Origin: Aphelidium insulamus
Lineage: Eukaryota > Aphelidiomycota > Aphelidea > Aphelidiaceae
Assembly (NCBI GenBank): GCA_036784855.1
Contig: JAZDSV010000007.1
Span: 310,001-374,000 of the forward strand
Direction: 5' to 3'
DNA length: 64,000 nucleotides
This document shows positions 1 to 64,000 of this stretch, one piece after another. The notes beneath the pieces were generated by a model that made no database searches, had not been told where the DNA came from, and saw only the letters and a list, made by a program, of their open reading frames with translations. How positions within the stretch are numbered: position 1 is the stretch's first letter; the number at the start of each line of letters is the position of its first letter. The translations under genes were made by a program, and so were the position numbers.

Positions 1-115
1 TCGCTCCTGGGAAATTGATTCCTAGGACAGCAAACTTCTGCTGGGAAATAATTCTGGGGGAAAATATGCCCAGGAAAAGGATTCCCGGGGAAAAGGATTC
101 CTGGGCATCGAGAAC
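1..115. repeat. Imperfect short direct repeats upstream of the first gene
   Basis: The first ~110 bases consist of degenerate copies of a roughly 17-25 base unit built on ATTCCTGGGAAA / ATTCCCGGGGAAA. An open frame runs through it, but the low-complexity sequence does not resemble the N-terminus of the downstream protein family, so I treat it as 5' flanking repeat rather than coding sequence. Confidence 0.5.
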
Positions 116-122
116 TTCCCTG

Positions 123-1240
123 ATGAATCAACGTATTTTCGCGCTGGCGGAGCGATGGCCGCGCCTCTATCCCGACTTGCGCGCCGATGAAGACGTCCCT
201 GAAGGACAAGAGGCACGAGCCGTGGATGATGTAGTGGTTCCTGCTGATGCTCGAAGAGAGCACACTCCGACGCGCAGTGGTCGATCTTGTCAGCTGTGCG
301 GCGTTGAAACCGTGTTTTCATCCGTGCAGCAGCAGCGGTCTCACTTTCAGTCGGAAATGCATGTAAATAATGTTCGTCTGCGTGCCAACCTTGGTCCTAC
401 GGTTGCCGACAGTGGTGATGGTCGTCAAGACCGCGCTGAGCCGAGTGGTGACGATGGATCAGCGGATGATGGCGATTCCGACGCTTCTTCTGCGGATACT
501 GCCCCGCGAACTGCTGGCAAACCAGAACTTGTACGGTTCTCTAGTCTCGCGCAAAGCATACACTTTGACATTGATCGCCGAGTGCTGTGCGCTCCGCCCG
601 CTGTGCGTGGCGATACGGGCTTCAGTGTGCCAATGTTGGAGTGTCTGAGTAATGTTGCACGTTCCCGACACTGGTCCTTCTTCTTCTTCTCGGGAGGCCG
701 ATTCGCTTACGCGGTGTACGAAACGGCCACTGACCGATGCATACAGCATGGCACTGCACAGCGATACACGGTTCGCAAAAAGCAGGGCGGCAGTCAGCGC
801 ACGCGGGACGCGCAAGGCAATGCTCCGAAATCAGCCGGCGCGTCATTACGTCGACACAACGAGCGGCTATTAGCAGAGGTAATATTGTACTTTCCATGCA
901 TGTAAGTATCAATATATTATATATAGGAGATAAATGACGCGGTTAAAAAGTGGCGACAGGAGTGGCTGTGTCGAGGCGACTTGGGACACCAGGAAATAGT
1001 TTGGCTCCATGCGCCGGGCACCTTTAATCGAACCCTGATAACAGATGCTCTGTCACTGCCAGGTGCGCATTAGATCGAGTAATGCAATGTTGTATATTCA
1101 TCAATGTAGACGATGCCGCCGCGCACATGCTGCGCACTGTGCCCTTCTCGGTGCAGTCGATAACGCAACAATCTATCCAGACGTGCTATGAGCGACTGGG
1201 CAACATTCGCATACACCCAGGCGCCGGCAGGACTCAATAA
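123..1240 (+). CDS. ANKZF1: ANKZF1/Vms1-like tRNA hydrolase (VLRF1 domain), short form
   Basis: Three exons: 123-878, 927-1062, 1110-1240; ~340 aa. The family acts in ribosome-associated quality control and releases nascent chains from peptidyl-tRNA on stalled 60S subunits. The C2H2 finger starts CQLCGVETVF and ends with HFQSEMH, followed by an acidic linker. The VLRF1 core includes QRYTVRKKQGGSQ then RDAQG and SAGASLRRHNE; the GGSQ glutamine matches the catalytic position of the family. Both introns (48 and 47 nt) keep phase. I start at the Met at 123 because the upstream in-frame sequence is repetitive; Mets at 66 and 15 are alternatives. The protein stops just after VLRF1, so the ankyrin repeats and the VCP/p97-interacting tail of animal and yeast relatives (over 600 aa) are absent. 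Identity is strong; the exact start is uncertain. Confidence 0.85.
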
Positions 1241-1514
1241 TAATATGATATCGCGCGTTTATCTTTATTCAAATTGTCGTAGCACAGTGTTGCCAGACTA
1301 CATACCATGGCGATAACCGTCTCTTGAGCCACAATTACAAAGTCACTCCCATATGTATCCCATAGGTAATAGTGTAAACAATACAAATTAGAAGCGTGTA
1401 ATGTATTGTAGCGGTGCAGCCATGTTACCGAGAGACAGCGCTATGTATGAAGTTTACTTACTGTAAACGCCACATTACGTCATTTGCGGTTGCGCATGCC
1501 AACTACGATCGATC
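1241..1514. other. Intergenic, no gene seen
   Basis: About 270 bases between ANKZF1 and the ABC transporter. It is AT-rich around 1250-1400. I see no RNA gene or conserved coding segment; it presumably holds the 3' end of one gene and the promoter of the next. Confidence 0.5.
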
Positions 1515-3998
1515 GTGGAAACCTTTTTCTGCCGCTGCGTGTGCAAACAAACTTCTCCGCCGCCAACTCCGCCAACAGCGATAACCGTAGAGACAACGAC
1601 AACAACGGCAACAATGACCACAGGTGATAGCGCTGTCGGCGTTGTCTCCGGCTCTCCGGCACCGCCCGCCAACACTGATGTCGTGATCGAAATGCCCAAC
1701 AATGTCCCGACGGAACAAACTGCCCCCGCCGACGTGGATCCGAAGCATGAGGCGCAAGTGGCGTCCGCGGCCTCACTGGCCACCTCTAAACAGTCGCTCG
1801 AGATTGCCATTCAAGATATATCATTCCGGGTCAAAGTGCCTAGTAAGCGGGCGGAAGGGCAGAGCAAGCGCACCAAAGTGCCCATGGTTGACAAAGTTAT
1901 TCTGTCGGGGATCACCGGTGTGTTCCGTCCCGGCAAGCTTACGGCGGTCATGGGCGCCTCTGGCGCTGGCAAGACCAGTCTGCTCAATGTTTTAGTGTGT
2001 AGTGAATCGTTATTGTTATCAAAGTTTGCCTCCTAATTAACTTGCAGGCCGGAGAGGTCAGCGGAAGCGGAGTGGGCGGCAAGTTGCTCATTAACGGTGA
2101 ACCGATTGCCACCGGGAAACAGATGAAGGAGCTGTCGGGATTTGTGTTCCAGGACGATGTCATCTTGGGTAGGCAAATACAGTAGATATCACCAGCGCTT
2201 CTTTGGATTTACCCACAGACACCATGACCGTGCGTGAAGCGATCACAATGAGTGCCAAACTGCGCCTGCCGCAAACAATTTCAATGGCCGAGAAAAATGG
2301 CCGGGTCGACGAATTGTTGGCCATGCTCCGACTCACAAAGGCTGCCAACACTATAATAGGAAATACCACTGTCAAGGGTATTTCGGGCGGAGAGCGAAAA
2401 CGTACCGCCCTTGCAATGGAGATGGTCACAAATCCAGATATTCTGTTCCTTGACGAGCCGGTAATTAATCTTATAACTTGCATTGAAGTATAAATACTCA
2501 CAACATATGCAGACTTCCGGTTTGGACACGTTTACCGCATTCAACGTGTGCGACATCCTGCGCACTCTGGCCCGGAGCGGACGAACAGTTATTGCCACCA
2601 TTCACCAGCCGTCATCCGAAACTTTCCATCTGTTTGACGACTTGTGTTTGCTGTCTGAGGGTCGTGTGATGTACTGGGGCCCCGTAGAGGATCTGGTTTC
2701 GTACTTTGCCGGACTGGGCTACCAGTGCCCAACCTATACCAATCCCGCAGATTACGTGTTCATGTCCATTCTGAACACGGAGAAGCAGGAGATCAACCCC
2801 GATTCAGCTTTGAAAGCCATGGATGCGGACAAGGTTCGCATCTCTGGCCTGTTGGACAAGTGGAAGGAAGGCGATCGGAACAAGGTACTGGTGGAGCAAG
2901 CACACCGCCCACACGATAACAAGGGCTTTACGAAATCCGCCATCAAGTACCGATCGGATTTCATGACGCAGTTCAAGGTGAGTGGCACACAATTGCAGGA
3001 AGAAAGTACTTAATGATAACAGTACCTGTTTGGACGCGCTGGTCGAAATGCCATTCGAAACAAATTCATCATCCGAGTCAAGCTTGCACAGTCATTATTC
3101 ATTGCACTACTTATCGGTCTCATCTACTTGGACCTGCCCTCTCAGAATATCATGCAGCAGAAACAGGCATGATTACCGTATTAATTTATATTTCCCGTAT
3201 TAATTTATATTTCACTAATGTGATAGAACTTTACCGGAAGTATGTTCTTCATTTGCGTCAACATGGTCATGGGCTCGTCAATTGGTATATTGAGCATCTT
3301 TTCTCTGGAAAAAGCCGTATTTATACGTGAGCACACTAATGGCTACTATTCGTTGATTGCCTATTTCATGTCCAAGACAATTGTCGAGGTAACTCTAAGC
3401 TTGAAATATCCGTCAGTGTTTGCTAAGGCAGCCAATGTAGTTACCACATCAAGTGATCTTTCCGTTCATTCAGTCGGCAATCATATTTTTCATGGTTGGA
3501 TTCAACAACGACCCGGCGTACAATTACATCATATTCGCGATTATTATCATGTTCTTGGGCATTTGCGGCTCGGCTCTGGGAGTGTTCTTTGCCTCCCTGT
3601 TCCAGGATTTGACGGTGGCACTTGCGGTCACACCAATGATCCTGTTGCCGCTCATGATCTTTTCGGGCTTGTTTGGTAATTATAATACGAACTTGACGCA
3701 TCATTATTAATCATTAGTGAACAACGACGCTATTCCCGTGTACTTTGACTGGATAAAGTACATTTCCCCGATCAAGTACGGATTCGAGGCCATGTTCAAG
3801 ACGCAGTTCAATTCCAAATGGTCTGTCGTAGATCCGATGCAGGGCAAATATGACGGCGCCAGGATGGAGAAGGAGTTTGGCTTGAACGACGGTATCAGCG
3901 TGGCCAGCCTGTTGTTCATCCTGCTCGGAATGTACATTGGACTTTTGACGTTGGCCTATCTGGCACTGCGCCGCGCAGTCAACCAAAAGACCAAGTGA
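1515..3998 (+). CDS. ABCG-family (White-type) half ABC transporter
   Basis: Eight exons: 1515-1994, 2048-2168, 2219-2460, 2513-2977, 3023-3166, 3227-3388, 3441-3675, 3718-3998. Half transporters of this family dimerise in a membrane and move lipids, sterols or pigment precursors. The nucleotide-binding domain comes first: Walker [12 protein letters not shown], the [15 protein letters not shown] segment (joined by splicing), signature SGGERKR, Walker B ILFLDEPTSGLD and the H-loop IATIHQPSS. Six membrane segments follow, including [17 protein letters not shown] and the C-terminal [20 protein letters not shown], with the conserved [12 protein letters not shown] stretch. The intron at 3167-3226 has a GC donor; the family motif NFTGSMFFI is restored only by that junction. 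A Met at 1614 is an alternative start. The substrate cannot be told. Confidence 0.93.
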
Positions 3999-4118
3999 GC
4001 TGGGGGTGAGATCAGTCGGACAGAAGTCATCACAGATCAATACAACTAAACAATTGGCTATATTTGCACTGCTTGCTGTATGCATCTTGCTGTATGCATT
4101 GAGCATTTAGCGAGCCTT

Positions 4119-5275
4119 CTACATAAACATGTCATTGTAGCCCGGGGGAGGCAGCTCGTCATTGTCTGGATCGCCACTGTATTTTATATATTATACAAAA
4201 AATAGTAAATTGTGTAAGCGATGCACAATACCTGAAGGGGCGAAGTGGACCACCGCGACCACGGGGCGGCTGTCCAAAGCCGGGAATTCCCGGTGCGCCC
4301 GCCAAAGGGCCGCCAATTATCGGATCGAATCTAGCACCCGGCGGAACGGCACCCGGAGGCAGACGCACGCCGCCAGGACCGACAAATGCTGGCTGTTGTG
4401 GAGCGCGCGGATCAAACATTGGATGATCCGGCCCGACCACCATTCCGCCGCCGGGACTGCAGCACTGTTGTTGAAACTATTAATAAAACATTGAACTCAC
4501 TGTGGTGGTCGCATAGTTCCCAGCGGGTCCAAGTCACGGTCACCCACGGTGAATGGCGATGTGCCGGAAGGGAGCTGATGGATCAAAGGTTCACGTGGCG
4601 GCCCTTCACGGCCAGATCTTGAAGCAGTTGCTCCAATTGCAGAACCAGTGCCTTACAATAAGTAACTGTAACTGAATATAATAGTTATATCACAGATGCA
4701 TACTTGCGGGAAGAAGCTTGGAAATTATGTTGGAGTGGAACTCTTGCGCAAGCTCTGGAAGGTGTCGCAGCCTGTCGTGCAGCAACTGTGACGTGGCCAC
4801 ATATCTATCCACCGGCACGCTGTACGTGGCCAACATGCCACCCTAAGAAATGAACATCATGACAGTATCAAGTGCAACGCTGAGGTAACATTCATCATAC
4901 TTGCGCGGCCATCGCGCCCACAAGGAGCGTAGTGTAATGCTCGTGTGAAGCCGGGGCACCCTCCGAGTCGGCGGGGCCGCGCGACACAGCCAAACTGGTG
5001 CTGAACGGCACGCACTTGACGACAACTTCCGTCCCAGTACGCTCGTGACGGTACTGCTGCACATGCACCCACAAGTGCTCGTCATACCCTGCCTTGGGGG
5101 ATGTGGTGGCTGTTGTGCAAGGCAGGAACCCGACGTCGCCCAGACAGGCGTCCAAGCAGGCCACAATTATCTGCGCTCCACTGGGCGTTGCATGCGCTGC
5201 AGTAGTAGTGGCATCTACGGAGAACAGACGCTCCAATGAGCGTGCAGTGCGCTCCACTAGCGCGGAGTCAGTCAT
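4119..5275 (-). CDS. PSMF1: PI31 proteasome inhibitor/regulator (PSMF1)
   Basis: Five exons on the minus strand: 5275-4901, 4842-4704, 4651-4501, 4456-4232, 4176-4119. PI31 binds the 20S proteasome and F-box proteins and affects proteasome assembly and transport. The N-terminal ~125 residues fit the globular FP domain. The C-terminal half is proline/glycine-rich with family hallmarks: FTVGDRDLDPLG, GGGMVVGPDHPMFDPR, RLPPGAVPPGARFDPI, GFGQPPRGRGGP, and the HbYX-like terminus DELPPPGYNDMFM. All junctions keep phase. The frame is open upstream to a Met at 5320, but the Met at 5275 gives the usual short leader. It shares a ~215-bp divergent promoter region with the receptor gene at 5492. Confidence 0.9.
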
Positions 5276-5491
5276 TGGACGGCGTGTCGGCTGATTTAAC
5301 GGTGCGTCAGACACCACCACGCGCCGCCAATCACGCGCGCCGTTGAAAAAAAAGAAAAATCCACGACGTGACAGTTAAGCAACAGAAGTCAAAACCCACA
5401 TTCAAGCACGGACAGAGCGAAGAGAGAAAGTAACGAACTAGAAAAGTGCGCGCTAGTGTCAAAGTAAAGACAAGGAAAACATTTTAGATAG

Positions 5492-7864
5492 ATGCCCCGC
5501 CGCGTGGTGATGCTGCAACTACTAGTATTGGTGGCAACATTTTCTGTGGCGCAGCAGGCAGCGGCACTATGCAACATGCCATTAGAGGTACGCGTCGCTG
5601 CCAAGGATGAGTGGGAAGTGGACGTGGCGGGTATAACAATGGCCGGGCCGCACTACTCGGACAATTCGGCGCTCTCTCGAGACGCCATTCCCGCCACCGC
5701 ATTTGACCGTGTGCAAAACTTCACACTGTGGGTGGGTGCCGGTCAGACGACGCTGAAATTCACTGTCAAGTCATATGCTAACGTCTCCACCACCACTGGT
5801 CTGATGGCGTCTGTGTGGTTCGCGGGTTCTCTGTTGACGCAGACGGGCCAAGCCGGCTGGTTAGTGTCGAGCATTACCGACGCGACATGGAGAAATGCCG
5901 CCAACTGTAGCCAGGCACCCGCAACTGTTAACGCGTACGGTCAGTCCTTTGCGGACTTTATCACTTCTGCCACAGCAACTCCGGTTCGCCCGGCTTGGAT
6001 TGCTCCTGGCGGCGTATGCGCCACCGCGTCGGTTACTACCTACTATGTTCGCGTCCAAGTCACCATGCCCGCGTATGATGCCAAACTGTGTCCGCCGGCA
6101 AACTCCACCGACAGCATAATGACCTTGGCGAATCCCATGCTGTCATATACAATTGGTGCACGTACAGCCAACACGCAACCACTCATGGTACGCATAACCG
6201 CGGACAACGATTACGTGCTGTACCTGGCCAACTACACCGTGCTGGGTCCTCGAGGTGCGCGCAAGTAGCTAAATATTATAATACTGACACACATGCCTGT
6301 GCAGAAGACGACTATTCCACGCCGTACGGATGGCAACGCATCACGGACCTGCGCATGAATGTTGTGCCCGGCAAGTACGTATTTGCCGTGCGTGTCACCG
6401 ACTATGGCAGCCTGCGCGGCTTTATCACATCGATACTTTACCAGAATTCTGTGTTTGCCATGTCGGACGGGCTGGCGCAGTGGAAGATCACCAATAATGC
6501 GTCGCTGGCACGTGCGGGCTGGAATACAGACTACAACTTTGATGCGTCTGGGTGGCATGACGTGGACACCTGTAAGCCAAATGTATTCTGGTGTGACACA
6601 CTTACTCACCTACTTATCAGCATTGACATGCGCAAACCAAGACCCGTGGGGCGACGTGCAAAAGATTGTTTCGGGACTGGGCGGCTGTCCGCAATGGATG
6701 TTTTATCCAAACTGCATCTCGGACGCCGTCAGCACCCAGGCGTACATTCGGTTCGCGTTTGACTTGAACAGCGGAGTGTTCAACCGGCCGCAGATCCCGT
6801 GTCGTGACTCTGCTTCCAGCGTGTGCCCGGCCGGCAGCTATCCCAACTCGAACGGACTTGCATGTCTCGAGTGTCCAGCCGGCACTTATAAGCCTCTCGC
6901 GGGCAATGGACGCTGCTTAACGTGTCCGGCACGCATGACCACAACCGCCGCAAAGTCTAGCGCTTGTTTATGCGCTGCCAACTATGAGCTCCGAAAGGTG
7001 GACGCCGTATGTACACCTTGCGCGGCTGGGACGTACAAGGACACTGCGGGCAATTCTACTTGCCTGCCGTGCCCTGCAAACGCCGCCTGCTCCGGCACTT
7101 CTCCCTTTGTTTGCGGTGCTGGCTACACTGTTTCCGCAGATGGTACATCTTGTGTAAAGTGTGCCATAGGCACGTACAAGATCACGGTTGGCAATGGCGC
7201 GTGCGTGCCGTGTCCACCGGGAATGTCGACCCTGTCGCCGGCATCTGCGGCGCCGACAATGTGTCAGTGTGACATTGACTACGGTCGGAATGGGACAGTG
7301 TGCACGAAATGCCTGCAGGGTACACGCAAAATATACGTGGGCGACACTGGGTGCGTGGACTGCCGAAATGATACGACCGATGCGCGCTGTGTGATATCAA
7401 CGCCTCCCATCTGCTCAGACGATGGACCATTGAATGCTGATGGCCGGTGTGCCGATGGATCGCTGCCACCGGGATCGCGGCCGTCCACAACTACAGCACT
7501 GACAGCCGTAGAAACAGCACAGAGAACTGCTGATGTGGTTGGCACAGATGCCGCGCTCATTAATCAGCCGCAACAGCCGGCAAATAGTGATCAGCCATCG
7601 GGATCAACTACGGTCATTGCCATAGCCACCGGGCTATGTGCGGCGGCTCTTATAGCTGCTGCAGTCGCTTTAGTTGTGCGCCGGCGCCGTATCACAGTGG
7701 CCGGTAACCCGTTCTCGGGCAGCAGCGGCAGCCTGGGTGGCGCTACTCAGGGCGAGAACCCAATGTTTGTGGGCCGCTACGCCACGCACGAGAACCCAAT
7801 ATTCAACTCTAGCTCTGCCTTGAACAGGTCCACGGATGCGCTAGTGCCGATGGAGAATATGTGA
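5492..7864 (+). CDS. Type I membrane receptor with cysteine-rich (GCC2/GCC3-like) repeats
   Basis: Three exons: 5492-6254, 6305-6571, 6621-7864; ~757 aa. A signal peptide (LLVLVATFSVAQQAAALC) is followed by ~400 residues without a family I recognise. Then come four or five repeats of the form CPAGSYPNSNGLACLECPAG / CAAGTYKDTAGNSTCLPCP, the ephrin-receptor/TNFR-like GCC2-GCC3 pattern of extracellular proteins. A single membrane helix (VIAIATGLCAAALIAAAVAL) precedes RRRR and a ~65-residue cytoplasmic tail. The tail contains NPFSG, ENPMF and ENPIF, three NPxF-type motifs that in other receptors recruit endocytic adaptors. The ligand is unknown. Topology is well supported; signalling or endocytic roles are inference. 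Confidence 0.85.
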
Positions 7865-7882
7865 TGGATACATAAAGCAAGT

Positions 7883-9854
7883 TTATGAGCATTCGGTACT
7901 TAAAAATTGCTCCTCCACACGTTGCAACAGCTCTTCAGTTACCTCGTTCCTGGAAATTTAGTTAAACCATGCATACATACATGCTCATTGATATGCACGC
8001 ACCGATCAACGGCATGGAGCAACTGAGCCTTCAGCTCCGCCACTAAATTGGACTGATCTTCATTTACACATTTAATCGCCCGCTGTAGGGCAACATGTTC
8101 AAGCCAGGGCCGCTTCAACGGATGAATGACGGGCGCATCAGCAGCATCCGAGTAGTCCCGACGCGGTCCAACGTAGATTGCTCGCTCCAGATTATGGAAC
8201 GAACCATGTCTGGAATTCCGTTTGATGTGCTGCTCCGCATAGCCACCGTTCCAGTTCCGCCACCCAATGTAAAAATCACTGGATTCTGTACGAATAGTAC
8301 TGCTAAGAATATTGCACACGGTCGTTGCGAGGCTTGACCAGACCCTGCAGTCTTCGTCGGTTTTAAACCTGGTGGTAAACTCGTAGTAATAAAAGCCGTC
8401 TGGCAAATCACGCGGTTTCTCCACCCACAAGGCGTGCGTATGAACTGACAGCGAGCCGGGCCCACGAAATAGCTCATACCCAAATCTATCGGCATCCCAC
8501 GAGTCGGGATCGTGCCGCCAACTCATTCGATATCCCCTAACACCATTACTCCGCGAACCATCAAAGTCGATTGGATGGTGTCGGTGTTGGACAGAATCAT
8601 CCACGCCATGTCCACCGAGTTTGATGCAGTTTGAGAATGTGCGACACCACTGTTCCAGCAGGGGTGCCCCGTTCTCATCGTCACCATCATCACCATGTTT
8701 CTGCCACCTTCCGGTAGCGTACGCTAGCGCCGGCGTGGCAAAGGGACATCCAAAAACATCATTAGTGGCGGGCATGGCATCCATGTACGCAAACTCTGCA
8801 AGTGTCCAGTGCGGATCGCTTTGATCTGCTTTAATGGCGGAGCGTCGTCGGCGCAACACCACCTTCACCGAGTGCCTGTGCGGCATTGGACTCATAAACT
8901 GCGCCTGGTGAAACGTCAGCCGCAAATACTTGTCGACCTCGGGATCCCTGTATGAGTATGTAAGTATATAAGTATATATAAGTATAAGTATATGTAAGTA
9001 TGTACGTATATAATACCAGTTGATATAGCAACTAACCATGTGCCATCCACGTTGTGGTTGGGAGAGTGGGGGTCCAAGAATACATCCCAGTTGTGGTTCA
9101 TCCAATGGTCCATTATTACATGCCCGGGGACAGTCGGCACACGGTCGGCGTACGTTGTAATGCCGTCTGGTATCCCGCGCGTCAGATAAGGTCCGTCATA
9201 GTGTCCAGCTATTTGGACCACAAATTGTTGCACCATGCTGAGCTGCAAAGTGTGGCGGTGCCGACCGCTTGTGTCATAATTGCCGCGGACAATTCGCACC
9301 ACAGCTGTGGAGTCGGAGGCAAGCTTCGGAGCGAAAAATCGAAACTGGTGCAAGTAGCCGGGCGGTGTCGTGCAATACACTTCTGTTTCGCGTGATGTAT
9401 CCGTGCTGGCATCGGCTTCATCGGCATTTAAATCGTCAATACGCCAAAGCAGCTCCACGGGAGAAGGCAACAGCGCAAGGGGTTCATACCGCGGAGAGAC
9501 ACGCGGCGGATAGGTGAGTACCGGGCGCGAGTGCGTGCTTGCCAGCTGGATCGCACCAGCACTGCGCCGACCAACATCGTACAGTAGGACGGACAGCGCG
9601 GCACCACGCGTCTGTAACGGTTGCCACGCGCTCACTGTGACTACTTCACCCGCCTGCCAGGACATTATGCCACCATTATCAACTGACGTGCAGTGCACAT
9701 AATCCGCGCTATCCGCGTCAAATCGCGCACAGCTACTCTTGCTCCATACGGGCCGTGGCGGTGGGCATGATAGTTTGTCCTCTGCCGCGGCACACACCCC
9801 GCAGACGGCGCCCACCAGCAGCCAGCTGGCGATCATAATCTTTCTTGTCCGCAT
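7883..9854 (-). CDS. Secreted protein of unknown family
   Basis: Exons 9854-9037, 8947-7985 and probably 7949-7883 (minus strand), ~615 aa. It opens with a signal peptide (ASWLLVGAVCGVCAAAED). The mature protein is rich in Trp, His and Asp, with several cysteines and repeated HH/HPH motifs, and no membrane helix. I do not recognise the family. The 89-nt intron 8948-9036 is full of TATA-type repeats and has a plain GT-AG border. The last junction is a proposal: a GC donor (ATGA|GCATGT) with a 35-nt intron that adds a charged helix ending FLSTECS. Without it the frame ends at 7939 with an unconvincing tail. The gene converges on the receptor, leaving only 18 bp between stops in the spliced model. 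Confidence 0.7.
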
Positions 9855-10392
9855 TGTTCCAATCGTGGATGTGTGACTATCACGCGTTGTAGTTCAGTGT
9901 GTTTTTATTATCGTCATCGTCCGCCGTTATTATCAAGTCCGCCCACAACTCGGTGAAATACATACAATCCCATACAACTCTTTATCCCACACGGCCGTAG
10001 ACATTATGCTCCACGTGTGTTTAGGTCATTGGGACATTTAACTGTGGTCGGGGAGCACAACACGGCACGGACAGCTCGCTCCAAGAATTGACGACGCTAT
10101 GCAACTACCACATGGCGATTATCATGGATACCGCGTGGAAAACCAAGGGCATTGCATTGCTGCTTCTAATGCCGTGACACCGTTATTATATTTGAGTACC
10201 ATCACGGACAAATGTTCCCGTTGGCCGTCACTGCAAACCACGTTAATAATACGCAACTTATACAGTGTGCACAGGGCGCTCTGAGGGGAAACAGCTCTTA
10301 ACAATCTATCCCGACTTCGCACTTCTGTGTTATCTTATACAATATCGCGCGTGCGACACTTGACATCGGCGTGTACGAATCAATTGAGGCAA
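9855..10392. other. Intergenic, divergent promoter region
   Basis: About 540 bases between the secreted-protein gene (minus) and TSR3 (plus). Short open frames here show no similarity to known proteins and lack coding character. It presumably holds both promoters; no specific site could be assigned. Confidence 0.5.
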
Positions 10393-11460
10393 ATGGGCAA
10401 AAAGGCTCACGTTGGGCGACACAGTGCCGGCAAGCGGTCCGGGGGTCATGGCGGTGGCAAGAAATACACAAATGACGACCGGAGAGGCCAGCGAGTACAC
10501 CTGCCACCCTCACCGCCACTTGAAGACGATGGTGATGATGAAAATGATGATGATTTGTCGGCCGTCTCTGATGACCATATCAGCACGGACACGGCGGCCG
10601 AGCACACCACAGACTCTATAGACGCGACAATGAACGCGCTATCTCTGGACGGACGGCTGATACCGGAGTCAAAGCTGCGTACATTGCGCCTGGGAATGTG
10701 GGACTTTGACCATTGCGATCCGCGTCGATGCAGCGGCAAGAAGCTGGTGCGCATGGGCCTCATTGACCAATTTCGTGTGGGCCACCGCTTCCGTGGCATT
10801 GTGCTGAGGTACGTCTACATTGAATTATATACTCATACATGCATGCGTATGGATTAATTGACTTATGGGGGCAGCCCGCGCGGTGAAAAGACCATATCAC
10901 CCGCAGACAGGGATCAGATTGCCGAGGGTGGCCTGGCTGTGATCGACTGCTCATGGGCGAACCTGGCCGCCGTGCCATTCAACAAGCTGCACAATCCGGC
11001 CAATGCCCGACTGCTGCCGTACACCGTGGCCGCCAACCCAGTCAATTATGGACGCCCGTACAAGTTGAACTGTGTGGAGGCCCTCGCCGCGGGGCTGGGC
11101 ATGTGTGGCTGGCGCGATGAAGGTGCGGCGCTGCTGGAAAAGTTCACCTGGGGTTCCGGGTTCTACACGCTGAATGCCGAGCTGCTGGACGCGTACGCCG
11201 GCTGTACCAGCGGCGAGGAAGTGATTGCCGTGCAGGCGGCCTGGCTCGCCGAAGAGGAGCGTCTGTGGCAGCTGCGCCGCGATCGCGGTATGTGCATATC
11301 ACTCTAGATAGTACCAGCGCTCATTCATGCAGAAATCGATCTGCCGCCGAGTTCATCCGATGATGATTATGACAGTGAGGATGAGGGCGGTGATATAGCC
11401 GTGGCCGAGGATGAGAAGCCACCTGCCGCCACCGACGGCCCCCAAGGACCGATGGATTAA
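10393..11460 (+). CDS. TSR3: TSR3, 18S rRNA aminocarboxypropyltransferase
   Basis: Three exons: 10393-10808, 10875-11287, 11333-11460; ~318 aa. TSR3 transfers the aminocarboxypropyl group of SAM to a hypermodified uridine of 18S rRNA late in 40S maturation, in the cytoplasm. The conserved core is plain: MWDFDHCDPRRCSGKKL, GHRFRGIVLSPRGEKTISP, GLAVIDCSWA, LPYTVAANPVNYGRPYKL, SCVEALAA-like NCVEALAAGL and LLEKFTWG. The N-terminal extension is basic then acidic, and the C-terminal tail is acidic and low complexity. The Met at 10393 (MGKKAHVGRH) is preferred over an upstream one at 10327. The DNA ligase IV gene starts 132 bp downstream on the same strand. Confidence 0.95.
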
Positions 11461-11592
11461 TACAGATATCTTATACATGTGTCAGTGTGTTCTGTTGCTC
11501 GCTCTACTTGTGGACATGACGGCAAAATGGACGGATAAACAGCGTCACCTATTGCCGATACATTCATATATACGCGTAATATTTGTGCACAC

Positions 11593-14500
11593 ATGGCCGA
11601 CGGCTGGTCCGGCGAGTCTGTGCGCTTTGCGGACGTTGTGGCGGTACTGCAGCAGCTGTCCACGCCAAACAGTCGTCACAAGACAACAGCTCAGCAGACT
11701 ACCGAGGCCAACAAGGCGCTACTGCGACGATTATTCCAGGCACATGTGGCTGGGGATGGGGATCGTGATCATTTACCAGCTGATACTGATTACGCCCTGC
11801 TCGCAGTCACTGCGCCGCGATGACCCAAACAGAGATTTGCACGCCGTAGTGCGTCTGCTACTCCCGCAGGCAGGTGCATGATGTGTCGCGCGGTGACGTG
11901 TCGCTGCCGTGATTGACCGTGGCTGTGTCTTCTGGCAGCTGGACGATGTGCGGCAGGGCGTGCTCCGCCTCAAGGAAGTCAGTCTGGCCCAGGCTTACAT
12001 TGCATTCCTCTTTCCCGGAAACCCTGGCTGCGCCGATGCAAAGTCTCTGCTGTACGTTATTTAAATATGTGGACATGTGTCCACCTATCAGTTGAAGTAA
12101 TAATCATTAACTACCAGGCGTCCAAATGGTCCAAATAATGCAAGTCGCTTTACATCACTGTACATACAACACTCATAATATAGGTCGGTGGCGATCTTGC
12201 CACGCGGCTCTACGATGTGCTAATTGATCGGGCGCCCATTGCGACGTTGGACGAGAGCATGCTCACTGTTGCCGATGTCAATCGTGAGCTGGACTCTCTA
12301 TGCACACAGCATGGCCCCAATGATGACGCCAATGCCGAACGGAGTAAGGGCCGTCGTGATCGCGTCGTGCAGGTGCTGCGGTACTTTTTTGAGCGCGGCA
12401 GTGCGCTGGAACAAAAGTGGATTGCGCGCATTGTTTTGGAATGTAAGCAACTGATGTGTCTACTCAGTGGGTAATCGACAATCAGTTATGCGGCTCGGCA
12501 TTTCGGATAGAACAATTTTGAATGTGTATCACCCGGACGCCGTCAAGTACTACACTTACCACAACAATTTGGCGGCACTTTGTAAAACGTTGAGCAATCC
12601 GGCGCTTCGTGCACCGATAATGGTAGGTTTAAAATGTACAAGTATTTACATTGATTTGCAGAAAATAAGGCTGCATGCACCGTTCAGCGCCATGAACTTG
12701 AAAAAGGTTTTGCCATATGAAGTTGAAACGGTGATGAAGAAGCAAGAATTTTGGATAGAAGACAAACTGGACGGCCATCGAATGTTTCTCCACTTTGAAA
12801 TGCAGGGAAGTTCGGACAAGTTTACCTACTTTTCACGGTAAGCATTCATTGAAGTACTATATACTTACATTACTCAGCCACGGCACCGAGTACTCCAGCA
12901 CTTATGGACCGTCACGTTCAATGGGTCTCTCGGCAATGCTATATCCCGCTATTACTGCACAAACAGTGAAATCGTACGGGTACCAGCTTGCATTAATCGG
13001 TATTGACATTTTGTAGATTGATTCTTGATGGAGAGATGATGGCGTACGACACGAGTGAAAGGTGTTTGGTTCCGATGAGTGCATCGCTTGGAGGAGGTTC
13101 AGACGGAGCACTGCCTCAAACCGGTCAAAGATGCTGTATGTTAATGTAGTGTGACCACAGTTTAACTTCACATGAAAATGTGCAGACGTCGTATTCGACA
13201 TATTGCATTTGAATGGCACGGATTTGACTGGGTATCCTCTGAGGAAGCGGCGGGAGTTTCTCGAGAAAATTGTCAAACCGAAGGAAGGATTCATACAAAT
13301 TGTTCCATACGAGAAAAAGGTTGGTGAATACTCGCACTTTGTCATCTAAAATGGATTGCAGAAATATACCACGGACGATGTAGTGTCTAAAATGGAAGAA
13401 GTCCTCAGCGAGAAAGGAGAAGGTGTTTGCGTCAAGAATCCGGAAAGCCAGTACACGGTCGGCGCACGCGGAACTAGCTGGCTAAAGCTGAAACCCGACT
13501 ATTTCTCGTCTTTGGGAGAATTCTTTGACTGTATTATCGTCGGTATGATTTTGTTTTGCATTCATTTGCACCTCAACTTGGCACAGGTGCGTCATATGGT
13601 CGCACTGTTCGATTGTTGAGTCATTTCATTTGCGCTCTGCGGGATGGAGACAGATGGGTGGCTTTCACGAGATTCGGCACCGGGTTTTCGTATGAAATGC
13701 GTCGCGAGATGACAAAACGTCTGCTTCCTCACGCCAAACCCTTCTATTGTGACGATACCACGGCAAGTCAATCGTCCTTGCCTGGCAAGAAGCGTCCTAC
13801 GAATGTGCCGCACTGGCTTTCGATCGGAAGCGAATTGCCCGAAGTCATATTCACTGACCCTTCCTCCTGTTTGATGGTGGAGCTGAAGGCCACCGAGATT
13901 GTCAGGTCTCAAAATTACGATTCCGGGTGGACGCTACGCTTTCCCAGAATGATTCGACTACGTGACGATAAGCACCACACAGAGGCAAACACCTTGCAGG
14001 GTACGATACATGTATACAATGTTCAGTTTGAACTCACTGACAGATCTCTGCCAAATGGCCCAGAACGGTATGAGCGCCAATACCGTGCAGCTTTTACGCA
14101 GCAATGGCGAGCCCGTGACTGGCAAACGGCAGAAAGTAAACAAATCGCCCAGAGCTGCCAAACAGCTCTCTCTGAATCGTTTGCCGTCGGCCTATAAATC
14201 AGGTGTTCCACCAGGTGTGTCGGGAACCGGAAGCGGAAAGAAAAAGTTATTCCTAGGCATGCATTGCTGCGTAATGTCCGATTTGGACACGAAACTGCAC
14301 ACCAAGGCAAAGTTGGAAAAGATCTTGCGTGACAATGGAGCAACCGTCGCGATGATGCCCGTCGCAGCTACGCGGTACGTATTTGTAGGCAAAATGACTG
14401 CCCGAGTCGATGCGCTGATCAAGGCGGCGGCCGTGTCCGATACCGCTGAACCCCCGCGTAAAACAGCCAAGCTTGTCAAAGCCAAGCCATCGTTCCAGGG

Positions 14501-15131
14501 GGATATAATCAAGGCTGAGTGGGTGGTGGATTGTGTGGCAAGAGGCAAAATAATCGCCTGCACCTCTCAATATTGGATTCGACCTACAGCGTCCACAGTG
14601 CGCGCGGCCAAGGAAAAGTGCGATGAATACGGGGATGCGTACGATTCAGACGTGGAACAAGAGGACATAAAGACCATTTTTGACTCGATGAAGATTGACT
14701 CTCGATCATGGCAGCAAACAGCTCGAGCAATGAGTGCGAACCCAACACCCAAGAGCACTCATGATTTTGTCTGCTGGACTGAGGAAGTTTTGATGAGCAT
14801 TTTTGATCCCCCTGTGCACTGCCTGGCTGTCTTTCGACCATGCGTCATCTGGGTCGTGGGCCGGATCGACTCTGACTTTGCCACTGCCGAGAAGCAAATG
14901 TGGGAGCTGAGCGTGCAGTACTACGGTGCAAAGCTCGGTGACAGCTCCAACTGCACGCACATTGTTCTTGTAAAGCATGATTCCGGTTCCACGACTATCG
15001 GTCAGTGGCTCTCACAAAACGGTTTGTCCGACAATGGAGGCAAGCGAATGGAGGTGGTCAGCACAGGCTGGGTGACGGCATGCATTCAAAACCGGGGCCT
15101 GATGAACGAGGCGCCTTATCGTCTGCATTAA
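11593..15131 (+). CDS. LIG4: DNA ligase IV
   Basis: Thirteen exons, ~986 aa: 11593-11745, 11807-11869, 11939-12051, 12118-12139, 12184-12442, 12486-12622, 12662-12837, 12878-12979, 13017-13135, 13186-13319, 13362-13542, 13587-14000, 14044-15131. It seals double-strand breaks in non-homologous end joining. The N-terminal DNA-binding domain includes SALEQKWIARIV-type sequence. The adenylation motif is EDKLDGHRM (lysine ~284); LILDGEMMAYD, YVVFDILHLNG, GVCVKNPESQY and SWLKLKPDYF follow, then the OB fold with TLRFPRMIRLRDDK. Two BRCT domains fill the large last exon. Introns 11870-11938 and 12140-12183 use GC donors, and exon 4 has only 22 nt. The donor of exon 8 is ambiguous by 6 nt. Confidence 0.95.
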
Positions 15132-15192
15132 TTTTAGAAAATTTTCAGCTGATGAGGTTTATGGATATTGCTGTAAGTGAGATCCAGGTCTT

Positions 15193-16591
15193 CTACTTTG
15201 ATTTCTGCTGCTTGCCCAGAGCGCGCTTGCGAGTAGCCTTTTGCATTTCTGCGTAAAACATATCTTGAATTGAATCTAATCGAACGATATGGTTTCACTA
15301 TACGTATTTACCGTAAACCTTTTGAAGCAGCACGCTGGGCGGAACAAACGTCTGCGCGGCCCAGCACAGCAGGTTGTGCACTGGGTACGGTGTGGAGAAT
15401 ATCTTGCACCCAACGCGCTTCAAAACACTGCGCACATAGAGCGCCGCCGTAGGCACCACGGCACTAGATTTGCGAATCTTGCTCATATTCGAGACCTGCG
15501 ATAATCAACGACTATGACCGCCAGTATCATTTAACAACGTATAACCTACCACAAAAAATGTGTTGAGCAGCTCCACGTGCACGCCAAACGGCTTCACTTC
15601 CGCCGACAGGGACTCGGACCACAGTTTCAGGAAGGACTTTGTCCCGGAATACACTTGCAGGAACGGGGTCGGCACCAGGCCCGCAAACGAACCGACATTC
15701 AGCACCAGACCGGTCTTGCGCTCCAGCATGCCGGGCAGAACCATGTGTGTCAGCTTGAGCACAGAATTGATGTTGACCTCCACGATCGCGGAGATCATGT
15801 CCATGGACTCTTCCACGAATGGAGTTGGTAATGAATGGCTCACGCCCACATTATTGACTATGAGGGTACAATATAGTCATATTAGAGTGTGTCAGAGTAA
15901 TCATGCGTGCCTAGCATGTAGATATTTAGCCCGTCCAGCGCCTTCTTGAGCGCAGCATAATCAGCACTCTGCGCCTGCGAGAAATCGAGTGCAAAGGTCT
16001 TGACCGTGACATTAGGATACGAAGAAGCTGTGGCGATTAATGAAGGTGACCATGAGTTCAAAATCATTAAATAATACGTTTAGTAACATTTCACATACTA
16101 ATCTCGTCAGCCGTGGCCGACAGCTTGGCCGGAGTACGCGACACAATAACCAAGTTGAAGCCAATTTTCGCCAGTTGCAGCGCAAACTCCTTGCCAATTC
16201 CATCCGTGGCTCCCGTGATTACTAATGATGATGACTAATCAGAAGGAAGTAATTGATTTGGTACTTGCCGGCATAAGTGCTTCCAGTCGCGTACTTTTTC
16301 AACTATGATTATCGTTCCACGCTTAGATATGGATTAAACGAGCCAGCATATGCACCTACATTGATGCCACGCATAAAGTGGTTCTCGTAGACCACGCGCA
16401 GAAAGTGGGAAAGGAATCGCGCGGCGCCAAAGAGACCACACACTGCCAAGGCCAGTACCCAATTAGGGTGCAGCTTGCACAGATCTGAGCAGCAGATTAG
16501 ACAAAGAGAAGTGTAGAGTAACTCTGGCGGGAATACACGCAAAACCACGAGGCAACGCGTGTGCAGACTCACCGTCGAAACTTGCCGCCAT
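15193..16591 (-). CDS. HSD17B12: Very-long-chain 3-oxoacyl-CoA reductase (HSD17B12/KAR type)
   Basis: Eight exons on the minus strand: 16591-16573, 16484-16360, 16302-16269, 16221-16099, 16027-15911, 15857-15550, 15495-15312, 15263-15193; 326 aa, the usual length. It is an ER short-chain dehydrogenase that reduces 3-ketoacyl-CoA in fatty-acid elongation. An N-terminal membrane segment precedes the cofactor motif [14 protein letters not shown], then VNNVGVSH, the catalytic serine in LNVGSFAGL and the YSGTK pair. The C-terminus is lysine-rich (ALGKQQKSK), which may act in ER retention. Introns 16222-16268 (GCAAGT) and 15858-15910 (GCACGC) need GC donors; the second has no GT nearby. The gene is divergent from uS14m with 61 bp between starts. 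Confidence 0.92.
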
Positions 16592-16652
16592 TTCAAACTG
16601 CCTCTGAGCCGCGAACCTAAACCTGACTGACAAGCCAACAATCACAAACACA
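16592..16652. promoter_or_regulatory. Very short shared divergent promoter
   Basis: Only 61 bp separate the start codons of the 3-oxoacyl-CoA reductase (minus) and mitochondrial uS14 (plus). Both 5' UTRs and any core promoter must fit here or overlap coding sequence. No TATA box is evident. Inferred from gene layout only. Confidence 0.5.
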
Positions 16653-17087
16653 ATGCTCGGCCTGGGAACTTTGCGCCGCGCTCTGCAGCAGCCGGCGTGC
16701 ATACTCACTGCTACGTTGCCGTGTCGCCATCCGGCCACTCCATTGCAGTGGTGTCAGCAGGTGCGCGGTAGACACCAGTACCTGCGGCGCCGCACGCGAG
16801 TCAAACGCGACATGCTGCGTCGACAGGCCGTGCAGGAATGCGAACTCACGCGCGCCGTGCTGAAGGCACTGCACCGCGACGAGCGGCTGGATATGCGGTG
16901 GAGACTGCGCGCGATGCTGGAACTGCACCAGATGCACAGCTACACGCGTCCGCACGAGATCAAGGACCGGTGCGTGGAGACGGGCAGGGGGCACGGGGTG
17001 TTGCGTGGGTGGCGCATGAGCCGCATCCAGTTCCGCGAGAATGCCATCAACGGGCGGCTGGCTGGTGTGCGCGTGGCCGAGTGGTGA
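16653..17087 (+). CDS. MRPS14: Mitochondrial small-subunit ribosomal protein uS14m
   Basis: A single-exon gene, 144 aa. The N-terminal ~45 residues look like a mitochondrial targeting peptide, rich in Arg, Leu and Ala without acids. The S14 domain follows with RRTRVKRDMLRRQAVQECEL, RCVETGRGHGVLRGWRMSRI and the C-terminal FRENAINGRLAGVRVAEW, the signature of organellar and bacterial-type uS14 near the decoding site. The zinc-binding cysteines of archaeal/cytosolic S14 are absent, as in mitochondrial forms. Nuclear location with a presequence shows this is a nuclear copy imported into mitochondria. Confidence 0.9.
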   Translation: MLGLGTLRRALQQPACILTATLPCRHPATPLQWCQQVRGRHQYLRRRTRVKRDMLRRQAVQECELTRAVLKALHRDERLDMRWRLRAMLELHQMHSYTRPHEIKDRCVETGRGHGVLRGWRMSRIQFRENAINGRLAGVRVAEW

Positions 17088-17503
17088 ATGCAATACAGCA
17101 TATATACATATTCTCAATGCTGTATGTATGCATTTGCTGTATGTTAGTAATCCACATTGAACATTGTCGAGGAGAAACTGCACTTCTCATTATCCCGCGC
17201 ATGTCTCCCGTTTTTTGCTTGCTGCTCTCCAACACAGCTACAATATATATATATCTCGGCGAGCCTTACTACGCATCCAATTGCGCCTGGTGACACAGAT
17301 TTGATTAGCTTTCTATGGATTAAGTACTCGAAGAACTCTCAACACAATTAGCCATTCTATCAAGTATATTATGTCTGGCTTTCATGCTACTCAATGGTGC
17401 CTGCGCATATATTGTCAAGCTACATACATACTGCGCCTCAATTACATATATATGTAATTAAGCGATAAAAAGATGGTATCACATGTCTTCACAGTGTGAA
17501 TGA

Positions 17504-17540
17504 AAATACATATGTGTGATGTTCCCACACATATGTATTT
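17504..17540. repeat. Perfect 15-bp inverted repeat, 7-nt spacer
   Basis: The arms AAATACATATGTGTG (17504-17518) and CACACATATGTATTT (17526-17540) are exact reverse complements around ATGTTCC. They could form a hairpin or cruciform, or a dyad protein-binding site. The position is between the uS14m and ACP6-like genes. Confidence 0.75.
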
Positions 17541-17713
17541 CACGGTCAAATCCATATAATACACAATACACATGCGCTAAAGCTTGAAGACAACTTTAGT
17601 TATGACCATGATGGTATAGGCCACTTGGCGGATTTAGTGCACCAACATTACACTGGCATATATGATCATACAAGTCGAATCATTTGAACACTTGTTGGGA
17701 GAGTTTTTATATT

Positions 17714-17790
17714 GGACCCCTCATAGACCCCTCATGAAACCCTTGTGGACCCCGCCTTAAGTATTGGACCCCAGCTGGACCCTTCCAATA
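17714..17790. repeat. Cluster of GGACCCC-type short repeats
   Basis: Six imperfect copies of a (T)GGACCC / AGACCCC / AAACCC core occur within ~75 bp, spaced 8-22 bp apart, ~100 bp before the ACP6-like start codon. It could be degenerate satellite or clustered binding sites; nothing in the sequence decides. Confidence 0.45.
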
Positions 17791-17889
17791 GGCGCACGCT
17801 AATTTCACCCGTATGAATTCTTGTGTGCTGGTTGTAAATATTTACTCCTGCTGACTGTTAATCTTGTCTGTCTGCCTGCACGTGCAATC

Positions 17890-18661
17890 ATGTTGCTGTT
17901 TGATCCGCTGCTGGCGATTCCACCGCTGGCTCCGGTGCGCCTTGCTGCTAATGGTGATACTGGTGCTGGTGGTGGTGGTGGTGGTGCTGGTGGTGGTACA
18001 ACTGATGCCAGTGGTGCCGCGCGCGAATATGTCCGCCAGCACTATCCGCCACATCTCCGCCTGCGCTTTGTTCAATTCATCCACCGTCACGGGGAGCGCA
18101 CACCCATCCGTTCATGTATGTCATGTCGCAGTGTATACATATGCATATGCATGGTATATGTATTGATATCGTCACGTAGACTTGCCGTCGCACGTCTCGC
18201 CCGTCTGGACCCTGTGCTATGCCGCGTCCACCTTTGTATGTGTACACCATCTACATATACAACACATGACACGCTGACTGGCTGCTGCAGCACGCATCCA
18301 TGGCCAGTCTGCAGTCGGAGCAGATGCGGCACGGTAGCGAGTCTGCACGCGCTGCCCACCGACACACCCAGTCACACCCGGCTGTGGAGGGCACAGCCAC
18401 ACGCAGCGGCGGCGGCGTTGACGATGTACTAGTCACAACCACCACCACAACCAGTAACAACCGGCCTTCCATCGCCACGGGCATATCTGCTGCCAATGCC
18501 AACAGTGTGGGCCCTGTGCAGAAGCGTGTGGAAGATGTGGATGCGGGCAGTGGCGGTTCGCTGGCACAGCAGTCGCCCCTACAGCCCGGCCAGTGTCTCT
18601 TTGGCCAGCTGACAGACAAGGCATGTTGGTGAAAATAATTGTAGTGCGCCTTCTCTCTCTA

Positions 18662-18709
<48 letters not shown>

Positions 18710-19804
18710 TATGTACTGACTGACTGAATGTGGCAGGGACGGGAAACCCTATTCCAAATTGGCAGCGGTTTGCGGCGGCTGTACGTGGACGAGTTGGGAT
18801 TCTTGCCGGCCGCATTCAACGGCCACATTGCCACCAAGCAGTTTTACTTTCGCACCACGGACTATCCGCGCACCTTGGAGGTAAAAATAGTATACATGGT
18901 ATTATTTTAGTTTACCCATGTATCCACGTAGAGTTTGCAGCACCTGATAGGCGGCCTGTATCCGGTAGAGAGCCGTGTGGCCGGCACGCCACACCCGGTA
19001 ATTCACACGCGGTGGCCCCACGAGGAGACAATGTACGGCGACGGGCGGTGTAGGCGCTGGCGCACACTGGTCAAGGAGTTCAAGGACGCCTATCGGTCGC
19101 AGCAGCGCCTGCACATTGACTCCATGAAGCAGCATTTCGCGCGCCTGCTCGCCGACGAAGCCAAGCCGAATCTGCACGCGCTGTACGACACGTTCATTGC
19201 GCAGTACGCGCACGGCATACCGCTCCCACGAGAACTCGCCGATCCGGCCGGCAAGTCACTGTTTCATCTGGAGCAGCACGCCAACAGTCTCTGGTTCGAC
19301 GTGTACCGACAGCGTCAAGAGGCGGCCAGATTAGGCATTGGGAGGTTTCTGGCAGAGCTGCAGACGGAACTGCGCCATGTCGCCCAGCCTAAAGCAAAGT
19401 CGTCTGATAATGATGGCATCGACATGAAGATGTCGGTGTACTCTGGCCACGACAGCTCCATAGCGCCACTGGTCGCCGCACTCGGTGTGTCTGACGGACG
19501 GTGGCCAGCCTTTGCATCCAATGTCACGCTGGAACTGTTTGACGTCGTGTCACCCAGTAATGACCACTCTGGCAAAGCATTTACGGAGGACAAGCCGAAG
19601 GCGCCACAGCAGGCCGTGCGCGTGCTCTACAACCATCGGGTGCAGACTGTGCCGCACTGTGCAGAGCAGCCGGATCGCCACATCAACGGCGAGCCGACTC
19701 TGTGCACGCTGGAGGCATTTATGGATCTGTTGACGCAAATGATTCCCGCCGACTACAAGAAGGAGTGTGGCACTGCGGCGTCAGGCGATGATGGCGCCGA
19801 CTAA
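17890..19804 (+). CDS. ACP6: Histidine acid phosphatase, ACP6-like (lysophosphatidate phosphatase)
   Basis: Five exons: 17890-18115, 18180-18235, 18291-18620, 18737-18880, 18932-19804; 542 aa. ACP6 enzymes are histidine-branch phosphatases that dephosphorylate lysophosphatidic acid, in mitochondria in animals. The catalytic N-terminal motif is RHGERTP and the C-terminal HD pair lies in YSGHDSSIAPLVAALG. Closest resemblance to ACP6 comes from FGQLTDKGRETLFQIG, RRLYVDELGFLPAAFN, FRTTDYPRTLES, DGRWPAFASNVTLELFD and the LEAFMDLL...YKKEC end. A glycine run and a Ser/Thr-rich insert are peculiar to this gene. Intron 18621-18736 has a GC donor (AAG|GCATGT) and contains a TA microsatellite. The open frame begins upstream at a non-ATG codon; the first Met is at 17890, so a missing 5' exon with a targeting signal is possible. 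Confidence 0.85.
18660..18708. repeat. (AT)n microsatellite in an ACP6-like intron
   Basis: About 48 bases of alternating A/T with one G interruption lie inside the 116-nt third intron, making it about twice as long as its neighbours. The variable length would change intron size only. Confidence 0.9.
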
Positions 19805-19837
19805 CTATTGCTTATCATTAAAGCTGCATTTGCCGGT

Positions 19838-19843
19838 ATATGC

Positions 19844-19902
<59 letters not shown>

Positions 19903-19930
19903 CGGAGAAGAAAAGACGGAGAGAGAGGCG
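19838..19930. repeat. (TA)n followed by (GA)n microsatellite
   Basis: An AT/TA run (19838-19877) passes directly into a GA run (19878-19930). It sits between the stops of the convergent ACP6-like and PRA1 genes, so it lies in their 3' regions. Confidence 0.9.
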
Positions 19931-19948
19931 TGTGTGAGTGAACACTGT

Positions 19949-20620
19949 TTATGCCTGGTTGGCCACGGCGTCGGAAGAGGCGGCAAAGTCAGACTCCACG
20001 GAGCGCTCCAGCAGACTTCCGTGCGCCACCACCACGACCACACCCACTCCGACCAGCCAGAATATCGCGGACCCCGCCGCGGATATCCACAGCATCGGCA
20101 CCGTGAACGCCACCAGCAGCGCGTACAACTGCGACTTGCCCAACACCACGGCCGGCCCAATGTGTATCTGCTTGTCGGGGTGCATGCCAGAGATGGCCAT
20201 GCCGGCCGCACACCCACCCACCAGCGTCAGTGTCAGCAGCCAGTTGGTCAGCAGGAGGTAGATGGCGGCCAGCGCCACCAGCAGCGCATAGTTGGCGCGA
20301 TAGACGGGAAAGTTGTGCCGCACGCGTGCCATCGCCTCCGCCACCGATGCCGGGCGAGACACCCGGTTACGGTCCAGGAAGTCGGACCAGGGGCGCAGCT
20401 GGACGCCATTCAGCTTGAGCCAGACTTGAGCGCGCTGTGCCAGCGGGTGCCGCAGCAGTGTGTCCGCCATGGATGCCGATGATGTTGACTGCGGCTGTGG
20501 CTGCTGTGATACTATCAGACTTGTGCGGCTGTCCAGTTGTGCCGGGAATGAGGTGGCCGATGCTGACGTGGTGGCGGTGGCGACGGGTGAAATGCTTGTT
20601 GGCGGCGCTGATGCTGGCAT
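19949..20620 (-). CDS. PRA1 family protein (prenylated Rab acceptor)
   Basis: A single exon, 223 aa; Met 51 (MADTLLRHPL) may be the true start. PRA1/Yip3 proteins are small multi-pass proteins of ER and Golgi that bind prenylated Rabs. The family signature is clear: LRPWSDFLDRNRVSRP, ARVRHNFPVYRANY, then two hydrophobic pairs (LLVALAAIYLLLTNWLLTL and the stretch ending FWLVGVGVVVVVAHG), the second ending in the SLLERSVES-type tail. The first ~45 residues are Ser/Thr/Ala-rich and low complexity. Confidence 0.9.
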   Translation of the reverse strand: MPASAPPTSISPVATATTSASATSFPAQLDSRTSLIVSQQPQPQSTSSASMADTLLRHPLAQRAQVWLKLNGVQLRPWSDFLDRNRVSRPASVAEAMARVRHNFPVYRANYALLVALAAIYLLLTNWLLTLTLVGGCAAGMAISGMHPDKQIHIGPAVVLGKSQLYALLVAFTVPMLWISAAGSAIFWLVGVGVVVVVAHGSLLERSVESDFAASSDAVANQA

Positions 20621-20755
20621 TCCGCCCCGCGTGATTCAGCGTATGCGATTTCGAAGACTGTGCGCTATAATGAGACTTCAGAACTTGCCAAGTGAAAGTG
20701 TACAAGGACTACCCACAGTCCTCGGTATTAACATATTCTGTCCCTCTTGTCACTC

Positions 20756-21291
20756 ATGCCACCGCTAACCAAACGACAAAAGGCTACTCGCGCCATTCCA
20801 CGAGACCACCGAGTGTGCGTCCCCAGGAAAAGGGTTGCTGCTGACAAGCGCTTTGACCTGTGTGACTTGACTGGAATCGCAATTGATACGGACAAGGGTA
20901 AGTGTATGTGATGCTGTTAGCGGGTCACTACATCTTGCTCTAACCAACCAGGTGACAGCATGGTCACGCTGGACCCTGCTAAAGAGCTCATCGAATAGGT
21001 TGAAAACATTGCCACTGTCGTAGACCTTTGCCGCATAATAATGCAAAGCCACTCGTGTCCCTAAAGTGGACAGCTGACGCCAATAAGAAGCTTGTAACAG
21101 GCGTGTATCATGGCGACAGTCGCACAATTGTGTACCGAAAAGAAAAGTACATGCGTGATGCCGCGGTTGGTACCATTGATATTTGCTCGCTGTTCCCGCC
21201 CAAAGCCAAAGTTTTGTCGACGTCCGCTGTTTCTGCTCTAGCAGCATTGAATCTTTTGGATTGCTTATCTGCATCTAATACAGCACACTAA
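20756..21291 (+). CDS. Hypothetical protein, gene model uncertain
   Basis: I do not recognise this one. A basic exon starts at 20756 (MPPLTKRQKATRAIP) and runs to a clean GTAAGT donor after 20897. The next exon, from 20952, continues GDSMVTLDPAKEL and soon meets a stop at 20996. A second coding-looking segment (21004-21291, another frame) contains KPLVSLKWTADANKK and DICSLFPPKAKVLSTSA. A second intron is needed to join them, and I could not find borders that fit both phase and consensus. It may be two small genes, or a decayed one. Amino-acid composition favours the plus strand over the long open antisense frame. Confidence 0.35.
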
Positions 21292-21339
21292 GCTTCCTAC
21301 ACGTAGTAATTGTTCCCAAATGTATGTATGCGTTATATA

Positions 21340-24188
21340 TTAATCACTGCCATCTGCGGTCAGCTCCACAGTGACATTGCACACCATTATGACGCAGTAG
21401 AGGCAGATTAGAAAGGCCCCATACTGCGACGTGCCTCGCCATCCATTTAGTGGTATGACAACTATGGAGCAGCATAGCGCCACCAGCACGCCCACCGCAG
21501 ACGACATCAGTACCGGGGTGAACTTCATTGGGTATGGTTCGCCATGGCGGATGTTGTAATATGTTGACGAGAAGCCGATGCCGAGCAGGATGTCTGCACA
21601 CACATTAGTGTACCATGACACTCCTACAGCCACGTACTCAGCATCGGGCCGCCAAAGCAGGCAGCCACGGCCATGTTGGGGAATCCCATTCGGGCCACCG
21701 ATATGTCGGCCACCATGTCGCTCACGCTGTTGCCAATCGCAAAGATGGTCAGACCCAGGATGGCGTCGCTGATATTCATAATCAGTCCTAGTGCTTGCAG
21801 AATGGACACGACTTCATTCGCAATCAGGTAGATCCATATCACCGCTGTCAAGAATCCCGCGAAGCAAATCAACTATTAGTCAGTGATAATTGTTAACTAG
21901 TCCCGATAACGTGCCGTAAACCATTTAGGTCGTTTGTAGGCATCGGTGAAAAAGTACACAGACAGCCAGAGCAACGCACCGACGATCAATGAAAACATTC
22001 CCCACGTGAATGAGCCTCCATCTGCCATTGGCTCCATCCAGAAATCAACGCCCACCAGTACAAATGATAATGAAGTCAGGCAATGGCACAGAAAGAGCCA
22101 TCGTTGCCACGGCGGTAGCTTGGAGTTCAGGTAGCGGTTGACGGCTGCATCGCGTACAGAGTCCACAGAGTTTTCATGGCCATCAGAAGCGGCAGCAGCG
22201 GTGCTCCACCTGACAAGAAAAATCTCCTTTTCAATCTGCCTTATGCGGTCCATCTCATCTTCCTTTTCAACGTCTACCGCGGGCACGGTGAGCGTAAGCA
22301 GCAGCACTGTGAGAATTGTTTTGTAAGTTGGGCGGTTCAGTTGAATTGAACAATACGCACCTGGAACAATTGACAGGATGCCGACGACTTTCTGCATGAC
22401 AGTCAAGTCCCAAAAGTCACCGGCAATAGGCAACAAGTGTGACAGGAGGTGCGTGTGGAAAGGAGTGACGATCTGTGGCGCCGTCCTCCGTTGAGCAACT
22501 GTTGCTGTGCTGGTTGCGGGGTACGCGCCATCGCCATCCATACCAGGCTTGTCCGCGGGTACCGGAGAGAGAACCTTGGTGTAGCCCACGGCGTCGCGAT
22601 TCCAACCCAGACTTGGAAAGGAGGTGAGAGCGACATTGTTGGAAAATATGGGCGAGGAAGACAATGATGATGCGAGATAGTTTTGTGGAATCGCGTCATC
22701 CAAGTGCTCTACTTCTGGCGGTGGTGGAAAATCGTCTGTAGTGATGGCGAATATCGACCGCGTCGGGCTGATGGGTACGGGTTTGCTGGCAAAGTTTGGC
22801 GAGCGGGTGCTACTGGGTGCGGCCGTGGATCGTTGAGTAGAAGTTAGCACAGCCGGGGAAGACAAATTTGCAGAGGCCGGAGATTTGTCGACAGTCGGTA
22901 CAAACGCTGTACTACACAAGGTTACTATGCTGCTCATAAGGAAAATTATCATCAAACCTCATGGTTTTATGTTTGTTGAACCACGGGTCATAATCATTGG
23001 TGGCCGTGTCACCGAGAAACAATCCATGTGGAATGCGCTTCCCAGTCCTACCACTCCTATAAGCAACACATAATAATACATTAACCACTTGCTTCGACAC
23101 CGCAGACCCACGCCGTCCCATATCGGCACCGTCAGTGCGCTGTTCCGGCGAGACTAGCGGCGTTGAATCATCGTGCGAGTCATGCTCATAGACCGTGTGC
23201 TCGGCGCCCTCGATAAGTGCATTCTCGTTGCTTTCGGCGTCCAGCTGAAGCCACTGTTCGCGCTCTCTGCGGCTCTTTTCGAGATTGCGTTGCCGCGACC
23301 GCTTGAACATGTACCGCCCAAACCCCACCGAGAACACATACAAGCCATAGTAGGTCATGAGCAGCAACGATTCCGTCAGCGTGATCAACCCGTCCCACAG
23401 TACAAATATCAAGAACATGATGGCCACCAGGAAGAAGCAAACGTCGCGTGTGAATGGAATCGGCGCAACCTTGAATCCGGCAACAATAGCCACCAGTCCC
23501 ACTACGACGGTGGAGATGAAGGACGCGGCGCCAAGCAGCTCCCCAACGGCAAGTCCAAAGTAATGTTGCTGCATGGCATTGAATGTAGAAAACATGTCGG
23601 GCGCGCCGTTTCCTAGCGCCAGAAACGTGACTCTGCAGTAGTTGACACATCATTGTTAAGTATAACATAGCTAACACCAGTACCCAGTCATGTTCTCTGT
23701 GAAAAATATCGTCAGTCAGAGGCACATGAGATAATAGCCACATACCGCTCAGGCCCAGCAGAGTTGCCATGGTGTTCAAGTTGGGACAGAAAAAATCCCC
23801 GGCGGCGGTTCCAATAAAGAGGAACAGAAATGCCAGCATAAACACCAGAGCAATGACGTACAAGAACCTTGCCAGACCGCTGCCGGCCAGCTGGCAATAG
23901 TACACGTCCAAGTAGTGAACAATCTGCGTATCCGTAATGAACTCAGAGGTAAGCCATGTAAGCCGCCTACTCCCACAGCAGTATCGGCACAATGCGTTTG
24001 CACATATGCGCACGGCGACATGCCCTCCGGGGCCGTGCTGACTGCATCGCACTGGCGTACATTGAGCATCGCTTAGCTGTTGTATGCTGCGTACTTGCCT
24101 CGCTAGCAGCCACCAAGCCGGGGTGCACTGCTACCAGTGATAGAAGTAGCGCCAGTAGGCAACCGCCCAGTCGCCTCTGCAGCAACAT
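21340..24188 (-). CDS. SLC8B1: Cation/Ca exchanger, NCLX (SLC8B1/CCX) type
   Basis: Ten exons on the minus strand: 24188-24099, 24051-23977, 23941-23746, 23696-23684, 23632-23093, 23056-22958, 22911-22361, 22306-21915, 21872-21638, 21593-21340; 814 aa. The family exchanges Na+ (or Li+) for Ca2+ and NCLX does so in the mitochondrial inner membrane. A signal-like leader is followed by the CCX cysteine segment ECDAVS...CAYVQTHC. The alpha repeats are VTFLALGNGAPDMFS and TIFAIGNSVSDMVADI with AACFGGPMLNILLGIG. Between them is a long Ser/Thr-rich cytosolic loop (~250 aa). Exon 4 has only 13 nt. Introns 24052-24098, 23057-23092 and 21873-21914 have GC donors. Intron 22307-22360 is 54 nt and free of stops. 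The organelle of residence is not shown by sequence. Confidence 0.9.
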
Positions 24189-24340
24189 GTGCCGTGTAGT
24201 GGATAGGACCAGGATAGTAAGCGTAAAGACCAGGCACTTCAAGGCTGGGATTTCGTTTCTGGGACAAATCAGCAATCCAGGGAATTGTCGCCTGGAATTG
24301 TCGCTAAAAAGTTCACCTTCGTTCCAGGGCGAAACAAAGC
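24189..24340. promoter_or_regulatory. Divergent promoter between NCLX and CFAP61
   Basis: Just 152 bp separate the two start codons, so both promoters share this segment. No consensus element stands out. Confidence 0.45.
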
Positions 24341-27300
24341 ATGCAATCGTCGTTCGTGGTGCGCCGTGCCGAGAGCCACGACTCGGATGCCATATCCCAA
24401 CTATGTCTGGCTGCGGATACAGCTGGCTACGGCATGCGGCCCGGCACCAGGAGTCATATTGAGCGACTGATGTATGGTTGTCTCCTCTGCGCTGACTGTG
24501 GGCTCACTTCGTTTGGAACACAGAGACGAGTGTCCGTTCAGCGCCGTGGCTTCCTCGGCAGACGGTGAAACTGTGTATGCGTTTGTGGCAGTGTCGACGG
24601 AACCAGATGCTGCGACAATGTCGTCCTGCTTTGATGGTTTGACGGCAATCTGGAACAGCTGGATAGCGCAGAACTACCATCCGAATGGCTCTGGCACCAC
24701 CGTACGTCCCCATCAACGTTCATTTTTAAAATTCTAATGTATTATCATAGGATGCTTCTAGAATACTTGTTCTGAGGACACTGGTGTCTGATCCACTGGT
24801 GGCTACGCAGTTTTGTCACCAGATATTCTCAATGATGTTTATTGCCGTGCCACACGCACACACCGTGCTGTTACTATCACAGCCGTCCAGCACACTCCCA
24901 TTCCCGTTGAGCGGTCCCCGTTATGAACACAGCGGAGACACGATAAAGCTGGTGGACAGAACCTACTTTGAAACCGTGCCTGGTCAGAAATCTAGCAAGC
25001 AGACGAGCTTCAAGATGTACCAATTGCGGAGAAATACAATCCTCCCTAGTGTCAGCGTGCGGCAGGCACGAGTGGAAGATTGCGATGATCTGACGCCAAT
25101 TTTGCGACAAAACGGAATGCTTGGCTCAGAAAGCGGCGATGAAACTATGCTTGCTCGACAACTTGAAGCCGATCCGACGTCGATCAAGCAGTCCTTGACT
25201 GTCGAAGCAGACGGCAGAGCAATCGGCTTATTCATTGTGAATTCCGATCCGGTCATTGTCACCGAGCTCCAAAGTGATTTTCAAATATCATGCTTTCTGG
25301 GACCAAAGATATCGGACGGCGGCCAGACAAAAAGCGAGTCCATTGCAGAATTGTCGCATGGACTGCTGCGACAGTACGCCCTGCACAAGGAAAACGGCAA
25401 AGATAGTCGCAACCGTGACCAGGAACCTGCAATGACTTGCGCAGTTAGTCAATGCGATTTGATAGCTGCACCATCACTTGACCAGATTAATATTGCGGAA
25501 GTACCAGCCGAGGGACAAGCGAGAAGTCTCGAGCTGGCCGGGGATTTGTCTGGTGTTAAGCGCGCATTCAGTACTCAAACTTTGGCAAATCAGCAGCAAA
25601 GCGGCGAGAAAGGCGATAATTCTCACTTATTGATCGAGCTGTTTTGTATTGATGCAACTTATGCTGGAATCTCGTCCAACGTCATGGAGGTGTGGACAGC
25701 TCATATTTGCTTTGCATATTACTGACACTTTTTTGCAGAGCTTGTTTGAATATTTGAATAATGTTGACGTGTGCTTCTTGACTTTGCCCACTATGGCATC
25801 TGAGCCACCTATTGTAAAGCAATTTGTTCGGATTCCGGCGATTCGACCTGGGTTGAGGTATGCTGCGGAATATCTGTAACTGCAAGTCTCATGGCAGCAG
25901 TCAATCGTTATACGCATTGAACCGTCGGGCCATTTGCAATGTGTGCACTGTGAGACATCTCGACACGGGGTCGGATTTACCAGCAGTATACGACTTGATT
26001 CATGGTTTACCCTATGAGTTGGATATAGCCGCCACACTGAAGAATTCGACAGGCGACGGGGGAAAACATGGCGTAGCTTTCGTAGCTATCTGTCGTGACA
26101 TGGTAGTGGGTCTTATGATCGCTTCCGTGGAGGAGAATCTAAGTCTTGCCGAGCAGTTTGCTTTGCATGATTTTGTTGCGGAACCAGACGGCCAAAAGTT
26201 TGGCCTGAACATATCTTATTTGTTGCTTCGACCGTCGTTCATGAGCCATGCACGTCAATTTACGTATCAAGCTCTGAAGCTCTCCAGCTGCTACTTTGCG
26301 TTGGTGACCTTGTTTGACAAGAAGCGTGGCGACGTTATGACTCATTCGCTCGCTTTGGACTATTTCTACCTGCTACGACCTCGGCGGCGGATTGAATATG
26401 TTAACAACATGAGAGGCGGAAAGGAAATTCCTGCTAGCGCGCAACTTTCCTTGCAAATTTTGTCGCTTAATTCGGTGCATGAGCCAAGGATAAAGTTGGG
26501 TGTACGCATTGTCGTCGTTGGGGAATCGACAACTGGACTGGGCTTTCTCTCGCGGCTAATTAATCGAAGTCACTTGCACTTTTTTCAGCTGGTGCTTATC
26601 ACCGACAGCACTTCGTGGAATGAACAACGGGATTCATGCCTTGTCGACGATACCTGCTTTTACGCAAACGAACTGGTCCGCTTAGGGTTGCAAGAGCGCG
26701 TCGAAATTGTTGCTGGCAGAGTGGCGCGCATTGATAGAGTCCAGAAGCATGTCGAACTTGAAAGCGGATTGCGAGTCAAGTTCGTAATAATTTATGCTGG
26801 TGTACATTTACAATTATTAATATTTCGATAGCTATGACTATCTTATTTTGACTCCGGGATTGGATTTTGTCGTTCCAAAAGATTTCGAGCATTTTTCCAA
26901 TGTGGCTGGGATGAATGCGGCGGACCTGCAAAAGATCTCCGATATCGCGCGCAGCACCCTTCATCCTCGCCCGGCAGCTGCGAACGATAGCCGTCGAATT
27001 ATCTTATACGGCAACAATGCACAAACGTACTCAACTGTCTCATTTCTTCTACGCCTCGGAATATCACCTCAAAACGTTGCAATCGTTAAGCCGCTGAGCA
27101 GTGTGGCTAGGCCGGATTGTATCGAGAATAGGCACATTGATCAAATTGTAAGTAATATGGTTACGCTTAAAGTGCATCCAGGTATATACACTCCAATTCT
27201 TCCTCTAGATATTGGACGGTTTTAAAAGCACTGGAGTACACGTTTGCAATGCCAATTTGACAGAAGTAGTTGGCGAAGCAAAGTGGGCAGTCGCAGTGAA

Positions 27301-28446
27301 ACTTGAAGTAATCATATTTATCCACGTTTCCTTTTTTAATAAGATTGCAGGACAGCGAGTCATGTGCGGAACAGCTGGACTGTGCTGCGCTAATATTTTG
27401 TTCCGAAAGGGCAATACGGCCAAGCACATTTTCTGTCATCAATAACGCGAGCATTGTATTCGACAAATTCATTATCATTGATAATCAGTTTCACACCAAC
27501 GATCCGCACATATTTGCGGCCGGTCCGGCAACCAAGTATTCGATCAGCTATCGAACAAAATGGAGGCAAGAGTTTTTTAATTCACGAGATGTTGGCGAAC
27601 AGGTAAATGAAGAATTATAACACTTTTGTAATTCTACAGATGGCGGACGTGCTACTTCAGCTCTTTGACCCAATGAGCTCGTATACGCCACTTGCGCCAA
27701 CTGCGACCAACAGCTTCTATCAGCCAAAGAGAATGCTTGCGAAGCTGCCAGGTCTGTATTGTGCCCGAGTGCTTGCAGCTTATACCTTCAGGTCACTATT
27801 ACTTTCACATGGACAGACCTCATCTGCCCGGCGACTTTCTGGATGCCCACGTTGCCAAAGATCTTCCGGTAATGACCAATTCTCTCCAGATGACGTACCA
27901 TAATATTTTGAATGATAGATTGCCGCTTGTATTCTGCAAACTGAACAGCCAGTCGACAAGGCGGTGGACAATTACATGCGCATCGTACTGGACAAAGATG
28001 GGTACATAGAATCGCTTACGTACTATGGAACTACTATGCCGAAGCACGGAAACTACGCCAGCCTGTACGAGAAACACGAGAAAATGTTGAACAATCTGGT
28101 GCACCGGTACACGGACAACCTTGTCCCGGATTTGGTTGAATATCTGGATCAAGCGTGGGCAATGCCACTTTTTGATGACACCTTTGACGATTTTGCCGAG
28201 AGTATCACACGGAAAATAGTGGCAAGCGGCGACGACATAGGCGATGTCAGAAATCTTTTAGCCAGGGTGCAGCTGCTGGACGGTGATCGCCAGGTGAGTG
28301 GTCGCCATAAGCACCAGCTGATTGCTGATTGTACACTGCTGCAGGCTCTCTCACTGTACGACACTTTTGATGTGATGCCCATGCGGAAACAGCTGGACAC
28401 ACTAGCCGACGCCTACATCACTCCATTAATACCGAAGCCAGAATAA
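24341..28446 (+). CDS. CFAP61: CFAP61, cilia- and flagella-associated protein 61
   Basis: Twelve exons: 24341-24471, 24524-24701, 24751-25689, 25739-25857, 25901-26779, 26832-27147, 27209-27307, 27351-27602, 27640-27751, 27792-27868, 27919-28293, 28345-28446; 1192 aa, near the usual ~1200. CFAP61 belongs to the calmodulin- and spoke-associated complex at the base of radial spokes and is needed for a normal axonemal beat. Support comes from the N-terminal FVVRRAESHDSDAISQL, VATQFCHQIFSMMFIAVPH, the central Rossmann-like part (RIVVVGESTTGLGFLSRL, YDYLILTPG, NDPHIFAAGPATKYS), and the C-terminal LPGHYYFHMDRP and MRIVLDKDGYIESLTYYG. All introns are GT-AG. The last (51 nt) is a stop-free multiple of three and could be retained. 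This gene implies a motile cilium in the organism. Confidence 0.93.
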
Positions 28447-28504
28447 TCTTCTGGCACTCTTTGAAATATATACGCAGTTAAAAAGTATGCCATGCATGTA
28501 TGTA

Positions 28505-29253
28505 TTACTCGCCGCCGTCCTTCTTCTTCGCCTTTGGCTCCAGCACCTGCAAGTCTGCCGCAGTAATGTTGAGCCAGGTGGCCGTAATCAACTGCATCAC
28601 TTCGCGCTGCACATCGCCCTGGATAACTATTTCATCCTTCATGATGGACGCGTTCTTTGAGACCGAGGCGCCGCACGCAAATTTGTTGGCAAAAAGTTTG
28701 GCCGCCTTCTTCAGGTCCACGTCAAACAGGTCCAAATTGGCAATGCTGGTGATGTGTTTGCGCTTATTGCGCTCTGTTCGCTTGATCGTGACCTTGTTGC
28801 TCGGTGCAAACTTGGATGGCTTCTTCTTAATGGCGGCGGCGATGGAAGCAGACTTGGCATTCTCATCCTGTCCCTCCGTCGGTGTAATCGTCATTTTTGC
28901 CATCTACATATACGCAGTGGTATATTAAGCGGGTATTCTTTCACGGACACCACAAGTACGCACACTGGCAGTTGGCTCGCCATCATCAGTCGACACTTTA
29001 TCGCCACCTGTAGACGATGATGCTGACGCGGCCAGCGGTGGAGGCGCTGCGTCGGGACATAGCCGCATAAAGAGATCTCGATCATTCGCGGCAAGCCATG
29101 CGCGGCACTTTTCCACGCTCTTGGCACCGCTCCACTCGCTGTGCACGAGCATTAGTAAGAATAAATTTAATAAGACACTGCACCAGGCAATACGTGCCAA
29201 TATTCAGGCGGCAGGCCGCATTCTCCGCAGTACAGCACGGTTAGAGGGGCCAT
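28505..29253 (-). CDS. DENR: DENR, density-regulated translation re-initiation factor
   Basis: Three exons on the minus strand: 29253-29198, 29138-28964, 28903-28505; 209 aa against ~200 in animals. DENR works with MCTS1 to recycle 40S subunits and allow re-initiation after upstream ORFs. The N-terminal zinc region is YCGECGLPPEYCEW followed by SVEKCRAWLAANDRDLF. The C-terminal SUI1 domain has HITSIANLDLFDVDLKKAAK, FACGASVS and DEIVIQGDVQ. The first intron (29139-29197) has a GC donor, and splicing there recreates the fourth cysteine of the zinc site exactly. The frame of exon 3 also begins with a Met, which would mimic a shorter SUI1-only gene if the upstream exons were missed. Confidence 0.9.
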
Positions 29254-29401
29254 AAGATTCGTATATTATTGGTTGTGGTGCAGGATTCAGGATGCACACT
29301 GATCGCGATCTCGTTTGGCGCGTGGCAGCGCCTTCTGCACAAATAGCTGCTTCGACAGTCTGCCGCTCTTTACATCTATAATTGAACACACACCGTCCAG
29401 C
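29254..29401. promoter_or_regulatory. Divergent promoter, DENR / secreted gene
   Basis: 148 bp between start codons of oppositely oriented genes. No motif could be named. Confidence 0.4.
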
Positions 29402-30382
29402 ATGAAAGTACTGATAATTGCTGCCATTCTCCTCGCGTGTGCCACTGTCGTTCGTGGTAGAGAGCCTCACGTCCGAGAAGATCCATTGTATTCGCGCCAT
29501 AATGCCGCGCTATATGACAGTGACGGCGATGGGTATTTCAAACGAGTTCATGCGGGTGACAGTGACAAGGCGGCTGCCCGCATGAGTGAAAGTGGCGGTG
29601 ATATGGGACTTGTCAACTTCAATGACGCTGCCCGCACTGCAATGGAACAAGTACTGCAGCAGCCAGCCAAGATCAAGAGGATCCAGGCACAGTATAGCAA
29701 GCTCTTACAACAGCTAGGCGAGGCGCGTCAGCCGCATGACATTCGCCAGCTGGAGTTGGAGCTGCAGCGTATCCAGTGGCAAGAGATACTCAACGACAAG
29801 GAGCTCCACTTGTACACCGTGGCCGGCATAACAGCTGCTCAGCAGACGATGAATGCACTCAAGCACAAGGGTGACCATGCAAAGGTGATGGAAATCATTG
29901 ACGGCGTAATCAATTACAAGCAGCAGCTGCATGATCTGTCGTACGACGTGTCATCCACGCCCGAAACAGCCACGTGGTACAGCGATGAGTTCTACGCTTA
30001 CGCCAAGAAGCTTAAAGCGGTTACCGACAATCGTCACGTCAAGGAGCACATCCATTCGGCACGACTGCTACTAAAGATTTCGACGGCATTGCGCGATTTG
30101 GCCGTTGCGGACTGGACGTACATTGATGAGAAAAAGGCTAAAGAGCTGCGGCACTACTGCAATGAATTGTTGAAACCGCTGGAAAAGACACTCAAACCGC
30201 TCATTGAACCATTGGAGAAGAAGGAGCGCGAAAAGTTGAAAGATGAAGAAAAGCGGCGCAAAGAGAAGGAAAAGGAACAGGCGAAAGCGGAGAAGGAAAC
30301 AAAGGCGTCAATAGCAACAGAGAAACAACATACAAAGCAGCAAAGCAAGAGCCATGATACTCCAGCTGGACCCTCGGAATAA
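29402..30382 (+). CDS. Secreted helical protein, copy 1 of a tandem pair
   Basis: A single exon, 326 aa from the Met at 29402; upstream in-frame codons are judged 5' UTR. A clear signal peptide (MKVLIIAAILLACATVVRG) leads into an acidic segment with DSDGDGYFKR, which resembles a calcium loop but lacks a full EF-hand. The rest is predicted mostly helical: long heptad-like Leu/Gln/Lys stretches, then a C-terminal run of Lys/Glu repeats (KEREKLKDEEKRRKEKEKE). No known family is recognised. The middle (KVMEIIDGVINYKQQ ... TWYSDEFYAYAKKL) aligns by eye with the next gene. A polyadenylation-like AATAAA is at 30396-30401. Confidence 0.75.
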   Translation: MKVLIIAAILLACATVVRGREPHVREDPLYSRHNAALYDSDGDGYFKRVHAGDSDKAAARMSESGGDMGLVNFNDAARTAMEQVLQQPAKIKRIQAQYSKLLQQLGEARQPHDIRQLELELQRIQWQEILNDKELHLYTVAGITAAQQTMNALKHKGDHAKVMEIIDGVINYKQQLHDLSYDVSSTPETATWYSDEFYAYAKKLKAVTDNRHVKEHIHSARLLLKISTALRDLAVADWTYIDEKKAKELRHYCNELLKPLEKTLKPLIEPLEKKEREKLKDEEKRRKEKEKEQAKAEKETKASIATEKQHTKQQSKSHDTPAGPSE

Positions 30383-30562
30383 TCAGATCAATTTTAATAA
30401 ACGCACGCTCTCAATAATGAAAAAGCCCAGGCTTCACTGATGGGGATCCAGTGCGCCATCAGCCAATCACCTGCCAGTACTGCGGATGCAGCGTGCATCT
30501 CAGCAAGGACCGCCACTTATTTTTCACAAAAAAAAATTATTTCTACTCAACAATCCTCAACA

Positions 30563-31219
30563 ATGCACGCACACCGCTTCCCGCTGACATTGGCAATCAT
30601 TTCACTCGCCGCACTCTCATGCACCACTGCTACTTATCTGCAGGCCAAATTGGTAGACAACAAGGCTGAAGTTCTCCGTCAGGCAAACTCGCATCTCAAC
30701 AACTTTGCAGACTATAGTAACTCTGCACTATCAAGCCAAACTGAATATTATGCCGTTGGCCAGCGATGGATGCGCATAAATGCTCCAGCGGAGCGAAAGA
30801 GATACTTGTCGGAACAATTTTCATCCCAAGACGCAGTGTATCTGTTGAATCGTTTGCTTAACAATATGGCCACATTCTCGGCGCTCGCAGTGCTCCAACT
30901 TCATTTGGCCGTGGAGAAGTTTTACAGCGTTGCTGAACACAATAAGGTGCTGGAATGCATGGAACTCCTGGCTAGTTTTGTAAATCAACTCGAATACGAC
31001 CCCGAGGGTAAAGTACAGTTTGCCGACTGGTACTATCAGCACTTTAAAGATTATTTCGACTTGGCGCAAGTGGCTAATTATGACGCTGTATTACTGATGG
31101 ATATTGCTGTGATATTTGCAGAGTTTGCACAAAAGGAATATCACCATCTAGGATTTGTAGGTGATGATATGTATGAGGTAAATGAAATATTGCCTCCAGT
31201 AGTCGGCGAAGAGGCCTGA
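30563..31219 (+). CDS. Secreted helical protein, copy 2 of a tandem pair
   Basis: A single exon, 218 aa. The signal peptide is LTLAIISLAALSCTTATYLQ. The mature protein looks all-helical, without cysteines except a single one in LECMELLASF. It shares layout with its upstream neighbour: a helix like NKVLECMELLASFVNQLE, a short Asp/Pro-containing turn, then WYYQHFKDYFDLAQ (compare WYSDEFYAYAKKL), and a final hydrophobic helix. It lacks the Lys/Glu tail and ends acidic (VVGEEA). AATAAA lies at 31251-31256. The function is unknown. Confidence 0.75.
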   Translation: MHAHRFPLTLAIISLAALSCTTATYLQAKLVDNKAEVLRQANSHLNNFADYSNSALSSQTEYYAVGQRWMRINAPAERKRYLSEQFSSQDAVYLLNRLLNNMATFSALAVLQLHLAVEKFYSVAEHNKVLECMELLASFVNQLEYDPEGKVQFADWYYQHFKDYFDLAQVANYDAVLLMDIAVIFAEFAQKEYHHLGFVGDDMYEVNEILPPVVGEEA

Positions 31220-31255
31220 GCAATCTGGCCAACCGTAGTTGTTCACGATTAATAA

Positions 31256-31292
31256 ATTACTAGTTACGGTAGTTACTAGTTACTAGTTATGG
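31256..31292. repeat. TAGTTAC short tandem repeat
   Basis: Four near-copies of TAGTTAC(TAGT)/TAGTTACGG lie just after the AATAAA of the second secreted gene. Confidence 0.6.
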
Positions 31293-31474
31293 TGGCCAGT
31301 ATGTAATCCACGTAGATATGCGCTCGGTCTGCTGTGTTACATGCCGGGCAATGATGGACTCTGGTATAGGCCGCGTGTCACCTCACACTATATGAACTAT
31401 GATGAAGCACCAATACAATATTGTGCCGCTGCACGAAAGTATGCGGGGCCACTTGTATAGCGTATCTGAGGGCG

Positions 31475-31670
31475 AAGACAGAGAGAGAGAGAGAAAGACA
31501 GACAGAGAGAGAGAGAGATAGACGAGAGAGAAAGACAGACAGAGAGAGAGAGAGAAAGACAGACAGAGAGAGAGAGAGATAGACGAGAGAGAAAGACAGA
31601 CAGAGAGAGAGAGAGATAGACGAGAAAGACAGACAGAGAGAGAGAGAGAGAGAGAGAGGATAGAGAGAGG
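31475..31670. repeat. Long GA-rich (GAGA/AGACAGAC) microsatellite
   Basis: Nearly 200 bases of purine-rich GA repeat with periodic AGACAGACAGAGAGAG units and an apparent higher-order period of ~50-60 bases. It ends 16 bases before the start codon of the DEAD-like gene, so it makes up that gene's promoter or 5' UTR. It creates long spurious Ser/Leu frames on the minus strand. Confidence 0.95.
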
Positions 31671-31685
31671 AGATCAACACACAGC

Positions 31686-33323
31686 ATGACAGTGCAATGG
31701 ACACCGCCGGAGCATATTCGCCGCGCAATGGCCGACGCCGCCACCGCCGAGCGCCACTTGAGCCAGTTTGACGGCACATGGGCGTCACCGCTCGCTACCA
31801 TTGCCTCTCCTACCAGTGTTGATGTGGAGGACGTAGTGCCTGTCACGCAGCCGCCGCCGGTGCCGCCGATTGCCACCTGGCGCGAAATGCGTGTGCCCAG
31901 TGCCGTGCGGCACCACGTGCTGGATGGCAGAGACCCGTCCTGTGTGGAAAAACAGCTGGTGCCGCTGATACTGGCTGGCCGCAATGTGGTGGGTGTGCTG
32001 AGTGACGTGGCAGCGGATGATGGGGATGCCGACTTGGCGGATGGCTGGCTGTCGGCCACTCTGCCCGCTTTCCTGCTCACGTGGGCCCAGCTCTCGGACA
32101 CGGGACACTCAACTTCGACCTCGTCGCCGGGCAAGTGCCGCACGCTGCTGCTGTGCGAGACGTCCCGCATGGCGCGCCACGTCGACGAGCAGCTGAAGCG
32201 ATGGACGCGCCGCCTGGCCAAGAAGTCGAGCGGGAACTCGTATACATACAGCAAAGGCACGCTGTCATCCTCGCTGCCAAACAGCTCTCGGCACTCGGTG
32301 GACGACATGACGGTGCTGCCAATGAGCGCGGACGAGTCCGTCAGCCGGCTTCCACGACACATTGTCTCGTCGTGCCGCCGCGTCTTTCTACTCCTGGACG
32401 GCGCTGACGACAACAATGACGGCACACAGCACAGCTACAAGGTGTCGCCGCTGTTGGCTGCCACATTGAAGAGTGTGCTGGCGGCCTTTGACGGCGGCGG
32501 CACAGAACAGCTACTGGCACCGCAACTGTGCATACTGTTCGCCTCCTGGACGCCCAACCTGCATGCCGATATGGGGTTCATCGCGGCGGCCATGCGGCAC
32601 CACCGCCACTACACTGGCAGTGCCGTGACGGTGGTGCAGCCGCGCGGCATGCCGGTGCATGACGTAGAAATGTGTCGGACGGCGGATGTGGTGCCGCTGC
32701 TGCTGTCCACGGTGCGCAAGACTCGGCCGCCCGTCCTGCTCATGGTGCAGACTAGACGCCACCAAGAGGAGTTGATGGAACAGCTGTTGCGCCGGGAAAT
32801 CTTGACCGCCGCGGTGTACGGCACCAGCGGTCCGCGAGAACTTGCCGACATTGTGGCCAAGGTGAGGGCCGGCGAGCGGGAGATTGTGGTCGCCACGGGG
32901 TTCTCGCTGTTTGGCGGCGGCGGCGGCTCTTCGGCGACACCGGCATCATCATCAACTGTGGCAAAGGGCACAGCAGCAGTGCACCAGCATCAGCCACACC
33001 AGCACTCTGCGGCACACCGTGCCACTGTCCGGCAACTGTTTCGACTGCTGCGGCACGTCATACACGCCGGACTGCCGCTCACGTGGCCCGAGTGGCTGCA
33101 CAGACGCCGCATGCACTATGCCTGGCCACGTCTGCGCCCAGCCGTGCTCCTAACCAGCACGCTGATATACGCGGACGGCGATGTGGACGTGGATATGCTG
33201 CGCGAGCTGGCGGCCGAACTTGACCGCGACAACCAGCTGCAGCAGATGCCACCGTTTTTGCGCAGTCTGCTTGCCGCGGCGCCTCAGCACAGCGAGGACG
33301 GCGAGATCATTCCCGCTTCTTGA
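31686..33323 (+). CDS. Degenerate DEAD-box helicase-like protein
   Basis: A single exon, 545 aa. The order of parts follows both RecA lobes of a DEAD-box RNA helicase: a Q-motif-like region with VEKQLVPLILAGRNVVGVL (~88-106), then TLPAFLLTW, the motif Ia region TLLLCETSRMARHVDEQL, VFLLLDGADD at the DEAD position (238-241), LCILFASWTP at the SAT position, PPVLLMVQTRRHQEELMEQL, AVYGTSGPRELADIVAKVRAG, IVVATGF, and a final VIHAGLPLTWPEWLHRRR. The key residues are lost: no Walker A GSGKT, DGAD for DEAD, ASW for SAT, and HRRR instead of HRxGRxxR. It should not bind or hydrolyse ATP normally. The frame is intact over 1.6 kb, arguing for a functional pseudo-enzyme rather than a pseudogene. No signal peptide is present. 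An alternative is a UTP25-like divergent helicase, which I find less likely from length and motif order. Confidence 0.65.
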   Translation: MTVQWTPPEHIRRAMADAATAERHLSQFDGTWASPLATIASPTSVDVEDVVPVTQPPPVPPIATWREMRVPSAVRHHVLDGRDPSCVEKQLVPLILAGRNVVGVLSDVAADDGDADLADGWLSATLPAFLLTWAQLSDTGHSTSTSSPGKCRTLLLCETSRMARHVDEQLKRWTRRLAKKSSGNSYTYSKGTLSSSLPNSSRHSVDDMTVLPMSADESVSRLPRHIVSSCRRVFLLLDGADDNNDGTQHSYKVSPLLAATLKSVLAAFDGGGTEQLLAPQLCILFASWTPNLHADMGFIAAAMRHHRHYTGSAVTVVQPRGMPVHDVEMCRTADVVPLLLSTVRKTRPPVLLMVQTRRHQEELMEQLLRREILTAAVYGTSGPRELADIVAKVRAGEREIVVATGFSLFGGGGGSSATPASSSTVAKGTAAVHQHQPHQHSAAHRATVRQLFRLLRHVIHAGLPLTWPEWLHRRRMHYAWPRLRPAVLLTSTLIYADGDVDVDMLRELAAELDRDNQLQQMPPFLRSLLAAAPQHSEDGEIIPAS

Positions 33324-33374
33324 TAGATACATATGTGATATACACATGTATACACGACAACAGCTATTTAAGTT

Positions 33375-34802
33375 CTATGAAGACAACTCTAAGCGAATGC
33401 AGGCAACCAAATGCAACCAGTCGGCCATGACGGCATCTCCCCACGGCCCAGAGGCAAACAGCGGCTTAATCATAGTGTCCACGGCGGACAGGAGGAGCGA
33501 CAGAGCATCCGTGCCATCATCACCCAAACAACCCGCATTGTGTCCGCACTTGACCGCCGTGACCAGCTGCAGTGCAAACATCGGACTGTCGGCGCCATAG
33601 TGCCGCCAGTATGCGGCCAGAGTGTACTTGGCCAGCTGATAACACCGCGTCCATGCCCGCCGACTGTCGATTTTGTTGGCCGTTTGCTGGATGGTTTCGT
33701 CAAACAGCGCGGACACCTGGCGATACTGTTGTGGATGGAATGCCGGCCAACTGTCAGCCTTGCAGTCATCAGTAATACGGCGTCGGCGTATGTCGGCGGC
33801 AAAATATGCGTCGAGTTCGGGAGCAGCGTGCTTGCCGGGCAACTGGAGGTGCCGTAGGAGAGCGTCGCAAAAGGGCAAAGTATCGGTCCAGTGCACCTCG
33901 AAGAGCACCGCCGCCACCATGCTGTCCGACTGGCACTTTGCACACCGACACTCAAAGTGATAGTCTGCCAGCAGAATGTCGCGCCGCTCATTCACCGTGG
34001 CCATTACGTCCACGTACGCGATGGTAAGCTGGTCCCCGGGGAGCATGTCCCGCACGGCCAGCACCGCCACACTGCGTCCATGGAACATCAGGGCGCAGGT
34101 GGGCGCACAAGAGTGGTTGAGCAGACTGACGGCGGGATAGCAGCCGCCGCCCACCGCAAACAACTGCTGGTCGCTCACTGCGGGATTGTTTACGCGGAAC
34201 CGGCACAGAAGCTCCATCAAGTCGACATCACTGCGGGCAACATAGGGACGGATGGCGGTGGCCAGAGTACGCAAGTCGGCCTCCACATCGACAGCAAGTG
34301 CGTCGCGGTGGCTCGGCAGGGCTGCCAACATGTCCCATTGCGCGCCAGTGTGACGCGCGGGCATGCGCACCGCCAGCGATGCTTCCACGCGGTACGGCAT
34401 CATGGCATCACGCAGCATGCGGCACTCGTTCCGGTGTCCGCCACCAGTCCAGTCCTCGCGCTGACACCGTGCCGAGCAGTAGCGAACGCGTCGACACCCG
34501 CCACATCTACCGGTGGTGCCAGGTACTACTCCCGCACCACCGCCAAGCTCGCGGAAGCAGTGGGCACACCGCGAGTCCAGCTGGTGGGCGGCCAGGCACG
34601 CGGCCAACGGCTCCGTCACCGTATAGAGTACTTGACCGCGACGTACCGTGGTATCCGTGAAGACGCCATAATCCGTGCATGGATATTGTGGTGCAGTTGA
34701 GCAGCCACAACCATCACCAACGCCATCTATGTGGCAGTCACGCGGCACAGGGCGACGCGTCAAACCAGCCGGCAGCCAGTCGCTGTCGCTCTTTAATTGC
34801 AT
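33375..34802 (-). CDS. SMYD-type SET-MYND lysine methyltransferase
   Basis: A single exon, 475 aa. SMYD proteins methylate lysines on histones or other proteins; the SET domain is split by a MYND zinc finger. Here the SET N-part is near DYGVFTDTTVRRGQVLY, the MYND is CAHC...CGGCRRVRYCSARCQ...HRNEC, the catalytic SET core is AVSLLNHSCAPTC with LTIAYVDV, and the post-SET cysteines are ECRCAKC. A helical C-terminal domain follows (FALQLVTAVKCGHNAG). Which SMYD subgroup it belongs to cannot be settled by eye. Confidence 0.9.
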   Translation of the reverse strand: MQLKSDSDWLPAGLTRRPVPRDCHIDGVGDGCGCSTAPQYPCTDYGVFTDTTVRRGQVLYTVTEPLAACLAAHQLDSRCAHCFRELGGGAGVVPGTTGRCGGCRRVRYCSARCQREDWTGGGHRNECRMLRDAMMPYRVEASLAVRMPARHTGAQWDMLAALPSHRDALAVDVEADLRTLATAIRPYVARSDVDLMELLCRFRVNNPAVSDQQLFAVGGGCYPAVSLLNHSCAPTCALMFHGRSVAVLAVRDMLPGDQLTIAYVDVMATVNERRDILLADYHFECRCAKCQSDSMVAAVLFEVHWTDTLPFCDALLRHLQLPGKHAAPELDAYFAADIRRRRITDDCKADSWPAFHPQQYRQVSALFDETIQQTANKIDSRRAWTRCYQLAKYTLAAYWRHYGADSPMFALQLVTAVKCGHNAGCLGDDGTDALSLLLSAVDTMIKPLFASGPWGDAVMADWLHLVACIRLELSS

Positions 34803-35475
34803 TGCATTGTTGTCCTGATTATTGTAATAGCGGCCAACGGTAAGCAGCTGTGCTCTTTGCAGCTACATAATATTTATAATGTAATATGTAATACAATTTA
34901 TATAACATAATTTGCAACAATAGAGTTATGTGCGCCTAATTAGTTCGTTTACTTGCTGTGCATCATCTATGGACCACTTTGATGGAATTTCAGGGTGCGT
35001 GTGCATCCTGCAAGGATATTTCAAATGTCAAGTGAATGGCATCGCTGTGTACTGTGGGTCTCTTGAGCGGCAAGAGACCCACACGCGCCCCGAACGAAGC
35101 ATTATTTAATGGTATGTAGGATCCTATAATGTGCGCATTGTTGGATGTTGGATAACGTGTGCAGTAACGTGTGTAGAACATGTTATGTATGCCGCGAAAA
35201 CTTGGATATATCACATTCACTTCAACAAATGCTTTTTCCTGGTTATTTCTCGTTCTAAATCAGCAACCTGGTTACCTTGCCCTCTTTCTGGCACAGACTG
35301 AAAATATAGCATGATACAGCTGCCATTCCATAGAGTCAAATGCTTTGCCACCTTGACGCGTAATGGTCAGGCGTAACGGAGCGACGTCAATGTGCGAATT
35401 AGCTACAGAGAGAAGCAAGGGGTCTTAAACCAAGTGAGAATATTTACAATCTGAATGAACATTCACAGCTAATCA
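34803..35475. other. Gene-free stretch with a strong hairpin
   Basis: About 670 bases between the SMYD (minus) and CUE-Smr (plus) starts. Short frames here show no recognisable protein. The one notable element is the inverted repeat at 35053-35083. Confidence 0.5.
35053..35083. repeat. Perfect 13-bp hairpin with 5-nt loop
   Basis: TGTGGGTCTCTTG (35053-35065) and its exact reverse complement (35071-35083) flank AGCGG. It is GC-containing and would form a stable stem-loop in RNA or DNA. No T-run follows it. It lies in the divergent promoter region of the SMYD and CUE-Smr genes. Confidence 0.8.
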
Positions 35476-36872
35476 ATGCGCAAGTACAAGGGAGTTCGCG
35501 TGGGCGGCACATCAGCGCGCCCCGGCGGTCAGTCCGTGTCCGAGTTGGCGCGTGTTCCATCTCTCGCTGTACCTGCGGCCCCCATTGCAGCCACCGATGC
35601 CACAATGTGGCCTGCAATGCCTGCACCCGCTCCAACCTCATTGTCCACATCCCCGCCTAGCGTCGATGCGGCCACCACGGAGGAGGACACCTGCTTGGCA
35701 CAGCTGGCTGTGATGTTTCCCGATGTCGAGGTGGAGTTGCTCAATGCGCAGCTGGCGGCGCTGGGTGGCAACTTGTCCGGCGCCATCGATGCACTGCTTC
35801 GACTACAAGTCGACGACAATGTTGATGATGATGAGACGGCTACGGCATCCACCACTTCCACGGACACCACGCTGAACGGCGGTAGACGACAGCACCAACA
35901 ACAGCAGCAGCAACAACAACAACGATCTCGGCGGCGACGGGTAGGCGCTGGCAACGAGTCAATGATGCGAGTCCATTAATTCCCAACCCCGGCAGGTAAT
36001 CCACACAGTGTCCTCGACATTGGCGGCGGTTCCGCGCCCTGTGGCGGCATCGGCTGACAATGGAGGAGATTCCAGTAGCACCGCGACACCGCCACCACCA
36101 TCATTAAATCGTTCGTACTCGTCGGCGGTATGCGCGATGGACTACATACATACAATGCACTGCAGGGATGGACCGTGTGTTTACTCGTAGTCATCGCAGC
36201 AACTGCGGCAACAGGCCGATGCGCTGGCCGCCGAGCGTCGCCATGCATTCCACCGTGCTGCCCAAGTGCATCGACGCGGTGGCTACATGCGGGCCGCAGC
36301 CGCCTTTTACGCTCAGCAGGTTAGTGTATGTGTGTGTGTGTGTGTGTGTGTATATACTACGACATATGCATTCTACTTACTTACTTACATCCATATATCT
36401 GTGCGCTAGGGGCACCGGCTGAGCAGTCAGATGGAGAGCGTGAACCAGGAGGCGGCGTGGCAGACGGTCCATGAGCATCGGGAGCGGCGACAGCGCGGTC
36501 ACGGCAATGCACACATGCTGGACTTGCATCATGTGCGTGTTGCCGAGTGTCCCGCGATCCTGGACGAGGAGTTGCGTCGGTGGCTGCTGGCCGTCGGTGC
36601 TGGTGCTTCCACTGATGGTGTGTTGTGTGTAGTTGGATGTGTGTACTACATATAGTACTACATATGTAGTACTCTATGTATGTACTCACGCGACAGAAAT
36701 GGCAGCAGAGCCAATGCACATTGTCACCGGAGTCGGGCGGTCCAGGCCCGGTGGCGGAAGACTGCATCCAGCTGTGGCGGCGTACTTGCGTAACGGCGGC
36801 TGGCACTTTGACAGTGGTGACGGATTCTTTGTGGTGTGGGGCAGGCAGCAGCGACACCGGCTAGCACAATGA
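35476..36872 (+). CDS. CUE - DUF1771 - Smr domain protein (N4BP2-like)
   Basis: Five exons: 35476-35940, 35996-36127, 36191-36319, 36410-36617, 36697-36872; 369 aa. The CUE domain (CLAQLAVMFPDVEVELLNAQ ... GNLSGAIDALLRL, ~75-115) should bind ubiquitin. A polyglutamine stretch and a Pro/Ser linker lead to DUF1771 (ADALAAERRHAFHRAAQVHR ... AAAAFYAQQGH) and a C-terminal Smr domain with the LDLHHVRVAEC and HIVTGVGRSRPGGGRL motifs. Smr domains bind or cut nucleic acids, and in N4BP2/Cue2-like proteins this set links ubiquitinated stalled ribosomes to mRNA cleavage. Here LDLH is kept and the GxGR-type loop reads TGVGRS. A no-go-decay-like role is an inference from architecture. Confidence 0.88.
36329..36352. 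repeat. (GT)n microsatellite in an intron
   Basis: A 24-base TGTG run just after the donor of the third intron of the CUE-Smr gene. Confidence 0.85.
36654..36673. repeat. 20-bp perfect palindrome inside an intron
   Basis: AGTACTACATATGTAGTACT is its own reverse complement. It lies in the fourth intron of the CUE-Smr gene (36618-36696) and is preceded by a partial copy, TACTACATATAGTACTA. It is large relative to a 79-nt intron. Confidence 0.8.
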
Positions 36873-37005
36873 GCGCGTGTGGCGGCCCAGTGTGACGCCC
36901 TGGCAAGTGACTCGACCATAACGCCGCGTGTCACGCGCCACGTCAGCCGCGCTATGGCAGAGTGGCGGGGTGTGGGGCCAATGCTTTGTGTGCGTGCACA
37001 ACACA

Positions 37006-37997
37006 ATGTCCACCACGGCGGCAGTGACCATATGTGCCGTGGCCACCGCGTCGTGGGCCGCCGTGTTGGCCACATGGTACATCATGTGGCTTGTGCGGCC
37101 CAAGTGCGTTAAGGCCGCCTGTGGCCTGCAGGGCGGTGTCACGGCCGTGCTGCTGCTAAAGACCGTGGCATGGGCGCTGGCCACCGCCGCAATATGGTGG
37201 AGAGATTCCACCGCTGATTATGGTGCGCTGTGTGTGCACTGGCACCCTCTCACTCCCTCACTGACCCGGCGTGCACAGATGTGGCTGCACTGCTGATTGC
37301 CTGGCGCTTGACAGCGATGGCGGCCACATTTGCCCAGGCCGGCCTGCTCATTCTGGCAGCCAAGGGCTGGTGCGTGTCGCGACTGCACTTGACGACTGCC
37401 GAGTGCTACACCGTGGCCGGTATGGCCGCGGCGTTGAGTGGCACAGCGCTGTTACTGGACGTGGCGGGCGCGGCGCCTGTTTTCGCCTCACTGGTTGTCA
37501 CCATAGTCTACTTTGAGGTGCGCTTCTATCATATACATATATATAGTTAGTTATAGTAGTATATAGTAGTTTGTATACATATCCACTTGTAGTTCACTTC
37601 TTTATGGCTAAACCTGTGATTATAGTTTCTGTTGGAGTCGGTGACGGCCACGCTGCAACCAATTACGGCGCAGTTGAACGCGGTGGAAGCAGACTTGTGC
37701 ACAGCAATGCCTGACGATGCCGCGCCCCATTTGCACAAAATGGACAACACTGTGTATGCCGAGCAGCTGGCCGAGTGTTTGCGGGCACAGGCGCATGCTT
37801 GTCGTTCCGTGTGGTCCGCACTCATTCTGTACGCTGTGGTCACCATCGCTGTGCAGGCCATGCGCTACTTTCAGTTCATTGCACTGGTGCCGCCGTTCGC
37901 AATCGCCGTCCAAGAGCTGGCCGATATTGCTGTGACTGGGCGGCTGTGCCATGTGTTTCGGCCGCGTCATCGTCGATTATTCACACTGCGTCTATAG
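37006..37997 (+). CDS. Seven-transmembrane protein, possibly GOST-like (TMEM87/GPR180 fold)
   Basis: Three exons: 37006-37222, 37279-37517, 37626-37997; 275 aa. Seven hydrophobic segments are visible: around ICAVATASWAAVLATWYIMW, AVLLLKTVAWALATAAIWW, ALLIAWRLTAMAATFAQAGL, YTVAGMAAALSGTALLLDV, FASLVVTIVYFEFLLESV, SALILYAVVTIAVQA and IALVPPFAIAVQELADIAV. The LILAAKGWCVSRLHLTTAE loop after the third resembles the KGW(x)3RP(x)L loop of GOST-type 7TM proteins that work in Golgi traffic. No N-terminal luminal domain or signal peptide is present. Start 133 bp after the CUE-Smr stop. The family call is weak; membrane topology is solid. Confidence 0.6.
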
Positions 37998-38064
37998 ACA
38001 ACACACTGATACACATATGTACTATGCTACACATCTGCATTGTAAGCTTGTATTTATGTGAACA

Positions 38065-40130
38065 TCACGGCGGCGACGCGTCCGGTGGCGGCGTACAGTT
38101 CTCGGGAAAGTACTTTACACACAGTGACCGGCACCTGAACCACAGCGGACCCGACAGGTAGCGCCTTGTCTTGTCCACCATTTGCGCCACCGTACTATTG
38201 CTAGCGGGTGGTGGGGGCGGTGCGGGCGGCGGCGCAGCACCATCACTTGCTGCTGTTGCTGTTGCTGTTGGATCACAGTGTCGCGGTCACAGATGGACGA
38301 GCCGCGGTTGAACTTCCAGTAGGATGTACACGAATCGGCGTAGAGCGGCATGGATCCCGGAGGGCACGTGCGCGCCTCCGCACTACCCATGAAGCCGCAC
38401 TGTCCCCATGCAAGTTCCGTGCGCTTGCAGGTGACCATGGTGGCATTTGCCACAGAGTCGGTGCCATTGCCGGCAGTAGCGGCGCTGGTTGGCAGCAAGA
38501 CCCATGTATTGTTGGCCGTGCGCACATTACGCTGTGACTGTGTGTAGGCGTGAGCCACGGCAGTGACGGGCAGTGCAATCGGCGCCATCAACGCAGCCAC
38601 CAGCGTGACTGCAATGATTGCAATCAGAGGCCCCGCGCCGAACAGCGGCATCATGAGCGGCATGAACCGTTTCTTGAGGTGAACAGCGGTGTCATTGCCG
38701 CTGGGTGCCGCCGCTGCCAGTGATGCCGATGAGCGTGCAATTGATGCAGGCAGAGTAGCCGCCAGTGCCAAACAGTCGGCCAGTGCATTTTCGTTAGTCA
38801 CTGGCGGGTATGTGGGCCGGAGAGTGGACGGCAAGTGGCGAATGAGACACATTTCATATGCCAGCTGGTTGTGGTGGCGCGATTTGCCAGACAAGCAGTC
38901 GGCATACTGTTGCACAGTGTCTTGCAGTGATAATTTGCGCTGGTATACACTATCGGCTCTGCTGCCACCTGTTCTGTTCGCAGCACCGCCAAAATAATTG
39001 TCATTGTCGTCTCCGCCGTGCCGCCGTGCCGCCGAATACATCAATAGCCTGCTGTATGCATCCTTGCATACGGATCGATCCACTTCACTGATGCCAGGCC
39101 ACTCCGATGGATTGCTGGTGACGGCATCGTTGCGCACGCGCTCAGCCATCGCATCCACCAAAGCCCAGGTCAGTATGAATGTTCCCGCACGAGCACTGAC
39201 CAGACCCAGCATGCCGCTGGGATAGATTCCACGACCGTCGCTGTCTTCATCCTCACTTTCACCCTGAAAACACCTGTGCATCTCGTCGCATGTGGACGCC
39301 AAGAGAATGCACTGTTCCACGGGAAACTCGGCTATGCCGGAAATGCCACGCTTGCAGTACTGATCGCTTATGGCTATCTGGCCACCGTAGCGCAATATGC
39401 GGCGAGCATCTTGTGCTGTGGAACATTTCAGCTTGATGGCTGCAGCGGCCCTGGTGCACGGGGCCGCCTCCACCTGGAACTGCCTCTCCATGCCTCTGGT
39501 TATGAATTGTTGAACACTATCCACGGGCACGGCTACCGTAGATGTTAGTAATATTATTTATATAGCAATAAATTTAAATTTACCTGACGAGCTGTTGAAT
39601 ACATGCGCCCAAAGCAAGTCGGCATCAGAACTATCAGCGCCACCACCCCGTAATTCATGCCACTTTCTCCGCAGCCACGGAAGCCACGCCTGATCGTGGT
39701 CGGTGCCGATTCCAGCCATTATATTATCGGTGAATTCCGCGCGCGACACCTTTCCGTCTCCATTTGCGTCCCAGTGGTGCACCATGGTTGATATCGCAGT
39801 GTTCATGCGATCTTGATCAGAGCTGCTGTCGGCGGTGGTCGCATTTGGGCCACTAGTAACAGCGCCGGTATAGAGCGCGTTACGAATGGTTGTGGCTGGT
39901 TGAAGTGGTGCGTTGAATTGTGCCGCGGTCAGTGCCAGCTCTGCCTCGAGGGACACACTGGCAACAACGCTATCCAATATGGCGGCGGCGTCGATGCGGC
40001 TGGTGCAAAGGGACGCGCTAATAAGCAGCCACGCCGCCAACCATGTGCACGCGCTGACACGTGGTGGCCGGGGTATTATGCGTGTGTTCGACGTGTCGTG
40101 GCCATGGCTGCGCATACACCGCCTCCACAT
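38065..40130 (-). CDS. EF-hand membrane-anchored protein of unknown function
   Basis: Exons 40130-39584, 39532-38251 and 38200-38065 (minus strand), 654 aa. A signal sequence or anchor (TWLAAWLLISASLCTSRIDA) is followed by one canonical EF-hand loop, HWDANGDGKVSRAEF, then a long region with paired cysteines. A strong hydrophobic segment (GAGPLIAIIAVTLVAALMAPIALPVTAV) is followed by more cysteines and a six-glutamine run. The last intron has a GC donor, GCAAGT, inside the CAG repeat; splicing there switches frame into a Cys-containing end (RCRSLCVKYFPENC, then PPPDASPP). Read-through instead would give an Arg/His-rich tail. I know no family with this layout; calcium binding is likely from the loop alone. 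Confidence 0.72.
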
Positions 40131-40694
40131 GGCTGAATGACGGGTGCTGGTGGAGCAGAGACGCGGCAGACGTTCAATACAAGGAAAGCGTTGCGTAAGC
40201 AGCACACAGGCAAGAACGCCCTTATAATCGCTATTGTTGTGCGCTCAACCATTCAGCCAATCAGCGTCGCCCTGTGCTGCGCCACTTAAGGAGATTGAAA
40301 TGGCTGTTGATCAGTTCTTTGTCTCAAATGCTTCGCTATATTGCATCCAATTAGCTACAACAAATATGCAAATTCATCTGTGTACACTAATTACATTCAA
40401 TCTATTATATACGGTGGGACATTGAGTGAACGTGTGACCATCCACATATGCAGGTTCGACCTTGAATGAGGAGCACTAAAGTATTGTATGTATTGATGGA
40501 GAGCCATCAATATTTATGAATGAATAATGAATGAATAATGCAAGGAGCTTCCCATCTATATATACATATATATGATGTATATACATATATGTATGCAATT
40601 GATACAGTATTGACTGTATGAGTGCCGCAATCTGTGTAACGATACCGTTATATCATGTGCAACAGAGTGTTTCATAGTACATACAAATCCAAAA
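40131..40694. other. Intergenic, AT-rich, no gene seen
   Basis: About 560 bases between the EF-hand gene (minus) and the second CUE gene (plus). A TATATACATATA-rich tract lies at 40556-40590. No conserved coding sequence was found. Confidence 0.5.
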
Positions 40695-42297
40695 ATGGCT
40701 GACAATAATAGTGGCGCAGCATCTTCTCGGGACATGACAGTTGGTTCCGCCGCAGCAGAAAGCGAGGAACTTGCCATGCTTCGAGACATGTTCCCCGCGG
40801 TGGCGGCTGACGTGCGACAGCTGGTGCTGCTGAACAGCAATGGCAATCTGGAGCTGGCCATCAACTCACTGTTGATGATTGCGGCGTCACCAGAACTGTC
40901 AGCACACATTGCCAGTGCCGCCTCGCCGATAACAGAGGGCTCATCAGCAGCAGCAGCGGCTGCGGTGACATCTTCGAGGGAATCATCACTGGCGCTGCCT
41001 GGATCTTCACGCCAACACGCCAGCTCCAGATCACCGTCTCCATCGACAGTCAATGCAGCCTCCAGCAGGTCCGAAATATCACGCGGCAAGCTTCCATACA
41101 CTGGAGACAGTGATGTTCTCGTGGATGTCTTTGCTGCCGATGACAGGGCAAGTATCCATCACGATATGCATCTATCTAGTATTGACAATGCATGTGTAGG
41201 ATTTGCCAACCAATATTAGAATTACCGGCACCTCTACGCCGGCATCACAAATACAACAAGATGAGGCGATGGCACAAGCACTAGCGCTAGCCATGCAAAT
41301 GGAGGCACAGGAGGCGGAAGATGCAGCCAAACTCGAAGTGCTCAACTCTTCACTGATGGACATCACAGAAGACTCGAATGACGATGTCACAGAGTCGACT
41401 GGCCCGGCGGCAAAGGCAGCGGACCTGCTACGAGGCATGCGCAACAGTGTGCGCAATATTATCACACCGAAATCATCGCCGGCGCAAAAGACGAAGCCAA
41501 TGTTCTCTGGCTCGGCGGTGGATGAATGGTTCAACAAGCGTGGACAGGGCGAGAGAGGCATAACAACTACCGACAGTAGCACAGCAGCAATGCCTGACCT
41601 GTCCAAGCTAAAGGAGAGGTTAAATAGCGCCAGTAGCGGTGCGTGTGCATTTATTTATTATCTGACTATGTATAATGCACTATGACACTTTATAGCCACG
41701 CGGGAGAAGGCACGACAGATGTTTGTCAAAATACAGCCGGGAAGTGGTGCAGCGACGCGCTTCGAGTATGTTTCCTGCAGCTCTACTTTTCTATATTAAC
41801 GTGACAGTTCACTCACCTCGCCCGATGGCTCAACCGCTGCTCCCGCAAATAGCAGTGAGTTGCCACTAGTGTCTCCATCGTGATACAATGCCACATGTAG
41901 CAGATGGAGCCGCTGCATTGGTTACCGTATCAAGCAGCAGCACTGACGACCCGGCGGTGCCCACAATCGACTTGATGATGACGGAGGGAAATGATGATGA
42001 AATGCAGCACACTTCACCCATCACCGACGCCAAGTTCACCACCACGATATCTAGCACGGGCGGCGCATCACCCGCAACCACTCCACGACGTCAAGCATTG
42101 TCGCCACTCATCATCCGCAACATTATATCACAATCAGCCGGACAGTCAAGTGCCCTGTCCACTGCGGCCGCAGTCTCCACTCCCCACTCGGCCCAGTCCC
42201 CGTTCCTCGAGGCGCAGTCGAGCACCGGTGAGTTTATGGCTGTGTTGGGTGCATGTATGATGCATACTCTTACCGGGCAGACTTTGAAGAGCAATAA
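40695..42297 (+). CDS. CUE-domain protein, Ser/Ala-rich
   Basis: Six exons: 40695-41147, 41200-41638, 41696-41765, 41808-41854, 41901-42227, 42281-42297; 450 aa. The CUE domain (ELAMLRDMFPAVAADVRQL ... NGNLELAINSLL) should bind ubiquitin. After a Ser-rich linker comes RDLPTNIRI and the charged helix IQQDEAMAQALALAMQMEAQ, a pairing seen in CUE-domain adaptors. The rest is disordered, Ser/Thr-rich, and ends SSTDFEEQ. The first intron has a GC donor (AGG|GCAAGT). The last exon carries 17 nt, and its stop codon overlaps the polyadenylation-type AATAAA at 42293-42298. The partner is unknown. Confidence 0.8.
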
Positions 42298-42530
42298 AGG
42301 CGTATTTAATATTACATTGTTAGCTACATGGACAATATAGAGTCTTTCACGTTTCGAGTAAGACAGTAAACTTGGCTTCAACAACAATATCTATTAATTT
42401 CGTTCACAGATTCTCGCATTATTAAATACGTGCATGGCATTAAATAGCAATTTGACTAAATACCAGCGTGTGCCTAAAAAGACTTGCTTTCTTTACGCAT
42501 GTGCCAATTGGCATAATGCTGGTCATTCAA

Positions 42531-43014
42531 CGATTGTACGCGCAATCCTGAAGATATCGTTGTATACGATGTACTGGTACTATTACTTGTCAGCATGTGC
42601 AAGAGCACAAGTACTTGCACATAATACAATGTACAATTTTATGCCAGGAGAAAGAGAAAGGTGCATTTGTTCTTCACTGTAACAGACAATCACGATTGTA
42701 CGCGCGATCCTGAAGATATCGTTGTATACGATGTACTGGTACTATTACTTGTCAGCATGTGCAAGAGCACAAGTACTTGCACATAATACAATGTACAATT
42801 TTATGCCAGGAGAAAGAGAAAGATGCATTTGTTCTTCACTGTAACAGACAATCACGATTGTACGCGCGATCCTGAAGATATCGTTGTATACGATGTACTG
42901 GTACTATTACTTGTCAGCATGTGCAAGAGCACAAGTACTTGCACATAATACAATGTACAATTTTATGCCAGGAGAAAGAGAGATGCATTTGTTCTTCACT
43001 GTAACAGACAATCA
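42531..43014. repeat. Three near-identical 162-bp tandem repeats
   Basis: Copies begin at 42531, 42693 and 42855. They differ at only a few bases; the third lacks about four bases in the AGAAAGAG region. Each unit contains the arm pair GTGCAAG...CTTGCAC around AAGTACTT and ends AACAGACAATCAC. The array ends 7 bases before the start codon of the secreted subtilase, so it forms that gene's promoter or 5' UTR. The near-identity indicates recent expansion. Confidence 0.95.
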
Positions 43015-43021
43015 CAAGTCA

Positions 43022-45087
43022 ATGCATCACCGCCAATTGGTACTCACGCTTGCGTACGCGCTGCTTGTCGCGGTGGTGTCGTGGACAGCAGGTACTGCGG
43101 CCGTGGACAGTGGCACATTCCCCGTCTCCCCGTCCCCGCCAGATGCGGGCTACTTTATCCGCCTCCATGGCTCGTTGGGCGGAGATGCCGTTGCCGCCGC
43201 CGCAAGCACCGACCAGCCGGCAACGACACGCGCTGCAAGGCGTCAGCGTGTATACGATAGACTGCAGGCAGTCACCAGCCACGTGACTGTGCCATTCATT
43301 GCCACCCTGGTGTCGACATTCGGTGTGGCGGCCGCGGCCGACGTGGAAGTGTTTTGGATCGACACCATGGTGTATGTGCCGGCTATGGTTGTGCGCCGCG
43401 CCGCCCTGTCGGCGTACCATGCCCAGCATGGAGTGCCCGATGATACTGTAGATGCCACTGGTACTACTGGTAGCGGTGGTGACGGCGTGGTCCAGTGGTG
43501 GCTGGGTCAGTTGCGGGCACATCCGCAGGTGAAGGACGTGTTCCCCAACCGCGTTGTCGCGTCAGTGCACGTCGAGTCTGTCGGCGAAACAGTGTCCGGT
43601 GCAGACAGTGTGGCCTGGGGCGTGGCCAAGATGCGTGCTCGACAGTGGCACGGGGCAGATGGCCGCGGTGTGCGCGTGGCCACAATTGACACGGGTGTCC
43701 AGTGGCAGCATGAGTCCCTGCGACAGTCGTACGCTGGCAGCCCAAGTGATATTTCTCCCGTCGACCGCATTACTGCGACCGCACCCACAAACTCGACCTT
43801 GTCGCCGCACGATTACGCCTGGTTCGATCCGCTAGAGTTCCGCCGCGACCCGTGGTGGTGTCCGTGGTACCCGGACCAGTGTGCGCCGCGTGAATGCTGT
43901 CTCGATGAGCCATTCGACGTTGTGGGACACGGCACACATGTCACGGCCACGATTGCCGGGTCGGCAGAGAGTGGAGTTGGCGTGGCGCCCGGTGTGCAGT
44001 GGATGTCGGCCAAGGGTTGCCGCGATGGCAACTGTTTCTTCTACGGTCAGCAATGACAGTGATATCTGCTGAAACACAGACAGCTGACATTGTGCTTGTC
44101 GCGGCATAGGGCTTACAAAGTCGGCGCAGTGGGTGATGTGTCCGTCGCGCGTGGGTGGCACCGATGTCAACTGCGCTCTCGGCGCCGACATTGTCTCCAA
44201 CTCGTGGGGCAGCAAAGTTTACAATCCGAACGATGACTTTTACTACAAGTGTGTACATTGACTTCAACTTGCATATCGATTGTCTTATTGTCGTGTCTTC
44301 TTGTCTTTTGACTGAGTATTTGAATTGTGTTTGTTCCTTGAATACATATATTGATAGACTGCTAGGTATATAGAAGTGTGGCGAGAGGCCGGCATTATTC
44401 CCATATTCTCGAATGGAAACAGCGGTCCGGATTGTGCATCCGTGTCGGCTCCCGGTGCTTTCAAGACTGTTTTCGGCGTGGGTGCCACTGATTCGGATGA
44501 CGCACTGGCACGCTTCAGCAGTCGCGGCCCTGGTCCGTATGAGGAGCCTGCGGCACATTTAATTTCGCCCCGCCGTCACTCCGACGCCCCATTTGAGCAG
44601 CTAACCATGATGGCTGCACGCACAAAGTCGTCTGAAAGCATGTACGCTCGTCTGAAGCCTGATTTTGTTGCGCCTGGAGTGCAAATCCTGTCGGCCAGTT
44701 CGAAAGATGTACAAGGCTACCGCAACATGTCTGGCACCAGCATGCAAGTGACATTGAAAATTATGTCAATTCGTTTAGATTCTTGTTTAACCGTACAGGG
44801 CCACGCCGCACGCAGCTGGACTGGCGGCGTTGATACTGTCGGCACTGCAGCAGCGAGAGCCAGATACGTTTGTCTCATTCGAGCGCCTATACGATATAAT
44901 GCAAAACAGTACGGTCCAGGATGTTCCTGTGCCAATTGGTGGTGGAGGCTCCCCAATTCCCTGGCTGCCCGACCTGCCATGGACCAGGGACCAGTGTGAT
45001 GGCAGCCGCTGGACTGCTTGGCCCAACCTCTTTTACGGACATGGCCGTCTGGATGCTGTGCTGGCCGCTGCGGCGCTTGGCAACTAA
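43022..45087 (+). CDS. Secreted subtilisin-like serine protease (S8)
   Basis: Four exons: 43022-44045, 44110-44250, 44377-44743, 44799-45087; 606 aa. A signal peptide (LVLTLAYALLVAVVSWTAGTAA) is followed by a ~180-residue propeptide-like region. The triad is Asp223 in ATIDTG, His303 in GHGTHVTA, and Ser510 in GTSMATPHAAG, with oxyanion Asn in NGNSGP. DIVSNSWG and DFVAPGVQILSAS are further family motifs. The intron before the last exon (44744-44798) splits the Met codon of GTSM and has a GC donor (CAT|GCAAGT); reading through would replace the end of the catalytic block. The 44251-44376 intron border is my best fit among overlapping GT sites. An extracellular digestive or processing role is likely. 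Confidence 0.9.
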
Positions 45088-45129
45088 ACGAGTCTGGAAC
45101 GATAATACAGCCGCTGATCAGATGCTTGT

Positions 45130-48100
45130 TTATTGCGGCATTCCCATTGCCTGGCAAATCCGTGCGTTGCTGAGATGGTAGGTTTGATGCACTGCGGCGA
45201 TGGCACTGCACTCGTGCTCGCGCAAGCAGTGCGCCAGCAATTGCGGACTGGCGACCAGTGAGTCCAGCATAACACCCCAGCCGCGCCAAAAGCTCCACAT
45301 TGTCTTCTCCCATATCGCAGTGTAGTCCCAGTCGGCCACAAAGCTCGTCAACGACAGCTCGTCTCCCAAAGCTTGCCACGTCTTGATGGACGCCACCTTG
45401 CCGCCACCATGCTTCTGCGCCGCAGTATTGTTCAGTGTGCGCAGCAAAAAGTTCTTCGCCACGACTCCGCTGATGGTGCTGGTGTCGCGGCCATACGGTA
45501 GCTGTGCAGCCACGGATATCAAGGGGCTCTGACTGGTAGTAGTGGATCCATCTTGCTCCGCGATAACGACAAATGGGGCGACGGGCGCCGTCACGGTGTT
45601 GTTTAGCAGCAGCATTTCTAGCAGATTACGCATTGATCTGGACACGATCTTGGTGAAGGAATTGAATTCCAACAGATCGCGGCTTAGCGGTCCCGTCCAC
45701 GGCACGCCCTCATTTGTACCGTCAGCGCGGGGCGTTATTATCTGACTCACATAAACTTACCGTGTACTTCAGCGATAAGAGGCTAACCACGCGAGAGAAC
45801 ACTATAATGTCTGCCGCCATTATCTCGGGAACAGCTTTCAAATCCGGATCAAATGTCGGAGGTGCAAGCAGCGGGACACCGCAGAGAACCATTTCCAACA
45901 ACAAACACCAGCAAGGTGCAAAATGTGCCACTAAACTACTGTCACCGCCTACAGATTCACAGGCACGGTGAAGAGCAGTGCCCAGCACCGTCAATTCGTG
46001 AGTGTCATTGACGACATAGTTGCGCAGCGTGAGGAACTGGCCGTAAGTCCCGAATACCATGTGGGCATCAGTGGAGGCACTATCCGTGAACTGTATAGGG
46101 TTAATACGAGAATGTGTAACAGTAACTAAGCAAAAAAACGAACTCCATGTCCTGTCGATTCGCGTGTGACCGCACCGTCCCGAAGCATGTCGACAACGCT
46201 CCCGACAATTACCTAATCAGTGTATATGTAAGCTAATATGGTGCAGATGTATGCCGCCATACATTCTCTACTGGCGGCGTGGACTTTGGTGGCGTCCAAT
46301 AGGTGAGAAAAGATTGGATGTCACGCAACATTAGAGGAATGTCAACATTTGGCTCCAACCATGTAACAAGCGCCTGCATGGAGTAAGAACCTGACGACTA
46401 ACAGCTTTTATACGCTACTTACCACCGGTCGGAACAAGTGCGAACGTCCCGCACATGCCACCAAAATGCTGATTGCATCGCCTCGCATGCATAGCAGTCG
46501 ATCGTTGGACAGTACAGCTTTAAAGAATGGGTTCTGTCCGTTACACAACGGGACCGGTTCCACCATACAATGCGTTCCCAGAGCGTTCATTACCTGCCAG
46601 GAATAAGTACCAAGAAATACCGAATGATGGCAGCACAGCAGCACAGTAACATCATCGACTTAGACGCACCTGGCCCGATATGAGACCTTGAGTCAGGTAG
46701 AAAAACACATCGTCAGGGAATCGATGGCCGACGATTTCGTGCAAGTCACTGTCAAGATTACACAAATCAGTCTTCACACATTATGTAGATCAATGTCCAC
46801 CTACACCGGGGCGATTTCCGCATGCAACGGCTGAATGACGGCGTTTTCAGACCACACCAGGTGGTGGTAGATGATGCAACGCGTGCGGCAAAACAGCGCA
46901 AAGTAGTTCATTGCTTGCATCGCCGGCAAGGCCATGTGATTAGTTACGGCATTGTAACCAGTGCCATATTGCATAATTATGTCGATACTCGCTGACAAAG
47001 AAATAAGCGACGACACCAGCACGTTTGTCAGTCACCGAACGTACACTTGAAGGCAAACGAGGAGGAACCTTCCAGCAGCGCGGGACAGGTACTAATGTAG
47101 TCAAAGCCGGCAAGAATGCAGCAGTCCAAAAACTGTTCAGAGTTCAAGGCAAAATCCTGCAGCACCTTTGCCTTGTCCACCACGGAGTAGGACAGTTTCT
47201 ACGCAGTTGAATGATCAACAATGATTATTACAGCCAAAGCGTAGGCCAACCTGAAAGTCAACGTTGGTAATGACACGATCGACCTCATAGAGCAGATAGT
47301 CGTTGCTGCTGTACACGGCGTGGAACATCTTGGCAGTGTCCATGTAGGCCAACTTCATAAACTGTGTTAACTGGCTTATGTCATGCATGCACACCTGCGC
47401 TGATGCTGCAAATGGAGCTCGCATGCACTCGATTCGTTCCTCATTCAGCCACTGCATCACCACTGATACCATATCGACGGCAGACAGGTTGCCTGTGCAA
47501 TATATATATATGTGCTCTGGAACAACTACATAGATGCAGCCAATTAGATGTACCAGCAGAGGCGAACGAGGCCATGGCAGCATCAAGGCGGCCCTGGTTG
47601 TTAAAGTCCCAGGCTTGAGCGCGCAGCCGGGGACGCGTGTCGGGCGCACTGAACGGACGCAAATCGCGGCGCCACGGCTGCGGCAAACCCGGAAACACGA
47701 TAAACACATGGATATTGTGGCTGCTGCACAGCATTGGTTAGTAAGTGAATGCAGCATGCACGGGCCAGGCCCCTCCACCACTGACCGCCACTGCTTCACG
47801 TCGGCCAGCACGGCGGCGTGCAGCGATAGTGGAATGCCCGCCGTGGCCAACACTGCCGGCTCGCGGATAGACACGCTAATCAGCCTGCACGTCGAGTATA
47901 AGTACATGGCTAGGCTACACACATACACATACACACAGACGCACATCACAGCATGGATACAGGAACGCACCTCCGCAGCCAAAACAGGCCATCAATGCCC
48001 AGACGTAGACCAGACAGATCTGTCAGCGGCAAATCGCGCTTCACCAGTCCGCGCTGACCCAAGTACACTGCATGAGCGGAAAAAAATGGTTAGCAGGAGG

Positions 48101-48159
48101 CCAGGCAGTGTGCACGGAAAGTGTGGAGAGCACATACGGTCCAGCTGGCGCACGGGCAT
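45130..48159 (-). CDS. MKT1: MKT1-like post-transcriptional regulator (XPG/PIN fold)
   Basis: Fourteen exons on the minus strand: 48159-48138, 48067-47971, 47884-47786, 47723-47554, 47492-47395, 47361-47251, 47198-47045, 46991-46805, 46748-46670, 46593-46423, 46373-46263, 46212-46144, 46090-45761, 45708-45130; 758 aa against ~830 in yeast. Mkt1 sits with poly(A)-binding protein partners and tunes mRNA translation and stability. The XPG-like N-part shows MPVRQLDLYLGQRGLVKRD, RLGIDGLFWLRR, NIHVFIVFPGL, YEVDRVITNVDF and FLDCCILAGFDYIS. The C-part has LHEIVGHRFPDDVFFYL and PLSRDLLEFNSFTKIVSRSM, typical of the Mkt1 C-terminal domains. Every junction keeps phase; all are GT-AG, the shortest 33 nt. 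One intron carries TACTAAC upstream of its acceptor. It converges on the subtilase with 42 bp between stops. Confidence 0.85.
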
Positions 48160-48426
48160 GTTGTCAATGCGGCGGGTTCGTGATTCGAGTTCTTTTTCCG
48201 CGCACACAATAATGCCTCACCTATACATTTAAAGTCTCTCTAGACTAGAGTAATTAAAGAGTCACAAGTCTTTGCAATGGCTCAAGTCGATGCAATGCAC
48301 AGTATTTCAGTATCATATCATTGTATGGCCAATTGACTTCTGTAATCCACATGTTAAACGCAATATTTCAATCATTTCGCATTACGCATTTCAAATTTAC
48401 TTGACCATTTGTTAACTATCAAGGCA

Positions 48427-50860
48427 TCAACGCCACAGATTGCACTGTGTTGGAGGCGCCATAAAAGAGCCTGCCGGGCATTTCCACACTGTTTGAAAAT
48501 CATCGCTCAATGCAAATGCAGCATTTGCTCTGACAGAGTTGATTGTGTGCTCATAGCGCATCTTAAATCTGTTAGTGAGGAAAGTTGGTTATCAATGACT
48601 TGCCTCCGCCGCTTGAACCTCGTCAACACTGCTCTCGCACCAGTACTGGCTAAATCCCAGCCAGAAGAGCTGATCATTAGTGATGCCGTTCAGGCCCGGC
48701 AGATTGCCCTGGTTGATTTTATCGCGGAGTTGCTTATATGCATCCCAGCTAATCTGCAGACCGCTGTTGTCGGCAATGTTCTCGTCCAAGGTGAGATTTC
48801 CGTCGACGTGGTCTCCAGCACTTGTGTAATTAGAATAGTGTGATACAAAGCATTTGGCGCGTTCAGTGTGTCTGGCGGTTATATCAGCTGAAAATAAACT
48901 AGAATATTCTCCCTGGCTCGAAAATTTGATCCCGTTGGCGTCAAAACCGTGAGCGATCTCATGACCCATTATCGTGCCAAGTGAGCCATATGCAAGCGCT
49001 AGAGATGCATCGGCGTCAAAAAAACGGGGATGAAGTAACCCCATCGGTAAAATGAGCATATTAAGTGGTGCAAAATGAAAAGCATTGGTTGTCGTCCAGT
49101 CATGTGCCACCAGTATCGAAGATCGTCTATATAAAGCAGGAGCAATAGCAAACTCCCAAACGTTTTTCTGCATTATTTCACCTGCCAACGTGAAAGCAGG
49201 ATTACTATCCTGTGCATGCCCAAGAGCTACAGAGTATAATTTGGCTGTAAAGTTGCTGTCCGTGGCCTCATTGGGAATAGCGATTTCGATAATCATGGAT
49301 TCCAACTTTGAAATTGCAATCTTGCGCGAGGGGTCATCAAGCCATGGCACAATGTCGACAGATAATAACCGCTTTTTGAATGCATCACTAAGGTGCTGAA
49401 GCATATTTATCGCCTTGCTTTGAATTCCTGATATTAAGTGTAAGTCACGATTATTAAGGTAAAGGGTTTGCTCACCTGGAAGCACCGTCTCGTAATATGC
49501 ACGACCAACAAGTAGAGAATACTTTTTTGCGATATAATCGACACAAATTCGCAGTGGCCGTATTTGATCGCCAGATGCTATTTCGTCACCAATATATCCG
49601 TCGCCTGTGTGTGGCAGTTTGACCAGGCTCATTGTTGACGAGGCCTGATTAAACATAATCATCGCAAGGCGTAAAAGTATCGAAATCCTAGCATATTCAA
49701 CCAAGGTATCGGCCGGAGTTATCTGAAGCAGATTGTTCAGCTCCTCCAGTGCAGCCGCTGGTACTGATACTTTTTCCGGCATGTAGTCCGATGTAACTCC
49801 ATGTTCCTTGATAAACAATTCCCAACCACCTAGCAGATAACCCGAGCGCGACATCAAATTTGGAAACAATTGATCGAGTTGCACCAGCGACAAGATTTCA
49901 TTCCCGATGCTACGGTCGGCATAAGCTACAATTTGATAGACGTTTTGGCTAAATATCGCGATGCGATTAGCTAAATCCGAAACATCACTATTTGGATAAA
50001 TTCGCCGCAGAGGATCGTAGATATCCTCGTAATCCGAAGGAGCAATTACAGCCGGCAACACGATCTCGGGAGCAATGGCGGCGCTGTTATTGTAAAGTTC
50101 GAAGCCAAAGAACCAAGGGTTGATTCTTTCCTTGACCAAACTTGTGTCCATAAGTCGAACTTTCGCGTGGACGCTATAATAATCATCTTCGAGTCGGATA
50201 AAGTTGATGACATAATTAATTGCATCATGAAACAACGGGCCCAGCAACAATGGATTATCGCCGATGTTCATCCGGTCGTTGCAGTTGCGGAATGCCCGAC
50301 GAACCGTATCGAATTGCTGTTTGAACTGAGGATCAGTTTTGTAGATTTGGCGCTCGAGTTCTGCGTCGCGATCACCGTTGAAAATGCGAGCAAGCTCATT
50401 TTGGCGATACTGGTTCAGCAGTGTAAATGTCGATGTCACGCCGCCCAACGAAGGAACGTAATTCGTGTTAATAAATCCGCGGCATGCGTACAAATAGAAG
50501 TTGTCACACGGATCCACAGACGAGTCCATATAACTCGCAACTCGGGCACCTGCGATTACATCGGCCTTATCGTGCCCGTTTGACGCACTCTCCAGGAACT
50601 GCGACGTTATAAGTTGCGGTCAATGGCTCATAAAGAGTAAGTACACTCAATTTCCCGCTCATCTTGTGCAGTAAGACTGAAAGCACCACCACAGTAATCA
50701 ATGACGCAAACAGTACCACAGCTGTCACGATACGCAAGATAGTTGCGCGTCTAGAGTGAAGTTGCACTTCCGGTTTGGTTCCATGCGTGTTGGGTGCTTC
50801 CATATTATGGTAGCCATTATCGGTGGATTTCACGTGTTTCATGGTCGACTTGAGAAACAA
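48427..50860 (-). CDS. M13 zinc metallopeptidase (neprilysin/ECE family)
   Basis: Exons 50860-50587, 50549-48604 and 48561-48427 (minus strand), ~784 aa. It is a type II membrane protein: a short cytosolic N-terminus, one helix (RIVTAVVLFASLITVVVLSV), then an ectodomain starting with SSVDPCDNFYLYACRGF. The zinc site is GHEIAHGFD with the glutamate in NLTLDENIADNSGLQI; VNAFY-like substrate binding reads TNAFHFAP. The last exon holds the conserved end (TINSVRANAAF, then KCPAGSFMAPPTQCNLW) and is reached only through the GC-donor intron 48562-48603. The first intron (50550-50586) is also best explained by a GC donor, which restores a conserved cysteine; a GT alternative (55 nt) exists. Mets at 50842 or 50803 may be the start. 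It likely cleaves extracellular peptides. Confidence 0.92.
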
Positions 50861-51238
50861 TAGACCTGAAGGTAGTAGCGGACATCACTACCATGACCTT
50901 GACGACCAACATCAGCATGGCTACCAACAAGAAATGGCCACCACCCACTTGCTGCAAACAATATCGGGGTTGGCGCAAAGTGCACAGCTTTCCTTGTACC
51001 CTCAACAACTGCAGTGCAAGTTTGGACAGAATATACGTAGTGACACTCTCATATATCAATGTTCCCGGCTATCAATACACACACATATATATATATATAT
51101 ATATGCCAAGTTAAATGCACGACGCGCCCGCCCCATCTCACTTCACAATTTGCCTGCGCGCTTCACTCTTTGCCGCCGTCTACACAGTGCAGTTGCGCTT
51201 GCGCCGCGCCGCCCAGCAGCACACCTCCTCCTTCTCCA

Positions 51239-54200
51239 ATGAGCAGGCGGGACGGTTGTTATGATAGGAGGCACACCAGCAAGAGGCCCGATGCCTCATA
51301 TGCCTCCTCTCGGCCGCATCGGTACTCACCTGCACCCTCACTCGCCTCCAATGCGGCTCCTCCTCCTGATGCAACGCAGTCATCATCCTGGATGGCTCCC
51401 TCCGCACATCAAGGCGTACGTCCAATGCTGGTGGTGGTGTCGCAACTGACCTCAGAGCAGTCGTTGACACCATGGACTCACAGTGCACCCGCATTCAATA
51501 ACAACTCCACGGAACCGCCGCAAACCCGGGCCTCACTGCCGCCACATCCCCCCCTACCTGCCGAGCAGACAGCGGGCAATACCCCGGGACATCTCCTCCG
51601 CCATCATGCCGAGTATGCTCCACACACCAACTCCCGCCGCGCTGCTCATGCTGCAATACCACGCCTGTCGCACAAGGCTGACTGGAAACTCCTGGTGGAC
51701 CCGATGTTGCCACGCGACACGCAGCTTACCGCGCACCACGCCAAGCCCAAAGAATCGATAATTAGGCGAAATGGCCACTCTGTTTCAGGGGTAAGTGTGT
51801 CGTGTGACAGTCATCGTGTTGTTTCCTCCGTGTTCCGTCTTCTCTATCTTTAATGCTACATATATTAATGTTATAGTTTCCCGACGCTGGCCCGCCCGCA
51901 GATCCGCGCCTAGATGCAACTCCGCCAGACACATTCTTATTTCAGCCAATTAAGTTTGACGTATGTACCCGTGCAAGTGTACTACACCCCATTGACGTAA
52001 TAGGTCGACGCCAACTGGGTTAGCGATTCCTTGCCGTCACCAGCGCTGTTTATCTCTGACCTGCCATCCAATATGACACACTACGAGATATCAAACATGC
52101 TGGCCAGGTTTGGTAAAATCGCCAGTGTCGACGTCGTTCGCGACCCTGCCAACGGCGCTAGCCTTGGCGCTGCGTGGGTTCTCTTCGAATTGTCTGCTGA
52201 TGATCACGACAGACGACGAGCATGGAAAGTTGCTGCATCGTGGGCAAAAAAGGCACACAAAGCTGCAAAGGATATCCGCACCGACTCTGGTCCCGTCACG
52301 ATAAAATTCGATCCTTTCGGCTACTATCTCGACATTTTTGTGCACGCTTTCCACGTTCAATCGGCGATTTTGGCCGGTACATAACCTATCATATTCGTTT
52401 GTGTTCTGCTTACGCGTATTTTAATGTTGCAGCGGCTGCGGAATCGGCGATAGAGCCGACCAGATTTTCAACTGTTGCCCCCGCCCACGCTTTCGTTCCC
52501 ATTGTCGACGACCAAGAACGTGCAAAAAGGTTCAACGTTGCACCGCAGTCTCGGACGTATCCAAGAGACAATCCATCCCCCAGAAGGCATCGCACAGGAT
52601 CCGATCGTCGATCAGACTCGCGCGAGTATCGTCGACCGCAAGGCAGCTATCGACGGGTGAGTTTATTCGGCACTTGTTGTTACTGATTAATACAGGAATT
52701 GAGTCCGCCTCCGCAACATCAAGAACCACATCACTATCATCAGGTGAGTCAATGTGCCACATTCGAGTTGTGCTCACTATATTGTTTAGCACCCAGAACT
52801 CTTTCAAGAACGTCGCACTGAGTCTCCACCTTCCCAGCCGGTCTCGACAGAGGTATGCGATGCATCTGCATCTCATCGCCTCAGCAACTTGTGCAGAATA
52901 GCAATGTCATTAAGAAACCACCGTGCTTCATGATATCGGTAACACAAGATACAATCAAGTTTTCTGCTTCTGCATTGATGCGCCACTTCTCTTCATTCCA
53001 TCCCAGCAAGGTTAGTCATCTGCATTGCTCCATCTCTATTTGAAAATTATCGTCTCAAAATGTGAAGACGTTCCGCGATGAAAGCAACTGGTACATTGAG
53101 TTTGAGTCAAAAGCAAACTGTTTGCAATGCTTTGACCATTTTGACAAGACATATTTTAGCAATGTTCTTCTGTCGCTCCGATTCCGCCCCATTGCGGTTG
53201 TCACTCCTCCTCGAATCGCTTCTCCTGTAGGCGATGTGCCATCTTCGTCTCCAGCGGCAGACTCCGCAATACCGGAATCACGAAGCAATGCCGGAATGAA
53301 CGGAACACAGCTTCTGGACGCAACCCATCAGTTGGTAAATGCAGACGTACTGGAAGTGCTTCGGCGCGACGTGCGCAGTCGCCTCCTTCCCGGCCTTATT
53401 CATGAATACCTGTCCGAGTGGTATCCGTCATATGTGGCGCAGCAGCGGTTGGAAGAAGCGCTCAGACTCAAGGCTGCTGAGGATGCACGGATACGACATG
53501 CGGCCGAGCTGGTAGCACGCCGTGAATTGGAGCGACAAAGACGTGACGCGGAAGCCAATGAGATCAAGTTGCAACAGCAAGAACGTGACGCAGAGATTAG
53601 AAAGAAGAAAAAACTGCTGAAGCGGAAATCAATCGATGAACACGCTGATAAAGATGCGGATGGGCCAAGTTTGGGTTCACGAAAGAGAATGAGCTCTTTA
53701 ACTGAGGAACATGACGAGGAAGCTGACAGTGCATCCGCGGCTATCGACGAGTCTCGCGACGAAATCGAGCCAGCAGAATCAATCCGCAGCACCTCTATTG
53801 TAGATATGGAAATTTCCGAGTCTGAAGACAACGCTATGGAGCTTGACAGTCAAGCTGAAGTGGACACTCGGCCGAACACTATTCGCGACCGATTAAAAGA
53901 TGTCGTTGTGGACATTTTTTGGGACGATAAATCGGAGCGTTTGTTGCGCTCTATCGATGAAGAAGATTTGCAATATCTTGTCGAGGAATTGCCGGCTGCC
54001 ATAAGCGGGGGTGCTGGTATCACGAATGGATTCTCAGCCGAGACGGGCGCTGTCAGTGAAGGTACGTGCTAATGCCACGGTGTCGTATCTTACCGAGGTT
54101 GTATAGATGTTCACGTCAGTTCTACCGGATCAGCGCGGTCGCAGGGGTACTACCGTATACCTGCGTCGGAAAAATCGAGATATCTTGCCCATCGCAACAA

Positions 54201-54875
54201 GGCTCTTGTCCAGGAGCAACTCTCGTTGCAAACCGCTCTAGTGGGCCCCAAGACGTCATCCAGACTAGCCCGCGCCGATCATCGACGACTGGTTGTAAGC
54301 ATTGAAGAAGTTAAGCAGACGACAAATTCGGACGTGCTCAAGTTCAACCAGCTGCAAGCGAGAAAGAAGCAGCTTCGATTTGCCAAGTCAGCCATTCACG
54401 ATTGGGGTCTTTTTGTGATGGAACCGGTGGACGCCAATGAAATGGTAATTGAGTATATTGGCGAAATTATCCGGCAGAAAGTTGCCGACTGCCGAGAAAG
54501 GGTTTACGAACGTATGGGAATTGGAAGCAGCTACCTGTTTCGTGTGGACGACGATACTATCATCGACGCCACCAAAACCGGCAACTTGGCCCGGTTTATC
54601 AATCACTCCTGTTCGGTGAGTTGCTCTTTTGCCGTCATATTCTGGCTAACTCGCTGTGCAGCCCAACTGCATCGCTCGTATAATAACTGTTGATAATCAA
54701 AAGAAAATTGTAATATATGCCGACAAGAAGATACAAGCGGGCGAGGAGATAACTTATGACTACGTAAGTCCTGGCCAGCAGATATGTTTGCCTAATGCCG
54801 CAGAAATTTCCACTCGAAGAGGAAAAGATACCTTGTTTATGTGGCTCGGAAGGTTGCCGTGGTACATTGAATTGA
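51239..54875 (+). CDS. SETD1: SET1-type histone H3K4 methyltransferase (COMPASS)
   Basis: Eleven exons: 51239-51790, 51877-51960, 52004-52376, 52433-52656, 52696-52743, 52790-52852, 52897-53010, 53068-54061, 54107-54615, 54662-54763, 54804-54875; 1044 aa. It is the catalytic subunit of COMPASS and methylates H3K4 at promoters. From the N-terminus: a Pro-rich region, [13 protein letters not shown], a first RRM ([16 protein letters not shown]), a second RRM-like region ([13 protein letters not shown]), a charged coiled coil with nuclear signals ([10 protein letters not shown]), the n-SET motif [12 protein letters not shown], the SET domain ([46 protein letters not shown]) and the post-SET cysteines CLCGSEGC. 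The second RRM-plus-SET layout matches SETD1A/B and Set1, not MLL. Confidence 0.94.
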
Positions 54876-54963
54876 TAATACAACACACGCATGATGTAAA
54901 TTGCAATATTTCAGTGAAAGCGACGACCGTTTAATTATAGAGTCAATTTGCCGTAAGCGACGC

Positions 54964-57900
54964 CTAGTAGCCATTGTACTGTGGCTGTTGCATGCCTCCA
55001 AAACCTGGTGCCGCATAACTACCGGTGTTTTGCATTTGATATCCGCCGTTTCCCCACGCGGGACCAGCAGTGAGCATTAGCGGCTGTCCTGGAAGTCCCA
55101 ACGGTGCCATGGCGCTCATTTCTACAAAAAGTAAGTATAATAATCAAGGCACGCCAAATATATCAACGCACCTTGTTTCTCCTTAATTTCCTCCTTCTGC
55201 GAGCGTTCCTGGTTCGCTTGCTCCAACTGATCCACTTTGCCAACATATTCGCGAGTGACCTGAATTACGTACGGCATGGCAAAGTCCAGCAGGCGGTGGC
55301 GCCATGCAATTTCCAACACCACATCAGGACGCAGTAGATCGTAGCAGATGTAAAGACATGCGGCAAAACTGTCTCTCAGGCCATTGTCCACAAAGAACGC
55401 GATCAACTCCTCGGCAACCTCGGAATCGCGAGATTCTGCCGCAGTTTCCATGGCGTCCTTGTAGAGCTTGTCCTGTTTCGACAGGGTGACCGACTGCTTC
55501 CAGCGACGGTTTTTCTGCAACAATCAGCTGATGCAAAACACATAGTAACTACCCTACCTTGTACAAGTGCGCCGATATGCGACGGAACTCGAGCAGCTCA
55601 TGCTTCTCCAAGCGCTGAGCCAAAGCGATGTTGTCGAAATTATCGTGATGGTCAATGGAGTCGCGAAGAGTCTTGTAATCTTCCTCAACAATAAGCAAGT
55701 CGTTGTACGCGCTGTTCACCGCGGCGTTGTTGACATTCTGCACGGCTACCAAGTACGGCTTGATCAACGGCAAGTTGTCGGTCTTTTGAAACAATTGCAC
55801 AACGCGAGAGTGGTCAATGCGGGGCGTCAAAACTGCCAGCAGGTCGCACAAGAGCAACGGCTGTTCGTCCACGTAAAAGCGCAGCGACTACGTGGTGCGA
55901 TTAGTAACATATATGACAACATATACGGCGCCACAACTTGCCTTGTAAAAGATCTCCACATTTGAAACCTTGACAATCACATCTTTAAACTGCTGGTGGT
56001 CAAAGGCCTCGGCAGAGTGGCCAATGATTGTCAGTGCAGCGTTATCGTACTCGTCGTACTGCACGTAGAGAAACACCAACTCTTTCCACAGGTGTGCCGC
56101 ATCGGCCGCGCGAATAACTTTGGGGATGTTGATGCGCGAGTAGTACAACTTCAAGTGGTCCATCAGCTTCTCGGTCTTGTACTTGGAGTACATGACCGCC
56201 AGTTCGGTGAACATTCCCATGTGGGCTCGCTCAAGCGACAAACCGGCTTCCAGTAGCTGGATGAGCTCATCAAAGAAGCCGCGGTACTCGTACAACCGAA
56301 TCAAATCGGCCAACTCTTCCGCATGAATGACCAAGTACAGACCGCAGATTTGAGCCAGGCGGAACTCTTGGTTCTCAACACACGCGACATTGACCTCCTT
56401 CCACACACGAGTGCTGTTTGCCTTGCGTGCACAGTCCACTGCCGACTGGAACTCATTCAGGTATACCAGAGTGGTGGCCAAACGTGCCCAGTTCGACACA
56501 CTATTGAAGAGGATCTTGGCTGCCTCGTACATTTTCTCCTCAAAGCAGCGCTCACCCACAATGGCGATCTGAGCGACATTCGGCGAATTGATAAACTCTT
56601 CCAAATCGGCAAGCCGGTTGACCTTGGCCAGAGCAAACACCAACTCGGACTCGACAGTCGGCTCACGGGCAGTTTTGCGGGCCATTTGCAAGTAGCGCAC
56701 TAGATCGTCAAACTTGTTCTCGCGGTTCGAAACGGCAATAACTTCGCCGTAATTTGTCGCGTCATCAGCGTGTATATACGAGTCCACAGCCTCCTTTAAT
56801 AGACCGGCGTCCAACTGCGCCTTTGCGAGCTTGCTCCAAACCGGCGGTTGGTTGCAGCGCTCAGCAAACTCGAATCCACGGTCAAGGCTCTTCAGATTGT
56901 CGAGCAGCACGGCAATAGCTTCCGCGTTGACTTCGTACTTTTTGTAGATGAAAAATGCCTCTTCAAACAGTTCAGCGCTGACGGCAATGCCCGCAATGTC
57001 CATGTAGTCAAACCCGTTCAGCTTGGTAACGTAGCCCAGAACGCGAGACGAATCGGCCTTGATGGCGGTCAAGATCAAAAGATTCTGCAAGTTGCGATTG
57101 TCGCTAAACACCGAATTCTCCAAAACAAGCTTCTCCAAGAGTTCGATCAACTCGGTCGGCAAGTCCGCCGCCATAAACGCCTTCACGGTGAGCGACACAT
57201 CCTCGGGGTCTTGTGATTCAGGAAGAGCCGTAGCCACCACTTGATCCACCAAGCTGCGACGATACTGGTTCTCTTGCGTCAAAACCATGGCCCACAGAGC
57301 TGGGTCGCGCTTCTTGACAAGATAACGCGCCTGGTGCTTAAACATGGAATTCTCGTTGGTCACTTGAATCAGTTCAGCGTCGCACTGTCCCTTCTGGTAC
57401 ACCACAAAGGCCAAGTATGGGTCACGCTTCTCGCAGTACTTTCCAATCAGGCGCGGGTCATACATCTGCAGGAAACGATCAGCCGTCATGCAGTATCAAT
57501 AAGATGAAAAAAGTACTCACATTGTTCTCCTTCAAGAACGCTTCGGGATTGTTGTTGGAGTCAATGTAAATCTTGGCGAGAGCGTTATACACGGCAACAT
57601 CCTGGGCTCCATCACGGATTCGAAGTTCCAAGAAGGGCAGCAGAAGCTTCAAGCGGTTGCGCTTCTCCACTTCTTCCACGAGCACATCGATCGGGATCGG
57701 ACTGCGCACAGAGAGAAGCAAGTTCTTGACGATCGTCTCGTCACAGTCAACATCCAACAGAGCGCCGATAACAGCGGGCGTGCGGCTCGGGTTAACCTTC
57801 TGCACGTAGATCTCAATGTACTTCGCCAAATTGTTCTGATACAGGTAGAGAACAAGGTCGTGGACGAAATCAAAGCGGTCACAAACAATAATCAGCGGCA

Positions 57901-60503
57901 ATTGGTCGGTCAGCTTGGCCTCCTATTATAAAAGTTAATATGGCGGTCGCACATGAGGTACAAGCAGTGAACTAACCTTCAAAAAGTTCTTGACCTTTTC
58001 GGCATCGTAGCAATTGCTCTCGCGGCAAATTCTCTCCACCTCCTTCAGCTGGCCAGTGCGGCACGCGGCCTGAATGTACTTGAAGTGCACAACAGGGTCC
58101 TGGCTAAAGTTGACAATCGATCCCAAGTAGTAGTAGAGACCCTCGAACGACTTGAAGCCCTCAAACATTTCAATTAGCTTGACGGCGCCGATTTGTTCCG
58201 TGTATTTGCTGGCAACTTGGACCACAATCTGCAAGTTCTGACGAATGTTGTTGGTCATCATTTCGCGCAAGCACTCCAACGACTGTTCCATGGACAGGCG
58301 ACCAAAGTAGTTTACCACCCACTCCGGGTTCAGAAGGTTGGTGTGGATAATGGTGCGCTTAATGTCGTAAATGTCGGTGTAGTGCTCCAGAGCACGCTGG
58401 AACAGACCGGCTTTCTCACACAGCGCTGCAATGCGGGCACGGTCGTAGTGAGTAAACATCTCATTGCCGAGAATGGCGTCGGCCACTTGAGGTGCTTGCA
58501 TCAAGTTCATCTCGAGCAGTTTGGTCTGCAAGTGTCCCTGCTCGGGCTTGTTGTCTTTCAGTGCATCGAGCAGGAAGGATGTAGCCTGTTGCACCATATT
58601 TTGTCCCAAAAATATGTCGACAATCTGTTCCAGATCGACACGGATCTCCGGATCGTTGACTACCAGCGAGGCAAACTCATTTCCCTTCTCCGGGTCCAAA
58701 CGCATGATGGTCTGCAGCAGGAACGTGTAGTCTGGCTGGAAACCGACCTTTTTGGCGTATAAAATAATCTTGGAGTACTGGCCAGTCTCGGCAAAGCACT
58801 GAATAACCTTGTTGGGAACATTTGCACGCAAGTACACCGACAGTGCCAGGGTCAAGTCGTGCTGCTTGACAATGTCACCCAACTCTTCGCTGCACTGCAG
58901 CTTGTCTTCCTTGAGCCACTTTTCCAACAGCTGCTTGCGGCCCTGAAGGAGCACGGGGCGAGCCAGCTCCAGCGTCTCGACCTTGTTCAGTGTACCCTTC
59001 TCCAGCAGGATGCCAAAGTACTGCAGAATGGGGGACAGCTGTCCCTGCTGTACAGGGATTTGCTTGAAGCGCTCAATAGTCTGCGGTGTACGCAAGATGC
59101 CCTAGAATATAAGTAAAATGATCATGCAGCATGATAACAACGCACCCGCGGGGAAGTTGCGGCAACCTTGGCGGCCTCTTGAAAGTTTCCTTGCTGAAAT
59201 AATTGCATGAAGCGAGTTGCGTAAATATCATCTGCGCCAGGCAAGTTGTTGCGCGACGCCAGACGAATGGCCAACTCGGCATTGTTCAGCGATTTAAGAA
59301 TGAAGGGAACAATGGTGGCTTCATCGACGCTCACAGAGAGAACCTACCGAGTCAGCACATGCACATAGAAACGAAAGCTGCTCACCTGTCCTTTGCGGTT
59401 AACGCCAATTAAGCCACTGGTGGGATCATAGTCAGCAGTAACGAAAATGGTGTCACCGCTGATACGGTTCATGTAGATGCATGCGCCCGTCTCCAAATCG
59501 TATAAATGAATGAAGCCATACTTGGTCACCAGGAAGATGACGTCATACTTTTTGCTAATCTGCATCGCCACCGGAAAATCATTCAGTGCCTCGGCGGGGA
59601 AAAAGACATCCACGGCCTTCTTGGTAAACGGCGGGTTGGGGTCCTTGTGGTCGATTTCAATGATGTGCAGCTTTGCGCCAGTGGTGGATCGGTTGGCGAA
59701 AGCAAAGACGCTGTACGGATGGGGTGCACCATCGATTTTAATCTCGGCAAAGCCACCAGCATGTCCCTCGATGGGCTGGCTGACATTTCGCTCTTTGCTA
59801 AAGAGCTGCATGGCGCCCACAACGCGGCCGGCCTGCAAAAATCAAATGTCAGAACGCAGATACCCATCAAATGAACGATAGTATAACTTGCCTGCGCCGA
59901 AATTCCAACCAGCAGTAGCCATTTCTCATCAGCGCTGGTGCGATAGTTGATAATTTGACAGCCGGTCAGCGAGGCGTGACGATCAAACACTTTGGCGGGC
60001 TGAGAATCGCCCTCCATGGACCAGTGGTAGACGGCGGTCTCGCTGACGATACCAACAGTGTTGACCGAAATCCACTTCCAGAACACCACATCCTCTGCCA
60101 TCAGGTGCGCCTTCACCTTGGCCTTCATTTCAATGTTGAAGATTTGCAGCTGGCGGCCGGCTGGACAACAGTTTACATATAGATATGAACATCTCATTTG
60201 ACACACCTTTGAGCGCAATAACCTTGGATACGGGGTTCATGATGGCCGAGTCGGCGGTGATGGGGCGGCGGATAAGGTTGGTCGGGTCGGCCATGTCAAT
60301 GATGACCACCTGGTTCTGCTCGCCAACCTTTTCACGGACGCAGATGAACCGGTCCGACTCCATGGTCAGGGTGTTGAACCCAATGTTGGCCGCATTAATC
60401 CCCAGCGATTGCAGCTGTACACATGTCAGTGTGGAGAAGGGCCGAGAGGAGTGTAGCTTGCCTGTAGGTGCTCCTGGAACTTGATGGGAATAAGCTCGCC
60501 CAT
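54964..60503 (-). CDS. CLTC: Clathrin heavy chain
   Basis: Eleven exons on the minus strand, ~1690 aa, full length. It forms the triskelion of clathrin coats at plasma membrane, Golgi and endosomes. The seven-blade terminal domain opens with [19 protein letters not shown] and contains [17 protein letters not shown] and YLYDLETG-type [18 protein letters not shown]. The leg repeats are intact ([57 protein letters not shown]), and the QLMLTAGP-like tail reads [12 protein letters not shown], ending QQPQYNGY. Introns 60415-60461, 59833-59891 and 55888-55941 have GC donors; at each the conserved protein is continuous only when the GC border is used. The Met at 60503 sits in the expected place. Confidence 0.97.
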
Positions 60504-61458
60504 TGTGTAGACTGCGTAGAGTGCAGTTGTTGTGTGTGTAGCAGAATGTGCGTGTGTGCGTGCGTGTGAGAGGTGCGGCACAGAGAGCTGGCGCGGCGCT
60601 GAACGAGACGGAGACGACGACGACAGCGACGGTGTGGAAGCAACAATCAGAGTTAGAAAGCCCGGTCAAACAATGGCGCGGTGGTTTGTTTGCGCCTTAT
60701 TAAGCCAACATGAATTATGCGGCTACATACATAAATATCATCAACCGACGGCTTAAAGCTGGCCGCTGAATATTTGTGATTCAAGTGAGAAATCTCAGTT
60801 CAATAAATTTCTACCGCGCATGTCATGTTTGAATGTTTGGTCATTCCAAAGTCAGCTACCAGTAGAGTGGATGTCGTCCGCCTATTGCGACGCCGGCAGT
60901 GTCGCCGTTTTAGGTGCGTAATCGGCCCAAACTTAATTAACAGACTTAACACAGCAATGCACTGCCTTAAAATGTGACGGATGTACAATGGTTTCAGTTC
61001 GAGGCCCAATGAGGATTTCTCTTAAGTACTTTGTATTACTTGTACATACGACCTTAAAGCTCACCTTAAGTCTCGCAATAAAAAAAGGGGCTTAATGTCA
61101 AAATTATCTTCCTTAATTTTGCTTACATGTGACGCCTTTCAATCGCGTCGAAGGAACCTCATAATGCAATACTACGAATTCCTGTTTCGTGCGCTACCAT
61201 TTTGAGACCGATTTCTGAAATTTCATTTAAGCTTAAGTTTGGGCACAACGCCAACTCGACGGCTGATAACTGAGAATTAATCCTAATGCTCTTGTATCCG
61301 CAATACTGATCATATTTGACATTTTTTTCGCTTGCTGGGTGAAGTATTACGTATCACGATATAAGGTCAGGAAATGTTGCGCAGGCAACCTTAACCGGTT
61401 TGTCAGCCTCTCTCGTTGTAGCCGCGGTTCCTATCTCTCAACTTGTCTATTTGCTGTT
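60504..61458. other. Gene-free stretch, clathrin promoter side
   Basis: Nearly 950 bases. The first ~150 bases upstream of clathrin hold GTGTGTGCGTG and GACGACGA low-complexity tracts. The rest is AT-rich; I found no domain or RNA gene. An undetected 5' exon of the downstream subtilase could lie here. Confidence 0.5.
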
Positions 61459-62367
61459 ATGGCATCGTTGTACGACCTCTGCAAGAGCATCAAGCTACTT
61501 CTGAATGTACGGCAAAGAATCACCGTTGCAGTATTTGATACCGGTTACTCGATGCCATCGGATGCGAATGAAAACGACTTCACGTATTATCCGGGAAGTG
61601 ATAAAGGCGATGTTGACCCGTTCCGCCATGGTACAACCGTGACGGAAATCATCCGAAGATATGGGATGTTGGAGAATGAAACTCTACCGAATGAAATATT
61701 CAAATTTGTGATAATTCCATGCCTGGATGACGAGCTTAAATGTGACCGCAGCACATTAATCGGCGGGTTGGAGTATGTTCTTAGCGATTGTAGTGTTGAC
61801 ATTATTTCGATGTCACTTGCGGCAGAAGTAAACGAAGAATTATATCGGCTGATACAACGTGCGCTAGCTAACGGGATAATCGTTATCGCTGCTGCTTCTA
61901 ATAATGGACGGGTTACTCGCCATACCATTGGCTATCCCGCAGCGTACGGTGGAACGATTTGCGTTGGAATGCACGATTCCCATGGACAAGCCCATCCAGT
62001 GTCCGCTGTGGGCAGAGAAATGGATTTTTTGGCGTCGGGGACGATTGCGGACAATGAAGAAACGGTCGATGATGAAGATATTGGCACTTCCTTTGCCGCC
62101 CCCAGAATTACTGCTTTATGTGGTCTGATTCTGTCTTTCGATCGACAATCTAAAAGGAAGTGCATTGAAAATACGGCTGATATGCGTGAAGTCCTGAAAG
62201 AGATGTCATCGAGTCCGGGACACCACGACATCGTTCGCGGCTATGGCAATCTGGACCCTACGCGAATTTTTGGCCCCTATTCCATGCGCGAACCAGCCAC
62301 ATTTGAGTCAAAGTCAGCAGTTGCAATGCGTCTCCGCAAAATAGTTCGTCGCGTCAGTGAACCATGA
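61459..62367 (+). CDS. Small intracellular subtilase-like protease, copy 1
   Basis: A single-exon model of 302 aa from MASLYDLCKS; an in-frame Met at 61339 exists but the extra sequence looks non-coding. The S8 triad is complete: Asp27 in VAVFDTG, His57 in FRHGTTV, Ser211 in IGTSFAAPR, with the oxyanion Asn in AAASNNGR. No signal peptide or propeptide is visible and there are few cysteines, so a cytosolic protease is likely. The region YPAAYGGTICVG is typical of the family. It is clearly paralogous to the next locus (shared NTADMRE, SPGHH, GYG.LDP). The substrate is unknown. An upstream exon carrying a recognition domain, as in copy 2, may be missing from this model. Confidence 0.75.
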   Translation: MASLYDLCKSIKLLLNVRQRITVAVFDTGYSMPSDANENDFTYYPGSDKGDVDPFRHGTTVTEIIRRYGMLENETLPNEIFKFVIIPCLDDELKCDRSTLIGGLEYVLSDCSVDIISMSLAAEVNEELYRLIQRALANGIIVIAAASNNGRVTRHTIGYPAAYGGTICVGMHDSHGQAHPVSAVGREMDFLASGTIADNEETVDDEDIGTSFAAPRITALCGLILSFDRQSKRKCIENTADMREVLKEMSSSPGHHDIVRGYGNLDPTRIFGPYSMREPATFESKSAVAMRLRKIVRRVSEP

Positions 62368-62497
62368 GCATATCGTGTTCAATATATTGCACAATAATTG
62401 TGTTGACCTTGACCGAACCGAACTTTCGTTATTGCATAAGGCGTCAGCAGCCGGTCCACGCGCGGCTAGCATCAGTTCTAATCTGTACCAATGGAAC

Positions 62498-63974
62498 ATG
62501 CTGGCAGTAAGTTTATTTACGAGCCATCTCAAGACGCAATCGTTAACTAGCTACGAGGCGGCCTAGAATTCGTGATGCCTGAATCAGGCTCTGCGAAATG
62601 CTTCGAAACTAAGAAGGGCTTGCAGCTGAATGCCAGGCTGGAATTGCTTGACTTATCACAAAACCGGAATCACTGGCTGGAGTTCGCCTCGCACTTACCC
62701 GAATGCAACAAGATGGTTGCCCCTCCGAGGCTACGATATCAAGAATTGCCTACCTTCCTGAATGAGACGAGTGACGCATTTGCAAAAGGTCTCGTGGAGC
62801 TCGATTTTAGCTTCTGCCACTTTCAAATATGCGACAGGTCGTTGTCAGATGCACTAACTCGATTCAAGTCATTGAAGGTCTTAAAAGTCCCTTCTGCGGG
62901 ATTTTTTCATTTTGACGATCTCCGTTCGATGGCAGAACAAATTTCGGCATGTCGCGATCTATGCTGGAATCACCGCCAGCTTCGAACTCCACGATTTGGA
63001 AACATTGGATAACGTTTGGCACTTTAAACATTCGCAACAAGCTCAGCAGTGCAGTGATCGCCTCCATACCTATAAGAGTACTCACGCCACGTCAGTTCCT
63101 GTTGCCAAAGGTGAGCTACAATATTCAAATCCGTTCGATAATCAATACGAATGCTTAACTAAGCGCATAAAGCAAATGGGAAAGGCGATAAACATTGCAA
63201 TATTCGATTCGGGTCTTAACAATTACGAGCAAGTGGCTGCTGGCGAGCGAGTGCAATATCTCAACTTGGTCAATCATCCCGGTATGGACACCAGTGGGAA
63301 TGGGACCAAAGTGGTGCAGTTAATTGATCGATTTGACGGCAAGAAGATGTTCAAGTATCAGATCGTTAAATATTTGGATGATGCCGGCAAATGTGACAAA
63401 GGGAGCCTCATTAACGGCCTGCAAAATATTCTCGATTCGCCAGATAAGCCTGATATAGTATTGCTACCGGCAATTGCAGCTGGCAATCGCGAACTTTACT
63501 GTCTTGTGCGAAAGGTATTGGCATCAGATATCATTGTTGTTGCTGCGGCTCGTTCCAGCAACAATAAGACTTTTACCAAGGCCATTGGATATCCAGCCGC
63601 ATACGGGGGGCTTATTTGTGTCGACGCGCATGACGAGCATGGCATAGCTACGAAGAAAAATTCAGTTGGCCGCGAATTGGACTTTTTGGCGAGTGATGAG
63701 GACTCCAAAATTTGACAGCATTTCTTTTGCCGCTGCTCGAGTCACAGCGCTGTGTGCTTTGGTCCTTCTCTTCGACCGACAAGGAGTCAGTCGAACCATT
63801 CGTAATACTGCTGATATGCGCGAGATTTTGCTAAGTATTTCTGAAAGTCCTGGCCACCACAGGACGGTTAGCGGATATGGCTGCTTGGATCCTGGGAAGC
63901 TGTTTGACCATAGAGATCCTGATGAAGAGGTTCGAAGCCAAATGAAAGCAGTTTTGGATTATCGCAATACTTGA
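62498..63974 (+). pseudogene. Subtilase-like copy 2 with LRR-like leader; frame-broken
   Basis: A 44-nt intron (62507-62550, GTAAGT donor) joins a small exon to 62551 onward. The N-part has ARLELLDLSQNRNHWLEFAS, then FAKGLVELDFSFCHF and FKSLKVLKV, which look like leucine-rich repeats; a Death-fold helix pair is a weaker reading. Around 62940-62960 the frame must shift to reach the protease part (INIAIFDSG ... AIGYPAAYGGLICVDAHDEH). Near 63700 it must shift again to reach ISFAAARVTALCALVLLF and NTADMREILLSIS. No intron of acceptable length explains either shift. The catalytic His is replaced (SGNGTKV where copy 1 has RHGTTV) and the GT before the Ser is lost. I read it as a decaying or non-catalytic copy; sequence error is the alternative. 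It ends at 63974, near the window edge. Confidence 0.6.
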
Positions 63975-64000
63975 GGAATCCAGGCATTTGCTTCAACGAC

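Follow-up and report, generated by a model that had tools for sequence, protein, structure and literature searches.

A predicted GC-AG intron share of about 15% in Aphelidium insulamus, with C at donor position +2 concentrated in donors that match at +3 to +6

From the DNA, about 15% of the introns in the genome of Aphelidium insulamus are predicted to have a GC donor and an AG acceptor. These introns are likely of the U2 type, and good pairing of the letters at +3 to +6 with U1 and U6 is likely what makes C at +2 tolerable, an account that we consider probable. The window, the whole 64,000-nt stretch of DNA that was analysed, belongs to a eukaryotic assembly of 17.95 Mb. Introns were called with a purpose-written gene finder and counted when their posterior exceeded 0.9. 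With the +2 letter unweighted (the neutral model), 301 introns were called in 264 kb, 244 with GT, 50 with GC, five with GA and two with GG; A and G at +2 are at noise level, and the GA and GG calls imply that a few per cent of all calls are false. Leaving both +1 and +2 unweighted (the NN-neutral model) gave 87 GT and 30 GC, with one to three calls for each of eight other dinucleotides, and the trained GT/GC model gave 49 GC among 373 introns. The window alone held 15 GC, 59 GT and one GG under the neutral model and 12 GC and 75 GT under the trained model. After subtraction of about seven false calls the GC-AG share is about 15% (range 12-20%, with other estimates between 8% and 20%), in agreement with the figure proposed in the preliminary description and above the 10% taken as the lower bound of a GC-AG-rich lineage.

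The calls were also made on 65.5 kb of held-out sequence (ten contigs, none of it part of the training stretches), comprising 12 loci chosen by place or gene family and excluding eight loci selected on donor pattern. GC accounted for 6 of 49 introns under the neutral model, where GA and GG were absent, and for 6 of 73 under the trained model. The held-out GC share is lower than that in the 264 kb. When GA donors were planted (control 2), the model recovered 44 of 50. In control 1 the C of 98 GC donors was replaced by T, and the model then returned 292 GT, five GA, three GG and no GC above 0.9; because this change also flips false calls, it is no measure of the false-positive rate, and control 2 is the useful one. 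Summed without the cut, the posteriors were 362.1 for GT, 97.0 for GC, 36.9 for GA and 27.6 for GG, and since the noise is larger in these sums the 0.9 cut was adopted.

The preliminary description had listed 19 GC-AG intervals in the window, 17 as firm and two as tentative, and each of the 19 does have GC at its start and AG at its end, read on a single strand. Thirteen of the firm introns were reproduced exactly by the trained model (0.86-1.00); they are the entries of Table 1 other than 23048..23092 and 48562..48603. The latter holds by homology, as its removal extends coverage of the M13 Pfam profile from positions 1-160 (140.4 bits) to 1-205 of 205 (168.2 bits). For 23057-23092 the GC donor stood and the acceptor did not, the model favouring 23048. 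The other two firm introns scored low: 24052-24098 has a posterior of 0.18 against 0.80 for a rival GT intron at 24042-24094, and 38201-38250 has 0.40 in the trained model. Neither tentative intron survived, since a GT intron at 7950-8002 fits better (1.00) than 7950-7984 and 50550-50586 received no call. Four further GC calls in the window, three with trained posteriors of 0.38-0.54 (3428, 14545 and 47724) and one with 0.81 (11740), were left uncounted. For 29139..29197 there are three GT-AG alternatives of the same length, each with different junction residues.

Table 1. Predicted GC-AG introns in the window; host genes marked (presumed) are our assumption.
Position	Strand	Host gene	Support
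3167..3226	+	ABCG transporter	posterior 1.00; ABCG1 alignment runs across, with a two-residue gap four residues upstream
11870..11938	+	DNA ligase 4	posterior 0.98; alignment ungapped around junction
12140..12183	+	DNA ligase 4	posterior 1.00; small alignment gap about five residues before junction
15858..15910	-	short-chain dehydrogenase	posterior 1.00; no gap at junction
16222..16268	-	same short-chain dehydrogenase as 15858..15910	posterior 0.86; junction at extreme start of alignment
18621..18736	+	histidine-phosphatase-like (presumed)	posterior 1.00
21873..21914	-	Na/Ca-exchanger-like (presumed)	posterior 0.99
23048..23092	-	same Na/Ca-exchanger-like gene as 21873..21914 (presumed)	posterior 0.87 trained, 0.92 neutral
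29139..29197	-	DENR-like (presumed)	posterior 0.93
41148..41199	+		posterior 1.00
44744..44798	+	subtilisin-like protease (presumed)	posterior 1.00 trained, 0.97 neutral
48562..48603	-	M13 peptidase, near 3' end	homology; missed by gene finder (posterior 0.03)
55888..55941	-	clathrin heavy chain	posterior 0.99; no gap at junction
59833..59891	-	clathrin heavy chain	posterior 1.00; no gap at junction
60415..60461	-	clathrin heavy chain	posterior 1.00; no gap at junction

The letter at +2 depends strongly on its neighbours. With one, two, three and four matches at +3 to +6, C/(C+T) was 2/37, 8/112, 15/106 and 25/39 (0.05, 0.07, 0.14 and 0.64), so that donors with one to three matches mostly have T, whereas the full AAGT donors have 25 C against 14 T. 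This refines the relaxed +2 rule put forward in the preliminary description, for the position is not simply relaxed. Its statement that the donors are mostly GCAAGT fits half of them, 25 of the 50 GC donors having AAGT at +3 to +6. Ordinary U2-type GC-AG introns have a stronger flanking donor consensus. The same was found here at +3, where A occurs in 46/50 GC and 149/244 GT donors (p 6.5e-6), and at +4, where it occurs in 31/50 and 61/244 (p 1.1e-6); at the other donor positions p ranged from 0.05 to 1. A branch-site-like TRAY motif was present in 48/50 GC and 185/244 GT introns (p 5e-4). The ATATCC-like donor of U12-type introns (PMC3033335) does not fit, the GC introns being AAGT-like at +3 to +6. 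The median predicted U1 pairing was -4.1 kcal/mol for GC and -5.5 kcal/mol for GT donors; pairing of the GC donors is still the weaker, and compensation through U1 is therefore only partial. Selection against perfect U1 matches was considered as well and rejected. GT donors with at least six of seven consensus letters numbered 11 against 20.2 expected by permutation, but a truncation simulation run without selection gave a similar deficit (17.0 against 24.5 when cut at three matches). The genome-wide count of CAGGTAAGT is 60, inside the Markov expectation of 44-99, and four of the copies belong to U1 genes.

Could the GC introns be mis-modelled, the true borders lying at nearby GT donors or the pieces being coding? 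The GC call at 3667-3717 (0.93 neutral, one of the 15 in the window) is one such case, being contradicted by homology; 24052-24098 and 38201-38250 may be others, and for 22/50 GC and 104/244 GT introns some GT-AG pair no more than 30 nt away would alter the protein by two residues or fewer. Against this, a model blind to the +2 letter yields 50 GC for its seven GA and GG calls, homologue alignments back 15 GC junctions and contradict that single call, no GC intron (0/50) has a GT-AG pair yielding the identical mRNA, and 13 of the 17 tested have none giving the same protein length. For 48 of the 50 GC introns, removal is predicted to be needed for an open frame, and general mis-modelling is very unlikely. 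Nor do we find it plausible that regulated or alternative splicing, and not tolerance, keeps the GC donors in place, an idea to which we give as little weight. Alternatively spliced genes are enriched for GC donors in human, nematode and Arabidopsis (PMC2490688), but here 37 of 126 predicted genes carry at least one GC intron above 0.9, clathrin and CPSF73 with three each, and retention would cause a frameshift or stop in 48/50 GC introns (227/244 for GT). G+C mutation pressure alone, as proposed for G+C-rich algae, fares slightly better and is still improbable. High G+C does mark the algae in which GC-AG is most frequent (PMC3033335), and the C/(C+T) of 0.64 in strong donors is near or above the unconstrained GC/(GC+GT) of 0.51 in intergenic and 0.36 in intronic DNA. 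However, G+C is 52% in the 264 kb, intergenic C is 22% against 28% for T, and the published correlation is weak apart from three species (PMC3033335).

If a variant U1 snRNA had G instead of A at position 7, it would pair with +2C and account for it directly, but we regard this as the least probable of all. The U1 5' end, singled out in the preliminary description together with U1C and LUC7, is canonical: all four U1 gene matches in the genome start with AUACUUACCUG, and no changed U1 was seen among these copies. They score 42-44 bits against an Rfam gathering score of 69.5, so that copies diverging further might escape detection. No changed box was seen in the U6 gene found, which carries the canonical ACAGAGA. 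As the U1 5' end is canonical in the four copies, the change in the donor rule is not located there. The proteins offer candidates only. U1-C has Trp at position 28, and replacing it with Arg lifts the Pfam zf-U1 score by just 2.4 bits; a single LUC7 gene was seen, and it is LUC7L3-like. One could suppose that the donor rule has been rewritten in a lineage near animals and fungi with ordinary G+C. Under that proposal +2 would be a free pyrimidine in donors complete at +3 to +6 and the full U1 complement CAG/GTAAGT would be unenriched genome-wide; Trp28 in U1-C, together with a lost LUC7L/LUC7L2 class, would have shifted the optimum of pairing between U1 and the 5' splice site, making +2C a welcome attenuator. 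This seems unlikely to us, if somewhat less so than the other alternatives. As for the U1-C candidate, K28A in yeast weakens the complex of U1 with the 5' splice site (PMC3985668). Single alanine mutants of these Yhc1 residues are described as growing normally, and Kondo et al. (PMC4383343), where they treat these U1-C residues, assign them little effect on selectivity. From a LUC7L3-like factor one would expect a preference for pairing on the exon side (PMC11732430). That preference runs counter to the intron-side pattern of the GC donors here. An absence of METTL16, or of the methionine in SNRNP27, was considered and rejected; the methionine seen here we take to be human M141. The two have been linked to the +4 letter (PMC10581693). 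Both genes appear present, yet GT donors show little A at +4.

In our preferred reading, that of tolerated mismatch, the ordinary U2-type spliceosome likely removes the GC-AG introns with canonical U1 and U6 pairing sequences. C at +2 would be mismatched with A7 of U1, the mismatch would be tolerated, and better pairing around it would offset part of the loss. Human U1 snRNP binds +2C better than +2A (PMC4383343). Once that cost is met, a T-to-C change at +2 would be nearly free, and strong donors would come to carry either C or T through drift. It is likely that +2C is tolerated because the rest of the donor, chiefly +3 to +6, pairs well. The lineage's acceptance of GC donors may come from a protein acting in the handover from U1 to U6, either to stabilise or to proofread it, with U1-C Trp28 and the single LUC7L3-like LUC7 gene as candidates; of this step we are least sure. 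In this compact genome with 52% G+C, the pairing sites of U1 and U6 are canonical and +2C depends strictly on +3 to +6. The combination weakens both of the simplest explanations, and the question of the GC-AG excess narrows to a few protein candidates. There is a practical effect as well, as the preliminary description anticipated for GT-only gene finders: GT-only decoding altered all 37 genes with a GC intron above 0.9 and 10 of 89 other genes.

The introns resemble ordinary U2-type GC-AG introns in their GC donor and AG acceptor, and a GCAAGT donor is exemplified in GNAI1 (PMC5896119). In animals, fungi and plants GT-AG makes up near 98% of introns (PMC7072748), which agrees with the preliminary description's figure of about 1% GC-AG for most animals and fungi; for algae, however, more than 20% has been published, with 39.6% in Aureococcus anophagefferens, 22.2% in Micromonas pusilla and 7.7% in Chlorella sp. 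(PMC3033335). Among the 61 genomes compared there, no others are as G+C-rich as these three; the high shares are described as enigmatic, and G+C content is a main suspect (PMC3033335). A. insulamus is like the GC-AG-rich algae in a share far above 1% and in its canonical U1 5' end, also reported for Aureococcus and Micromonas. It is unlike them in its G+C, high G+C being a correlate of such lineages and not part of their definition, and in conserved proteins that look animal-like. Matches to human EF-1A reach 76-90% identity. A tyrosine-kinase profile was uninformative about the lineage, as it picks up many types of kinase. Kinship to animals and fungi is likely, judged from the predicted proteins. 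Among heteroderid nematodes, Globodera also shows a lineage-wide rise in GC/AG at modest G+C (36.7-38.1%), but with 3.46-3.56% non-canonical splice sites (PMC4901422) its share is several-fold lower. Eurytemora affinis and Oikopleura dioica likewise depart from T at +2 across the whole lineage; there GA-AG exceeds GC-AG (PMC7072748), whereas GA and GG are at noise here. Lineages with such GC-AG shares are rare and already known, and A. insulamus is predicted to be a further case.

The predicted gene models of this genome, a eukaryotic assembly of 17,953,404 bases in 169 contigs, carry a high share of GC-AG introns. The gene finder was a two-strand hidden Markov model with forward-backward posteriors, seeded with 76 long open frames, and it made G at +1 and an AG acceptor obligatory. 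It was applied to 264 kb with a G+C content of 52%, made up of the window (C139:310001-374000), its flanks (60 kb on the preceding and 40 kb on the following side) and 100 kb of contig C1; a further 40 kb was drawn from four more contigs. In the neutral version, no weight was placed on the +2 letter in any of seven rounds. At a posterior above 0.9, the neutral model called 301 introns in the 264 kb, with GT at 244, GC at 50, GA at 5 and GG at 2. The counts were 157 GT, 35 GC, 3 GA and 1 GG for the C139 portion, 87 GT, 15 GC, 2 GA and 1 GG for the C1 portion, and 59 GT, 15 GC and 1 GG for the window only. Leaving both +1 and +2 unweighted yielded 87 GT and 30 GC, with eight further dinucleotides at one to three each, and the trained model, which allowed GT and GC only, gave 324 GT and 49 GC in the 264 kb. 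When 50 GT donors were converted to GA and the model was retrained, 44 of the 50 were recovered, which indicates that the method detects other +2 letters when present. Among donor-like decoys, C at +2 was about twice as frequent as A or G; about 7 of the 50 GC calls may therefore be false. The corrected GC-AG share is 43/280, or 15% (Wilson 12-20%), bearing out the value of about 15% put forward in the preliminary description. A held-out set, 65.5 kb drawn from ten contigs and not overlapping the training stretches, gave 43 GT and 6 GC with neither GA nor GG under the neutral model, and 67 GT and 6 GC under the trained model. The lowest estimate of the share is 8% (trained model, held-out set) and the highest 20% (neutral model, window).

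The individual junctions were tested by alignment to solved structures. Three GC junctions in clathrin, two in CPSF73 and one in each of G-alpha, GMPPB, CYP51 and MLH1 were crossed ungapped, and together with those in the table, 15 GC junctions had homologue support. The aligned genes were picked for holding GC introns, so that this is a test of junctions and not of the percentage. Among 17 GC introns in conserved genes, 13 had no length-preserving GT-AG pair within 45 nt; four had one to three such pairs, with different junction residues as a result, and pairs altering protein length by one residue existed for three of the 17. The preliminary description had listed 17 firm GC introns and two tentative ones in the window, and the hidden Markov model (HMM) reproduced 13 of the 17 exactly.

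Coordinates of introns and genes (window positions unless a contig is named)
Feature	Coordinates	Result
ABCG, GC intron	at 3167	Less clean; two-residue gap four residues off
ABCG1, GC call	3667-3717	Posterior 0.93 neutral, 0.73 trained; judged wrong because three residues are absent from the alignment there; GT donor at 3676, read from the sequence, would give them back
Tentative GC intron	7950-7984	GT intron reaching 8002 (HMM)
DNA ligase 4, GC intron	at 11870	Junction ungapped
DNA ligase 4, GC intron	at 12140	Less clean; alignment gap about 5 residues away
Dehydrogenase, GC intron	at 15858	Junction ungapped
Dehydrogenase, GC intron	at 16222	Less clean; junction at very start of alignment
Firm GC intron	23057-23092	Donor upheld; end should be 23048 (HMM)
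Firm GC intron	24052-24098	Candidate
Firm GC intron	38201-38250	Candidate
M13 peptidase, firm GC intron	48562-48603	Correct by homology, though not called by HMM; excision restores last 45 profile positions
Tentative GC intron	50550-50586	No support from HMM
ANKZF1/Vms1 release-factor domain, presumed likeness	66-1240	Predicted protein
Two adjoining short frames, presumably subtilisin-like	61459-62367, 62949-63715	Perhaps a tandem or decaying family
LUC7 (loci L034, L035)	C28:7131-8005	
U1-C (locus L036)	C32:10681-13776	

GC and GT introns were alike in median length (53 and 52), and their donors differed in the flanking positions. A was present at +3 in 92% of GC donors vs 61% of GT donors (p 6.5e-6) and at +4 in 62% vs 25% (p 1.1e-6); GC donors likewise leaned to the stronger consensus at -3, -2, +5 and +6 (p 0.05-0.08), and the two classes did not differ at -1. 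A branch-site-like TRAY motif was found in 48/50 GC and 185/244 GT introns (p 5e-4). The median predicted U1 pairing was weaker for GC donors (-4.1 kcal/mol) than for GT donors (-5.5 kcal/mol), and substitution of U at +2 brought the GC donors to -7.2 kcal/mol, stronger than the GT donors; the flanking consensus would thus compensate for +2C only partially. In the gene models, C at +2 depends on the matches of +3 to +6 to AAGT, being present in 2/37, 8/112, 15/106 and 25/39 of donors with one, two, three and four matches, respectively. Unconstrained sequence has a GC/(GC+GT) ratio of 0.51 (intergenic) or 0.36 (within introns); the use of C in donors with full AAGT therefore matches or exceeds this background.

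Motifs were counted over the whole genome on both strands, with the pattern read backwards as control and Markov expectations of order 2-4 derived from the 264 kb. CAGGCAAGT occurred 325 times (control 65, expectation 203-244), CAGGTAAGT 60 times (control 159, expectation 44-78), four of these being starts of U1 genes, and CAGGTGAGT 99 times (control 126, expectation 95-125). In the 264 kb, 4/7 copies of CAGGCAAGT, 33/252 of GCAAGT and 16/71 of GTAAGT were called as donors at a posterior above 0.5. The genome-wide counts, which take in coding sequence, agree with GC donors in a supportive role only, and they give no sign of selection against perfect U1 matches.

As read from their genes, the pairing sites of U1 and U6 are canonical: four U1 genes (42-44 bits, under the Rfam cut-off of 69.5) have AUACUUACCUG in common, and the single U6 gene found carries ACAGAGA. 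Only one LUC7 gene was found in the genome. Against the human sequences, its protein matched LUC7L3 at 36% and 147 bits and LUC7L2 at 31% and 103 bits; it appears nearer to LUC7L3, and a connection to GC donors would be a lead only. According to one study, LUC7L/L2 prefer strong U6-pairing sites and LUC7L3 prefers strong U5-pairing sites (PMC11732430). GC donors, whose strength lies on the U6 side, are not what the LUC7 finding would predict. The predicted U1-C zinc finger has Trp at position 28. This position, located at the duplex of U1 and the 5' splice site, is described as basic, with Arg in human and Lys in yeast, and the yeast K28A mutant, which bypasses Prp28, is interpreted as forming a weaker complex (PMC3985668). 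In another study, human U1 snRNP bound +2C better than +2A, mismatched sites were fine-tuned by U1-C, and single Ala mutants of Yhc1 at these residues left growth unaffected (PMC4383343). A METTL16-like gene (NPPF motif) and an SNRNP27 gene are both present; a report on Saccharomycotina has METTL16 and SNRNP27K accompany +4A (PMC10581693). Despite these two genes, GT donors in the C139 and C1 portions of the 264 kb show a weak +4 A preference (61/244). GC introns would be removed by the major spliceosome with the C-A mismatch at +2 tolerated, and some protein, whose identity is speculative, may have shifted the tolerance threshold.

The organism is likely a relative of animals and fungi, because human EF-1A is 76-90% identical to this genome exon by exon and a mammalian clathrin chain was aligned over query residues 1-1676. 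The PK_Tyr_Ser-Thr kinase profile has at least 143 matching stretches genome-wide; many of them lie in long frames and in neighbouring runs, as on contigs C42, C86, C150 and C160, which suggests an expansion.

GT-AG introns make up about 98% across surveyed animals, fungi and plants (PMC7072748). In Globodera, 3.46-3.56% of splice sites are reported to be non-canonical, with the GC/AG rise limited to Heteroderidae (PMC4901422). Among the papers listed in literature searches, none was recognised as reporting a comparable GC-AG share for an opisthokont protist. High GC-AG lineages are already known: Iwata and Gotoh gave shares of 39.6% for Aureococcus, 22.2% for M. pusilla and 7.7% for Chlorella, reported that U1 is canonical in Aureococcus and in two Micromonas, and termed the abundance an enigma (PMC3033335). 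The present genome is of the same kind as these lineages, the main difference being its ordinary G+C.
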